This document shows positions 1-64,000 of a stretch of 64,000 nucleotides of DNA, piece by piece. This DNA is from Branchiostoma floridae (lineage: Eukaryota; Chordata; Leptocardii; Amphioxiformes; Branchiostomatidae), in the NCBI RefSeq assembly GCF_000003815.2, contig NW_023365750.1, positions 159,311-223,310 on the forward strand, read 5' to 3'. The translations under genes were made by a program, and so were the position numbers. Under the pieces are notes generated by a model that worked only from the letters and a program-made list of their open reading frames with translations, searched no databases and was not told the origin of the DNA. The first letter of the stretch is position 1. The number at the start of each line of letters is the position of its first letter.

Positions 1-246
1 GCCGTTGTAGATAATTTTTAAAATATGCTATATTATAGTCCATCTAAAAGCGGTAATTTTGTGAAGCTGACGATTGCGAGATAACTAAATACTTAATAAG
101 CATATTACAATATATTGTACAGTTACATGTACAGGCATGGATTTGATAAATTCTGTACACATAAAATATTCTAAAATCTATCAGCTAAATAAACATTGGC
201 ATTACATTTTGCGAGAATAATTCGAGACAGCATTTGGTTGTTTCAG
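1..246 (+). other. Left-edge intron sequence of copy A
   Basis: AT-rich sequence with no coding signal. It ends in a pyrimidine-rich stretch and an AG at 245-246 that serves as acceptor for the first CCP exon, so the gene continues to the left of the window. Confidence 0.6.
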
Positions 247-420
247 CCTTGCAATGTCCAATACTGAGAGCTCCAAACAATGGATCTCTGAGCACTGAAG
301 CGACCTCCTACCAGACTGTGGTCACGTTCACTTGTGATTTGGGCTACGAAAGGGTCGGCGTCGCCAGTGCTACCTGCCAGTCCGACCACACTTGGAGTGA
401 TCCCGTTGCTACATGCAGTG
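247..420 (+). CDS. Copy A, CCP exon 1
   Basis: 58-residue sushi domain with four cysteines and the conserved WSDPVATC end. Acceptor TTTCAG, donor GTAAAG, phase 1-1. It is the most divergent CCP of this copy and has an acidic DLGYERVG core. Confidence 0.85.
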
Positions 421-838
421 GTAAAGATAACTTCATTTTGTAGCCACTGTTGAAAATTTTCCTCAAGGTTCATGATTTTTTAGTAGTGGATACGTCTTGG
501 GCAGGAAGAAGTAAGTCGTGTAAGTTTGGTCCCCCTAACGGCTTTTTTAATTGCAGGGGCCGATTGTTTTTTTTTTACTTTGAAAGGGAATAAATCAAGA
601 AAGGTTGGACTGATTGTCATGATAGTTGGTGTGTTGATAGTTTGTATGTCTACATCATTCTCTGATTTAGTTGTTTGAGTTCAGGCCTCAAAAGACACTC
701 CCCCCGTCCAGGATTGCCTCAAAAAGTAGGATCTGAATAGGGTTAATAAGACTCAAAATTTGCCGTACATGTTGTTCTATGCATCATTAGTATCCAAAGC
801 CTATAAGGTTCTTTATAGGATCTATTTCATTATTACAG
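421..838 (+). other. Intron, copy A
   Basis: No coding or repeat signal apart from a poly-T stretch near 567. Confidence 0.5.
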
Positions 839-1015
839 CAAAACCATGTCAAACGTTGTCGGCCCCAACTAACGGAGCGCTGAGTCCTGCCGCACCGCAC
901 AACTACCCTGTCACGGTTACGTTCACCTGTAACCCGGGATACGTACGGAACGGCGCTCAAACTACGGTGTGCCAAACTGACGGATTATGGAACAACCCTG
1001 TTCCAACATGCACAC
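839..1015 (+). CDS. Copy A, CCP exon 2
   Basis: Sushi domain of the AKPCQTLSAPTNG type with CNPGYVRNG core. Acceptor TTACAG, donor GTAAGG, phase 1-1. Close to the PCQ-type exons 10, 11 and 16 of copy B. Confidence 0.88.
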
Positions 1016-1211
1016 GTAAGGCTACTTGCAAGTTGATATCTGCAAGCGATGTTGATCTACTTGTAGTATGTAGTGAATATCTGATAAAGATAGTATCAGA
1101 ATGACTGCATGCTCTTTCCATCTTTAAAATAATCAAAACTCAAAGGTTTTGTTTTGTGTATCTTTAGTACTGAAATATACCTCCTTAGTAAAAGGCCATG
1201 GAATATTTCAG

Positions 1212-1388
1212 ACGGACAGTGTTCGACGTTGACTGCCCCAACTAACGGAGCGCTGACTCCTAGCGGAGCAACCTTCCTCGGGAATACAGTAACATTCACC
1301 TGTAACTCGGGATACGTACGGAACGGCGCTGAAACCTCGACTTGCCAAGCTGACGGATCATGGAGTAATCCTGTTCCAACATGCACAC
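1212..1388 (+). CDS. Copy A, CCP exon 3
   Basis: Sushi domain of the DGQCSTLTAPTNG type. Acceptor TTTCAG, donor GTAAGA, phase 1-1. Closest in type to CCP exon 9 of copy B. Confidence 0.88.
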
Positions 1389-1723
1389 GTAAGATGACTT
1401 TCGGCTTGACATATACAATACTATCAATTTCTATTTATTTTCAGTGTGGAAAGCAGCCGTGAGATGTCAAGTTGATATGTGTTCTTAATTTCAATTATAT
1501 GGTAGATTTACAATTTACACATTTAGCTTTCTTTATTCAAACCATAACGAACGCGCCTTTTTCATCTACGTCCCATGACTAATAAAGTAGCCACAGGGGC
1601 AGTCTGTCTGTCCACAAAGTTTTCTTCTTTTTTTTTTCGTGACCTAATAGATGAATTTAAAAAAAAATTGCATCTTTAGTACAGTTATGATCTCCCGTAT
1701 TAAAATGCTATTGACCATTTCAG
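1389..1723 (+). other. Intron, copy A
   Basis: Contains only poly-T and poly-A runs (1621-1665); nothing coding. Confidence 0.5.
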
Positions 1724-1903
1724 CCAGACAATGTCCGAGGTTGATGTCCCCAACGAACGGAGCGTTTAGTCCTCCCCGACCGGCATACTCCTACCCGAAC
1801 CAGGTTACAGTCACATGTAACTCAGGATACCAACTGAGCGGAGTCTCTACTGTGACGTGCCGAGCTGACGGAACATGGAGCGACTATGTTCCAACATGCA
1901 CAC
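1724..1903 (+). CDS. Copy A, CCP exon 4
   Basis: 60-residue sushi domain (ARQCPRLMSPTNG, CNSGYQLSG). Acceptor TTTCAG, donor GTAAGG, phase 1-1. It matches the ARQCP-type exons of copy B. Confidence 0.88.
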
Positions 1904-2117
1904 GTAAGGCGACTTGTAAGTTCGTATATGCCAGCTATGTCCAGCTAATTTTAGCATAAAGACATTCACCAGATAGTAAAAAGAAAGCATTAGAAGAAAT
2001 GAGATAATTTGTTCTGTGTTGAAAACATTGTAAGTAAGCATAGCTTTAAACATTTGTCGTTTTTACACCTACAGTACAGAGGCAGAGATGCCTGTAATGG
2101 GTTATTGACTATTTTAG

Positions 2118-2297
2118 CGATACAATGTGCGCCGTTGACGGCCCCAACTAACGGAGGTCTGAGTCTGTCCGGACCGTACTCTTACCCGAGCACGGTTACA
2201 GTCAGCTGTAACTCTGGATACAAACGGATGAGCGGAGTATCTCATGTAACGTGTCAAGCTGATGGAACATGGAACAGCCCTGTTGGAACATGCACAG
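2118..2297 (+). CDS. Copy A, CCP exon 5, donor lost
   Basis: Sushi domain AIQCAPLTAPTNG with one extra residue in the KRMSG core. Acceptor TTTTAG. The donor position reads GGGAAGAC where sister exons have GTAAGACG, so GT has become GG. Without another donor the frame runs on to a stop at 2384-2386. Confidence 0.8.
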
Positions 2298-2528
2298 GGA
2301 AGACATCTATTAAGTTCCTGTATGCTATTTTTTTCTTCCGTAAATTGTATCATCAGGTTGGGAGATCAATATCAAAATCAATTTAACAGTCTTCTTTGTC
2401 AGTAAGTGTTTTGATTACCATCTGTCGCCTTTATCGTTACAAATGAAACAAATAGTATCGGTGCTATGCTAAGTATAGATTGACTCAATATTTTCTATAT
2501 GATTATAAAAAAAATGGAAATTCATTTT

Positions 2529-2799
2529 CACTGAACAGAGATGGTGGGTGTTATAAGATTACTGGCACGTTTGGCCAATTGGTGACGCCACACATCCACA
2601 AGATCACGTGTTGATCATGATAAAGATTACGTGTTTGTAGCTTCCACGAATTTACGTTCTGAAGTGATTCGTCATCAGTAGTGGTCGTTGAAAATTTGAT
2701 TCGTGAAAACATTTAAACACGTTATCTTGTAACTGCATGGCGTCAGCAATTGGTCAAATGTGTCAGGAATCTTATAACACCCACCGCCTCTTTTCAGTG
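2529..2799. mobile_element. MITE-like inverted-repeat element
   Basis: The ends form imperfect inverted repeats of about 80 bp beginning CACTGAACAGAG on the left and ending CTTTTCAGTG on the right; both arms contain the GGTGGGTGTTATAAGATT core. A partly deleted relative lies at the matching intron position of copy B (about 20690-20823), so the insertion probably predates that duplication. Confidence 0.6.
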
Positions 2800-2891
2800 G
2801 TGATTTAAGTACCATTGTCTTCTGAACATGTTGAAAATAGAAAGTTGATAGGTATTATGCCCATTAACTCACTAAGTCTTTTTGCTTTGTT

Positions 2892-3050
2892 NNNNNNNNN
2901 NNNNNNNNNNNNNNNNNNNNNNNNNNNNNNNNNNNNNNNNNNNNNNNNNNNNNNNNNNNNNNNNNNNNNNNNNNNNNNNNNNNNNNNNNNNNNNNNNNNN
3001 NNNNNNNNNNNNNNNNNNNNNNNNNNNNNNNNNNNNNNNNNNNNNNNNNN
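2892..3050. other. Assembly gap (159 N) expected to hide the copy A transmembrane exon
   Basis: Left flank (CACTAAGTCTTTTTGCTTTG) and right flank (AAAAAGCAGTCTC...GGATATGAT) align with sequence just before and just after the 135-bp transmembrane exon of copy B (20896-21030). The gap length fits one such exon plus about 20 bp. Confidence 0.6.
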
Positions 3051-3503
3051 AAAAAGCAGTCTCAGGCAACTGGATATGATTTTGAAACGGTAGACGTTCA
3101 AACACATTTCTTAGTTTCCACCAGTGACAGTGTCTTTTGGCGTATCTTATTACCCGAATGTCCAATGTTTATCGCCGTAAAGAACATATAACGTGTTTAT
3201 GCAAAATTGTTATATTCAATCGTCCACTAAAAAGTTCTGGAATGCCAAATTATCTTCTCATTAGTTGTTTTACTTTACATTCAAGACAATGTGATAAGAG
3301 ATTGTAAATTATAGTTCATGTGTGTTGGTTGTTATTTTATTTCTTTTAATTCACAAAATTATTAGAAAACTAGTTAACAGCTAGTAGTTCTGTCAGAAAT
3401 AACAGCTTAACATTTAATTTGCTTCATATTCATAAATCTATCATAAGAACGTCTAAATTCAGTTGCTGGACAACTAAGGCTTCACTCTTCTGCACTGTTA
3501 CAG
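3051..3503 (+). other. Intron, copy A
   Basis: Homologous to the intron 21031-21529 of copy B; no other signal. Confidence 0.5.
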
Positions 3504-3640
3504 CGGAGGCAGTTTACGAAGACGTCCGCAAACCAGGAAGGGCGGTGTCTCAGCGATCCGGAACCGGAAGTGACGTTTACTCCTTTCCCATGGCACCTTT
3601 GCCCGTGCCTCCACTTCCGGTCCAACCTAGCGGCCATTAG
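3504..3640 (+). CDS. Copy A, cytoplasmic-tail exon, truncated by TAG
   Basis: The frame reads EAVYEDVRKPGRAVSQRSG, a DVYSFP motif and a proline-rich PLPVPPLPVQP run, as in the tail of copy B. It stops at TAG (3638-3640) exactly where B and C have the tyrosine of a YQ(D/E)L motif. Acceptor TTACAG, phase 1. Both YxxL motifs are lost from the reading frame. Confidence 0.75.
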
Positions 3641-3644
3641 CAGG

Positions 3645-3649
3645 AGCTG
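3645..3649 (+). repeat. Target-site duplication AGCTG, left
   Basis: AGCTG here and at 5135-5139 flank the foldback element. Rejoining one AGCTG restores the tail sequence seen in copy C (CAGGAGCTGAGGCC). Confidence 0.8.
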
Positions 3650-5134
3650 CACCCCGACCAATCGAATGGGGACATCCCTCGCGAATGTGCACACTCCTCT
3701 AGAAAATAGGACACTCCTCGGCTTTCAAGGGGACGCTCCTCTTGGAAAGGGGATGTTTCTCCCTCAATTAGGGGACGCTCCTCCGGAAATGGTATGGTCA
3801 TCGGGCATAGGGGACGTCCCTCCAACACCCCCGCCGGCCCGTGGAATCGGCCGAAAACCCGACAAATCCCTTTCTAGTTCATCTAAATCACAACATCCAA
3901 AACTTTAACCCCGCCAGTGCTCTCGACAAACGTCACACCTCGCCAGGTAATGATAGTTTTTTTATCAAAAATTGAGGCATGTTGGAAAAAAAGCCGCCCG
4001 CGCGGCAGAACATCACCAGTCTTCAGTGTTAAAATGGCGGCGTACCGCACGCCCGGCAAGCAAAACATCGAGTTTTAGCCTAAATATCCGCGTGCTTGTC
4101 GAGTTTTAAGGCCTCTCTCCCCAACACACGTACATGGGAGAAGTTTCTAACACGATGTCAGACGTAGTTATTCGGGATTTTTTGTACAACGCGCCTACAT
4201 GGCCAGATACCGAATACGTGTGCTTGTCGAGACTGGCTTCACTCCCCGCCACTTGATCTCCCACCGGAGCTGTGCCAAGTCAGACATCACGATACAACGT
4301 GCTCGACATATGGCCGACATTTGGGCGGCAGGAGCTATCAGATGCCGTACTTGAGTAGCAAAAGAGGAATCGGTCCACATAGGCCAATACCTCCTGGCAT
4401 CGTTTCAAGCGCGGCGCTCTCTGATCTCCTTTTTGACGCAAGCCCCTATGTTCCTGAGGTTCNNNNNNNNNNNNNNNNNNNNNNNNNNNNNNNNNNNNNN
4501 NNNNNNNNNNNNNNNNNNNNNNNNNNNNNNNNNNNNNNNNNNNNNNNNNNNNNNNNNNNNNNNNNNNNNNNNNNNNNNNNNNNNNNNNNNNNNNNNNNNN
4601 NNNNNNNNNNNNNNNNNNNNNNNNNNNNNNNNNNNNNNNNNNNNNNNNNNNNNNNNNNNNNNNNNNNNNNNNNNNNNNNNNNNNNNNNNNNNNNNNNNNN
4701 NNNNNNNNNNNNNNNNNNNNNNNNNNNNNNNNNNNNNNNNNNNNNNNNNNNNNNTACACTGAAGACTGGGTGATGTCTGCCGCGCGGGCGGCTTTTTTCC
4801 AACATGCCTCAATTTTTAATAAAAAACTATCATGACCTGGCGAGGTGTGACGTTTGTCGAGAGCACTGGCGGGGTTAAAGTTTTGGATGTTGTGATTTAG
4901 ATGAACTAGAAAGTGGATTTGTCGGGTTTTCGGCCGATTCCACGGGCCGGCGGGGGTGTTGGAGGGACGTCCCCTATGCCCGATGACCATACCATTTCCG
5001 GAGGAGCGTCCCCTAATTGAGGGAGAAACATCCCCTTTCCAAGAGGAGCGCCCCCTTGAAAGTCGAGGAGTGTCCTATTTTCTAGAGGAGTGTGCACATT
5101 CGCGAGGGATGTCCCCATTCGATTGGTCGGGGTG
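3650..5134. mobile_element. Foldback DNA element inside the tail exon
   Basis: The termini are CACCCCGACCAATCG and CGATTGGTCGGGGTG. The arms are inverted repeats of about 380 bp (3650-4031 and 4755-5134) that are nearly identical, which implies a recent insertion. The unique centre holds 4032-4462 and an N gap. A short ATG frame at 4154 has no recognisable family, and no transposase is visible, so the element looks non-autonomous. The 5-bp duplication AGCTG flanks it. Confidence 0.85.
4463..4754. other. Assembly gap (292 N) in the centre of the foldback element
   Basis: The gap ends where the right arm begins (TACACTGAAGACTGGGTGATG), as expected where long inverted arms hinder assembly. Confidence 0.7.
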
Positions 5135-5250
5135 AGCTGAGGCCAGCGGTATACCAGAGTCTACAAAGGCACCAGCGTACAGCACCCCAACCCCCCAACT
5201 CCACCGGAGATAGAAGCGCGTTCACTATCTCTCATGATTTTTCGACGTAG
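5135..5250 (+). pseudogene. Copy A, severed remainder of tail exon
   Basis: After the second AGCTG the sequence resumes as the distal tail: RPAVYQSLQRHQR, then STGDRSAFTISHDFST and TAG at 5248-5250. The frame is intact, but it is cut from the upstream tail by the stop and the insertion. Confidence 0.8.
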
Positions 5251-5599
5251 TTGCTTTAAAATATCATTTTATTGTATTTTATTGGAGTCTTTGGCCGCAG
5301 GAGGGTGTCTTGTCTGTCCACATTAACTTCCAATACATAAACCTGCACATTTTTTTAATGTATTCAAGGTTAGACTTGAAACACCACAACAATCGTAAAT
5401 ATGCCTGAAGGCATTTTCCAAGAATGTAACATCTGACACAAATCAGTGTCATCGGCTACTTATGAGATTTGAACTTCAACAATTTCATAATAATTCATTT
5501 AACTTTTATTTTAGCTGCACATATAATGTACATTCCTAATATCCACAGCCATAACTTCAACTGTTAAGATAAAAGAAATGCAGATACAAGGCATCCTTA
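5251..5599. other. Downstream flank of copy A
   Basis: Homologous to the flank of copy B from about 24585 (shared ATTGGAGTCTTT). No gene seen. Confidence 0.5.
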
Positions 5600-6532
5600 C
5601 ACGGCGGTCGGTTGCTAGGGTATTCTTTCCCGTTTCTATGCGCGTTTGACGGAGTATGGGTTACATGAGGTCTACTATTGGCGAACCGTAAAATATTTGA
5701 AGATAAATAAAGTGTTATGACAGTGAAAATGACTTTTAAAAAAGATCAAATTAGCAATTTTACATACTTTGAATCTTGTCATTTGAACTTAAATAGCTCT
5801 TTTGTATAGATTTTGCTTCCAAAGACGGTTATTTCCTGTTTTCAAGAAGGCCTTTAATTTGACCAAACTCTTGATAAGATGAGCCGCATGTGTCATCGAA
5901 AGTTGTCAATTTTTATATTTTTCGTCATCTATAAGTAAAATAAAACTTTCTGTTTTTGGGATTTTTTAATTTTTTATTTTAAGCAAAGTTATAGTCGAAA
6001 ATATGCGCAAAAATGGCATTATTCGCACTTAATTTCCGATAATTCAAAATCGGAGCCGTTTTTTAAAAATCCCAAAAACAGAAATCTCGGCAAAACCGTT
6101 GCGGTCATTTTGAGCCGTCAATGACTTAATTTGGACTCTTCTTGGTCGAGATCTTAAACGATGTTTGCACGCATGTCATGCCGCACGGATAGCGGGAGGG
6201 TGTAATTGATACCGGTGTAAACAATACTAACAATGCACAAGGTCACCAACAAAAACGCCAGTAGCTTTGTTACATATTACAGAACCCCAAAAAAGTGACA
6301 GCGTAGATGTACTTTCCAGAAAATTGTTTATATTGGCGAAAAACTATATTTTTTGCCTGGTTCAAGGTAGTTGGGGGAAAAGGGGCCAGAAAGCACTGTT
6401 TTACCCGCAATGGCCGCAGATGACTTAAATAGAACACGGGTTCGGTTCGAATTACGGCAGATGGAACATCATACAAGAACGTTCGAATTCGGCTGGACAT
6501 GGGAGGTTTTGAGCCCGAATTTGACCACCGTG
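5600..6532 (+). mobile_element. CACGG-ended DNA transposon, non-autonomous, copy 1
   Basis: 933-bp element with short inverted ends (CACGGCGGTC / GACCACCGTG) and 3-bp duplication TTA (5597-5599 and 6533-6535). A second copy lies inverted at 48652-49586. The homologous flank of copy B near 24910 is an empty site. CACGG-type ends with a 3-bp duplication fit EnSpm/CACTA-like elements. No transposase frame was found. Confidence 0.7.
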
Positions 6533-6535
6533 TTA

Positions 6536-6837
6536 ACGGATACCTACCTTAAAGTTTATAACTATTAAGAGGGAGGGATTTAGACACCCAGCCTTGATTG
6601 ATGATATTACTGCTAAAGCCATTTTACATGATTTGCTCGGCACATATAAAATACAGGGCGAAAGGTTTTGGGTTTCTATGTAGTCAATAACGTTTTTAAC
6701 CAGGCTCATATTTTGTCGAATAAACCTTTCTTCGATATTGAATGTTTATTTGCAATTTCATACCCGGAGGCTAATTGCAAGCACAGGGAACATACATGTG
6801 ACAATAGATAGCAATAGATATTATTGTAAAAAGAGAC
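6536..6837. other. Intergenic flank homologous to 24940-25200
   Basis: Shares GGATTTAGACA(C/T)CCAGCC and later tracts with the region upstream of copy C; part of the duplicated unit. Confidence 0.5.
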
Positions 6838-7291
6838 TTGGCTACAGATGCATCAAAACCTATAACACATTACCAAACACAATGACATCAAGCAACCACT
6901 TTGATTTTAAATCAAGGATCAGATATCTAGCGAACACACGAGACAAAAGACAACCCTTGAACTTATGGTGGTAACAATTTTAAGTTTTCAGTATATCTAA
7001 GTTCGATATTTATGTTTTTTTATTATAATGACTTACTTTTGATTTGATCTGTGTTCATTCAACTAAGTTAAGTTCTCCTGCTATTCATTTTTGTAATGTA
7101 TGATAACTTTGGTTTCTTTATTTTCACCTCTGACCTCTGCTTATCATTTCACGCTAAATTATCTGCATTTGTTGTTAAGTTGTTTTCATTTCATGCATTT
7201 CATTTATATCTTATTATGTATGTATGACTCCAGGAAGAGTAGTGTCCGACAATGTACACTAATGGAGATCGGAATAAAACAAACAAACAAA
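6838..7291 (+). mobile_element. 5'-truncated non-LTR retrotransposon fragment
   Basis: The frame to 6974 reads YRCIKTYNTLP and FKSRIRYLANT, resembling the C-terminal end of LINE ORF2 (W/YN.LP...FK..L pattern). It is followed by a 3' region ending AATAAAACAAACAAACAAAC. The homologous flank near 25200 lacks it, so it inserted after the duplication. Confidence 0.55.
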
Positions 7292-8301
7292 CTGCTTGAT
7301 AAATGCAGCTTAATCGTGGTCAATCAATTTACTTTTTCAGTCTTTTTGCATATACAAGGGCACATATGAGTGGGGTTATAAAAGCGTGTATATGAAGCTT
7401 TAGGTACGTTCGGTATTGCACCCATTTCGGCGCATCACGCCATATTTTGCCGTCGCCGCATGCAGCTCGACGCCGCCATTTTGAATATCCCGCTTAACTT
7501 TTGATGTGATTCAGGCAGCGGTGGGCCGTTTTGCATGAAAAGGCTGCGTGTCCCATATAAGATTTCCCGTACTGATTTGTGAGAACAAGAAATTATAACA
7601 TGCAGATGCTTAGACGCCCCTGATTGTAAGGTCCTTATTCAGAAGTGATTATGCAGCACATCGCTGTGATCGTGTTAGATCAAAACACACAAATTAAAGC
7701 GTATAAGATTCGTTGACAGCTCAGTACAATAGCTCTGTTGTCTGCGGTCCCCACCCTACAGAAATTGTGGACGGTTGACTGCCTAAAGCTATTATGAGCG
7801 GTCATGTGATTTGTGTAACAAGACGTGTTAAAAGTTTATTATTGGGGTCTAATTTTAGATTAAAACATTACATATTCAACATCAAAACTAACTGCTGTGA
7901 GCTGCATTAAAAAAAAAACACCAAAGATTTTGTACGGTATATGGTACAAAAAGCTGTTGTTGTTGTGTCTTGGACTGAAAACGTACCATGTGATGACTTA
8001 CTTTTTGATGAACGATACAGCGCCTGCGGGATATTCTGAGGCCAAGTAAAATGTATATAATGGATGACAGCTCTACACATTTAACTAATATTCAACAAAT
8101 TGAAAATAGTTATGGTTGCGGTAGGCGTACAGAGACAATGGTGGAAGGTGAAAAAGAATTGGCAAACGCACTCAGTATCATACACACACACACACACACA
8201 CACATCTACATGCAAAATACACACTTGCACGCACACGCACATCAAAGACCTACATACACATTCTCATAGATATATTGGTCTACCGCGCAAAGTTTGTATA
8301 T

Positions 8302-8338
<37 letters not shown>

Positions 8339-8846
8339 AATTAATATGTATGGGTGTTTGTTCAAACGCAACTTATGCCCCCCCCCCCCCTGCAAACAAA
8401 CACACATGCGAGCTTCACATGTCACTTTTATCGGACCAGTAAATCAGTGAAAATTATTTAACTTTAAAAACCTTGGAACAGTACTTTCATTGTTGTACAG
8501 AAATAATTTTGAATAAATGATCGCTGTAAACAAACTGCGTTCACCTTTGAACTTTGACTCCGAGTAATGTTGACGGAAGTCCCCGTAAACTTCAAGTTTC
8601 ATTCTTCCTCAAGAAATGCATGCGTATTAAACGGACGTGCATCCAAAATAACTGCATTTTGAAATTACTATTGCCGGCGTCAGGACGTCAATTCATAACG
8701 TCATATAAAATTTGAAAACGTGAAATACGTACACACAAACAATTCAAATAGTATGATGACCCTGAAGATGCCCGCGGCGCTTGCCGATTCAATACGAAGT
8801 TATGTGACCCCATGACCTTCAGATTTAGGCACACAATTTAGCCAGG
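7292..8846. other. Upstream flank of copy B
   Basis: Homologous to 25200-26764 and 51000-52737. Holds (AC)n and (GT)n microsatellites and a poly-C run but no convincing gene. Confidence 0.55.
8182..8337. repeat. Opposed (AC)n and (GT)n microsatellites
   Basis: (AC)n at 8182-8204 and (GT)n at 8304-8337 lie about 100 bp apart in opposite sense and could pair as a hairpin. Related dinucleotide runs recur at 26213-26282 and 52070-52200 in the equivalent flanks. Confidence 0.85.
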
Positions 8847-8856
8847 TATTTAAAGG
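8847..8856 (+). promoter_or_regulatory. TATA-like box, copy B
   Basis: TATTTAAAGG lies 189 bp before the ATG in a block (GCCAGGTATTTAAAGG, then ACAAGGAAACGG) conserved in copies C and D. Conservation of the block across three copies supports a core promoter with a 5' UTR of about 150-160 nt. Confidence 0.5.
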
Positions 8857-9035
8857 TTACACAAGGAAACGGCACGCGTTCATATGCAGGTTTTTATGTT
8901 CACGTTCCAAGAGGAAGACAACGTTCTTGCGTGAGTGTTCTGGAGATACGACATATCTAGTCGGATAGGACTTACATCTTCACGTTGTGTGTCGGATCCT
9001 TTAAACGTAAAGTTGTTCACTTATACGAGTACACA

Positions 9036-9090
9036 ATGAAGTTTGCCCTTGGGATAGTTGGCACACTCATGGTGGCTGATTTTAGCCTTG
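9036..9090 (+). CDS. Copy B, signal-peptide exon
   Basis: Begins [18 protein letters not shown], a short basic start plus hydrophobic core. Donor GTAAGT, phase 1. The same 55-nt exon occurs at 26959 and 52933. Confidence 0.85.
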
Positions 9091-12000
9091 GTAAGTACAA
9101 ATGTGTTTACTGACTTTAGTCAACTGTTATAAACCCCACTTTTATAGTCAACTGTAGTAAACCCAACTTTTAGCCAACTGTAAAAAATCCCACGGTTTTG
9201 GTTGTTTGCAACTCTGTCACTATTGACAACCGGTGTTACATTTTTTATTCCAACTCTAATGCGAGATACACATCTCTTTTACAGTCTTTTCTTCAATCGG
9301 TTGCTGTGTACTGCGCAACCATAATGCCTACAAGCACTAGTAATATCTGTTGCCTTGTTACATGTCCCCAAGCCCTGTTGGCTTCCCTTCCAACAAAGGC
9401 TTACCAAGTCGAATTAGGAGCATTCATGTGACATTTGTGAATGTTTCTTACATTTCTTGTGAATCATTGCTTCTTTAACCCCCCCCCCCCCGATGTCAGA
9501 TAGCCTATGTATTGACCTGTAACTCTCATGTGTTAAGTACAAACGTTCTGAAGTGTCTTGTTGGATCTTAAATCCCTTAGCAAGACCATCAAGGCGTCCT
9601 TTGTCACTGATCGCCTGACTGTAAATAATGCAATTGTGCACCTATCCGTGGTCTATACGTGCCTTTCACCGATCACAGATAACGCAGTGTCTATATGTAC
9701 ATTCAATATAGTAATAGAGTAAACAATAACGGATGTAGTTAGATAGCACTAAAACCATCTGTTTCATACTGAACATTAATCGGATAAATGTATTGCTTTC
9801 TTACAGTTTTCTGCCAAACGATTCCACCTGCATTACGTAAGTACCTGAATACTTCATATCTTATTATCCTGGGATAGAACATTGATGACATCGTTTTTTT
9901 CACGATTACGTTGATCTACAGCGGTTGAAAAGCCATTTGCTTTATACGACCCTTAGTTTTATCCATATCAGTCGCAACTAACTGGAGTGCATACTTTTTT
10001 TCATTGAATGGCTTTAAATTTGACACAAAGGAATTCTTGAGACTGAAATGAATATCTCAATTTGGTGTTAGTATTCAATATAATGTGAACCAAGTTGACT
10101 ATGTATCTAAGTATATATCCTGGATAACCAACCTAAGGCGTAAGACATCAGCTGAATAGAAGGCGACAATATCCTTGGAAGTATTTCAGACTATTAGATT
10201 TGACTCGTACCCACACACAGTTTCTGTAGTAAGCTTAACACATGTATAATGGAATTTCATGATGGTTATGTTACGTGCAATTAACTATTTCCGACCTTTT
10301 AAAATGTCTCCTTTACAGCTACAGTTTCCACGATACGGTATGTTGTGATAGTTAGAGTCAGTTGTACCCAAAGCCGTTGGGACTCCTTTTTCCATCAATC
10401 TAGGGAAACGAAACTTGTACATTTTTTTAGTGCTGAAAAAGACGCGTGTTAAACTTCGTTTCGGTAGTCTATAGAAATCGAACCATTAATCAACGCAACG
10501 CATGTTCAATATCATAACGATCACTCTGAATTCAACTCGTATACCTCACTCAACTTTAGCAACAAATAAAACTGATTTGATTTTATGTATAGAAATATTT
10601 ATGTGGCTAATATAGATATACATTTTGATACGTGTGCTGTTTTGACTCTCCTTAAACATCTAAAAGTGGGGCAGAGATATTCTTTACATTACATTAGCGT
10701 CCCGTGTGTTGTGCTGCTTTTTGCTTATAACGGACAACCAATGGTATGGCCATATTGAAATCAAACTTATAAACATCTAAACAACACGTTGATATACTTC
10801 GGTCACAAAAATATCTACTTACACTGGTACCCTTCAAATAATTTCTAAACCCCAGTCATTCCACAAAAAATGTGCTTGTAACAAAACCACTTGCATCTGA
10901 TTAACATTCTGACATCCCTAGCAAGTACGTATACGACTTTATTGTAATTTTAAGTGTCCATTTCATAACGCTTCTTGAGTTCTATATCCCAATGTCAGTG
11001 ATGAAAGGGTGTTTTTCAGCAAAAGAATCGTTTTTCAATGTATGAACGACATCAAACATTTTTATCTTATTTTCTTTAGCCGTCACCTGTCCTTATCCAG
11101 TAGACCTGGTCTTCCTCATGGACAGCTCGGAAAGTTATAGAACAAGCGGTTTCGAGGATGCAAAGACATTCGTCCAGAATGTAGTCAACTATTTCAGACT
11201 CGGAGAAAACGACACAAGGGTCGGTGTTGTCACGTTTAGCAACCGTGATGAGCAAGTCACACGCGTGAAGCTGAATGAAAATTACACAAGAGTTGAGCTC
11301 TTAACTGAGATTCGCAACATTCCTTACGACAGAGGTCACACCTTTACTGGCCTTGGTCTCGATCACGTGCGCAATAATTCATTTCTCGAGGTGAACGGAC
11401 GGCGGACTGATACTCTCGACTTTTTGATCGTAATTACTGACGATTTATCTGAGGATGACGTCACCCGTCCGGCACAGCTGTTACACCAGATGGGCATCAC
11501 CGTGTTCGTTGTGGGAGTTGGTGACCAAAACATTTTTAGTAATTCTTATCTAGAGTCTATTGCTGGTGACCCTAGCAGGGTATTCAGGCTGACAAACGAC
11601 CATTATGGCCTTACGGACGTCACGCTTACTAAATCTATAAGAGAGTCTATTTGTAACGGTGAGTAATATGCGGATGCTGGTTCCTTATATATGCTCTGCC
11701 CATGTATACCTGTCGTTTTTAATTTAAGTATAGACATTCCACATTGGGGTCTTTTGACAGTTGATGGCATTTTNNNNNNNNNNNNNNNNNNNNNNNNNNN
11801 NNNNNNNNNNNNNNNNNNNNNNNNNNNNNNNNNNNNNNNNNNNNNNNNNNNNNNNNNNNNNNNNNNNNNNNNNAGCTATTCAATGTCCGGCTCAGACGGC
11901 TCCAACTAACGGAGTGATAAGTCCTACCGGATCGCAAAACTACCAAGTAACAGTCAGCTACACCTGTAACAACGGATACGTACGGAACGGTGCTTCTGGT

Positions 12001-15000
12001 GCCACGTGCCAAGCTGACGGAACATGGAGCAACCCTGTTCATATATGCACACGTAAGATGACTGTCTAGTTCATATGTGCTAGCTGTGTTCACGAAAGTG
12101 TATCATACTGACACTTATCAGACGATTAAGAGAGAAATGAAGGCACATTTTGTAAAAAGCATTATAGACGGTCATAGATTCAAACCCGTTGCTTTTTTTC
12201 TTATAAGCACAGAAATATTTCCATTATGAGATCCGCGTAATAAAATGTTATTGAAAATTTCAGCCAGACAGTGTCCGGCGTTGACGGCCCCAGCTAACGG
12301 AGCTCGGTCACCTACTACCGGTTCAAACTTTTACACGAACACGATATCGTTCACCTGTAACGTGGGATATCAACTAACCGGAACCTCTCCTTTAACGTGC
12401 CGAGCTGACGGAACATGGAGCAGCGTTGTTCCAACATGCACACGTAAGTTGAATTTGACACTCATATATACAGACCATTTCTAGCAAAATGTAGTTAATA
12501 TGTAGATACCTGCACTATGGTAGTTAGAGCAAATTAAAAGTGAGCGACCTAAGCGAACTCCTACCAGGACACGGTTACGTTCACGTGTAATTTGGGGGTA
12601 CCAACTGAACGGGTTCTTACCTGTAATGTGTCAATCTGATGAAACGACCAGCATGTGTTATACGACTTGCATGGTTATAATAGTATACTTTATAGCACTG
12701 TCCATCTAATTGTTGTATACATATACAGTATTCAGAAGATGATATTTAGACACAATCCGTTCGTCGACGTCAACAGGCGTCGATCTGCGCATATTCATGT
12801 TAAAATCGATAAAAAGTAATAAATGTTTTGATCATTTCAGGTATACAATGTCCGGCGTTGACGGCCCCAACTAATGGAATTCGGACACCCGCGACCGGAG
12901 CGAACCTGTACCAGGACACGATCACCTTCACCTGTAACAACGGCTACGTACGGGTTGGGGATTTTGACACCAGGTGCCAAGCTAACGGGCAGTGGTCCAA
13001 TCCCGTCCCAACATGCACACGTAAGATGTTTTGACAAACAACTACGTATACACTATAGTAATGAGAGCAGAGGAACTCAAATGGCCCCTCAGATCGGTGC
13101 ATTATATATAGGATGGTATGCAAACAGACGTGATAAATGATAAAAAATGTTGAAAAAAAAAGAAAGTGCATATCAGCACAAGTTAGAACTCAAACCCTGA
13201 AGCCTAATATACGAGGGTGACCAATTAGTCCTCAGTACCCAAAAATAATAAGCACAACATATGTGGGTCGAGTTCCCATGCCGTAGATTCTTTCTCATTA
13301 ACAAAAAAAAAATGTCAAAATGTTTGATAATGATTCTCTTCCTATTTCACTCAAAAAGAATTGGGTTTCTAACTTCCAGCAGCGCAAATTGACCTGCACA
13401 CCTCAGGTCGCAGCCACGTTTTTTGTCCTTCTCCCTTATCTAACGATACTGGGTGTCACCTGCAAAGTAATGATCACACTACTTTGAATTTTTGTACACA
13501 TTCATATACGACTTTATACTTGACATCTATATATATATGCTTAAAAATCTGAGTTGTGCCTATTATTTCTGGGTGAGGCCGTGGACTTATTGATCGCCCC
13601 TCGTTTATTTGCACCCACGCCATTGAACATCACTTTGTGCACAGAGCGTGCTAGTAAATATACCAGATAACTACCTTAACATTGTACGAGATGGAAATTA
13701 GCAATGGGGAGAGCATATTAAACACTTGTTACTACATGTATCTCATGAGTTGGCAAAAGACAATGCTCTGTATACCTTTTCCTCAAAAGGTTTTTGAACA
13801 AGTCTGTTAAAACTTTTCAGCCAGGCAATGTCCGGCGTTGACCCCTCCAGCAAACGGAGCACTGAGTTCTGCCGGGCCATACTTCTACCCAACCCAGGTT
13901 ACAGTGACCTGTAACTCGGGATACCAAAGAAACGGAGTCTCTCCTGTGACGTGCCAAGCTGACGGAACATGGAGCAACCCTGTCCCAACATGCACACGTA
14001 AGATGAGTTTGAAAATATTATTACCAGTAATTTCTAGCAAAAATGTAGTTTTCAGAGGCAAAAATTCTAATAGCGAGAAAATATTAAGAAAGGTTGCCAC
14101 AAAATGACGACTATAATCCAATTGTGCATTGCACAAACATACACTAGATGTTGGTGAGAGAGCTGCTATAAACAATTCAATAAATATGTCGCTCTATGTG
14201 CATGTCTTAAAGGTCCTTAATAAACCATTACAGCCGTACAATGTCCGGCGTTGATTGCCCCAACTTACGGAGCGCTGAATCCCCCGACTGGACCATACGT
14301 CTACCAAAACCAGGTTACAGTCACTTGTAACTCGGGATACCAACTGAACGGAGTCTCTCCTCTAACGTGCCAAGCTGACGGAACTTGGAGCAACAATGTT
14401 CCAACATGCGAACGTAAGATGACTTCCAAGTTGATATGAACCAGAATGCCTATTAAATTCCACATTAAGCAGACAACAGAGGGAATATAACAAGCAAATT
14501 GTCTGGTATAAATAATGTATTATAACATATTAGACTTAAATTACATGATAGGCATTGTTTTGTGCATTCACAAAAGAGCCCCGTAAGAAAAAGTCATTGG
14601 TTGTTTCAGCCAGACAATGTCCTGTGTTGAATGCTCCAACCAATGGAGCACGGACGCCCCCTACCGGATCGAACCAATACCTGAACCAGGTCACGTTCAC
14701 CTGTAACGCGGGATACGACCTAGACGGAGTCTCTCCTGTGACGTGCCAAGCTGACGGAACATGGAGCAACCATGTTCCAATGTGTAGACGTAAGTCGAAT
14801 ATTTTCAATGTAGTATAATTTATACACATAAACATAATTAAATAAAGTTTCTGACCAATAGAGCGTCCAGTTTCGAAATTTACTAAAAATTGCTCAAGGT
14901 GCCGCGCAAATCTTTCGAAATAAATGCTGTTCTAAACAGCATAATTATGTAGATCCTTGAAAGATTCCTAAACAATACAACTTATCGATTTCAGCGAGGT

Positions 15001-18000
15001 GTCCGATGTTGACGGCCCCAGCTAACGGTGTGCGGACGCCCCCTACCGGATCGAACTCCTACCAGGACGTGATCAGGTTCACATGTAACTCTGGATACGC
15101 ACGGAACGGTGCTTTTGATACGACATGCCAAGCCGACGGAACATGGAGCAACCCTGTTCCAACGTGCGAACGTAAGATTAGTTTGGTAATGACAGTTACT
15201 GGTAATTACTAGTATGCTGTTGATGATGAACTTATTATCACAAGCTTGGTACAAAACTAAATCTTTAGCAAAAGTTTTTTTTTTGTTTCTAGCGTAAGTT
15301 TTTCAAACGTTATACGAAATTTTGATTTGAGCCCTAACATGGTTTGAGCCCTAACATGGTTAAGGTTTCTATAAAAGACTGTTAAAATCTTTTTTTTTTC
15401 AGGAAGACAATGTCCGGATTTGACGGCCCCAACTAACGGAGCGCTGAGTCCTGCCGCACCGCACAACTACCCTGTCACGGTTACGTTTACCTGTAACACG
15501 GGATACGTACGGAACGGCGCTGCAACTACGACGTGTCAAACTGACGGATCATGGAGCAACCCTACTCCAACATGCATACGTAAGACAACTCGCAAATTGA
15601 TGTCTACTGGCAATTTTGAACGATTTGATGTGCTAGTATGTAAACATATCAGAAAGAAGTAGTATGACCTGTGCTTTTTCTGTACAGAAATATATCTCCG
15701 TAATAAAATGTTATTGAACATTTCAGACGGACAATGTTCAACTTTGACGGCCCCAAATAACGGGGCACTGAGTCCTCTCGGAGCGACGTCCCTCGGGAAT
15801 ACAGTAACGTTCACCTGTAACTCGGGATATTTACTGTACGGCGCAACTACATCGACGTGCCAGGCTGGGGGAACATGGAGCAACCCTTCTCCAACATGCA
15901 CACGTAAGACGACTTGCAAGAAAGAGAGATGCCTGTAATGAGTACTATTTCAGCGACACCATGACCGCCAACTAATAGGGCGCTGAATTCTCTTGGACCG
16001 TTTGCCTGCCCTAACTTTACCTTTCTAGCTGAGAGTAACTTTACACAAAAAATAGGTGTCCTGTTTTTAATACTCAAAATTTGGCATACATGTTTTTCCA
16101 TGCATTATTAGTATCTAGAGTCTATAAGGTATCAATTTTATTTTATCATTTCAGCCAGACCATGTCAAGCTTTGACGGCCCCAACTAACGGAGCGCTGAG
16201 TCCTGCCGCACCGCACAACTATCCTGTCACAGTTACGTTCACCTGTAACACGGGATACGTACGGAACGGCGATCAAACTACGACGTGCCAAGCTGACGGA
16301 ACATGGAGCAACCATTCTCCAACATGCACACGTAAGACGACTTGCAAGAAAGAGAGATAGCTGTAATGAGTACTATTTCAGCGACAATATGACTGCCAAC
16401 TAATAGGGCGCTGAATTCTCTTGGACCGTATGCCTGCCCTATAACTTTACATTTCTAGCTAAAAGTAACGTTACTCGAAGAAAAATAGGCGTCCAGTTTT
16501 TAAGACTCAAAACTTACCATACATGTTGTTCCATGCATCATTAGTATATAGGGTCTATAAGGTATCAATTTTATTTTATCATTTCAGCCAGAGCATGTCA
16601 AGCTTTGATGGCCCCGACTAACGGAGTGCTGAGTCCTGCTGCACCGTACAATTACCCTGTCACGGTTACGTTCACCTGCAACACGGGATACGTACGGAAC
16701 GGCGATCAAACTACGACGTGCCAAGCTGACGGATCATGGAGCAACCCTACTCCAACATGCACACAAACACGTAAGTCGATCTGCAAATTTATTTCTGCTA
16801 GCGAAGTCAGTCGGATTTTTAAAAGTAAGAATGTAGTATTAGGCCGAAAAGACATGGCCTGTCATTAATGTACCATAATGAACGGATTGTGCTTTATGAA
16901 TATATAAGAAAAGAGTTCCCATATTTTGAACACCTTAATGCAACGGATAAATTTCTATTTTTGATGCGCCTAGACAAACCCTGTATATCAAACATTATCT
17001 GTTCCTATATCTACACCTGTACAAAGAAGCGAGAAGATGTCGACCATCCTGTTAGCTTAGTACCTTCAGCTAGTTAATTGTATCTTGCTGTTTTTGCATA
17101 TGTTTGTTATGTCTGTTATCAGTCATGTCTGTTATCAGTGACCTGTACCTAGCCCGTCGAGGCATGAATGTACAATAGAGGTCTTTCATTCATTAATATA
17201 TGACTGATAGCCATGGATCAAAAGGCGACATCTTTTGGGTATCTTCAATATAAACATATATCTCAAATGAAAGGCTCTTAAACTTTCAGTTGGACAATGT
17301 CCGGCGTTGGCGGCCCCAACTAACGGAGCACGGACGCCCCCTACCGGAGCAACCTCCTATGGGAATACGGTAACATTCACCTGTAACTCGGGATACGTAC
17401 GGAACGGCACTGCTACCGCGACTTGCCAATCTGACGGAACATGGAGTAATCCTATACCAACATGCACACGTAAGACGATTTTGTCATGTCATATAAATGG
17501 TAAAAAAAATTTTTAGAAACTTTTCTTTATTCAAAACATGATAGACTAGTATAGATTTAAAGGCATATTTAAAAGGGTTATTAACCATTTTTTAATGTGC
17601 AAGGAAGTGAAATAAAAAGATAAACTTATTGATGGACTTTAAAAAACATACAGCAGACGAACTTTGTAGGACATTTTAGTGCAGAAATAAATCTCGTTAA
17701 TAAAACGTTATTGAAAATTTCAGCCAGACAATGTCCGACGCTGACCGCCCCAAATAACGGAGCGCTGAGTCCTCCCGGACCGGCATACTCCTACCCAAGT
17801 ACGGTTATAGTCACCTGTAACTCGGGATACCAGCTTAACGGAGTCTCTCCTGTGACGTGCCAAGCTGACGGAACATGGAGCAACCCTGTTGGAACATGCA
17901 GACGTAAGACGACTTGCAAGTTGATATAAAGGCTAGCAATGGCCAGCGAACTGAAGCATACAGGCATTAACCAGATAGTAAAAGAGTGTATTAGAAGGAA

Positions 18001-21000
18001 GTTTTCTTTCCGAATTCAAAACATGATAAGCAGGTGTAGATTAATTTGCGTCGTTCTGAACGCTTTTTTGACTTCTTTTGGGCATCTTCAATATAAAAAT
18101 ATAACGCAATGAAAGATTCTTGAACTTTCAGTCGAGCAATGTTCGGCGTTGACTGCCCCAATCAACGGAGCACGGACGCCCCCTACCGGAGCAAACTCCT
18201 TCGGGAATACAGTAACGTTCACCTGTAACTCGGGATACGTCCTATACGGCGCTGCTACCGTGACCTGCCAAGCTGACAGAACATGGAGTAATCCTGTTCC
18301 AACATGCAGACGTAAGACAATTCCGATTTCCATTGAATCTTAGTGTTCGTACTATTCACACATAGGATGAGTTTCAAATTGACAAGTACGTAATATGTAA
18401 ATGGTAGACTAGACACCTTTATTACTTTTGTTTATCCAAAACGTGAAAGGTAGGATTATATTGGAAGGCGTAGTTTTGTTAATCTTCAGCGAAATAAAAC
18501 GGTGTTGACAATTTTTACGGTGCAATGAAGTCTTGGACCTTATAGATGCAGAGAGCAAAATGTAGTTTATCGGACGTATATTCTCTTGCATTTTTTTACA
18601 GAAATATGTCTCCGTAATAAACTGTTATTGATCATTTCAGCCAGACAATGCCCGATGCTGATTGCTCCAACTAACGGAGCGCTGAGTCCCCCGGCTGGAC
18701 CATACGCCTACCCGAACCAGGTTACAGTCACCTGTAACTCGGGATACCAGCTGAACGGAGTCTCTCCTGTGTCGTGCCAAGCTGACGGGACATGGAGCAA
18801 CCCTGTTGGAACATGCAGACGTAAGACGACTTGCAAGTTGATATATTAACCAGATAGTAAAAGAGTGTATTAGAAGGAAGTTTTCTTTCCGAATTCAAAA
18901 CATGATAAGCAGGTGTAGATTAATTTGCGTCGTTCTGAACGCTTACAGTACAGAAAGAGAGATGCCTGTAATGAGTACTATTTCAGCGAACCATGACCGC
19001 CAACTTATGGGGCGCTGAATTCTCTTGGACCGTTTGCCTGTCCTAACTTAACTTTTCTAGCTGAGAGTAACTTTACACAAAGAAAAATAGGTGTCCTGTT
19101 TTTAAGACTCAAAATTTGGTATACATGTTTTTCCATGCATTATTAGTATCTAGAGTCTATAAGGTATCAATTTTATTTTATCATTACAGCCAGACCATGT
19201 CAAGCTTTGACGGCACCAACTGACGGAGCGCTGAGTCCCGCCGCACCACACAACTACCCTGTCACGGTTACGTTCACCTGTAACGCGGGACACGTACGGA
19301 ATGGCGCTGAAACTACGACGTGTCAAAATGACGGATCATGGAGCAAACCAGTTCCAACATGCACACAAACACGCAAGTCGATCTGCAAGTTTATTTATGC
19401 TAGCTAAGTCAGTTGGATTTTTATAAGTGAGAATGTAGTATATGTCCTGTCATTTATATCTGACTGATAGTCAAGAATCAAAAGGTGACTTCTTTTGGGC
19501 ATCTTCAATATAAACATATAACGCAATGAAATATTCTTGAACTTTCAGTCGGGCAATGTTCGGCGTTGGTGGCCCCAACTAACGGAGCACGGACGCCCCC
19601 TACTGGAGCAACCTCCTATGGGAATACGGTAACATTCACGTGTAACTCGGGATACGTACGGAACGGCACTGCTACCGCGACGTGCCAATCTGACGGAACA
19701 TGGACTTATCCTGTTTCAACATGCACACGTAAGATAAAATTTTAGTTGATATATACCATCAGCTCAAAGTTAGTCTCAGTGTGCCTGATGTTATCACTTA
19801 AGAAGTACAAGGAAGTCTTGGTTTTGACAGCTTTTTTTTACTTGACATATGTACATGGTAAATTAGACAATTTTTCTTTCATTTCTTTATTAAAAACATG
19901 ATAGAAAGATAAAGAGTAAAGGGCATCGTTTTGTACATAGAGCCCTATATTAAAAGTTGTTGGTCATGTATTATAGTGCATTGAAATCTTGTAAATAAAT
20001 CAGAATCAAGTTAAAACCTGTAGACGTAGGTTATAGAACGCATTCTCTTGCATCTTGAGTACAGAAATAGATCTATAAATAAAAGGTTATTGACCATTCA
20101 TTTACAAATGTAGCCAGACCATGTCCGGCGTTGACGGCCCCAACTTACGGAGCGCTGAGTCCTCCCGGACCTTACTCCTACCCGAACCAGGTTACAGTCA
20201 CCTGTAACTCGGGATACCAACTGAATGGAGTCTCTTTTGTGACGTGCCAAGCAGACGGAACATGGAGCAACACTGTCCCAACATGCACACGTAAGGCGTG
20301 TTTGACAGATATACAAGTACTGAATGTCTAAATGTTAGACTTATTGAAATGTGCAAAGGACTGTTTATTGTTTAAATGCAGTATTGATAGATAATAGTAT
20401 TTCTAGGTTGTCCAATATTTATCTGGATTTATTCCGCTTTAACGATAATCAGAAATCGGTACAATCTTGTTATTTGCAGAAGTTGACTTTTGTAGTCCCA
20501 ATCCGTGTAAAAATGGAGGAACTTGCATTGATAGGGACAGTGGCTTCCTATGCGTGTGTTCGGCTGACCATGAAGGAGATACTTGCCAAACAGGTAAGTA
20601 ACTCGTCTTTAACATCCATACACATTTTTGTTACTCCTTCTCTATCCATTTGTAGAAAGCGAATTTTTAACGACCACTATTGATGACCAATCACTTCAGA
20701 ACGGAAATTCACGGGAGATATAGGCACGTGATCTTTATTAACACGTGATCTTGTGGATATGTGACGTCAGCAATTGGTCAAACGTGCCAGTAATTTTATA
20801 ACGCCCACCGTTTCTGTTCAGTAATGGCCGAAGTGCCATTGCTTTATAATCATATTGGTCTATTTACTCATTAAGTCAAATGCTTCCTTTTACAGAAAGG
20901 CCCATTTTTGGAGTCGGAGCTGTGGTGGGTATCGCAGTCGGCTGTATTGTCGGTGGAATGCTGCTAGTGGGCGCTGTTACACTTCTTATTCTATGTTGCC

Positions 21001-21771
21001 GGAAGGAGAAGAACAAAGAACATAACATAGGTATAGTACATGTACACCAAAAAGCAGCTGGATATGATGTTGGAAACGGTCATCGATCAGACAAACATTT
21101 CAAACAATATCTGTTGTTTTTCGTCAGTGACAATGTCTTTTGGCATATTGTATTACATGGAAGTCTAATCTTCATCGAAGTAAAGTACATGTCCAATAGT
21201 CTATATTAAAAAAATGTTATCTTCAATCATTCAAAAATGTGGTTTTGGAATGCCAGATTCTCTTCTTAATACACGTTTTACTTAAAATTCAAGACAATGT
21301 GATATGAGATTTTAAATTTAGATGTATGTGTTTTAGTTTTACTGTAGTTTTATGTAGTTTTACTTTTTTTTTTCAATTTACAACGTTATTGGAAATTTGA
21401 GTTGCTAGTGTTCCTGTCAGACATTACTGATCAACATTGCTTCATATTTAAAAATCTATCAAAAGAACGTCTAAATCCAATTACAAGACAACTAAGCATT
21501 AAAATCTTCACTCGTCTGCACTGTTACAGCGGAGGCAGTGTACGAAGACGTCCGCGCTCTGCAAGGCAGGGCGGTGTCTCAGCGATCCGGGACCGGAAGT
21601 GACGTCTACTACTCCTATCCCATGGCACCATTGCCCGTGCCTACGCTTCCGGTCCAACCTAGCGGTCATTACCAGGATCTGAGGCCGGCGGTGTACCAGA
21701 GTCTGCAAAGGCACCAGCGTACAACACCTCAATCTCAGAGCGCCACTATCTCACATGATTTTTCAAGGTAG
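9036..21771 (+). CDS. Copy B: vWA-CCP(18+)-EGF-TM receptor gene (spliced)
   Basis: Predicted type I membrane receptor. In order: signal peptide (9036-9090), linker (9807-9836), vWA (11080-11658), 18 visible CCP exons (11876-20290), EGF (20480-20593), transmembrane exon (20896-21030) and cytoplasmic tail (21530-21771). Every exon after the first begins in phase 1. An N gap (11774-11873) sits where copies C and D carry an EGF exon, and D also a first CCP, so these may be missing from view. vWA domains bind ligands through a Mg2+ site and CCP runs form adhesive or complement-binding stalks, so an innate-recognition or adhesion role is plausible but not shown. The family is not one I can name. 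One CCP donor is GC rather than GT (19373). AATAAA follows the stop by 84 bp. Confidence 0.8.
9091..9806 (+). other. Intron 1, copy B
   Basis: Homologous to introns 27014-27462 and 52988-53671. Poly-C run at 9480-9491; no gene. Confidence 0.6.
9807..9836 (+). CDS. Copy B, linker exon
   Basis: 30-nt phase 1-1 exon VFCQTIPPAL. Matches the 27-nt exon of copy C and the 33-nt exon of D. Probably contains or lies next to the signal-peptidase site. Confidence 0.7.
9837..11079 (+). other. Intron 2, copy B
   Basis: No supported exon. A 19-nt candidate at 10319-10337 breaks phase and is not conserved in D. Confidence 0.5.
11080..11658 (+). CDS. Copy B, von Willebrand A domain exon
   Basis: 193 codons encode one complete vWA domain. 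The MIDAS metal site is intact: DSSES near residue 15, the threonine of [12 protein letters not shown], and [16 protein letters not shown] opens the first strand and [10 protein letters not shown] is a late core strand. N-glycosylation sequons NDT, NYT and NNS are present. Acceptor TTTAG, donor GTGAGT, phase 1-1. About 80% or more similar by eye to the vWA exons of C and D. Confidence 0.95.
11774..11873. other. Assembly gap (100 N, likely nominal size)
   Basis: Exactly 100 N between the vWA exon and the first visible CCP. Copies C and D have an EGF exon here, and D also a CCP. Confidence 0.7.
11876..12052 (+). CDS. Copy B, CCP exon 1 (visible)
   Basis: Sushi domain IQCPAQTAPTNG with CNNGYVRNG core, phase 1-1. 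Near-identical to CCP exon 2 of copy D (58586-58762). Confidence 0.88.
12264..12443 (+). CDS. Copy B, CCP exon 2
   Basis: [17 protein letters not shown] type with CNVGYQLTG core, phase 1-1. Partner of 58947-59126 in D. Confidence 0.88.
12548..12660 (+). pseudogene. Relic CCP exon, copy B
   Basis: GCGAACTCCTACCAGGACAC through GTGTCAATCTGATGAAAC still reads as the middle of a CCP ([15 protein letters not shown]). It lacks the first cysteine half, a clean frame and splice sites. The same relic sits at 59230-59345 in D, so it decayed before that duplication. Confidence 0.7.
12841..13020 (+). CDS. Copy B, CCP exon 3
   Basis: [17 protein letters not shown] type with [15 protein letters not shown], phase 1-1. 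Partner of 59858-60037 in D. Confidence 0.88.
13021..13820 (+). other. Intron, copy B
   Basis: Partly collinear with 60995-62040 in D, which additionally carries a TTAA element. No gene seen. Confidence 0.5.
13821..13997 (+). CDS. Copy B, CCP exon 4
   Basis: ARQCPALTPPANG type with CNSGYQRNG core, phase 1-1. Partner of 62041-62217 in D. Confidence 0.88.
14234..14413 (+). CDS. Copy B, CCP exon 5
   Basis: [17 protein letters not shown] type, ends in PTCER, phase 1-1. Partner of 62475-62654 in D. Confidence 0.88.
14610..14789 (+). CDS. Copy B, CCP exon 6
   Basis: [18 protein letters not shown] type with CNAGYDLDG core, phase 1-1. Partner of 62851-63030 in D. Confidence 0.88.
14995..15171 (+). 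CDS. Copy B, CCP exon 7
   Basis: [17 protein letters not shown] type with CNSGYARNG core, phase 1-1. Partner of 63254-63430 in D. Confidence 0.88.
15403..15579 (+). CDS. Copy B, CCP exon 8
   Basis: [19 protein letters not shown] type, phase 1-1. Partner of 63667-63843 in D. The upstream intron repeats GAGCCCTAACATGGTT twice in both copies. Confidence 0.88.
15727..15903 (+). CDS. Copy B, CCP exon 9
   Basis: DGQCSTLTAPNNG type with CNSGYLLYG core, phase 1-1. The matching exon in D would lie past the right edge. Confidence 0.88.
15951..16035 (+). pseudogene. Relic CCP exon (first of three)
   Basis: CAGCGACACCATGACCGCC with in-frame stop CAACTAATAG, then a CCP-like GCGCTGAATTCTCTTGGACC tract. 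No donor remains. Confidence 0.6.
16155..16331 (+). CDS. Copy B, CCP exon 10
   Basis: [20 protein letters not shown] type, phase 1-1. Confidence 0.88.
16374..16460 (+). pseudogene. Relic CCP exon (second)
   Basis: Same decayed sequence as 15951-16035, about 425 bp downstream; part of a tandemly copied cassette of relic plus PCQ-type CCP. Confidence 0.6.
16588..16770 (+). CDS. Copy B, CCP exon 11
   Basis: [17 protein letters not shown] type with a two-residue C-terminal extension (CTQTR), phase 1-1, 183 nt. Confidence 0.88.
16865..17200 (+). mobile_element. LINE 3' fragment in intron
   Basis: A frame to 17077 resembles a LINE ORF2 C-terminus (YEYIRKEF, then YIYTCTKKRE). It is followed by a 3' tail GACCTGTACCTAGCCC...CATGAATGTACAATAGAGG ending (CATT)n. 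The same tail lies inverted at 59358-59700. Confidence 0.6.
17290..17469 (+). CDS. Copy B, CCP exon 12
   Basis: [19 protein letters not shown] type with GNTVTFTC and GTATATCQSDG, phase 1-1. Confidence 0.88.
17724..17903 (+). CDS. Copy B, CCP exon 13
   Basis: ARQCPTLTAPNNGALSPPGP type with the VGTCR ending, phase 1-1. Confidence 0.88.
18132..18311 (+). CDS. Copy B, CCP exon 14
   Basis: [19 protein letters not shown] type with CNSGYVLYG core, phase 1-1. Confidence 0.88.
18641..18820 (+). CDS. Copy B, CCP exon 15
   Basis: [20 protein letters not shown] type with the VGTCR ending, phase 1-1. Its downstream intron duplicates that after exon 13. Confidence 0.88.
18970..19060 (+). pseudogene. Relic CCP exon (third)
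   Basis: Third copy of the decayed CAGCGAACCATGACCGCC relic, again just before a PCQ-type CCP. Confidence 0.6.
19190..19372 (+). CDS. Copy B, CCP exon 16, with GC donor
   Basis: ARPCQALTAPTDG type; the usual GY is GH (AGHVRNG). The donor reads CAC|GCAAGTCG where sister exon 11 has CAC|GTAAGTCG, a GC-AG intron with an otherwise strong consensus. Phase 1-1, 183 nt. Confidence 0.8.
19549..19728 (+). CDS. Copy B, CCP exon 17
   Basis: [19 protein letters not shown] type, without any internal ATG. WTYPVSTC replaces WSNPVPTC. Phase 1-1. Confidence 0.85.
19729..20113 (+). other. Intron, copy B
   Basis: Nothing recognisable. Confidence 0.5.
20114..20290 (+). CDS. Copy B, CCP exon 18
   Basis: ARPCPALTAPTYGALSPPGP type. 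The acceptor is a weak TACAAATGTAG. Phase 1-1. Last CCP before the EGF. Confidence 0.85.
20480..20593 (+). CDS. Copy B, membrane-proximal EGF exon
   Basis: 38-residue EGF-like domain: DFCSPNPCKNGGTC, a CVC pair and a final GDTCQTG, six cysteines. Acceptor TTTGCAG, donor GTAAGT, phase 1-1. No ATG, so it is easily overlooked. Confidence 0.9.
20690..20823. mobile_element. Partial MITE relative
   Basis: CAGCAATTGGTCAAACGTGCC through ACGCCCACCGTTTCTGTTCAG matches the right arm of the element at 2529-2799; the left arm is eroded. Confidence 0.45.
20896..21030 (+). CDS. Copy B, transmembrane exon
   Basis: 45 codons: a glycine-rich hydrophobic helix starting GVGAVVGIAVGCIVGG, followed by the stop-transfer CCRKEKNKEHNI. 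Donor GTATAG, phase 1-1. Type I orientation is inferred from the signal peptide and basic cytoplasmic edge. Confidence 0.9.
21031..21529 (+). other. Last intron, copy B
   Basis: Matches the copy A intron at 3051-3503; no other signal. Confidence 0.5.
21530..21771 (+). CDS. Copy B, cytoplasmic-tail exon
   Basis: 80 codons to TAG. Contains VYEDV, DVYYSYP, a proline-rich PLPVPTLPVQP, and two YxxL motifs (YQDL and YQSL) separated by four residues, then a basic RHQR stretch. Such motifs can bind SH2/SH3 proteins or sorting adaptors; the YxxL spacing is shorter than a canonical ITAM (six to eight). Conserved in copies A and C. Confidence 0.9.
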
Positions 21772-21854
21772 ATGCTAAAAAATGTCGTCGACAGACAGCC
21801 AAATATATATGTTTACCCACATCGCTTTTAGTAAGGATAATATATACTAGTCTA

Positions 21855-21860
21855 AATAAA
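21855..21860 (+). terminator. Candidate polyadenylation signal, copy B
   Basis: AATAAA 84 bp after the stop codon. Confidence 0.45.
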
Positions 21861-23091
21861 AATGGTTAACGTGGCTAGTATTAGGTATGTGTTAATTCAC
21901 ATAAAACGATTGCCATGTATAAACAGCAATTGTGCTTCGTCCATACAAGTCTTTCTCTCAATTTTGTCATAAATATTGTTGTCATTATTGTCATAGAACA
22001 TTTTAAGATATATGTTAACAAAACAACAAGGTATCATTTACAGTCATTTTTTTTTCATTTCATAACAATGGATAGTTGTAGCTTAAGATGGAAGGGGCAT
22101 TTGATATTGAAATTCCTTAGCTTCATAGTTTTCAGGAAATCTGGCATTTTAGGTTTAACATATTTTTGCTCCACAAAAATGAATTTATGCCTACCTTCTC
22201 GGCCGTTATTATATCCAGAAAGAACCCATAATAACTCCACACAACATATTTCTTGGTGGGAATACCAGCAACTTTTATTGACTGGCATAAAACATGACAA
22301 ATACGAGAAAGTTTACAAACCAAAATGGAAATCATTTTCACATATTGTTTTGTGAAAGACTCCATGGCATTTTCGTCATCCACGCTGACAACAGTTCTTT
22401 CGACAATCAATCGTCTGCTTTTCGATTCTCGGCTTGCTATGAGTGGACTAGTGACTGAAATACGCTGTGAACAAACACATGCTACATAAAGACTCAAGAC
22501 TTATATGGATAAGAAAAAAAACCGGGGCATCAGTGTACATGTGCCTGGACAGTTTCCAAACTCATATTGTGGAATCGAACGTTACCAATTCCAAGATAGG
22601 AACCTCAGACACTTACCGCAACAACGTTCAAATCCATCGTTAGGAATCCCCAAAAAGAGACTATTCACGAAACAAAAAAAGATAAGATTTCCATTTCACG
22701 ACAACGAGCGATAAACTCACAAAAACAAGCGATTAACTTCCCACTTTGGACGGGGAGCTCGGGAGATTTCAAACTGTCCTTCTTCTACCTCTGTCAAGAA
22801 TGATTCAGCGTTCTAATCTCTGAACGCTGATTGGTTGTTCGAAGAGAACTTCGGTTTAATGCTAAGCCCCTATAACGTTGGGCCAAAACAAAGTATATCG
22901 GCCGTCACGTCCGGCCTAAATTTTTATTTAGTTCTGCCAATTCAGTGGGCTGGCTAATAACCTATTTTGATTCTGTCTTTTGAATTCATCTGTTCATTAA
23001 AAAATTAAGATTTAAATCCCTTTTTTCAACTTTAACAACCCAGGGTGATGTAGCCATGATATGTGTTATCTGAGACAGTGCTAGGGACTTA
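21861..23091. other. Downstream flank of copy B
   Basis: The part near 22040-22100 matches 50540-50610 downstream of copy C. Open frames at 21915-22355 and 22505-22714 have no family resemblance or splice support. Confidence 0.5.
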
Positions 23092-24443
23092 ATTATATTT
23101 CAGCCATACCATAGGTATGGTGAAATATATTGTATTCGTAATGTTTCTTTCTTTCTTTCTTTCTCCTGTCAAATCTTCAAATCGAATCAACTCCGTCGTT
23201 CCTGGACCGAATGACTTGAAATTTGGCACAAGGGTAGAGTGGGCCAATACCCTTAGGTGTTTTTTTCATTTTATTCATATCTGCTTCTAAAATGATTTTA
23301 TTGAGGTTTTATTGCAATTTTTGGACCACAACTTTATATTTAGGCCCCCTGTACCATGGTATTACATCCAAATGACCTGAAATTTAGCACAGAGGTGCCC
23401 TAGGTACTTATTCAAAGGATCCATGCATAATATTTGGTATAAATCACTTCAAAATGGCTCATTATGGAGGTTTTTGTGGGAGAATTTTGGATTTGTGAGG
23501 TGGAAGTGCCGAGGTCAACGACCTCTAGGTCATTCTGGAAGCCACAGGTGTTTCTGGTAGATCCAATCATCTACATACCTACCTAGTCCATGTTCCTCCA
23601 GGTGGTTGGGGGGACAAGGTAAATCTAATTAATTATTAGCCAATGAGCAAGGTTATTTTGCTGGAAGAGTCCATCGTTGGTCAGGGGGTGTTTTTTAAAA
23701 TTTACTTTAAGACTTTGGTGATAATGCCAATGCTTTTTTTAGCGGAAGTGTTTTTGCACTGATCCACTTGACATATGGCTACTGCTGGGACAGTCCATTT
23801 TTGCACATAGGGGGGATTTTTAAAAACTTCATTTTTGGACATGGGTGATGATTCCGAATTCCATTTGTTGAATGGAACTTGACCCCACCTGAAGACTGTA
23901 CCTGAGGATTCGGCAGCCAATCAGCAAGCCTGATGTAATATGGATGAGTCCATTCATGCACAGGGGACTATTAAAAAAATTCAGTTTTGGACTGGGTTGC
24001 TTATTATAGAAAAGGCCATGTATTTCTGGACTTTGGTGATTACTAGTATGTCAAAGTCCTATTTTAGCAGATGTATTTTTGGATCGCTCCACTTTGCACA
24101 GGGGTATAACAGGTAGAGTCCATTCTTGCAAAGGGGGGGGGGGATTTCTTTCAGTTTTGGACGGCTGATGATTCAAAATTCCATTTCTTAGCGGAAGTGT
24201 TTTTGGACTGGTCTATCTTACCCTTCTACATTGGGTGCACTTGAGTCCATTCTTGCAGGGAAGGGGGTTGTACGATTCATTTTTGCTCATACGTGTAATT
24301 AGTAGCTTAGGATGCTTAGTCATCTTAAGCAGAAGAGTTCCATTTTTGCACATGGGTGATTTTGGAATAGTCCATTGTTGCTTGGGGAAGGAGATGGCTG
24401 AAATATGCTGTATTTGCTCTCAAGCAAATGTCGGCCTTTCTAG
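23092..24443 (+). mobile_element. Helitron-like element, copy 1
   Basis: Begins ATTATATTTCAGCCATACC. Ends with a 7-bp-stem hairpin (ATTTGCT/AGCAAAT), then GTCGGCCTTTCTAG followed by T. A hairpin about 14 nt before a CTAG end and insertion next to T match Helitron 3' ends. The inverted copy at 32677-36123 shares both ends. A 5'-TC start is not evident, so classification is tentative. Confidence 0.5.
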
Positions 24444-26764
24444 TGACAGTGTGTTTTCAAAGATTGTTAGTTTCCACATCTCCAGACTTGTAGTGTATTT
24501 TTCAAACTCCTATTTTTCTCGCCCAGTTTAAAAGTTCATATGATCATGGTGTTAGGAAGAATTATACAAATATATGTCTAATGATTTTATTGGAGTCTTT
24601 TGCCAAGATATACGGGAGGTCTTGTTTATCAACACAAGGTCCAATCAATAAACGTTCACATTTTTAAATATTAAAAGTTACGCTTGGATCACTATAGAAA
24701 TCTTAAATATATGTAAAGGCATTTTCCATGGATTCAACATCAGAGACAAATAAGATGGAGTCTTTATTCGCTACTTGTGAGCTTTAAACTTTAACAGTTT
24801 CATTAGAATTGCTCTAAACTTTCATTCCAGCTGTACATATCATGAGCATTCCTAATATACACTGCCATAAGCTCTACTGTTAATATAAACTGAAGTGCAG
24901 ATACAAGACATCCCTAACAGTTATCTACCTTTATTAGGAGGGAAGGATTTAGACATCCAGCCTTAATTGATATTACTGATAAATAAATGTATTTTTACAT
25001 GATTTGCTTGGCATGTATAGAATACAGGGCGAAATGTTTTGGGTTTCTATGTAGTCAATAATGTTTTTAGTCAGGCGCACATTCTGTCAAATAAACTTTT
25101 TTTTTATATTGAATGTTTATTTGCAATTTAATTACAAGTACATGGTAGAAACATAGCTAACATGCATGTGACGATAGATAGCGATACATATAATTGTAAA
25201 AAAAAAGACTACTCGATGAATGCAGTTTAGTCGTGGTCAATCAATTTGTGTATTACTTTTTACGTCTGCTTGCATATATATGTAAGGGCACATAATTGGT
25301 GTCATTAAACGTGCATATCAAGTCCATAGTAGTTACACTTTTTCTTACGGAGTTGTACACACAACACGCACCTCATACGTATCTCAATCGTTTTGTGAAA
25401 GTTTTAGGTACATTCGGTATTGCACCAATTTCGGCGCGTCACGCCATATTTTCCCGTCGCCGCAGCTCGACTCCACTATTTTGAATATCCTGTTTAACCT
25501 AGTCACGTGATTTATCCAGCGGTGGGGCTTTTTTTCATAAAAAAGGGCTGCGTGTCCAATAAGATTTCACGTACTGATTCATGCGAACAACAAATTCTAA
25601 CAAGCAGACGTCGCTGTGATTTTAAACACACAAAGCGTAAAAGATTCGATGTCAGCTCTGCAATAGCTCTGCCGTCTGCGGACACCAATATACAGAAATA
25701 GTTGAATGTTGACCTATAGGTATTATGAGCTGTCATGTGAGACGGATCAAAATTTTGGATTAAAACCTTACATATCATACACATAACGTCAAAACAACCT
25801 GTTGCGAGTTGCATTAAGATAAATACCGAAGACTGTGTACGGTCTCGTGTAGAAAACGATGCTGTATTGTTGTTGTGTCTTGAACTGGAAACAAAATGAC
25901 TCACGTACCATATGATGACCTCTACTCCCATTTGATGAACAATGTGTCACGGCGCCTGAGGGATATTCCAATGAGGCCAAGTTAAAGATGTACAATGGAT
26001 GACAGCTCTACACATTTGACCCAAATGGGAACGGGACCAACAATTGAAAATAGTGATGGAATGTTGATGATGGTTGCAGCATACAAAAGCAATGGTGGGA
26101 GGTGAAAGCAAACACACTCAGTGTCTAAGTTTGCTACTTCGCTCAACTATGGACATGTATAAAGAAAATAGAAATAGAAAAATAGAAAAACTGTTCTATC
26201 ATTCTTTCATTTGTGTGTGTTTGTGTATGTGTGTGTGTGTGTGTTTGTGTGAGTATTTCTGCTTACGTACGCGCGTGTGTGTGTAATTCATATGTACATC
26301 TGATCCAACGCAACTTACGTCCCCCTGCACACAGACATACAAGCTTCACATGTCACTTTTATCGGAACAGTAAAACAGAGAAAATTATTTTAAAACACTT
26401 GAACAGGAATTTTATCATTGTACAGAAATAGTTTTGAATAAATGTTCACTGTAAACAAACTGCGTTCACCTTTGAACTTTGTCTCCGAGTGATGTTGACG
26501 GAAGTCCTGTAAAATTCAAGTTTTATTCTTCCCCAACAGACGCATGCGTATTAAATAGAGGTCCATCCCATTTTGACATTACTATTGCTGGCGTCAGGGC
26601 GTCAATTCGTAACGTCAAAATTAGTTAGAAAACATAACATAAATATACACAAACAATTCAAATATATGGTGTGGTGACACTGAAGATGCCCGGGGCGTCT
26701 GCCGACGCAAAACAAAGTTATGTGACCTACAGCCTTTGAATTTAGCACATAATTCAGCCAGGTG
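24444..26764. other. Intergenic and upstream flank of copy C
   Basis: Homologous to 5251-8846 without the CACGG element and LINE fragment, giving empty-site evidence for both. (GT)n at 26213-26282. No gene. Confidence 0.55.
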
Positions 26765-26772
26765 TATAAAGG
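26765..26772 (+). promoter_or_regulatory. TATA box, copy C
   Basis: TATAAAGG 194 bp before the ATG, in the block conserved with copies B and D; the best TATA match of the three. Confidence 0.6.
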
Positions 26773-26958
26773 TCCCACAAGGAAACGGCGCGCGTCAAAA
26801 TGTGGGTTTGTCTGTTCACGTTCCCTGAAAAAGACATCGTCCTTGCGTGATTGTGAGTCTGGAGACAAAGACTACATTTCCAGGACATCTTTAAAGTTGT
26901 GGGCATATTCTTTTAAGAAGGCAATCTTAGTTATGGTGTTCTCTTGCACGACTACACA

Positions 26959-27013
26959 ATGAAGTTTGCCCCGAGGATAGTTGGCACACTCATGGTGGCT
27001 AATTTCAGCCTGG
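26959..27013 (+). CDS. Copy C, signal-peptide exon
   Basis: Begins [18 protein letters not shown]. Pro-Arg replaces Leu-Gly of B and D near the start of the hydrophobic core, which may weaken it. Donor GTAAGT, phase 1. Confidence 0.8.
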
Positions 27014-30000
27014 GTAAGTTCAAATGTGTTTACTGACTTTTAGTCTACTGTTCTAAATCCCACCTTGTCTTTAACTGTATATAACTTTACGGTAAGTTGT
27101 TTGAAAACCTGTAGCTGTTGGGAACTGGTGTTACATTATTTATCCAAACTCTAATGCGTAATCTTAAGTCTTTTGTCCAGTCAGTCACTGTGTACTATGC
27201 ACCTATAATGTCTGCACTAGGACTATCTGTTTCCTTTTTAACATTTCCCAAGGCCTTTTAACTTCCCTTCTAACAAAGGCTTTCCACGTCTTCTGGGTAT
27301 TTATGAGACATTTATGAATGTTATGTACATTTCTTGTGAACCTTTGCTTCTTAAGCCTTCTATATGTACTTTTTAATATTTGTGTAAAGAATGATAGATA
27401 GTACTATCACCATGTCTTCTTTATTGAAGATTAATCAGATAAATGTATTTGCATTATTACAGTTTTCTGCCAGATTCCACCTCCATTAGGTGAGTTCCTC
27501 AATGTTTCATTTTATCTAATAATCAAGTGGGGCATCAAATGCAAATGCATAGATATGCTTTGATAAATTAAAAATTAAAAGTCGTAACCATAGAATTTTT
27601 TGTACACCATGAACCTGCTACACGAGCCTAAATTAAAGGCAAATTGACCTTTAATAACATCGATATTCATGATTACGTTGATCTAGAGCGGTTGAAAAAT
27701 GTTTTAGACCATCCTTAGTTCTTTCGATATAAATATCATTATAATTATGATGGGCCGTCTCGTAACGCTTCTATATCCCGATGTGAGTGATGAAAAGTGT
27801 GCTTCTGTTGCAACAGAAGAGCATATATATTGTATATTAGAAGTGATCTTATTGTTGTCAAGGCATCAGTGACATCAATCATTTCTTATTTTCTTCAGCC
27901 GTGACATGTCCCTATCCAGTAGACCTGGTCTTCCTCCTGGACAGCTCGGAGAGTTTCAGGACGAGCGGTTTCGAGGATGCAAAAAGCTTCATCCAGACCG
28001 TAGTCAACTATTTTACACTCGGAGAAAATGACACAAGGGTGGGTGTTGTAACGTACAGCAACGCAGACGAGCAGGTCACACGAGTGAAGCTGAATGAAAA
28101 CTACACCAGAGTTGAGCTCTTAACCGAAATACGTAACCTTCCTTACGACAGAGGTCATACCTTCACTGGACTCGGTCTCGATCACGTGCGCAATGATTCA
28201 TTTCTTGAAGTAAACGGTCGGCGAAATGATACTTTCGACTTTTTGATCGTACTAACCGACGATGAGTCCGAGGATGAGGTCATTCGTCCGGCACAGCTGG
28301 TACGTCAGATGGGCATCACTGTGTTTGTTGTGGCAGTTGGCCAGGAAAGTGACATTAGTCAAGCTACTCTAGAGACTATTGCTGGTACTCCAGACAGGGT
28401 GTTCAGGCTGGAGGACTATGATTTCCTTGTGGATGACGAGCACCCTAGATCTATAAGGGAGAACATTTGTAACGGTGAGTAATACGTATATCCTATTTCC
28501 TACGGCCCACGTCTATACCTGTCATTTCTAAAGAATTATAAAACATACGTCACCGTGTTATCTAATCAGTTGAGGAGAATATATTTGATTGTCATGTTTA
28601 AAACAAAAATATGTGTAAGTAGGTTTTGTTTAAAGACCGATTTTTGCAAACATACTAATTACATTTCTTATTTTATCACTGTCAACAATATGTAAAGGTA
28701 ACATGTACACCATATACCTTGCGTCTTTGTAAACATTACATCACAATGCAAAACAAATCGCACATCAAATGTGGAAAAGTCAAATTCTGTAAGAATGAAG
28801 AATCATAGATCCATACGTAAAACAGTTGACCTTTGTTCGCAGCGAGTAGACCTTGTGATCCACAGTGTCACGCCGACGCCACCTGCCGACTATTGGTGGG
28901 AACCTACACGTGTATGTGTAACGTCGGATTCGTCGGGAACGGTTTCACCTGCACAGGTTCGTCATGATCCATAAAACTTGCTGTTATTATTTTGCGGTCT
29001 GTCAGATGTCGTTGTTGCACCAGCCGCGAAACGGTGCGCAGAACCCTACAAATAGACGTGGTGTAAAACGTATCAAATAGAAAAGTGAAATAACAAATAC
29101 AATACCAAAAAAAAGGACTACTAGTTTCTAATGTTGCGAAATTTGTAAAGATTGTATGTGAGGGGGGGGGGATTTCAGTGTAGTGTAATTTTCAAAAAGG
29201 TGGGCCAATTCTCATAACCGTTCTAAGATGTTTGGTCCGCAGTGAAATTTGCCTCCCTCCTCAAATTCTTAACATTGCGTGACCTTCCTGTATTTCAAAC
29301 AATTTTAAAAGGCAAAGATCAAAAGGTTATTAATTATTTCAGCAAGGCAATGTTCGGCGTTGACGGCCCCAACTAATGGAGTGCTGAGTCCTCTAGGGCC
29401 GTACTCCTACCTAAACCAGGTTACTGTCACCTGCAACTCTGGATACGACCTGGACGGAATCTCTCCTGTGACGTGCCAAGATGACGGAACATGGAGCAAC
29501 AGTGTTGGAACATGCAGACGTAAGACAACTTTTGACTCATCGATATGTGCAATGCTAAGTAATTTCTACCCCTAAAAATAGATATTTAGATTGAGCCAAC
29601 AAAAGTAATATAACTTTTAAAGAGCAATTTGGGCGTTCTATTTTCTATTTTTCTACAGGTACAGGGCAGGTGATTTATAATCAATGTTTCACCATGTAAC
29701 ATAAGTATGCAGATCTCTAGCAGGTTACAGCATATAGTTTACTAACAATTTCAGTCAGATGTTCCGAATTGACGGCCCCAACTAACGGAGCGCGGATACC
29801 CTCTACCGGAGCGAACTCCTACAGGAACACGATCACGTTCACCTGTAACCCGGGATACCAATTGACAGGAGCCTCTCCTGTGACGTGCCAAGCTGACGGA
29901 ACATGGAGCGACCCTGTTCCAACTTGCACACGCCAGACGACTTGTAAGTTTCTATTCATGCTAGCAATATCCAGCTAACTGTAGCTTTAGAAACTCACCA

Positions 30001-33000
30001 GATAGTTAAATTGTTTGAATTTCTATCATCAAAAATGTTAAGCAGGCGTAGATTTAAAATGAGTAGTTCTGTATACCTACGGTATAGAGACAAAGGTGCC
30101 AGGAACGGGTTATTGACTATTTCTGTGACACAATGACCTACGTTGACGACCTCAACTAAAGCCTATGTCGACGCCCGCCGTACGTTTTTTTTTTGTTGTC
30201 CGTACGCGCGTTTCCTCGGAAAGCCAAGTAAGCCACGTATTCCAGTAAACGTGAGGAAGAACTGGCAAGAGCAGGGAAGGGGTGAGACAACACAAGTCAC
30301 TCGCACGGTTGTGCAATTTGTACTAAGGCCCTGAGCGGCGGCGTGTATCGTTCGTTGCGCAAGTACGTGCTTACAACGTACGATCTATGTGTGTGATTGA
30401 TGTTATCGTATGCAGGCCTTACTTACACGTGCTGCTTACGCACGGTTTCCTTACTCACTCGACACGCGTCACCCGTACTTGCTCGTTGGGGGGGTCAGCA
30501 GCCTGTACGCATTGAATGCCTATCGAATTTCCGACTAATGCCAAGTGTATTCCAAGCTTATTTTGTTAGTATTTCTTTAAACAGCAACTGCGTCCGGCTG
30601 TTTCTATTAATACTGCGGATTCCAAAACGTGATCTTCAAACATTTGTCCTCATGGGCTGCCCAAAATGTGAAATAGCCGTAATATGCATACCAAAATTGT
30701 AGAGTGCACCTTGGGTATTCGTCTATTATGCTATATTTGCACTTTATGTCCCTTTTTCAGACCTTACCAATAAGTACAACGCGCTACCCATCGCAGAATG
30801 AACGGTACTAATCGTTTAATATGTCTGTGCCGTGCGTTGTTTCTTTGCAGCACGTACGCTATTTTAAGATCTCTCAGAGCGTATCACTGCGTATGGGGCG
30901 TTAACACAAACCTTACTCATGATCACGCCTCACTGGACCGACGTGGGAGAGGTGCACTGCCTATCATAACGTTTGAGCTACGTAACTGAGTACAAATGAT
31001 AGTTTTTTCACGTTCAAATCTACCAGACCGCCACAGACGTACTGACGTATTACTGCGTACCAACTATTCAGACGCGTACGTATGAGGTAAGCATATGCGT
31101 ACAAATGCGTATGAAAGAAATTAGAAAATATGTTAAAACGGAACGCATGCGTACTTAAAACTATACGTAGGTGTTGTATTTTCCTGGAACGTATGCCTAC
31201 CTAAACGTTACCTTTCTTGTTAAGAATAACTTAATTGGAAGAAAAATAATATGCATTATGTTTCTGTTTCAAGATTGAAAAATATCAATGCATGTTGTTT
31301 GTTCCATACATCATAAGTATCAAGAGCCTATTTTCAAGGATCATAATCAAGTATATTTTATTTTTACAGCCAGACCATGTCAACCGTTGACGGCCCCAAC
31401 TAACGGAGTGCTGAGTCCTCTCGCCCCGCACAACTTCCCTGTCACGGTTACGTTCACCTGTAATGTCGGATACATACGGAACGGCGCCCAAACTACGACG
31501 TGCCAAGCAGACGGATCATGGAGCAACCCTACTCCCACATGCACACGTAAGACGACATGCTAGTTGATATCTGAAGCGATGTTGATCAACTTGTAGTATG
31601 TAGTGAATCTGATAAAGAGAGTATCAGGAGGAAATTGCATGACCTCTCCATCTTTAAAATACATTGATAAAAAGTAATTTTAACTCAAAAGGCATTATTT
31701 TGTGCATCTTTAGTACAGAAGTATGTTTCCATATTTAAAGTTTTTTTGCATTTTGCCGCCTTAGCGGCAAAATGCCTTGTGGCCAGAGTAGTCGCCGTTG
31801 GAATGTTCAATCCATGCCAAACATTTCTCTACTGGCATTGCTTCAATATTTTTTTACATCCATTAAAATACTAATTTTTACATCCATTGAAATATTAATT
31901 AACAATACTTTTGTATAGAACATTAAAACTCACCTTTGCACCTGTTCTACTTCTGCATTTTTTCGATGTTGGGATATTTGAATGAACGAACCGTGAGACG
32001 TGCGATACTCTGCTTATATGTCGTTCTAACTTTCCATAAAATGCCCATACAACATCTATATCACAGAATTACACAAGAACAAACTGATTTTCTCGAAAAT
32101 ATATGCATACTGTATGACAAAAATTTTCACTAAACATATTCATTTTCATATTTCTGGACATAAAGTCATTTGTATATTTGTGAATCTCTCCGTGTGCCCA
32201 TATCAGGTTTAGTTACTCTGTTCTATTCATATGACATTCTGATAACTAGGGAAAAAAAAAACATTCACACACGCAAACCTTGGCAAAATACCAGCTTTTT
32301 TAAAAGCACTTGTTTTGGTAAATTTCAGCTGGACAATGTCCGGATTTGACGCATCCAGCCAACGGAGCACTGAGTCCTCCTAGACCATACTCGTACCTAA
32401 ACATGGTCGTGTTTACCTGTAACACGGGATACATTCTGAACGGCGCTGCTGACACGATGTGCCAAGCAGACGGATCATGGAGTAACCCTGTTCCAACATG
32501 CACACGTAAAGGTGACTCTAAAAAAACAAGATTCGAAGTTGATAATATACTATTAGTAATGTCGATCGAATTTTAAAACAGCCAAAATTACTATAAAAGC
32601 GATATTGCTCAATACTTGAAAGATGCCAGACAGATAGACATACCAACTGCCTGTCAACAGGCGTCTTTTAGTACAACTAGAAAGGCCGACATTTGCTTAA
32701 GAGCAAATACAGCATATTTCAGCCATACCCCTTCCCACCCAACATTGGACTGTTCCAAATCACCCCTGCGCAAAAATGGAACATCCTCTTATCTTAACAG
32801 TACATTATCCCCCAAAGTGGACTGGTATTGTGAATTGATTCCAGGTAAAAACAGAGCTTGCTTCTATTTTTCAGAAAATGACAATAATCACACCTTCCAT
32901 GCCATTCAGAAAATTTTCATCATGACTTAAAATTGTTGAATGACTTCATGTAATGTCATTAACAATTTTCAGTACGATAACTAGGTGTAAGTTTAAAAAA

Positions 33001-36000
33001 GTATAAGCTCCTTGTGATGTGGGTACATTTATTATTGCAGTGAACTTTTTTTATTCAAGTAGGGCATACGATTTAATAATTATCAAGCAGGTGCAGGTAC
33101 TGTAGGAGCGTTTGTTTTCTTCAAGCTGTAAAACTGTTAAACTGTTTTACTTTGTATGCAATCAGCCATCGAGCCTATTTTTATTTTAGTTTAACAACTT
33201 CCTGCCAGACCCGGAAGATACGATTGGACCTTGTTCGAGGATTTATTTTCGTCTGTCTGGTCAGTCTGTTCATACCCTGGCGCTGAGAGTGTTTTATTGG
33301 GCTGAAACTCTGGCAGTTTAAAGTTACTTACAATTTAAATGTTCAAAGTTCATGTTAAACAACAACAGCACTAGGAAATGTGGCCACTATAGACAGGTGG
33401 TCACTATAGAGAAAATGCTGATCTATTGACTAGGAGCCATACGTTACACATGATTTCAGTACACTTATCATTAATCATATAAACATTGCACAGGTAAGCC
33501 AATTGTTTAGATGTACAATTAAGTTCAAATAATTCTGAAGAGAAATATTGATGAGAAAATAATCATTCTCGCCACTGTCTAACTTATAATTACGTATCAA
33601 AACTAAACGCAGATTTTCTAACTAACGCACCTTTCGCCGACTTCATCAAAGGACCGCCGGCTATCAATCAAACACGGCTGTTGATTAGACTTAGAGTTTC
33701 AAACAGTCATGTGCTGTGTGCCAGTTGACAGCGAACTTCATGCTACCGCCGGCTATCAATCAAACACGGCTGTTGATTAGACTTAGAGTTTCAAACAGTC
33801 ATGTGCCGTGTGCCAGTTGACAGCGAACTTCATGCTACGTGATGTTTTACATTGCTTGGACCTTCTTTCCTACAGCGGTGCTTCTACAAAATATTTAGAC
33901 TGTAACACTGAGTCCCACATGTTTTATAGAATAGAATTTGACGCAGAACAGCGTTTTTTGCTGGGTATTTTTCTTGAAACATGTCCGTGGGAATATCAGC
34001 GAGGCGGCGACGTAGGGATATCAGACCGTCAACAAAAGTCGCACGGCGGCTAACGGCGCAGCAAAGATACTAGCGCTATAAATAAGCGCTTCAACTAAGG
34101 ATGGCAACCCGTACAATATTTTTGTATACTGTTGAGCTAAGTAAAGTTTGTTGTTTATGAGGTTTTAGTTGTCTTTGAAGCTTTGACCCGAAATATTTTA
34201 AAGTCAAACTGCTGAAGAGAAATAAGTGACTGCTACGATTATCGTAGATATGGCCCTAAAAAACTGATAAAAGAAGCCTTCTCAATAGTCTAAAATGCAA
34301 GAGCTTCCGGGGGGGCTTCACCCACCTGGGTCCCCCCCACAGTGGCCCTGCCCCTGGACCCCGCCAGGGACATTCGGCGGCCCCCGGACCCCTGTCCGAC
34401 GCTTTGAAAAAATCCTGGCGAGAAGTCTGTACGGCCTGAGTCTTCAAGTTAAAGTATTGTGTGGTCCCGCTTATGAATATTAATTAGCCTTCGCTTTCCT
34501 CTTCGCTGATTGGCTGAACCATTAATTGAATTAACTCTTCCTGCCGGCTAGACGCAGGTGCAGATGTCGGCTCTGTGGGGTGAACGTCCGAAAGGTCATG
34601 GCATGGAGAACGAAAGAAAACCAATTTCCCCCCAAAAAAGTGCTGTAATTAAGCCTTTTACAGTACTTTATGCCAAAAATTTCACTTGGATCATTTTACC
34701 AACTATCTTATGCCTATCTATACCAAATGTTACTCATACCAGGGTACAGGGGTGCAAAATATACCGTTATAAGACCGTCAACAACAGTCGCACGGAGCTA
34801 ACAGCGCAGCGAAAATACCATCGCTAGCGTTTCAACTTCGGATAACAAGTTATAAGCTGTTGAACTCAGTAACGTTAAAGTTTGTTTTTAGTTGCCTTTG
34901 ACGGTTTGACCTGAAATAGTGTTACGCTAAACTCCTGAAGAGAAGTTAAGTGACTGCTGCGATTATCATAGATATGCCCCTAAGAACTGATACAATATAA
35001 AGCCTTCTGAATAGTCTAAAATGCGAGAGCCTTAGGCGGGCTTCGCTCCCCCTGGCGGGAACACTGCTATATACGGGGTCATGAGGCCCCGCTAATGAAT
35101 ATTAATTAGCCTTTGGCCTCCTCTTCGCTGATTGGCTAGGTCTTTGATTCAATTAACTCTCCGGCTGACGCGCACAGGTGTGGCTCTGTGCGGGGTCACG
35201 GAAGGTCTCGTCAGGAGGCCAAAAGAAAACAAATTTCCCCTCAGAAAAGTGCCAAAATTAATCATTTTAAAGTTGTTTATGTCAAAAATTTTACTTGAAT
35301 CTTGTTACCAATTATCTAATGCCTATCTATACCAAATTTCAGGTCATGTAATTGTAATACCAGGGTACAGGAGCCAAAAGTGTCCTTTTTTGGTCAAAAA
35401 TTGGCCAAAAATCGCAAAAAAAAAGGATTTTGTTGCAATGTACACCAAAAGTGTTATTGAATTTATATGAAGGGATTATCAAGGCACATCTGTGTCAAAT
35501 TTCAGCTCATTCGGTTGCAATACCAAGGTACAGGAGCCAAAAGTGTCCTTTTTTGGTCAAAAATTGGTCAAAAATCGCAAAAATAAGCATTTTGTTGTAC
35601 TGTACACCAAAAATGTTATTGAATTTATATGGGGGCATTATCAAGGCACATCTCTGTCAAATTTCAGCTCATTTGGTTGTAATACCAGGGTACAGGGGCC
35701 AAAAGTGTCCTTTTTTGGTCAAAAATTGGTCATAAAATCGCAAAAAAAAGCATTTTGTTGCACTGTACACCAAAAGTGTTATCGAATTTATATGGGGGCA
35801 TTATCAAGGCACATCTCTGTCAAATTTCAGCTCATTTGTTTGTAATACCAGGGTACAGGGGCCAAAATATACAGTTTTGGTCTAAAATTGACCAAAAAAT
35901 CTCAATAAAATCATTTTAGAGGCAGATATGAAAAAAACTGAGAAAAAAGCATCAAGGTATTGGCCTATTCTACCCCTGTGCCAAATTTCAGGTCATTCGG

Positions 36001-39000
36001 TCCAGGAACGGCGGAGATGAATCACTTTGAAGATTTGACAGGAGAAAGAAGAAGAAGAAGAAGAAAGAAGAAACATTACGAATACAATATATTTCACCAT
36101 ACTATGTATGGCTGAAATATAATAACAGTGACAGGTACTGCTTCTAGTTATCAAATGTATAAACCTCCATGTACCCTATGAAATGTTTTAATCTAGGAAC
36201 CATTTACTCTGATCTATTAAACATATTCTGTTTACGGTGTAGATCACAACCATCAATATGTGACTTTTAACAAAGGAACACTTCTATTAATCGTTATCAT
36301 ATCGATTTTTTAACGATTTTTCTGAAAAATAATAGATGAAACATGAGCGTATTCTTTGACTCATCAATATAAGATTGACCAACGATATTGATCTTATAAC
36401 TGCAGCCTACATTTCAGATCTTGATGAGTGCACAGGGAACACTGACGTTTGTCCTCAAGGATCTACCTGCCTTAATATACCGGAAGGACACGGATGCACA
36501 TATTGCTCACCTGATGTACACATTTTGGGTGGAGGAACGCCAATCGCCCGCAGTAGAGCTTTTACACTGAACGGTCGACTCAACGTAAGTGTAAATTGCA
36601 TTGAGAAACGTGTACAGTACAAGTGGGAATGTGTTCCACCAAGTGGGAAAAGGTGGCAAGTCCCTGCCGATGTTGTTTTCACAAAAGCAGACCTTGTGGT
36701 TCCTCCCAGAACACTCCATTATGGTCTTTACCTGTTTAGACTAACTGTGACTGTGACTGAGACTAATACAGGAGTTGTAGTATCGGTTATAAGTCATAAC
36801 ACATCGGTGAGCATCACGCCCTCCCCTCTCGTTGCTGGTATTTTGGGAGGGGCAAGAAGGCAGGTTGGAGTTGGTGAATTTACCATAGATGCGGCCACGC
36901 TGTCATCGGATCCTGACGGCATCATATCAAGGAGCGCGGACCTGGACTATCGCTGGTCTTGTGATCCTATCAGTAAGTAATAACATTATTATTGAGATAT
37001 ACCACAATTGATTGACATAACAGGTAACTATCGCCTTTTCAAGAAATCAACCTGCAGCTGGAGATGTTTGCAAAAAATCCACTCACATCAGGAAAGGTCC
37101 CTCTCCTTTTGATAAGCGGGGTGTGGCTGAAATCAAACTGAGACAAACACAGGGCCTCCATTCAACGTCCTCTCTGAGGGACGGCCCTAACTAAAGCATG
37201 GTGCCCATTTCTACCAGAGACACACAAGATACGTAACACATCAGCGTATTCAAACCCAGAAACTCTGCGTTCTGGACCGAACAACCCCGCCGTTACATCA
37301 CTTTGCTGCTAAATTTGTGGACAACTTAGTCACACTGTGTATAGACACCCATGTCCAACGCTTTCAAGAAATTACGACTGCTTGCCAACTTCAATGTCTT
37401 CAATAGAATGAATTCTGCTATGTTTTAAAAGAGTATTGGCAGATTTTGTTTTGACTCATTAATTTCATTTTACTATACAGCTGCATATGTTTTCAGATGG
37501 AGTTTGCCTTGCATTGAATGGAGGAGTCGATGGTCTTCTTACAGTAAATACAAACCGGGATTCACTTAACTCCGAGCTCATGTTTACTGTGAAGGTGTCT
37601 GCACCCAACAGGACCAGTGCTTTTGCGAGTCAGGTCATAGAGGTGGTTAATTCGACCATCCCACTGCCATCTGTCATGTAAGCCTGAATATTGTTCAATT
37701 GTTACCATGATTGTATTTCTAGCTGAAATGCCTTATTGGTTGCAAGTAATCGTTTTGTATGCAATTACAAGTATTACCTGGTTTGCAATAGGCAATTATT
37801 TTAAGTGGCTTTGTAACAGCCTCTTTAAATGACTGTGTAGTCCACCCGGAGATTTCTTTCCTTGTAATAATTTTGCCTGATTTGCTAATTTTTTTTTGGT
37901 GTAAATGTGTTTTTAGTTGTGATACTAGTTATGGAACCTGCGGCCCCAAAATCAACTCCGGAGAAAGGTTGAGGCTGTCCGCGCTGTGCAGCAACTGTCG
38001 AGGAGATCCCAACAACTACAGGTACAACTGGACATTGGTGCAGACACGGGGAGTGGCTACGACTTGGACAGACGAAGACTGGAGGACAAACATACTGAAT
38101 GACAGAAGTCAAGACTACGTGACGTTCAGGGCAGAGGTTTTTGATCCGGTATGTTACTTTCTATGAATACAATGCGACTAGAAAAAATGTGAATTCCAAC
38201 ACAGAATCGAAACATATGGATTTCATTATTTGGCAGCTACACCAGACAAATTGTCTTCGTTGTGCTTTTGTTTTCTTATAGTAAATAAGGCCAACTTGTT
38301 TCTCACCTCACCTCACCGGTCCCAACTTGTTTACAATGTTCTAATTATTCAATACATTGTCATGTCTCTACAATAACGGACCACCCGTCTATAACTTTAA
38401 CTACTTGGCGTCATTTTAGATGCATACTGATGTCCCAGATACTCACAAATTCTATGTTTACTAGCATATAATCAAATCATCCTTTATCTCAAGCAGCAAG
38501 GCCAGTACATTGTGACTTCCACAGTGACGGACAGTAACACATGGGAGTCTGGTTCTGCCGAGTATTCCTTCATAGTTACTGAACCACCGACTGTAGGGAT
38601 CTGTACAGTCCACTCGCTGGGTAACCCGGCTGGATTTTTTGAGATAGCGTGTCAAGGTATTTCTTGAAAATATTTTAGCCTAAGTCGTTGTAACAGGCCC
38701 ATCTGTAATTCATGTTTTAATGGCTTTAGATGGGAAAAAATTAACGTGTGATTACAGCATTATTAATTTCAAGTTATCAATTCATGATTATCAATTTCAA
38801 GTCACCTCTGGATGCCTTTGCAATTCCATGTATCATAAGATTGCCACCAACACTTTGCTCCAGAATTTCAGATAGATAATGATACATTGCTTACTAGGAT
38901 TCAGCGATCCGGATCTACCTCTGCGCTATGACTTTGAGTACACAGCAGCGGATGTCAAAGTTGCTTCCATCAATTCGACATCCAGTGTCAGCCAACATCT

Positions 39001-42000
39001 TCTATACAGCGGACCAGTAAGTGCCATCAATGTAATATACACTTGTTTACATAATACCTTGCCCCCCCAACGACATGGAGGTCAAGGGACTAGGTAGGTA
39101 GGTAGGTTACATAATACCTTACTAAATTTTTACGTTTAGTGTGTCAGGGAATCATGATTACATAGTGCAAGTGTGTTCAGTTTTCTCCTTTGGTTTTGCT
39201 TGACAATGTTCAGAGATCAGGCTTGACGATCGGATAGGCACATTGTTAGTTCGTCAGTTTTTATTGGGTTAACCCTCAAGCACCCGACCTTTTTTTGCGA
39301 CTAAAATGACCGAGTGGGGTCCAAACGGACCCCAAAATGTTTTGTTAATAAAATCTCAGTACCATTTCTTATCAGCGACCATTGTATATACATTGCTTCT
39401 TCAATGTAAGAGGAAGATTTTGAGATGTTAATGTGTTGCTAATTCCAACTCATTATCATAATTTATGCAAAAGTTCAGAAGGACCACGTTTTGCACTAAA
39501 CCTATTCCGACCAGATAGGGGAATGCTGAGGCCCTCAGCAACATTTATGTCGCATAACTCATGAACGGCTAGATCTAAAGCTACGAAACTTGGTAATTTA
39601 TCAAAAAATATTGTTTGCAAAAGTTTTTGGTTAATAAAGTAAGTTTATGATATTTGGGGGTTGCCATGGCAACCATAATCTAACAGGCATATTTTTGCCA
39701 AAAATTGACAATTTCAATTTAAACAAGGTTTTCTTGGTAAACTACACCTGTTTTCTGACAACAATTAAATTCTATGAAATTCAATGTAATTTTCATGACT
39801 TAAAATTTTTAATTTATGCTAATTTCATGACGTCATTGGTCAAAATCCAAGATGGCCGCCCTGATTAGGTAAATGACGTCATAATGTCGTCACAGTACAA
39901 GTTGATGACACAGAAATTTTTGTGAGGAATAAGGGTTACATTTTTATTATCGTCTTAAAGTTTAGTAGTCATACTATAAGTGGTTAAGGAGTTAGCCTCC
40001 AAAGTTTGTTTTAAAAACTGCACATTTTTGCTGGGGTCCCAGAGGGACTGAACACAAACTTTCTTTACAATTTCCACATAACTATACCAATCTTTGCGAA
40101 AACTTAGGAGAATGTATAAGACATATTGATTGACAAAGTCAGGGAAGGATTTTTTCTTCAGATCAAAAATGTTCAAATGGCACTTCAAAATGTACGCCTG
40201 GGGTCCAAACGGACCCCACTTGGGTGTTTGAGGGTTAAATGTGATTACGATTTGCGAAATAGCAGGTACTCAAGCAATTGGCTATGGTTTGGGAAACGAT
40301 CAGATGTTTCTTTATTTAGTGACACTGCCGTCTGAGGCGTCTAACCGTTTCCAGTACCTCATCCACTTGATTACGTAACAACTATTTGGCGTACATTGAT
40401 GTCTAACCGTCATGGACATAATTACGATTTCTCATGAACCAGGCCTCTAGCACCCCTCCAATCAAACTGCCTACAGGCGACCCAGACGAGAACTATGAGC
40501 TGGAGATCTTCATCCGTGTGACCGATGCACTAGGTGCTTTTAGCGTCACAAGAGCCACAGCGAATGTGAGAGTGCAATTTTATATGCGATAGATAGTATC
40601 TTGGTATCCAACTATTTTAGTTTGTCGAGTGTATTTTGTCCGTTCTATGACTGGAGGAGGACAAAAAAGTCTAAATGTTGATGGAAATCGGGGTAACACA
40701 CAGTGTAGATGTTTTGCGCATATTTGCTAAATTATTAGCGTGTCTGCTGAGGAAAGTGATAAAACACAGAATTCTGAACGTGATTAAGTTTGACTGATGT
40801 GGTTCATTATACCGATATTGTATACAAATATTTAATGCATCACAGTTTAGTTCATATTTATTTTATCATTTACAGCTTTACTGAATATTTTACTATCATT
40901 TAGGTAAGACCACCAGAAAATATTGAAGAGCTTGTGGAAGCCGTTCTAGATGACGTGGACGTCGACAACCTACAACAGACTACGTCATCAATCGCCAGCG
41001 TGGCGTCTGTGCTAAACGTCGCCGTTGGAACCGACGTCGACAATACAAAAGCGACGTATACAAACGCAAGGAGACGAAATAGATTTAAACACTAAAAACC
41101 ACCTTCGCCAGTGTAGTGCGAATGTAGAAAGGTTCAATACATTGCGTCCTGATGGTCTTTATCTGATAGACTGCTTAGTAGTCCTACAATGAATAATCAT
41201 TCCATCCGTGTATCAAATCAAACCGCACTTTTGGTTTTTTTACATCAAAGATCTACCGAAGGTCTACCTACATGAAAACTGCGAACATGCCTGAAAAAAG
41301 AAATAGCAACGACAAAACTATGTTATTGCGTCTTTAATTATGATGTTATCCAATGTAAAACAGATTGTTTACCGTTTTAATCCTTTTAGGCGCGTGATCG
41401 GATGGTGCAAATTCTGGAGCAGGTGCAGGTGCAGGACGTGCAGCAGGTGAAACAGGTGTCAGGCACGCTAGCACACGTGACTAACACGCCTGAAGAACTG
41501 TCGGATGAATCTCAGGTTAGTTGATTTTATGTGTAGCATAGATCATAGAGCAAGATTTGTGCTCTTCGGTTTAAAAAAAAAATGCTAATTTTAATAAGAT
41601 GATGATTTATAAAGTGACACTACAAAGCAGCGGGCTGTCCATTTCTTGACAAAAACTGGACTGAAGTCACGGTGGTTGCTTCAGAATGGTATTCCCTTTC
41701 CTTAGCGCGAAGCCATTAAGAAATAAAATGTATACTAGTAGCAAGTAGTCCATTCAGTCTTCCTGGTGACAAAAATGAAACCAAATGAGAAACGCAGACA
41801 TATCAAACGTTTTTATACCATATAGTCACTAACTAAAGCGCCCCCCCCCCCCAATAATTGGCTAACACCTGTGTGCCCGTTAGGTAAGAGCGGCTGACAC
41901 TTTAAAGACGTTAGGAGAAGTATTGACGACTGAGGCATCAGAGGTTAGAACGGAGGAGCTGGAAGGCGTAGCGGCTCACCTGTTCACAGGTAATACAGAA

Positions 42001-45000
42001 TTGTGCTGCTGTAAAAAAGATAGACAATACTAGAGAACGGCGAAGATGCCCTGTATAAAAATTTGCATCTTCCTCGACACATGTGATAGAAGTAGTAAAC
42101 GTGTTCTTTATTAAGCAATCAAAATTATGACAGTAATTGGTTGTATAAGTATACGCAGTATATTTCCTATTCCAGGTGCCATAAACATTCTGGACGCTTC
42201 CAGTCAAAGCGTGGACAGAGGGAGGTCCGAGGCAAAACTGACAAACAAGACTACAGACTTTCAAAAGGTGACATTAAAATCTTTTCCAAGATAGTAACCT
42301 GCCAATTTTGAATGTAAATAGCCAACACAAATCACAATATCAATAGTATCGATGTAATGAAGATGTTATTCAATGCTGCTTTGTGTTATATCTTTTATTA
42401 TTTATTATTTACATATTTACATCAGAACGAGCAGGCAGTCACCACCGTTTTCGAAACTATCGACGAGTTGTCTTTCACAATGATCTCGCGAAAGAACCGA
42501 GACGAGAAGCCGACTCTGGTCCAGGCTAAGGAGTTCCTGATGTCCCTGGCGAGGTCCAGCTGTGACGGACTCGGGGCGCGGGTAATACAGACCCAGGAAA
42601 AAACGAAGGCGTACTTTGAAATCCCAGAGAACATTACCTCGAAGCTTTGTTTCAACGGAACTGTCAGATCTCAGGTGTGTATGTTTGGATACTTGTTATT
42701 ATATGATAAGATACAAGAAATCAGTAGCTCATCAGGACCTTCCACTATATTCTCAAAGTGGAATTTTACACATGTAACATTAATTAATATCCCGATTCTC
42801 GCGATATCTCTGCAAGCTACGCGCGAGCTTAACTTTGCCATACCAAGCTCCTTGGCCACACGAAGTCGAGGTAGAACTTTTTAACCAATCATACAGGCTC
42901 AGAACTGTATTCAAAACTTACTGTAGAGAAAAAATTGATAGTTACGTTTACTAAGAAAAACATTATGTATTTCTAAAATTCTGGCAATTGCTGTAATTCA
43001 TGTGTTGCATTGTTGTGTGTTTTATCTTTCAGACTTACTTTGCACCACGAAACCCTTTTGAATATGGAAATAATGCCGAGGATGTCAAGACCACGATTCT
43101 GGGACTTTCTGTTCTCGGCGAAAGGCAGAAAGTGCTTGTCAGTAACCTAAAGGAGGATGAACGTATCGAGTATATCAACCCAATATCTCCTGAGAAACCA
43201 ATAATTGTAAACGGCAATGCAACGTCATCTGACAGCAGGCAAATAGCGGTAGGTCCAGTTTTAATGATATGTATAAATGCGTTCTCGCTTCGATGTTACA
43301 GATGATCACTTACCAGCAGATTACATTGGGTAAAGTTCAATTAGCTACCTATCTCTTCTTTGCATAAAAATGTGTTTCTGAGCTTTCGTCATTATGTTGT
43401 GATTTCGAGAGATTCAAAATTTGCTACGATATTCTAAACAATCTTGAAAGCAATTCATTTCTACTTATAGGGCGACGTTTAGTTTGACAAGCCAACGTAA
43501 CATGCGAAACAGAGGATTGTAAACGTTGTTGTGTGGTTATGCATTTCTCGATCCTCTTTCTAAAACCACCATTTTCTGTTCTTTTTTGGTTAACAGATAC
43601 ACAATTTCAACACAACAGAACCAGGTGTTGCTTTCTACATCCGCGTCGTCCCTGACGTAAACGTCACGTTAAGGGCTTACCTGAAACGTGGTGCGGTTGT
43701 CTCACCTGTTGACTACAGTCACAATGCAACCCTAACAGGTAATGGAGTCTCCACACAGCCGCACACGTGGTTCGTGAACCAGGAAGCTTTAAACACCGGA
43801 AGTGAACGAGAAGTTTGGACAATAGGTAAGCACACATATTGATTACATATAGATTTTTATACACAAATTCTTCTCCCAATCCGTCAAGCTTTATATGTCA
43901 TTTTAGCACGAAAAAATATGACAACCAGCTTCTGTCATTCTGAATGCATTGCTTAATTAGGTTCAGCCTTGGCATTTTACGGTTGAATGGCATCTGTCAT
44001 CAAATACATCTTTAATGTATCAATAGAAAGAACATTCCATGAGACTCTTGCCGTTATGAATAAATAGTTTAATTGTATCATCGATATATGTAAACTATAG
44101 GCCAATTTTGTCACATTCTACAATATATTAACCTGTCTTTTGTAAACTTCAAAATTTTTAACTCTTTTTTTACCATTGAAGCTCTTATCTTTTAAACTTT
44201 GAACGTTTTGTGTCCACTGTCGTCCTACCTTCCTTAAACTAAATGTAACAAGTCCTGCCCTGTTTACATGTATGGTGGGCCCCCTTGGAAATCAGGCTTT
44301 AAAAGTTGAAGTGGCCAAGATGAAATAGATAAAACAGAAGGTTTGTCTATCTGCACGTAGGCCTCCAGAGGGTTCCAACCACTGATGAGAAAGGACAAAC
44401 GTCAGACTCCAGTGTTCGCTACACCATGAGAATCACAGCCTCCAAATGTCTCTTCTTCGACGAGTCGTCAAGTCTTTGGACCGACAGGGGATGTGAGGTG
44501 AGTTATAGTTGTATTTTGTATCCATATGTACTAATTCTATCATTCTATCAACTTATTCTGTTAGACGAAACGTCTTCGCAATATCTGTTATATAAATTTT
44601 GAAACTTTCGAAATCTGGTTAATTCTGGTTTACACTATCACAGCTACAAGCCGTAGCACACATAAACTCTAATAGTTCCATGGGGTGCCATGCTACCGCC
44701 ATATGAGAACAAGAGCATAGATTTAGAAAAAGTTGAAGAGATTTACGAATGCGGCATCAGCAATTCTGAGGTATATACACATCAGATATTTTGGTGTTCA
44801 AAATATAGCAAGATTTATCATGTGGTAGGATTATGGTACCTGGTGGAATTATGGGAGTTAAAGTTACATTTCAACATATAGATATATGTATATCTGCATT
44901 TACATGTGTTTTAATTAAGTAATTTTGAAGCTATTACAAAATCTTAATTCCTACCATAGATGGTAGTTTGTGACCCAAAATCATTTCCGTATTCATTTAT

Positions 45001-48000
45001 CTTTAAATCACTTTTTTTTCTCATTTTTTCAAGGTTGGTCCCCAGACGACAGACGAGCAGCTCCACTGTATCTGTGACCACCTGACAGCCTTTGCTGGTT
45101 TTGTTGCGCCCAACCCGCTGGACTTGGGCAGTTCCTTCACCTTTGACCTGGACAGAAGTCTGATAGCCCTGGTGACCGTGTGCGTCGTCATGGCCTTGTA
45201 CATCTTGGCTGTCTTCATTGGGAGAAGCTTGGATGTTGATGATAAACGAAAGGTTTGAATATATCCGTTTCTTTCCGTAAATTGGTCATCCAATGGCAAG
45301 AGACATGACGTTGTTAAATTGAAAAAAATATATGTTACAGATGCGCGAAATTTAAATCTTGAAGGGAACTATTGATGTTTGATTCCGATATTTTGGCAAT
45401 TTGAATTCCAAACTGTCTACTATGCAAATAATACAGTATCATTTCCGATAATAGTCTAAAATGGACATTAGCACGAAAATGGTCATGTTAACCCGAATTT
45501 CTAGTCTGCGTAACGCAAACTCTGCTGCCCAGGCTTGTAACTTGCCCCTATCTAGCTAAGAGGACAATTGTATGTTGGGCGGGCCGTTATAAGCGAGATG
45601 TAATGAGGCTACTGAATCGTTACTTGTAATGAAATAATTTGTCATTGTGTTGATATACCTGTTGTAATGTTACAGCGTGAATACAGACGTCAGCGTAAGA
45701 GAGAGAACAGGGTCCAACAACATAGTGTATACAAGAATGTACCCCAGTCTACAACGGGAAGAAGTTTTTTATCAGAACACCTGTGGATATCTGCTGTGAA
45801 CCCCCCATCCAACCACTTCACCCGTGTGCAGAGGATATCCTGTTGTCTGTCCCTCCTCATGTCCTTCATGTTAGTCAACATCATGTTCTACCGGGGAGAC
45901 AGGAACTTCGTACCCAGGGTTACCGGAGGGAGGGTCCAGTTAGAACAACTGTTCAGCTGGGACACGGTAAGGTCTGAATAGGTTTCTTTCCAAATAGTCC
46001 AACGACATAGGCTAATACATAGCAGCAAGAATACTGTGCGAAATTGTCTCAATGTGCCAAATCTTACACATACTTGGTTGAATGTATTTTAAACAAATAT
46101 AGATGTGATGGCATATCTATACGTGTGGTGATATGGTATTTGGGGCCACTTTCAGGCAAAAATATATTTTCGAGCCTCTTTACTGAAAACAAATGACCTG
46201 AAGTGTCTCAAATTTAGTGCTTTCTTAGACAAATCTGCACACATCGCCTGATGCTTGCATGTATGCCTCTTGACAGAACGGAGATTCTGATAATATTGGC
46301 ATTATATTAGTAGATATCTGATGTTTAAACGAGATTTAGTCTTAACATTTTCAGTTTTATCTTGCAAAATATGATGATCAATAAGAGTTCCTAACATGTC
46401 TTTATTTTTCGAATATTTCAGTTCATCATCGGCCTGGAGAGTTCCCTGATCGCCTTACCAATCAACGTCATCGTCGTGGTGCTTTTCCGTTACGCCGGGC
46501 CACGTCACGACACGTCATCGTCAGCAAATGGGCTCAACCGGAAGGGCAAGGAAAACTTAGAAAAGTTTAAAAAAGAAGGAGGTATGCTTCATACTAGACA
46601 CTTCCCTTTCACCACTTTGACTCTTTGTAGCAGAAAGAAACGCACCGCATACTCAATGGATAAGATTGAACAAATCATGCAAGCTTCCATTACAGACGTA
46701 TTTTGTACTCAGGCCATATGTACTGCCACTGTTTTTCATTGGGTGGCAAGTAGCTGATTCTTTATCACCTGATTAGTTTCCGTAAATTTTCATATTGCAT
46801 TAATTCTAATCTGCAGCGAATGCGATGGACGGAGAGCACGATACATACTGCACCAGTTTAAAGTCCTTTTTGAACTACTTACTTTATCTCAGTGTTAGGG
46901 CCACTATGGAATCATGTCATTGCAAATAACAGTTACAAACATACTGCACTTTTCGTCTCATGCGTTTCAGCCCTGAAGAAATCCGAGGACAGACACGGCA
47001 TAGAGAAACATGGCGCGAAGGTTGCCGTGAGTGAGAAACCGTATCGCCCATTGTCCTGGTGGAGCGTTATCGTAGGTGAGAGCTACCGGCAATTTTAATT
47101 CAGGGGGGGGGCGGTTTCGGTCTGTGCGTTTGTTCTTCTTGTGTGCTGCTTACTCAAATCAATATTACAAACTGAAGGAATGTGAGAGAGTATAACTGGA
47201 GACTTAAAGCTTTAATAGGATGGCTGGTTTGGCACAGGTCAAAAGTTGGTGTTGCGGTTGGAGAGTTTCATTGATCACGCCTGAATGCAAAATAATAGAA
47301 TTGTCTTCCATCAGTGACTGTTTGAAGGGATCATTAACACGTACTTCCAATTTTCTTAATATGTCTTCACAATACATCTTGTTCACGGAATTAACGGAGT
47401 TTCTACTCAAGTTTTGGATCTAGTCTCATACTCCCTCGAGACTAGGTCACTCCGTGAACAATATGTACTTTGAAGACGTCGAACATTTGAAGGTACGTGT
47501 ACATGTCTTCAAAGTGTCACTCAATGAAGAATAGTTTATCAATTATCAATTAGTATCTCAGGTTTAAAGGGTGTGTACCCACTACATGGGAAGAAAAGAG
47601 TTATAATATTTGGCGTCTTTACTGTCCTGTACGGTAATGATTACGGTAGGTATCAGACCTGGCTCATGTAGTTACATGTAACATATCTAACATATTTCCC
47701 TACAGCCTGGTTCCTGGTTGCTGCCATAGTTACAGTATCCGGTGCCTTTACTGTCCTGTACGGTAATGATTACAGCAGGTCTCAGACCTGGATCATATAG
47801 TTATATGTAACATATCTAACATATTTCCCTACAGCCTGGTTCCTGGTTCCTGCCATAGTTATAGTATCCGGTGCCTTTACTATCCTGTACGGTAATGATT
47901 ACAGCAGGTCTCAGACCTGGATCATATAGTTATATGTAACATATCTAACATATTTCCCCTACAGCCTGGTTCCTGGTTCCTGCCATAGTTATAGTATCCG

Positions 48001-49933
48001 GTGCCTTTACTGTCCTGTACGGTAATGATTACGGCAGGGCCAAGTCTCAAGCCTGGCTCTTCGCCTTCCTCATCTCCTTCCTGACTGACTTCATCCTCCT
48101 CCAACCGGTCAAGATCATTCTGGTCATCATCTTCTTCAAGCTGGTTACCAAGGTCAGCTGATTTTTGACATAGCAATGTTTCAGGACGTTTTCTGTCTTA
48201 AGTAAAAAGAAAATTATCATGAATAAATTAAATGATTAATGCTGTCTACCTGAAAAACATTACTATTAAAGACTACTGCAGCCGCATATCCAGCTGTAGA
48301 TAGCAATTTAATTAATTATTGTTTTCATCATTAATTGGCATGATGTGTGTATGTAATATAATCTTTGGATAACAGTATTGTAATCAGGATACGCTACACT
48401 ACCGTCGCAAAGAAAAAAGAACATGACATAGGTAAAGTACATGTAGAATATATCCAAAATCTGATCTTTAATTATTGTGGTAAATATATGCGAAATTCTC
48501 TTCTTATTACTTGCTTTACTTTATATTCTAGACAATGTGATATTTGAAATTGAACTTCATACTTGTCTTATGTTTTTTTTTTTAATTGCAACATTACTGG
48601 AAAATTGGAGTGGGCTTTAAAGGTAACAGCTGATAGTTCTGTCAGAATAACCACGGTGGTCAAATATGGGCTCAAAACCTCCCATGTCTAGCCGAATTGG
48701 AACCTTGTTCCACGATATTCCATCTGACGTAATTCGAACCGAACCCGTGTTCTATTTGGGGTCATCTGCGGTCGTTGCCGGTAAACACTGCTCTCTGGCC
48801 TTTTTTGCCAAACTACCTTGAATCAGCCAAAAAAGATAGTTTTTCACTAATATAAACAATTTTCTGGACAGTACATCCATGCTATCACTTTGTTTGGGAC
48901 CTGTGATATTTAACGAAGCTACTGACGTTTGTGTTAGTGACCTTGAATATTGTAAGTGTTGTTTACACCGGTATCAATTACACCCTCCCGCTATCCGTGC
49001 GGCAGGACATGCGTGCAAACTTCGTTTAAGATCGCGACCAAGAAGAGTCCAAATTATCTCGTTGACGGCTCAAAATGACCGCCATGATTTTCCCGAGATT
49101 TCTGTTTTTGGGATTTTTAGAAAATGCCTTCGATTTTGAATTATCGGTAAATTAAGTGCGAAAAATGCCATTTTTACGCATATTTTCGACTGTAACTTTG
49201 CTTAGAATCAAAAATTAAAAAATCCCAAAAACAGAATGTTTTATTTTCCTCATAGATGACGAAAAATATAAAAAAACGAGAATTTTCGATGATACATGAG
49301 GCCTATCTTATCAAGAGTTTGGTCAAATTAAAGGCCTTCCTGAAAACAGAAAATGATCGTCTTTTTAAGTAACCTCGAAACAAAACAGCTATCTAAATTC
49401 AAACGACAACATTCAATGTATGTAAAATTGCTAATTTAATCTAATTTCGAAAACATTTTCCTTGTCAAAACATTTTGTTTATTTTCAAATATTTTACGGG
49501 TAGTCAAAAGTAGGCCTCCAGTAACCCGATATTCTATCGAACGCGCACAGCAACGGGAAAGAATACCCTAGCAACCGACCGCCGTGAACAGTTTAACATA
49601 AAAACGTCAGATAAACAAATCTATTATAAGACCTTCTAAATCCAGCTAATGCAGGACAACTAAGACTCAAAATCTTTACTCTTCCCATTGCTGTAGCGCA
49701 CACAAGACAGGGAGGCGTCTCAGCGATCCGGCACCGGAAGTGACGTCTACTACTCCTATCCCATGGAACCCTTGCCCGTGCCTCCGCCTCCGGTCCAACC
49801 TAGCGGCCATTACCAGGAGCTGAGGCCAGCGGTGTACCAGAGTCTACAAAGACACCAGCGTACAGTACCCCAACCCCTGAACTCCACTAGAGATAGAAGC
49901 GCCTTCACTATCTCGCATAATTTTTTTACGTAG
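26959..49933 (+). CDS. Copy C: vWA-EGF-CCP4-EGF-REJ-GPS-5TM-tail chimeric receptor (spliced)
   Basis: Signal (26959), linker (27463), vWA (27899), EGF (28843) and four CCP exons (29343, 29755, 31370, 32329) match the family. From 36418 the exons encode a polycystin-1/REJ-type module: EGF start DLDEC, REJ, GAIN/GPS, then five helices to 48152. The family tail exon closes at 49697-49933. The phase chain is unbroken from CCP 4 (phase 1) through the module to KLVTK (phase 0), which joins the phase-0 tail exon. The module has no visible ATG or signal exon of its own, supporting one gene. Absent are a PLAT domain between helices 1 and 2 and polycystin helices 6-11. Five helices put the tail in the cytosol, as in copy B. 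The alternative is a separate polycystin-like gene lying within the array. Confidence 0.55.
27463..27489 (+). CDS. Copy C, linker exon
   Basis: 27 nt, VFCQIPPPL, acceptor TTACAG, donor GTGAGT, phase 1-1. Confidence 0.7.
   Translation, partial: FSARFHLH
27899..28474 (+). CDS. Copy C, von Willebrand A domain exon
   Basis: 192 codons, one vWA domain with a complete MIDAS set: DSSES, the threonine of GHTFTGLG, and LTDD. GITVFVVAVG core strand. Donor GTGAGT, phase 1-1. The C-terminal segment (EDYDFLVDDEHP) is more acidic than in B. Confidence 0.95.
28843..28956 (+). CDS. Copy C, EGF exon after vWA
   Basis: 38 residues with six cysteines: SRPCDPQCHADATC, YTCMC and [11 protein letters not shown]. 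Donor GTTCGT, phase 1-1. Homologous to 57990-58106. Confidence 0.85.
29343..29519 (+). CDS. Copy C, CCP exon 1
   Basis: ARQCSALTAPTNGVLSPLGP type with CNSGYDLDG core and VGTCR ending, phase 1-1. Confidence 0.88.
29755..29943 (+). CDS. Copy C, CCP exon 2, donor shifted 12 nt
   Basis: [18 protein letters not shown] type. The usual donor position reads GCCAGACG instead of GTAAGACG. A perfect GTAAGT begins exactly 12 nt later (29944) and keeps phase 1, adding four residues after the last cysteine (CTRQTT). Confidence 0.75.
30122..30160 (+). pseudogene. Relic CCP exon, copy C, left part
   Basis: CTGTGACACAATGACCTACG resembles the relics of copy B. The remainder appears at about 31175-31240, so a roughly 1-kb insertion splits it. 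Confidence 0.45.
30161..31170. mobile_element. Inserted sequence within the relic CCP
   Basis: About 1 kb rich in TACG/CGTA words, with weakly inverted ends (CCTATGTCGAC / CTATACGTAGG). It contains no recognisable transposase. The boundaries are inferred from the split relic. Confidence 0.35.
31370..31546 (+). CDS. Copy C, CCP exon 3
   Basis: ARPCQPLTAPTNGVLSPLAP type, phase 1-1. Confidence 0.88.
31744..31775. repeat. Perfect hairpin
   Basis: GCATTTTGCCGC and GCGGCAAAATGC pair across a CTTA loop. It may be the end of a further repeat; no function assigned. Confidence 0.6.
32329..32505 (+). CDS. Copy C, CCP exon 4
   Basis: GQCPDLTHPANGALSPPRP type with CNTGYILNG core. Donor GTAAAG, phase 1-1. 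Last CCP before the polycystin-type module. Confidence 0.88.
33654..33837. repeat. 92-bp tandem duplication
   Basis: Two adjacent units beginning CCGCCGGCTATCAATC, differing at one position (GCTGTG/GCCGTG). Confidence 0.9.
34090..35330. repeat. Direct repeat of about 0.6-0.7 kb, diverged
   Basis: 34090-34730 and 34840-35330 share ordered blocks such as GAAGAGAA..AAGTGACTGCT and AATAGTCTAAAATGC. Short open frames here lie in repeats and are not genes. Confidence 0.65.
35345..35890. repeat. 163-bp tandem repeat, about four units
   Basis: TACCAGGGTACAGG recurs near 35359, 35522, 35684 and 35848. Each unit holds GTCCTTTTTTGGTCAAAAAT. Overlapping open frames reflect the repeat period. Confidence 0.85.
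36418..36972 (+). CDS. Copy C, EGF-start and REJ exon 1
   Basis: 185 codons. Opens with a calcium-binding-EGF-like start (DLDEC...CPQGSTC), then a REJ-type region: VQYKWEC, then SPLVAGILGGARRQVG and LSSDPDGIISRSADLDYRWSC. Acceptor TTTCAG, donor GTAAGT, phase 1-1, so it can accept splicing from CCP exon 4. The upstream frame has no ATG. Confidence 0.8.
36973..37496 (+). other. Intron with decayed dispersed repeat
   Basis: The tract ATTCAAACCCAGAAACTCTG through TTACATCACTTTGCTGCTA resembles the eroded end of a dispersed repeat. No exon. Confidence 0.35.
37497..37677 (+). CDS. Copy C, REJ exon 2
   Basis: NGVCLALNGGVDGLLTVN, then FTVKVSAPNRTSAF. Acceptor TTTTCAG chosen because it keeps phase 1; the AG at 37480 would not. 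Donor GTAAGC, phase 1-2. Confidence 0.75.
37917..38148 (+). CDS. Copy C, REJ exon 3
   Basis: CDTSYGTCGPKINSGERL, then YRYNWTLVQTRG and YVTFRAEVFDP, a PKD/REJ-like beta-sandwich pattern. Phase 2-0. Confidence 0.75.
38494..38656 (+). CDS. Copy C, REJ exon 4
   Basis: QQGQYIVTSTVTDSNTW, then CTVHSLGNPAGFFEIACQG. The acceptor is AAGCAG, a NAGNAG site that could include or omit one glutamine. Donor GTATTT, phase 0-1. Confidence 0.7.
38898..39016 (+). CDS. Copy C, REJ exon 5
   Basis: GFSDPDLPLRYDFEYTAAD, then HLLYSGP. Acceptor ACTAG, donor GTAAGT, phase 1-0. The SDPD..L.Y.FEY pattern is typical of REJ repeats. Confidence 0.75.
39269..40238. mobile_element. TTAA-flanked piggyBac-like MITE, copy 1
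   Basis: TTAA at both edges (39269-39272, 40235-40238). Ends CCCTCAAGCACCC / GGGTGTTTGAGGG, with palindromic GGGGTCCAAACGGACCCC near each end. No transposase. Related to 60049-61000. Confidence 0.75.
40443..40565 (+). CDS. Copy C, REJ exon 6
   Basis: 41 codons: LPTGDPDENYELEIFIRV, then TDALGAFSVTRATAN. Phase 0-0, donor GTGAGA. Confidence 0.75.
40904..41065 (+). CDS. Copy C, post-REJ exon with GC donor
   Basis: 54 codons, VRPPENIEELVEAVLDD, then DVDNTKATYTN. The only phase-keeping end is AAC|GCAAGG, a GC donor; reading on hits TAA. The next exon continues ARDRMVQILEQV. Phase 0-0. Confidence 0.65.
41390..41515 (+). CDS. Copy C, GAIN-region helical exon
   Basis: ARDRMVQILEQVQVQ, then VSGTLAHVTNTPEELSDESQ, which fits the helical part upstream of polycystin GAIN domains. 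Phase 0-0. Confidence 0.75.
41884..41989 (+). CDS. Copy C, GAIN helical exon 2
   Basis: VRAADTLKTLGEVLTTEASE, then LEGVAAHLFTG. Acceptor GTTAG, donor GTAATA, phase 0-1. Confidence 0.75.
42176..42267 (+). CDS. Copy C, GAIN exon 3
   Basis: AINILDASSQSVDRG, then KLTNKTTDFQK. Acceptor TTCCAG, donor GTGACA, phase 1-0. Confidence 0.75.
42426..42674 (+). CDS. Copy C, GAIN exon 4
   Basis: 83 codons, NEQAVTTVFETIDELSF, then KAYFEIPENITSKLC. Phase 0-0. The pattern of a helical repeat then beta strands matches the GAIN region of polycystin-1 relatives. Confidence 0.8.
43033..43248 (+). CDS. Copy C, GAIN exon 5
   Basis: 72 codons, TYFAPRNPFEYGNNAEDV, then ILGLSVLGERQKVLVSN and EYINPISPEKPI. Phase 0-0. 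Confidence 0.8.
43597..43825 (+). CDS. Copy C, GAIN exon 6
   Basis: GVAFYIRVVPDVNVTLRAYL, then PHTWFVNQEAL and SEREVWTIG. Phase 0-1. Confidence 0.8.
44361..44497 (+). CDS. Copy C, GPS exon, first half
   Basis: YTMRITASKCLFFDES, then LWTDRGCE, which supplies the W..RGC part of the GPS motif. Phase 1-0. Confidence 0.85.
45034..45252 (+). CDS. Copy C, GPS second half and helix 1
   Basis: LHCICDHLTAFAGF completes the GPS, with HL|T as the expected autoproteolysis point. The first membrane helix follows (SLIALVTVCVVMALYILAV), then GRSLDVDDKRK. Phase 0-0. Confidence 0.92.
45253..45675 (+). other. Intron where a PLAT domain would be expected
   Basis: Polycystin-1 relatives encode PLAT between helices 1 and 2. 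This 423-bp intron shows no open stretch resembling it. Confidence 0.6.
45676..45966 (+). CDS. Copy C, basic linker and helix 2
   Basis: 97 codons: REYRRQRKREN, then LSEHLWISAV and FTRVQRISCCLSLLMSFML, a strong polycystin-1 signature (FTRVQR.SCCL). Phase 0-0. Confidence 0.9.
46422..46581 (+). CDS. Copy C, helix 3
   Basis: FIIGLESSLIALPINVIVVV, then LFRYAGPRHD and a basic loop, matching the IG.ES.LI..PIN motif of polycystin-1. Phase 0-1. Confidence 0.9.
46971..47075 (+). CDS. Copy C, loop and start of helix 4
   Basis: ALKKSEDRHGIEKHG, then RPLSWWSVIV. Phase 1-1; continues in the next exon as AWFLV. Confidence 0.8.
47606..47964 (+). repeat. Tandem ~130-bp duplication of the helix-4 exon start
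   Basis: Units begin with acceptor plus CCTGGTTCCTGGTT at 47706 and 47835 and again at the true exon 47965; a partial unit precedes from 47606. The upstream units contain GTAATG after CTGTACG and run into TAG if read through. Confidence 0.85.
47965..48152 (+). CDS. Copy C, helices 4 and 5
   Basis: AWFLVPAIVIVSGAFTVLYG, then WLFAFLISFLTDFILLQPVK and IILVIIFFKLVTK, the ISFL..F.LQP.K pattern of polycystins. Donor GTCAGC, phase 1-0. Polycystin helices 6-11 are not found downstream. Confidence 0.88.
48376..48431 (+). pseudogene. Remnant of the family transmembrane exon end
   Basis: CGTCGCAAAGAAAAAAG...CATAG|GTAAAG matches the CCRKEKNKEHNI end of the copy B membrane exon, but about 4 nt are missing. 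Spliced from phase 0 it stops at TGA (48424-48426). The hydrophobic helix itself is gone. Confidence 0.6.
48652..49586 (-). mobile_element. CACGG-ended DNA transposon, copy 2
   Basis: 935 bp, inverted relative to 5600-6532, flanked by AAC (48649-48651 and 49587-49589). Sits in the intron before the copy C tail exon. Confidence 0.7.
49697..49933 (+). CDS. Copy C, cytoplasmic-tail exon, phase 0
   Basis: 79 codons: RTQDREASQRSG, then DVYYSYP, a proline-rich PLPVPPPPVQP, YQEL and YQSL, ending at TAG. The EAVYEDV start of A and B is replaced and the exon now begins in phase 0, compatible with the phase-0 donor at 48153. Confidence 0.75.
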   Translation, partial: RTQDREASQRSGTGSDVYYSYPMEPLPVPPPPVQPSGHYQELRPAVYQSLQRHQRTVPQPLNSTRDRSAFTISHNFFT

Positions 49934-52737
49934 ATGCTAAAAGACAATGGTGTCAACAGACAGTAATGTTACCCTATCGCTTCAGGATGATAACATATAG
50001 TAGCCTTAGGAAGAATGGTCAACGTTTATATCATTATGTATTGTGTTAATCTACATCAATAGATTTTACGTATAAGCAGCTATTGTGCGTACAAATGTAT
50101 ATTATCCATAATACATGACGAAATCATGCCTATTTTAGACAAAAAACAGATTAACGTATTTCTCCCTCTTTTTTTTTGCTCTCTCTATCTATCCCACTCT
50201 CTATCAAACACACACGAAATGACAATCATACTTCTTTTAATATAAGAGTTACATTTGTCAAGTACAAGAAAGTTATGACTAGTATCTCTACAATGTAAAA
50301 CTATTGCACATGTAGATTCTAGTGATAAAAAGTACATGTGTCCCCTATCACATGGTAATGATAATGATACAATTTTCAAGCAAAGGAAGTTAAGACTAGT
50401 GTTTCTACGATCAGAGGTAATGCACATGGTTAATCCATGTCTTCATCCTTTCAGATCTTTACGTCTACAATATATACAATTGTTATATATACATGGTTTT
50501 CATGATTGCCATTGACTAATGGTTACAAATAAAAAAACTTATGATTTACAGTCAATATATATTTTCATAACAATGGATAGTACAGTAACTAGAGACGTAA
50601 GGGGCATTTGTTATAGCATCGTTAATTCTTTTGAGAGAATAGTTTTGAGGAAAATACAAGTGGTGAATATTTCAATATTTGTGATAGTATCTTAACATAC
50701 ACACCAATGTGCATTCCTAATATCCACATTTATATCATCTACTGCTAAGATAAAAATGAGTGCCGATAAAGGACATCCCTGGCAGATATCTTTGTTGGGA
50801 GGAAAGGCTTCAGACATCCAGCCTTAATTGATAATATTACTGCTGATGCATTGCATGGCATGGATAAAGACAAGGACAAAGTCATTTGCTTACACATGCA
50901 TTTACTATTAATAGATTGATAGGGTAAGTTTTGAGTTTCTGCGTAATCAATAACGTATCTAATCAAGCGCACATAATTATCCAACAAATCTTCCTTTGAT
51001 ATATTCAGTTTGATCATTGTCAGTCAACTTTTGTAGTACTTTTTCAGTCTGTTTGCATATCTATGGGCACATAAGTTGGGTAATAAAAGCGTGTATATGA
51101 AGTCAATATATATAGTAGTTGCATTTTTTCATACGGAGTTGAACGCACAACACTCACCTCCTCACGCATGTTAATCATTTTGTAAAGGTTTTTGGTACGT
51201 TTGGTCCCTAATCTCTTGTCCCATTTCGGCACGCCACACCATATTTTCCCGTCGCTGCAGCTCGGCGCCGCCATTTTGAATAAGCCGCGTAACTTTGTCA
51301 CGTGATCTAGGCAGTGGTGGGCCGTTTTGCATGAAAAGGTTCCGTGTCTCATAAGATTTCACGTACTGGTTTGTGCAAACAGCAAATTGTAACCTTCAGA
51401 TGCTTAGGCACCCTTGAATGTAAGGCCCCCGCTCAACTAGACGATAATTATGCTGCACGTCACTGTACTCTTAAACACACAAAGCGTGTAAGATTCGTTG
51501 ACAGCTCTGTACAATAGCTCTGTCGTCTGCGGTCGCCGCCAAAGAGAAGTTTTGAACGGTTGCATTGACTGCCTAAAGGTATTGTCAGCGGTCATGTGAC
51601 TTGTGAAACAAGACGTGTTCATAGTCTATCACTGGGGTCTAATTTTACGATTCAAACCATGCATATTATATATTTAACATCAGAACAACATGTTGCTAGT
51701 TGATTTTTTAAAAGATAAAAAAAAATCTTTGTACGGTAAAGGGTAGAAAGGCTGTTACTTTGTTGTTGTGTCTTAGACTGGAAACAAAATGAATCACGTA
51801 CCAGGTGATGACCTGTATTCATGTTTGTTGAACACGGCGCCTGCGGGATATTCTCATGAGGCCGAGTTAAAGATATATATTGGATGACAGCTCTATATTT
51901 GACCCACATGGGAACAAGATCAACACATTGAAAATTGTGATGGATTGATGGTTGCGGTAGGCATACAGAAACAATTGTGGAAGGTGACCAAACGCACTCA
52001 CTATCTAAGCAATGAATGCGTCGTGCCGAAAATCTGATACTCATACATACAGACATACACATCCATACATACAAACACACACACACACACGCACACACAC
52101 ACCTACATGCAAAATACACACACACACACCAAATACCTACGTATACACCTTCTCATAAATATATCGGTGTAACTTGTTTGTATGTGTGTGTGTGTGAGCT
52201 TTTATGCGTGTATATGTGTGTCTGATTTTGTGCGTGTGTGTGTAATTGATATGTATGTGTGTTTGTTCAAACGCAACTTACGCCCCCCCTCCCCCCTGCA
52301 CACAAACACACATACGAGCTTCACATGTCTTTTATCGGATCAGTAAATCAGTGAAAATTTTTTAACTTTAAAAACATTTGAACAGTAATTTCACTGTTGT
52401 ACAGAAAACAAAAAAAAATGAATAAATGTTCAATGTAAACAAAGTGCGTTCACCTTTGAACTTTGTCTCCGAGTGATGTTGTCGGAAGTCCTGTAAAATG
52501 TTTTAGTTTTCCCCAAGAGATGCATGCGTGTTGAATTGACGTCCGTCCCAAATGACTGCATTTTGACATTGCTATTGCTGGTGTGAGGACGTCAGAATAA
52601 ATTTGAAAATATGAAACATATAAACACAAACAATTTAAATAGTCAGATGACCCTGAAGATGCTCGGGGCGTATGCCGATTCAGTACGAAGTTATGTGACC
52701 CAACGACCTTCAGATTTAAGCACATCATTCAGCCAGG
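49934..52737. other. Downstream flank of copy C and upstream flank of copy D
   Basis: 50540-50610 matches the region after copy B; 51050-52737 matches the upstream flanks of B and C. Microsatellites near 52070-52200. No gene. Confidence 0.55.
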
Positions 52738-52747
52738 TATTTAAAGG
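52738..52747 (+). promoter_or_regulatory. TATA-like box, copy D
   Basis: TATTTAAAGG 195 bp before the ATG, same conserved block as in B. Confidence 0.5.
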
Positions 52748-52932
52748 TTACACAAGGAAACGGCGCGCGTTCACATGCGGATTTGTCTGTTCACTACACC
52801 TGAAGAAGACTTTGATCTTGCGTGATTTTACGTCTGGAGATACGGCCTACCTTTCCAGTTGGACATCTTTTACGTTGTGAGAGTATTTTTTACAAAAAAG
52901 ATCTTAATGGTGTTCTCTTGAACAACTTTACA

Positions 52933-52987
52933 ATGAAGTTTGCCCTGGGGATAGTTGGCGTACTCATGGTGGCTAATTTTAGCCTGG
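52933..52987 (+). CDS. Copy D, signal-peptide exon
   Basis: Begins [18 protein letters not shown]. Donor GTAAGT, phase 1. Confidence 0.85.
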
Positions 52988-55900
52988 GTAAGTACAAATG
53001 TGTTTACTAACTTTTAGTCGACTGTACTAAACACAACCGTGTCCACCTTTAATTGTATATAACTTTATGAATACGGCTTTGGTTGTGTAAACCCTATCGC
53101 TTTTGAGAACAGCTGTTACATTCTTTATCTAAACTCTAATGCGTAATAGACAGTCTTATTAAGAACAGTCGGTCGCTGTGTATTCCGCAACCATAGTGTC
53201 TGCAAACACTGGCACTATCTGTTCCATTTTTATATGTTTACAAGCCCTCTCAACTTCCCTTCTGACAAAGGTTTTCCACGTGTTTTCCTGCGGCATTCAT
53301 AAATGTTTCGTGCATTGCTTGTAAATATTTTCTTTTTATAAACCCCTCATCTTTGTTGATGTCAAATAGCCAGTTCCTTGACCTGTAACTCCCAATTGCC
53401 TACAAAGGCGTTACTTAAAACACCCTTATAGGATCTTAAATCGAACTTCAAGACAATCAAGACATCTTGCTTCACTAATCATCTGACTGTTAATCATCCA
53501 ATTATGCACCTATCCGTTCCCAATACATGCGTTTTACGGATTACAGCTAACGCAGTGTCGTATTCTGTACGTACGTTACAATATAGGAGCAAATGATATA
53601 TCTCAGATAGCACTGTCACCATCTGGACCATAATGAAGATTAATTAGTTAAATGCATTCTCTTTGTTGCAGCTTTCTGGAATTCACAGATTCCACCTCCA
53701 TTACGTAAGTGCCTCAATACTTCATATCTGGTGGTATACTGTGGCGCTTTATATGCATTCACGTATTATTCCCTTCGTGAAACGAAGGGTTTGTATTCAC
53801 TGCTGTTTTGATGTCAGGGGGTCGTTTGTCAAAGGAATGGCAGGGATTGCGTTACGACAGGGCGCTCTAGTGGCGTGCTATGTTACTGCAGCGGAACTTC
53901 CGGTTTTGCTATTTTTTGTTTGGGACTTGTTTGGGTGATGTTTTTTAAGTGGTAGGTAGCTGTGTAAAAGCATAGTAAGGTGTGTAAGTTTGGGCCATCT
54001 AGGGGTTTCGCAGGGGCGGTGAAAGTAATTACTGTTTTAGGTTTTGAACAGGAATAATACAAGAAGGGGTTGACTGATGTTAATGACTGTAGGTATGCAG
54101 ATAGCTTACGTAATGGTGTACATAACTGTATGCTTGTTATGCAAATTAGGTGGTAATTTGCATAATACAATAGATATGTGTAGAAACCTTCGACACTCTG
54201 TGTCTGTGAACAAAGAATATGTTTAACGCCAGGACTGATATTTGGTATGTGGGTAGCTCTTGAGAAGGAGAAGAAACGTACGTGGCGTTTTTTTGTCTAG
54301 TGGCTTCTGACGGTTTTGCAGGGGATGTTTGTACTTGAGAAATAGTGTGTAGTGTGCTAAGTGTGGCTATTGCGCAATAGTGCTTTATATTTAGGAGTTA
54401 CGTCATTAAGCGTAGGCTGCAGTTGTGCATGGACCCCGTCCCCACAGGATGACCCTAAAGGTCATAGTTGCGCAATAGAGGACAGAACGACTTATATATA
54501 TCAGACGATTACAAGACAATGGTACTATAGGGACAGTACATTATACATGATGGGGTGTAAATGTTTCCTATAAGATTTGATAATCTGTAGATTAAGGGCA
54601 ATGAATAAGGGCAATGATGATATTGTTTACAGGGGCCTATATTATACGTTTTAAAAGGGTTGTACATGTAACAGTTACTACAGGTACAATACATTGTTGA
54701 ACAAAGCAGGGTTTGTTTTTCACAGTAACTTGTAGTCATTGATGAGATTGTCTATAGGGATTGTACATTAGACAAATAGGATACACCATGTAGTGGACTG
54801 CATTGTGAAACAAAGAATGTTACATCATCATTGTTGCAAGCAACAAGTCGGCAATAATGATCTGTATTGCAGGAGTCGTATATTATACGTAAAGGGGGCT
54901 GTAAAAAAAACTATAATTCATAATATTACTTTGTGGAAACGTCCATGCAATGTATCAAGTCGTTAATATTGACATGTTTTATCTCGATATAGTCCATTAT
55001 ACACATTGGAAGTATACAACGTACTACAGTGCGGAGCTAGATAGCAATTTGCATATTTATTATCTATAAATATCTATAAATATGTCTTTTTTTCAGTTAC
55101 AAATGTAATACGTTTGACTGTCCTGTTATGAAATCCTGCGGATTAATTAATTGTGCAAAATAGCCCCTGGTTAGCATTAATAGAACTTGATCATAGAAGG
55201 CATTCCCAAGTTATCTAGAGATCAGAAATCATGACGTTCGGTCAACCCTTCCCGTGTTATTACCCTCCAAAGGGATGATACAATTCAGCACGCGCGGAAA
55301 ACTTGCTGTAAATTCCGGGAATTTTTACCAATCGGACAAACTAAAACACTTCTCAGTTAGGCTAACATTTCTCTCTTTGTTAGTTACATGTGTCTTATCT
55401 TTGAGTATCTGCTATTATGAAATGAAGTATAATTATAAACTGTCCTCATTATCTATGCAAATTAGCCATGTCTTCAAATACCAGAGTTACCAACCTATGA
55501 TTGATGTGTTCAAAAATTCATACTTCCCAAAAATTCGTACTTTCCCAGAACCATCGTAGAGTTGAATTTTTTATCACCAAGTACAGTAGGGGCATCTTCT
55601 CTGGGTAGTTTTAAAGAACGCTTGCAGATAGATGTGCAAAAGTTAGGTGTGACGGGTCCTTCGGTGTAACATAACCAGCTGTTGCCGCGCCGCGTGCCTG
55701 CGAAGCTGGTGTGTTACGCCGAACGGCGGTTATACCGGCTATATAGATACAGATAAAGATAACCCCTGATTTGTATGATGAAATTTGATTATATAAGGCA
55801 TCTCCAAAGCTATCTCGCTCGCTCACACCCCATGAGAAAAACTATCTGCATTCCAAATACTATGACAATCTGTCAACCCAAATTATTCCACTCCAAAGGG

Positions 55901-58900
55901 ATGATGCAACTACATAGGCGCGGAAAAAATTCCTGTAGAATTTCGGACAATTTTGCTAATCGGACGTATCATATACTGTTAGGCTAGCCCCTGAGATGTC
56001 TACAAAAACACCCTCAAACCACCACACCCTCACCCATTTCACGGAGGTTGAGTTCTACGAACGCTTGTTAGATAGCTTTGATAAAATTGGTGATCGTAAA
56101 ATAATTTTCTTTGTACGCCATGTACCTCCTTCATACACTTAAATCGGAGGTAGTGTAGATATTTGATACCATCGTTATTCACCATTACATTAATCTAAAG
56201 CGGTTGAAAAAGCCCTTTGATTTAAAAAAAATCTTTAGTTTTATCAGTATCATTTGCAACTTGAATGTATACAAGTGATTTTATATCAACTTTTTACATT
56301 CACTGAATCTAAATTTGACGCAAGATATTCTTGAGACTTAAATAAATTCAAAGTTACAATTCAATGTTTCTCGCAACCTAAGGCGTAAGACATCAGCTAA
56401 ATACAAAGACACAATGTCCTCGAAAGTCTTTTAGAATATTTAGTTAATCGAGATTTTACCCATATAGAGTTTCTTTAGTAAGCTAAAATTACATATGATG
56501 TATAATGAAATTTCATCATGATAATCTTACGGGTTATTCTTCATTTCTAATTTTTTTTAAATTTCCTCATTTACATCTGCAGCTGCTATGATGGGATATG
56601 TTGTGATATTTAGTGAGTTAGTTGAACGCAAAGCCAAATCCGTTATGACTCATTTCCATCAATCAAGCCAAGGCTAAATACCAATGCCAATGGTCATCTT
56701 GAAATCAAACTTACGAGAATCTTACAACAACAAGTTGATATACTTCGGTCTCATAAAGACCATTCCACACAAATAAGTGTGTTTGCAGCAAAACCACTTG
56801 CATTTAGTTTGTTTTCTGACTCCCCTATAGGCCTAGCATGTATGACTTTAATCAATCTAGTTATCAGTGGTCGTCTCATAACGCTTCTTGATTTCCATAT
56901 CCTGATGTCGGTGATGAATGTGTGTTTTTGTGGCAAAAGAAATGCGCTTATCATTTTAAGGCATGAACGCCTTTAAACATTTTTTCTTTAGCCGTTACCT
57001 GTCCTTATCCAGTAGACCTGGTCTTCCTCATGGACAGCTCGGAGAGTTTCAGGACATACGGTTTCGAGGAGGAAAAGACCTTTGTCCAGACAGTAGTCAA
57101 CTACTTCACACTCGGAGAAAACGACACAAGAGTCGGTGTTGTCACGTTTAGCGATCGTGATAGGCAGAACACACGCGTGACGCTGAATGAACATTACACC
57201 AGAGTTGAGCTTTTAACTGAGATTCGCGACATTCCTTACGACAGAGGTCATACTTACACTGGACTCGGTCTCGATCACGTGCGTAATAACTCCTTTCTGG
57301 AAGTAAACGGCCGGCGGAATAATACTCTCGATTTCTTGATCGTAATTACCGACGATGAGTCCGAGGATGACATCGTCCGACCGGCACAGCTGATACGTCA
57401 GATGGGCATCACCGTGTTTGTTGTGGGAGTTGGCCAGGAAAGTGACATTTCACAACCTACTCTAGAGACTATTGCTGGTGACCCAAGCAGGGTGTTCAGG
57501 CTGACGGACCATGACCAGCTTGTTGATGCAATCCATCCCAGGTCTATAAGGGAGAACATTTGCAACGGCGAGTACTACGCCCGGCCTTGTTCCTTTATAT
57601 GCCCTGCTCACAAAGCTGTCGTTTTAAAAGTTTAGACATACATCACCGTTGTTTCTACTAGCATACAAAAATATTGTTCCCTTTTTCTCTAATACTTTCT
57701 TTAATTAACATGTTGCACGTTTGCAATTAGATAGAATATAAAAGCATATATTTACCAAAAAAAGTACATTCATCTCTTTACATTTTATAAGGTGAATGGG
57801 GCGACGTACATTTTATAAGGTGAATAGGGCGACGTACATTTTATAAGGTGAATAGGGCGACGTAACAATAGAAAGACGGTTCATTGGTTTGCTTCAAAGA
57901 TGTTCAAAATCGGTATAAAAGAACAAAATAGTAGTAACATCCCACAAAATCCTAAATCAATACTAATGACAATCGACCTTGCTTTACAGCTAGTAACCTG
58001 TGCGATCCACCCCCATGTCACAACGACGCCACCTGCCGAGTATTGGGGAGAACCTACACGTGCACGTGTAACGTTGGGTTCGTCGGGAACGGTTTCACCT
58101 GCACAGGTTCGTCATAAATCAATAATCCATTAAAACCTTATCATGCTGTCTTTTAGATGACGTTGCTACACAACATCAAATAAGGCGTGCCAAACACTCA
58201 GAATATGTTTCAATGTTTTACTTTTTTTGAATACCTAAGAATCCATGTGCATTCGTTATTTTCAGTTGTACAGTGTGCTGTTCTGACTGCACCAGCGAAC
58301 GGTGCGCTGTCTACAAACAGACGTCAGTACCAGGATCAGGTCACCTTCACCTGTAACACCGGGTACAACTTGGTCGGCCAAACCAGACTTACATGTCTTG
58401 CGAATGGTACCTGGAGTGCATTTCCGCCTACATGCAACCGTTAGTAATCATGTTGTTTATTTGTACACCTCCCCACTAAACAAATTGTGTTCAAGCTGTA
58501 CATTTTCTACTCTATAAAAGGCACACACTGTGTCTTTAATGTCAAGGCTAATAGAGTGCCCTTCTTATTGTATTTTCAATTACAGCCATTCAATGTCCGG
58601 CTCCGACTGCACCAACTAACGGAGCGATAAGTCCTACCGGACGGCAAAACTACCCGGTAACAGTCAGCTACACCTGCAACAACGGATACGTACGGAACGG
58701 TGCTACTGGTGCCACGTGCCAAGCTGACGGAACATGGAGCAACCCTGTTCATACATGCACACGTAAGATGACTTTCAAGTTTATATGTGCTAGTGATATT
58801 CACGGAATTGTAGTATAATGAAAGCACCTTTCTGGATTCAAATCATTACAGAGGATCAAAGATTCAAAACCGTTGCTTTTTGCATTTCAACACACAGAAA

Positions 58901-61900
58901 TATATACATTATTGACCGCCAAATAAGATTTTATTGACCATTTCAGCCATACAATGTCCGGTGCTGTCGGCCCCAGCTAACGGAGCACGGTCACCCACTA
59001 CCGGTTCAAACTTCTACATAAACACGATATCGTTCACCTGCAACTCTGGATATCAACTAACCGGAACCTCTCCTCTAACGTGCCAAGCAGACGGAACATG
59101 GAACAATCCTGTTCCAACATGCACACGTAAGTTGAATTTGACACACATATATACTCATTTCTAGCAAAACGTAGTTATGTCTACTAGATACCTGCATGAT
59201 GGTAGTTAGAGCAAATCAAAAGTGGGCGACCGAAGCGAACTCCTACCAAGACACGGTTACGTTCACCTGTAGTTTGGGGGTACCAACTGAACGGAGTCTT
59301 ACCTGTAATGTGCCAATCTGATGAAACAACCAGCATGTGTTATACGATTTGCATGTTAATAATTGAATGAATGAATGAAGACCTTTATTGTACATTCATA
59401 CCCACTGGGTTTAGTACAGGTCACAACAAATGATACAACATGATATAATGATACAATGAATCTACACTACTCAAGGATCGTATTCTACTGCGTACATTCG
59501 GCTTCTTCTCGTTTCTTTGTGATATTGAAAATGTAAGAACAGATATGCTTTATAAGTAAAGGCTTGTCTAGATTCATAAGGAATATAAATTTGTCTATAT
59601 TACTTAGTTGTATGAAGTGGGGAACACGGATTCTATTAGTCTGTAGAGTTCAGCTCTCTCTTTCTTGTACAAACTACATTCTACTACAAAATGATGTTCG
59701 TATACTGTCTAGCAAAGCCCATCTAATCGTTGTATACATATACAGTATTCAGAAGATGATATTTAGACACAATCTGTTCGTCAACGTCAACAGGCGTCGA
59801 TCTCCGCATATTCATGTTAAAATCGATAAATAGTAATAAAGGTTTTGATCATTTCAGGTATACAATGTCCGGCGTTGATGGCCCCAACTAATGGAATTCG
59901 GACACCCGCGACCGGATCTAACTTCTACCAGGACACGATCACCTTCACCTGTAACACGGGATACGTACGGGTTGGAGATTTCAATACCAGGTGCCAAGCT
60001 AACGGGCAGTGGTCCAATCCCGTCCCAACATGCACACGTAAGATGTTTTTAACCCTCATCCGACCGTTACATTTTTACGACGAATCTGACCGTATGGGGT
60101 CATTTTTGACCCCATTTTGTTTTACTCATAGACATATTTCTGCTGGCTTATTTTGTCATTTCTATGTATTTACTGTTTCAGTAAACTATGAAAAATATTT
60201 TGACAAGTTTTGGTGTCAGTAGTTATTACTCATTATCATAATTTATGCAGAAAATGAGGAAAACCCACATTTGCTCTGAAAATCTACCATACTAAACTTA
60301 CTTAAACAATGTTTTGTTTTATCAATTTCTAAACAATAATTGTGGTGATGCAATAATACTGATAGCATAATAATGTTATTTAACAAGAAAAAATACAATA
60401 TTTGTGAAAAGTAACGAATTTATTACTTAATTATGCATCATATTCCGCCATCTAAACACATACATACAATAACTCTTGTCTATTATCCCGCAAAGATCTT
60501 TCTTGTAGATTCCTTCTGCACATTCTGTCCATATATTGTTTTTTAATTAATTAGAAACATTTTCACTTTCATTAGCATAGGTAATTAGTGCGTATTATCA
60601 TAATTTATGCAGAATGTCGAAAAACTGTGTTTTACACTAAAATACTAAATTTCTTTCAAAATATTCGGTGTTTACTCATCTAAGCAACTATAACCTGTTG
60701 CTGCAATAGCAATAATGAGGAATGCCTTTTATTTTATTGAAATATCTTGATATTTATGTAATTAATGATTTATAATTGGCTGGGGTCATTTTTGACCCCA
60801 CCGAACAAGACACAAACTTTCAAGTATAGCTTATACAATAATGGGCAAAACTCGGCGAAAAAGTGGTAGATGTTGTAAGACATGTATACAAACAAATTCA
60901 TGGAAGGAATTTTTTCTCTGATGAAAAATGTTGCTGTGGCAGATTAAAATATACGCCTGGGGTCAAAAATGACCCCATACGGTCGGATGAGGGTAATTAA
61001 CACTGACAAATATGCGATGAATTTCTAGCAAAATGTACCTTTTTAACAACTACACTATTAATAGTAATGAGAGCAGAAGGACTCGAATGTCCCCTTACAT
61101 GAATGTATTATATATATATATACGATGGCATGCAAACAGACGTCTACAAACATTGCACGGCTGGTGTGCGGGAGTTTGATAAGACTTAGGGTGGGTTAAA
61201 AAGAGGAAATTGTATATAAAGCACAATTTTAACGAAACATGGACGACGGTATTGGCGGTAGTGATAAATGATTAAAAATGTTTGAAAAAAAGAAAGTGCA
61301 TCAGCACCAGATATAATAAGCCGACATGTGTGGGTCGAGTTACTATGCCGTAAATTCTTTGTCATTAACAACAAAAAAATGTCAAAATGTTTGATAATGA
61401 TTCTCTTCCTATTTCACGCAAAAAAAGAAGTGGGTGTCTGACTTCCAGCAGCGCAAGTTGACCCGCACACCTTAGGTCGCAGCTCAATTGTCCACGTTTT
61501 TGTCCCTTCTACCTAACCTCGAACCAGATCCACGGTGCGTAATGTATAGTATCAAACGCCCCGTAAACACTCCGGTGCCCGTTTGACTCCCTTAGCCGGC
61601 TATACTCCCTGGCCAGCTTTGAAACTATCTTATGGCACCGTAGGATCTGCTTGGAGATTACCTTCTACCTTACCTAACGATACTGGGTGTCGCCTGCAAA
61701 GTAATGATCACACTAATTTTGGTACATATTCATATACGACTTTATACTTGACATCTATGCTTAGAAATCTGAGTTGTGCTTATTATTTCTGGGTGAGGCC
61801 GTGGACTTATTGATCGCCCCTCGTTTATTTGCACCCACGCCATTGAACTTCACTTTGTGCACAGAGCGTGCTAGTAAATATACCAGATAACTACCTTAAC

Positions 61901-64000
61901 ATTGTACGAGACGGAAATTAGCAATGGGGAGAGCATATTAAACACTTGTTACTACATGTATCTCATGAGTTGGCAAAAGACATTGCTCTGTATACCTTTT
62001 CCTCAAAAGGTTTTTGAACAAGTCTGTTAAAACTTTTCAGCCAGGCAATGTCCAGGGTTGACCACTCCAGCAAACGGAGCACTGAGTTCTGCCGGGCCAT
62101 ACTTCTACCCGAACCAGGTTACAGTGACCTGTAACTCGGGATACCAAAGAAACGGAGTCTCTCCTGTGACGTGCCAAGCTGACGGAACATGGAGCAACCC
62201 TGTCACAACATGCACACGTAAGAGGAGTTTGAACATATTATTACCAGTAATTTCTAGCAAAAATGTAGTTTTCAGAGGCAAAAATTCTAATAGCGAGAAA
62301 ATATTAAGAAAGGTAGCCACTCTCAGTATCGAAATGCTGGAAAAATGACGACTATAATCCAATTGTGCATTGCACAAACATACACTAGATGTTGGTGAGA
62401 GAACTGCTATAAACAATTCAATAAATATGTCGCTCTATGTGCATGTCTTAAAGGTCCTTGATAAACCATTACAGCCGTACAATGTCCGGCGTTGATTGCC
62501 CCAACTTACGGAGCGCTGAATCCCCCGGCTGGATCATACGTCTACCAAAACCAGGTCACAGTCACCTGTAACTCGGGATACCAGCTGAACGGAGTCTCTC
62601 CTCTAACGTGCCAAGCTGACGGAACTTGGAGCAACAATGTTCCAACATGCGAACGTAAGATGACTTCCAAGTTGATATGAACCAGAATGCCTATTAAATT
62701 CCACATTAAGCAGACAACAGAGGGAATATAACAAGCAAATTGCCTGGTATAAATAATGTATTATAACATATTAGACTTAAATTACATGATATGCATTGTT
62801 TTGTGCATTCACAAAAGAGCCCCGTAAGAAAAAGTCATTGGTCGTTTCAGCCAGACAATGTCCGGTGTTGAATGCTCCAACCAATGGAGCACGGACGCCC
62901 CCTACCGGATCGAACCAATACCAGAACCAGGTCACGTTCACCTGTAACGCGGGATACGACCTAGACGGAGTCTCTCCTGTGATGTGCCAAGCTGACGGAA
63001 CATGGAGCAACCCTGTTCCAATATGTAGACGTAAGTTGAATATTTTCAATGTAGTATAATTTATACACCTAAACATAATTAAATAAAGTTTCTGACCAAT
63101 AGAGCGTCGAGTTTCAAAATTTACTATTTTTAGTAAATTTTGAAACTGGACGCTCAAGGTGCCGCGCAAATCTTTCGAAATATTGCTGTTCTAAACAGCA
63201 TAATTATGTAGATCCTTGAAAGGTTCCTAAACAATACAACTTATCGATTTCAGCGAGGTGTCCGATGTTGACGGCCCCAGCTAACGGTGTGCGGACGCCC
63301 CCTACCGGATCGAACTCCTACCAGGACGTGATAAGGTCCACATGTAACTCTGGATACGTACGGAACGGCGCTTTTGATACGACATGCCAAGCCGACGGAA
63401 CATGGAGCAACCCTGTTCCAACGTGCGAACGTAAGATTAGTTTGGTAATGACAGTTACTGGTAATTACTAGTATGCTGTTGATGATGAACTTATTATCAC
63501 AAGCTTGGTACAAAACTAAATCTTTAGCAAAGGTTTTTTTTTTTGTTTCTAGCGTGAGTTTTTCAAACGTTACATGAAATTTTGATTTGAGCCCTAACAT
63601 GGTTTGAGCCCTAACATGGTTAAGGTTTCTATAAAAGACTGTTAAAATCTTTTTTTTATTTTTCAGGAAGACAATGTCCGGATTTGACGGCCCCAACTAA
63701 CGGAGCGCTGAGTCCTCCAGCACCGCACAACTACCCTGCCACGGTTACGTTCACCTGTAACACGGGATACGTACGGAACGGCGCTGAAACTACGACGTGC
63801 CAAGCTGACGGATCATGGAGCAACCCTACCCCAACATGCATACGTAAGACGACTAGTAAATTGATACATGTATCTGCAAACAAATCCCATTCATTTGTTA
63901 TATGTAGGAAATCTCTATAACGGTATAAAAAAGAAATAGCATGACCTGTATATGTTCTGTACAGAAAAAATATCTTGAACTTCGTAATAAAAGGTCATTA
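52933..64000 (+). CDS. Copy D: vWA-EGF-CCP(9+) receptor gene, 5' part (spliced)
   Basis: Signal exon (52933-52987), linker (53672-53704), vWA (56992-57567), EGF (57990-58106) and nine CCP exons (58266-63843); it continues beyond the window. It is the closest relative of copy B: CCP exons 2-9 align one to one with B CCP 1-8, introns included. The vWA exon has a GC donor; if not recognised, the frame stops at 57633-57635, giving a secreted vWA-only product. Intron 2 is enlarged by retrotransposon-derived sequence, and the CCP introns have gained a LINE fragment and a TTAA element that B lacks. Confidence 0.78.
53672..53704 (+). CDS. Copy D, linker exon
   Basis: 33 nt, [11 protein letters not shown]; the cysteine of B and C is replaced by tryptophan. 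Acceptor TTGCAG, donor GTAAGT, phase 1-1. Confidence 0.7.
53705..56991 (+). other. Enlarged intron 2, copy D
   Basis: About 53730-56095 is absent from copies B and C. It contains a LINE end (55538-55760) and two diverged direct copies of a roughly 190-bp tract (55180-55370, 55780-55985). The rest matches B and C. Confidence 0.6.
55538..55760 (+). mobile_element. LINE ORF2 C-terminus and 3' end
   Basis: A frame to TAA at 55667-55669 reads [20 protein letters not shown], then LGSFKERLQ, the common LINE C-terminal pattern. It is followed by a GC-rich 3' region and a GATA-like tail. Confidence 0.65.
56992..57567 (+). CDS. Copy D, von Willebrand A domain exon, GC donor
   Basis: 192 codons with complete MIDAS residues: DSSES, the threonine of GHTYTGLG, and ITDD. 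The donor reads AACG|GCGAGT where B and C have AACG|GTGAGT. Read-through adds [18 protein letters not shown] and a few residues before a stop at 57633-57635. Confidence 0.92.
57779..57862. repeat. 28-bp tandem repeat, three units
   Basis: TACATTTTATAAGGTGAATR with GGGCGACG, three times; the first unit differs at one base. Confidence 0.9.
57990..58106 (+). CDS. Copy D, EGF exon after vWA
   Basis: 39 residues, [20 protein letters not shown] and [11 protein letters not shown], six cysteines. Donor GTTCGT, phase 1-1. Confidence 0.85.
58266..58439 (+). CDS. Copy D, CCP exon 1
   Basis: [17 protein letters not shown] type with CNTGYNLVG core and an unusual WSAFPPTCN end. Donor GTTAGT, phase 1-1. 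No counterpart visible in B, possibly because of its gap. Confidence 0.87.
58586..58762 (+). CDS. Copy D, CCP exon 2
   Basis: [18 protein letters not shown] type, phase 1-1; partner of B CCP 1. Confidence 0.88.
58947..59126 (+). CDS. Copy D, CCP exon 3
   Basis: [19 protein letters not shown] type, phase 1-1; partner of B CCP 2. Confidence 0.88.
59230..59345 (+). pseudogene. Relic CCP exon, copy D
   Basis: Same decayed exon as 12548-12660 of copy B. Confidence 0.7.
59358..59700 (-). mobile_element. LINE 3' fragment, minus strand
   Basis: Begins with (GAAT)n and, on the minus strand, encodes a [19 protein letters not shown]-like LINE C-terminus. Its 3' tail matches that at 17140-17200. Absent from the same intron of copy B. 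Confidence 0.65.
59858..60037 (+). CDS. Copy D, CCP exon 4
   Basis: [20 protein letters not shown] type, phase 1-1; partner of B CCP 3. Confidence 0.88.
60049..61000. mobile_element. TTAA-type piggyBac-like MITE, copy 2
   Basis: Ends CCCTCATCCGACCG / CGGTCGGATGAGGG, with TTAA on the left and TAATTAA on the right, and subterminal palindromes GGGGTCATTTTTGACCCC. Shares internal CATTATCATAATTTATGC tracts with 39269-40238. Begins 11 bp inside the intron. Confidence 0.7.
61001..62040 (+). other. Intron, copy D
   Basis: Mostly collinear with 13021-13820 of B with extra tracts; no gene. Confidence 0.5.
62041..62217 (+). CDS. Copy D, CCP exon 5
   Basis: [20 protein letters not shown] type, phase 1-1; partner of B CCP 4. 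Confidence 0.88.
62475..62654 (+). CDS. Copy D, CCP exon 6
   Basis: [19 protein letters not shown] type, phase 1-1; partner of B CCP 5. Confidence 0.88.
62851..63030 (+). CDS. Copy D, CCP exon 7
   Basis: [20 protein letters not shown] type, phase 1-1; partner of B CCP 6. Confidence 0.88.
63102..63155. repeat. Near-perfect 54-bp palindrome in intron
   Basis: GAGCGTCGAGTTTCAAAATT pairs with AATTTTGAAACTGGACGCTC, extending into TTACTA/TAGTAA around a TTTT loop. Copy B keeps only the left arm. Confidence 0.85.
63254..63430 (+). CDS. Copy D, CCP exon 8
   Basis: [19 protein letters not shown] type with IRSTC in place of IRFTC, phase 1-1; partner of B CCP 7. Confidence 0.88.
63667..63843 (+). CDS. 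Copy D, CCP exon 9
   Basis: [19 protein letters not shown] type, phase 1-1; partner of B CCP 8. The window ends in the next intron. Confidence 0.88.

Follow-up and report, generated by a model that had tools for sequence, protein, structure and literature searches.

A probable chimeric receptor gene joining a vWA-EGF-CCP front to a REJ-GPS-five-helix module in Branchiostoma floridae

Our analysis suggests that one lancelet receptor gene is probably a chimera formed by exon shuffling, in which a REJ-GPS-five-helix module stands between the vWA-EGF-CCP front and the cytoplasmic tail of a receptor family. This gene is copy C among the vWA-CCP receptor genes (copies A, B, C, and D) that cluster in tandem on the forward strand of the window, a stretch of 64,000 nucleotides of Branchiostoma floridae. 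The 27 exons of copy C (26959-49933, + strand) were joined into 5358 bases coding for 1785 residues with no inner stop. They encode, in order, the signal, vWA, EGF, four CCPs, 19 module exons (REJ, GPS, and five hydrophobic regions), and the receptor-family tail. The exons of this model were placed by hand and then verified by homology; a strict splice-score cut-off had yielded 2 candidates.

Gene model of copy C and the receptor cluster

The reading frame of copy C passes through all its introns: the phase was kept in 26 of 26 introns in the hand-placed model, with 25 GT-AG introns and one GC-AG intron (after 41065). In the joined frame, Pfam matched REJ (4.6e-67), Sushi (1.1e-41, four stretches), VWA (5.1e-37), EGF_3 (6.9e-9), and GPS (1.9e-7), and gave no EGF_CA match for the DLDEC stub. 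The front consists of one vWA, one EGF, and four CCP exons, all from phase 1 to phase 1. The first-pass annotation had stated that copy C begins like its sisters and ends with their tail exon, and both the coordinates and the Pfam matches agree with this. Its claim of unbroken splice phases from CCP 4 into the DLDEC exon and onward also held. Meanwhile, its count of about 18 module exons has to be raised to 19, and the REJ, the GPS motif CICDHLT, FTRVQRISCCL, and the helix segment that it named were all recovered (Table 1).

Table 1. Features of copy C and of the neighbouring receptor genes in the window
Feature	Position	Strand	Remarks
Copy A	left edge of window	+	CCPs, broken tail
Copy B, signal exon	9036-9090	+	
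Copy B (sister)	11082..21768	+	vWA 11082, about 18 CCP exons, TM exon 20896-21030, tail from 21530
Copy C, signal-peptide exon	26959..27013	+	ATG 26959, ends phase 1; MKFALGIVG start also in P0034
Copy C, vWA exon	27899..28474	+	MIDAS-like DSSES, GHTFTG, LTDD; Pfam
Copy C, EGF exon	28843..28956	+	Pfam
Copy C, CCP 1	29343..29519	+	Pfam
Copy C, CCP 2	29755..29943	+	Pfam
Copy C, CCP 3	31370..31546	+	Pfam
Copy C, CCP 4	32329..32505	+	Pfam; ends phase 1
Copy C, intron from CCP 4 to module	32506..36417	+	3.9 kb, repeat-rich
E1: EGF-ca stub (DLDEC, by P0001 alignment) and REJ start	36418..36972	+	phase 1 acceptor
E2-E4: REJ remainder and beyond (E2-E7)	37497-37677, 37917-38148, 38497-38656	+	Pfam, P0001 alignment
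E5-E7: REJ remainder and beyond (E2-E7)	38898-39016, 40443-40571, 40904-41065	+	E7 donor is GC
E8-E11: REJ-to-GPS region, GAIN-like by analogy	41390-41515, 41884-41989, 42176-42267, 42426-42674	+	P0001 alignment
E12-E14: REJ-to-GPS region, GAIN-like by analogy	43033-43248, 43597-43825, 44361-44497	+	P0001 alignment
E15: GPS CICDHL/T and helix 1	45034..45252	+	Pfam GPS
E16: short PLAT-less linker and helix 2 (FTRVQRISCCL)	45676..45966	+	P0001 alignment, 6a70_B match
E17: helix 3, contains IGLESSLIALPIN	46422..46581	+	P0001 alignment
E18: loop ahead of helix 4	46971..47075	+	P0001 alignment
E19: helices 4 and 5	47965..48152	+	ends phase 0 (AAG|GTCAGC)
Relic: 3' end of the sisters' single-TM exon, then its donor	48410..48431	+	helix-coding part gone
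Cytoplasmic tail exon (SQRSGTGSDVYYSYPM..YQELRPAVYQSL)	49697..49933	+	family frame is phase 0 entry
Copy D	signal 52933-52987, vWA 56994	+	EGF, CCPs up to right edge

The tail exon of copy A is split, with its start at 3504-3649 and its end matched at 5134-5250, and the ends of the stretch inserted into it (3645-4029 and 4756-5138) are inverted copies that are 97% alike. In copy C, the start of a CCP exon survives as a dead remnant at 30053-30159, which is truncated by other sequence and resembles 2045-2151 of copy A (77%, E 3e-16). In addition, a 163-base tandem repeat occupies 35333-35917 in the intron before the module, and related sequence lies inverted at 23092-23487, upstream of copy C. 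An element of about 930 bases lies in the last intron of copy C (48652-49586) and, in the opposite orientation, behind copy A (5600-6532), with the two stretches 87% alike.

The module and its lancelet relatives

All of the 19 module exons aligned to the lancelet protein P0001 (45-93% identity), and thus they are not chance matches. The search with residues 489-1785 returned 23 proteins, and the nearest relatives of the module were lancelet predictions. Among them, P0001 gave the best identity (69% over 94% of the query), and the values were 63% for P0002 and P0003, 59% for P0004, and 67% over 72% for P0005; the best identity in the search with the vWA front was 70%. It should be noted that the REJ-side searches scored the 8000 or 7989 candidates that had the most words in common with the query and covered certain lengths only, and an annotated ortholog could be missed by them.

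The phylogenetic tree had 21 rows, namely copy C and 20 of the 29 proteins found by the searches with the REJ part (P0013 was dropped because it was too short, and the tree was built without the other 8). Copy C fell inside a lancelet clade with P0001-P0005 and P0065 (7 of the 21 rows, support 100/100), and the inner fork with copy C had a support of 98/96. The PKD1L2, PKD1L3, and PKDREJ rows stood apart from this clade, with the long outside branches being uncertain.

The GPS domain of copy C scored 31.9 bits against a Pfam cutoff of 22.5. Between helices 1 and 2 of the joined frame, no PLAT/LH2 match was obtained from Pfam, and the distance from GPS to FTRVQR is 109 residues in copy C, 96-97 in the four measured members of the lancelet clade, 99 in three relatives with EGF-rich fronts, and 238 in four PKD1L2 proteins (for the PLAT-type proteins, 4 of 7 yielded a measure). 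Furthermore, Pfam found no PKD_channel or helices 6-11 in the copy C frame, nor any domain in the three forward frames of 48151-52502. The polycystin-1 chain 6a70_B matched the module with E 3.1e-15 as a whole and 9.5e-11 for helices 2-3 alone, but with 0.064 for helices 4-5 alone. After overlapping windows were merged, five hydrophobic regions were counted in the module. The last one has 36 residues; four K/R follow its best window within 15 residues, and the 15 residues preceding that window have none.

Given the absent PLAT and PKD_channel matches and the short spacing, a PKD1-type reading with PLAT and channel was rejected. Judged by its sequence, the module is polycystin-like in REJ, GPS, and helices, yet by its defining parts it is no polycystin-1, and it derives from the lancelet clade without PLAT and channel. 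The label "polycystin-type" given at first suits the REJ, the GPS, and the later helices.

A tandem repeat at 47599-48038 (129-base unit, 3.4 copies) consists of the first half of the helix-4 exon, and two of the extra copies have their own acceptor-like site. By eye, similar repeats of the helix-4 piece occur in the predicted proteins P0004, P0005, and most of all P0065, in whose model the piece is repeated many times.

The two edges of the module

At the 5' edge, the join from CCP 4 to E1 is weak alone, because CCP and EGF exons often join in phase 1-1, and shuffled lancelet exons favour phase 1-1, as stated in part of a previous study (PMC4284660). In P0065 of B. lanceolatum, REJ likewise follows directly on a CCP. 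Within the intervening gap (32506-36417), neither homology with the 23 proteins nor Pfam in three forward frames revealed a sushi, EGF, or family exon, and the sole Pfam match of the gap search was CCP 4 itself. The upstream exons of the relatives were absent from the module flanks searched, and no Pfam domain was found on the minus strand of 33001-42902. The earlier statement that no signal exon precedes the module is weakly testable: the scan found 0 in the gap against 0.19 by shuffling and 2, 0, and 4 candidates in control stretches, and it recovers the signal exons of B and D and misses that of copy C itself. A search of this gap for the independent start of a polycystin-like gene found none by homology, Pfam, or this weak scan.

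The signal peptide of copy C has P and R at positions where B and D carry L and G, and its best 9-residue hydropathy is 1.76 versus 2.32 and 2.87 in B and D. Export of the copy C product may be impaired by this weakened signal peptide.

At the 3' edge, a relic of the exon for the single helix of the sisters lies 258 bases behind E19 and is followed by collinear intron pieces and then the tail. Its sequence (48410-48445) is 91.7% identical over 36 bases to the end of the TM exon and its donor in copy B (21009-21044); beyond this 3' relic, the helix-coding part of the TM exon was not found in copy C. The tail exon of copy C is shorter at its start than that of B by 26 bases and that of A by 23, and it carries YQELRPAVYQSL plus a proline run. 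The tails of A and B are entered in phase 1, whereas the family frame of copy C requires phase 0, the phase in which E19 ends. Entered in phase 0, the exon yields 78 codons in the family frame; in phase 1 a stop comes after 14 codons, and in phase 2 a different frame is read, with a stop after 41. Other AGs within the tail exon (49715, 49724, 49817, and more) would lead into the same frame at later points. The donor of E19 (GTCAGC) is weak. A product spliced from E19 to the relic and onward from the relic donor was rejected, because the relic ends in phase 1 at that donor and a stop then cuts the tail short after 14 codons.

The vWA of copy C has a dN/dS of 0.24 against copies B and D. The tail core (48 codons, C versus B) has 6 synonymous and 4 non-synonymous differences and a dN/dS of 0.19; it was picked after the ends were seen to vary, and the whole tail (71 codons) has a dN/dS of 0.49. 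By these values, the vWA and the tail core of copy C appear to be under constraint.

These edges also have to be weighed against two transcription units, in which a shortened vWA-EGF-CCP gene with a secreted product ends after CCP 4, a REJ-GPS-five-helix gene ends after helix 5, and the tail is a leftover. Read-through of E19 stops after two codons, and splicing from E19 to 48413 enters the family frame of the relic and, if read through, ends 44 codons on; both ends would suit a separate gene. So would P0001, which diverges from P0002 at the same VTK border as the E19 end and stops 8 residues past it. In addition, the consecutive B. belcheri tags Bbelb_216590 and Bbelb_216600 are members of the two families (REJ and vWA; contigs of equal size), and false gene joins in lancelets have a published precedent. 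However, no sushi, EGF, or family exon for such genes was found in the gap, nor a signal exon (by the scan that also misses the one of copy C), the family C-terminus of the KTKVTPETIS type was not found in 48155-52500 behind E19, and the tail core is conserved in the frame that fits E19. One gene is favoured over two neighbours because the TM exon survives as a 3' relic and the tail exon fits the phase 0 in which the module ends, at the VTK border where the relatives also part, because the module does not make up a complete gene by itself (the upstream exons and the family C-terminus are absent in the flanks searched), and because the tail core and vWA look constrained, though the value for the whole tail is higher. 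Thus, we regard two units as unlikely.

An assembly error that joined two loci is highly improbable in our judgement. The cluster is repeat-rich and three N gaps lie elsewhere in the window, but 26959-49933 is gap-free, the module has both its edges within a single copy, and behind its 3' edge come a sister-type exon relic and its tail.

It could also be proposed that the module landed in copy C by chance and that nothing functional is made. The two missing ends of the donor gene, the weakened signal peptide, the broken tail of copy A, and the dead CCP remnant in copy C are in keeping with such decay. However, the module keeps 3656 coding bases in 19 exons with no stop, no frameshift, and an intact GPS motif, and the vWA and tail core look constrained, so we consider a decaying relic quite unlikely.

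For the chimeric gene, we counted the open frame with unbroken phases, the clade support of 100/100, the precedent of P0065, and the consecutive B. belcheri tags. Against it stand the weak signal peptide, the 3.9 kb repeat-filled intron, the weak E19 donor, the one GC donor, the alternative E19 ends, the whole-tail dN/dS, the published attribution of novel lancelet architectures to gene-prediction errors, and a full layout seen in no protein found. The first-pass proposal of a REJ-GPS-five-helix module embedded in a vWA-EGF-CCP gene is supported by the phase, the truncated ends of the module, the relic TM exon, and the re-phased tail.

Under the chimeric reading, exon shuffling would have put the core of a lancelet REJ-GPS-five-helix gene, from the EGF-ca exon to the helix 4-5 exon, into a vWA-EGF-CCP gene, where it replaced the single-helix exon and perhaps some further CCPs. 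Such a gene would encode a surface receptor that binds a ligand outside by its vWA and CCPs. From its motif, the GPS is predicted to cleave itself between HL and T, with both parts staying together. Pulling or ligand binding could then free a new N-terminus that acts on the five-helix part, by analogy with polycystin-1 and the adhesion GPCRs. Helix 5 would have its end on the inner side of the membrane, as the lost single helix had, and the tyrosine- and proline-rich tail would stay cytoplasmic and relay the signal. The product itself is not expected to conduct ions, because it is without PLAT and channel helices.

Comparison with known systems

The literature is divided between the view that lancelets create new domain combinations fast (PMC4284660) and the view that their novel architectures are mostly due to gene-prediction errors (PMC4967905, PMC6071037). 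In addition, part of a 2025 pangenome paper adds presence-absence variation (PMC12373286). The DNA evidence of copy C, namely what is left of the exon that was replaced and a tail exon moved to the phase of the module, is independent of any gene predictor. If the gene is real, a putatively self-cleaving multi-helix module has been exchanged for a single helix in a receptor whose tail is conserved. A polycystin-like membrane part would then signal through a tyrosine tail, and we have encountered no earlier description of this.

The full layout of copy C was in no protein found by the module or front searches. VWA was in none of the Pfam lists of the REJ-search matches (0 of 23 and 0 of 10, with 4 of the 10 shared with the 23), and REJ was in none of those of the 41 vWA-front matches. 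The statement that no vWA-CCP receptor with this layout has been described needs to be narrowed, as CCP-REJ-GPS proteins (P0002, P0003, P0065) and vWA-EGF-CCP-GPS-7TM proteins (P0029, P0039) are already predicted in Branchiostoma. What is likely new in copy C is the combination of a vWA front with the REJ-GPS-five-helix module, made by exon shuffling.

The lancelet CCP-REJ-GPS proteins (P0002, P0003, P0065, and the shorter models P0001 and P0005) have the same module by sequence. Their Pfam lists include no PLAT and no channel, as in copy C, and no vWA, unlike copy C. In P0002, P0003, and P0065 the CCPs precede REJ, as in copy C. These proteins have a C-terminal tail of their own or another short end (P0001), whereas copy C has the receptor-family tail. 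P0001-P0004 and P0013 carry a family stretch ahead of EGF-ca and P0065 is without it; the name "SEA-like" for this stretch was dropped, since Pfam gave no SEA match in P0001 or P0002. Among the papers listed by the literature searches, none dealt with REJ in lancelets or with the CCP-REJ-GPS proteins, which are predicted models.

The lancelet vWA-CCP receptors with a single helix (P0034, P0038, P0025, and copies A and B) share the front and the cytoplasmic tail with copy C, their Pfam lists are without REJ or GPS, and their tail is entered in phase 1 (A and B). Of the traits of these receptors, copy C has the order of signal, vWA, EGF, and CCP and the shared tail, with the signal weakened and, of the single TM exon, a 3' relic alone found. 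The tail motif SQRSGTGSD (up to two errors) was found in 3 of the 64 retrieved proteins, all with VWA and Sushi. P0025 looks like two receptors fused in one model, and the contigs of P0002-P0004, P0029, P0034, and P0038 are of one same size (13296437).

P0029 (B. floridae x B. belcheri) and P0039 (B. belcheri) carry a like vWA-EGF-CCP front on a GPS-bearing multi-helix module, but where copy C has REJ and five helices they have 7tm_2 and GAIN-type domains, and the SQRSGTGSD motif is absent; P0029 has two vWA stretches. These predicted proteins represent a second membrane swap within the vWA-CCP family. Tentatively, and with slightly more doubt than belief, we propose that lancelets swap the membrane end of one kind of vWA-CCP front, which would sit on a single helix, on a 7TM GPS receptor, or, in copy C, on a polycystin-like five-helix module that cleaves itself and that acquired the tyrosine tail of the single-helix receptor when the tail exon changed phase.

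Polycystin-1 and PKD1L2 have REJ, GPS, and later helices homologous to those of copy C. However, in these proteins PLAT follows helix 1 and a channel region is present, and copy C has neither. A coral REJ-GPS protein, as described in part of PMC4890752, has PLAT and a layout unlike that of copy C. In Ciona, the sperm self-sterility receptor s-Themis-A has an LH2 (PLAT) domain, which copy C is without, and its first intron holds a partner gene; no Pfam domain that could belong to such a partner was seen on the minus strand of 33001-42902 in copy C. The passages of PMC9265791 on which we draw leave vWA and CCP unmentioned. Nevertheless, s-Themis-A combines REJ, GPS, and a five-pass membrane part in a chordate, like copy C, and going by these passages it is the closest functional parallel that we found among chordates.
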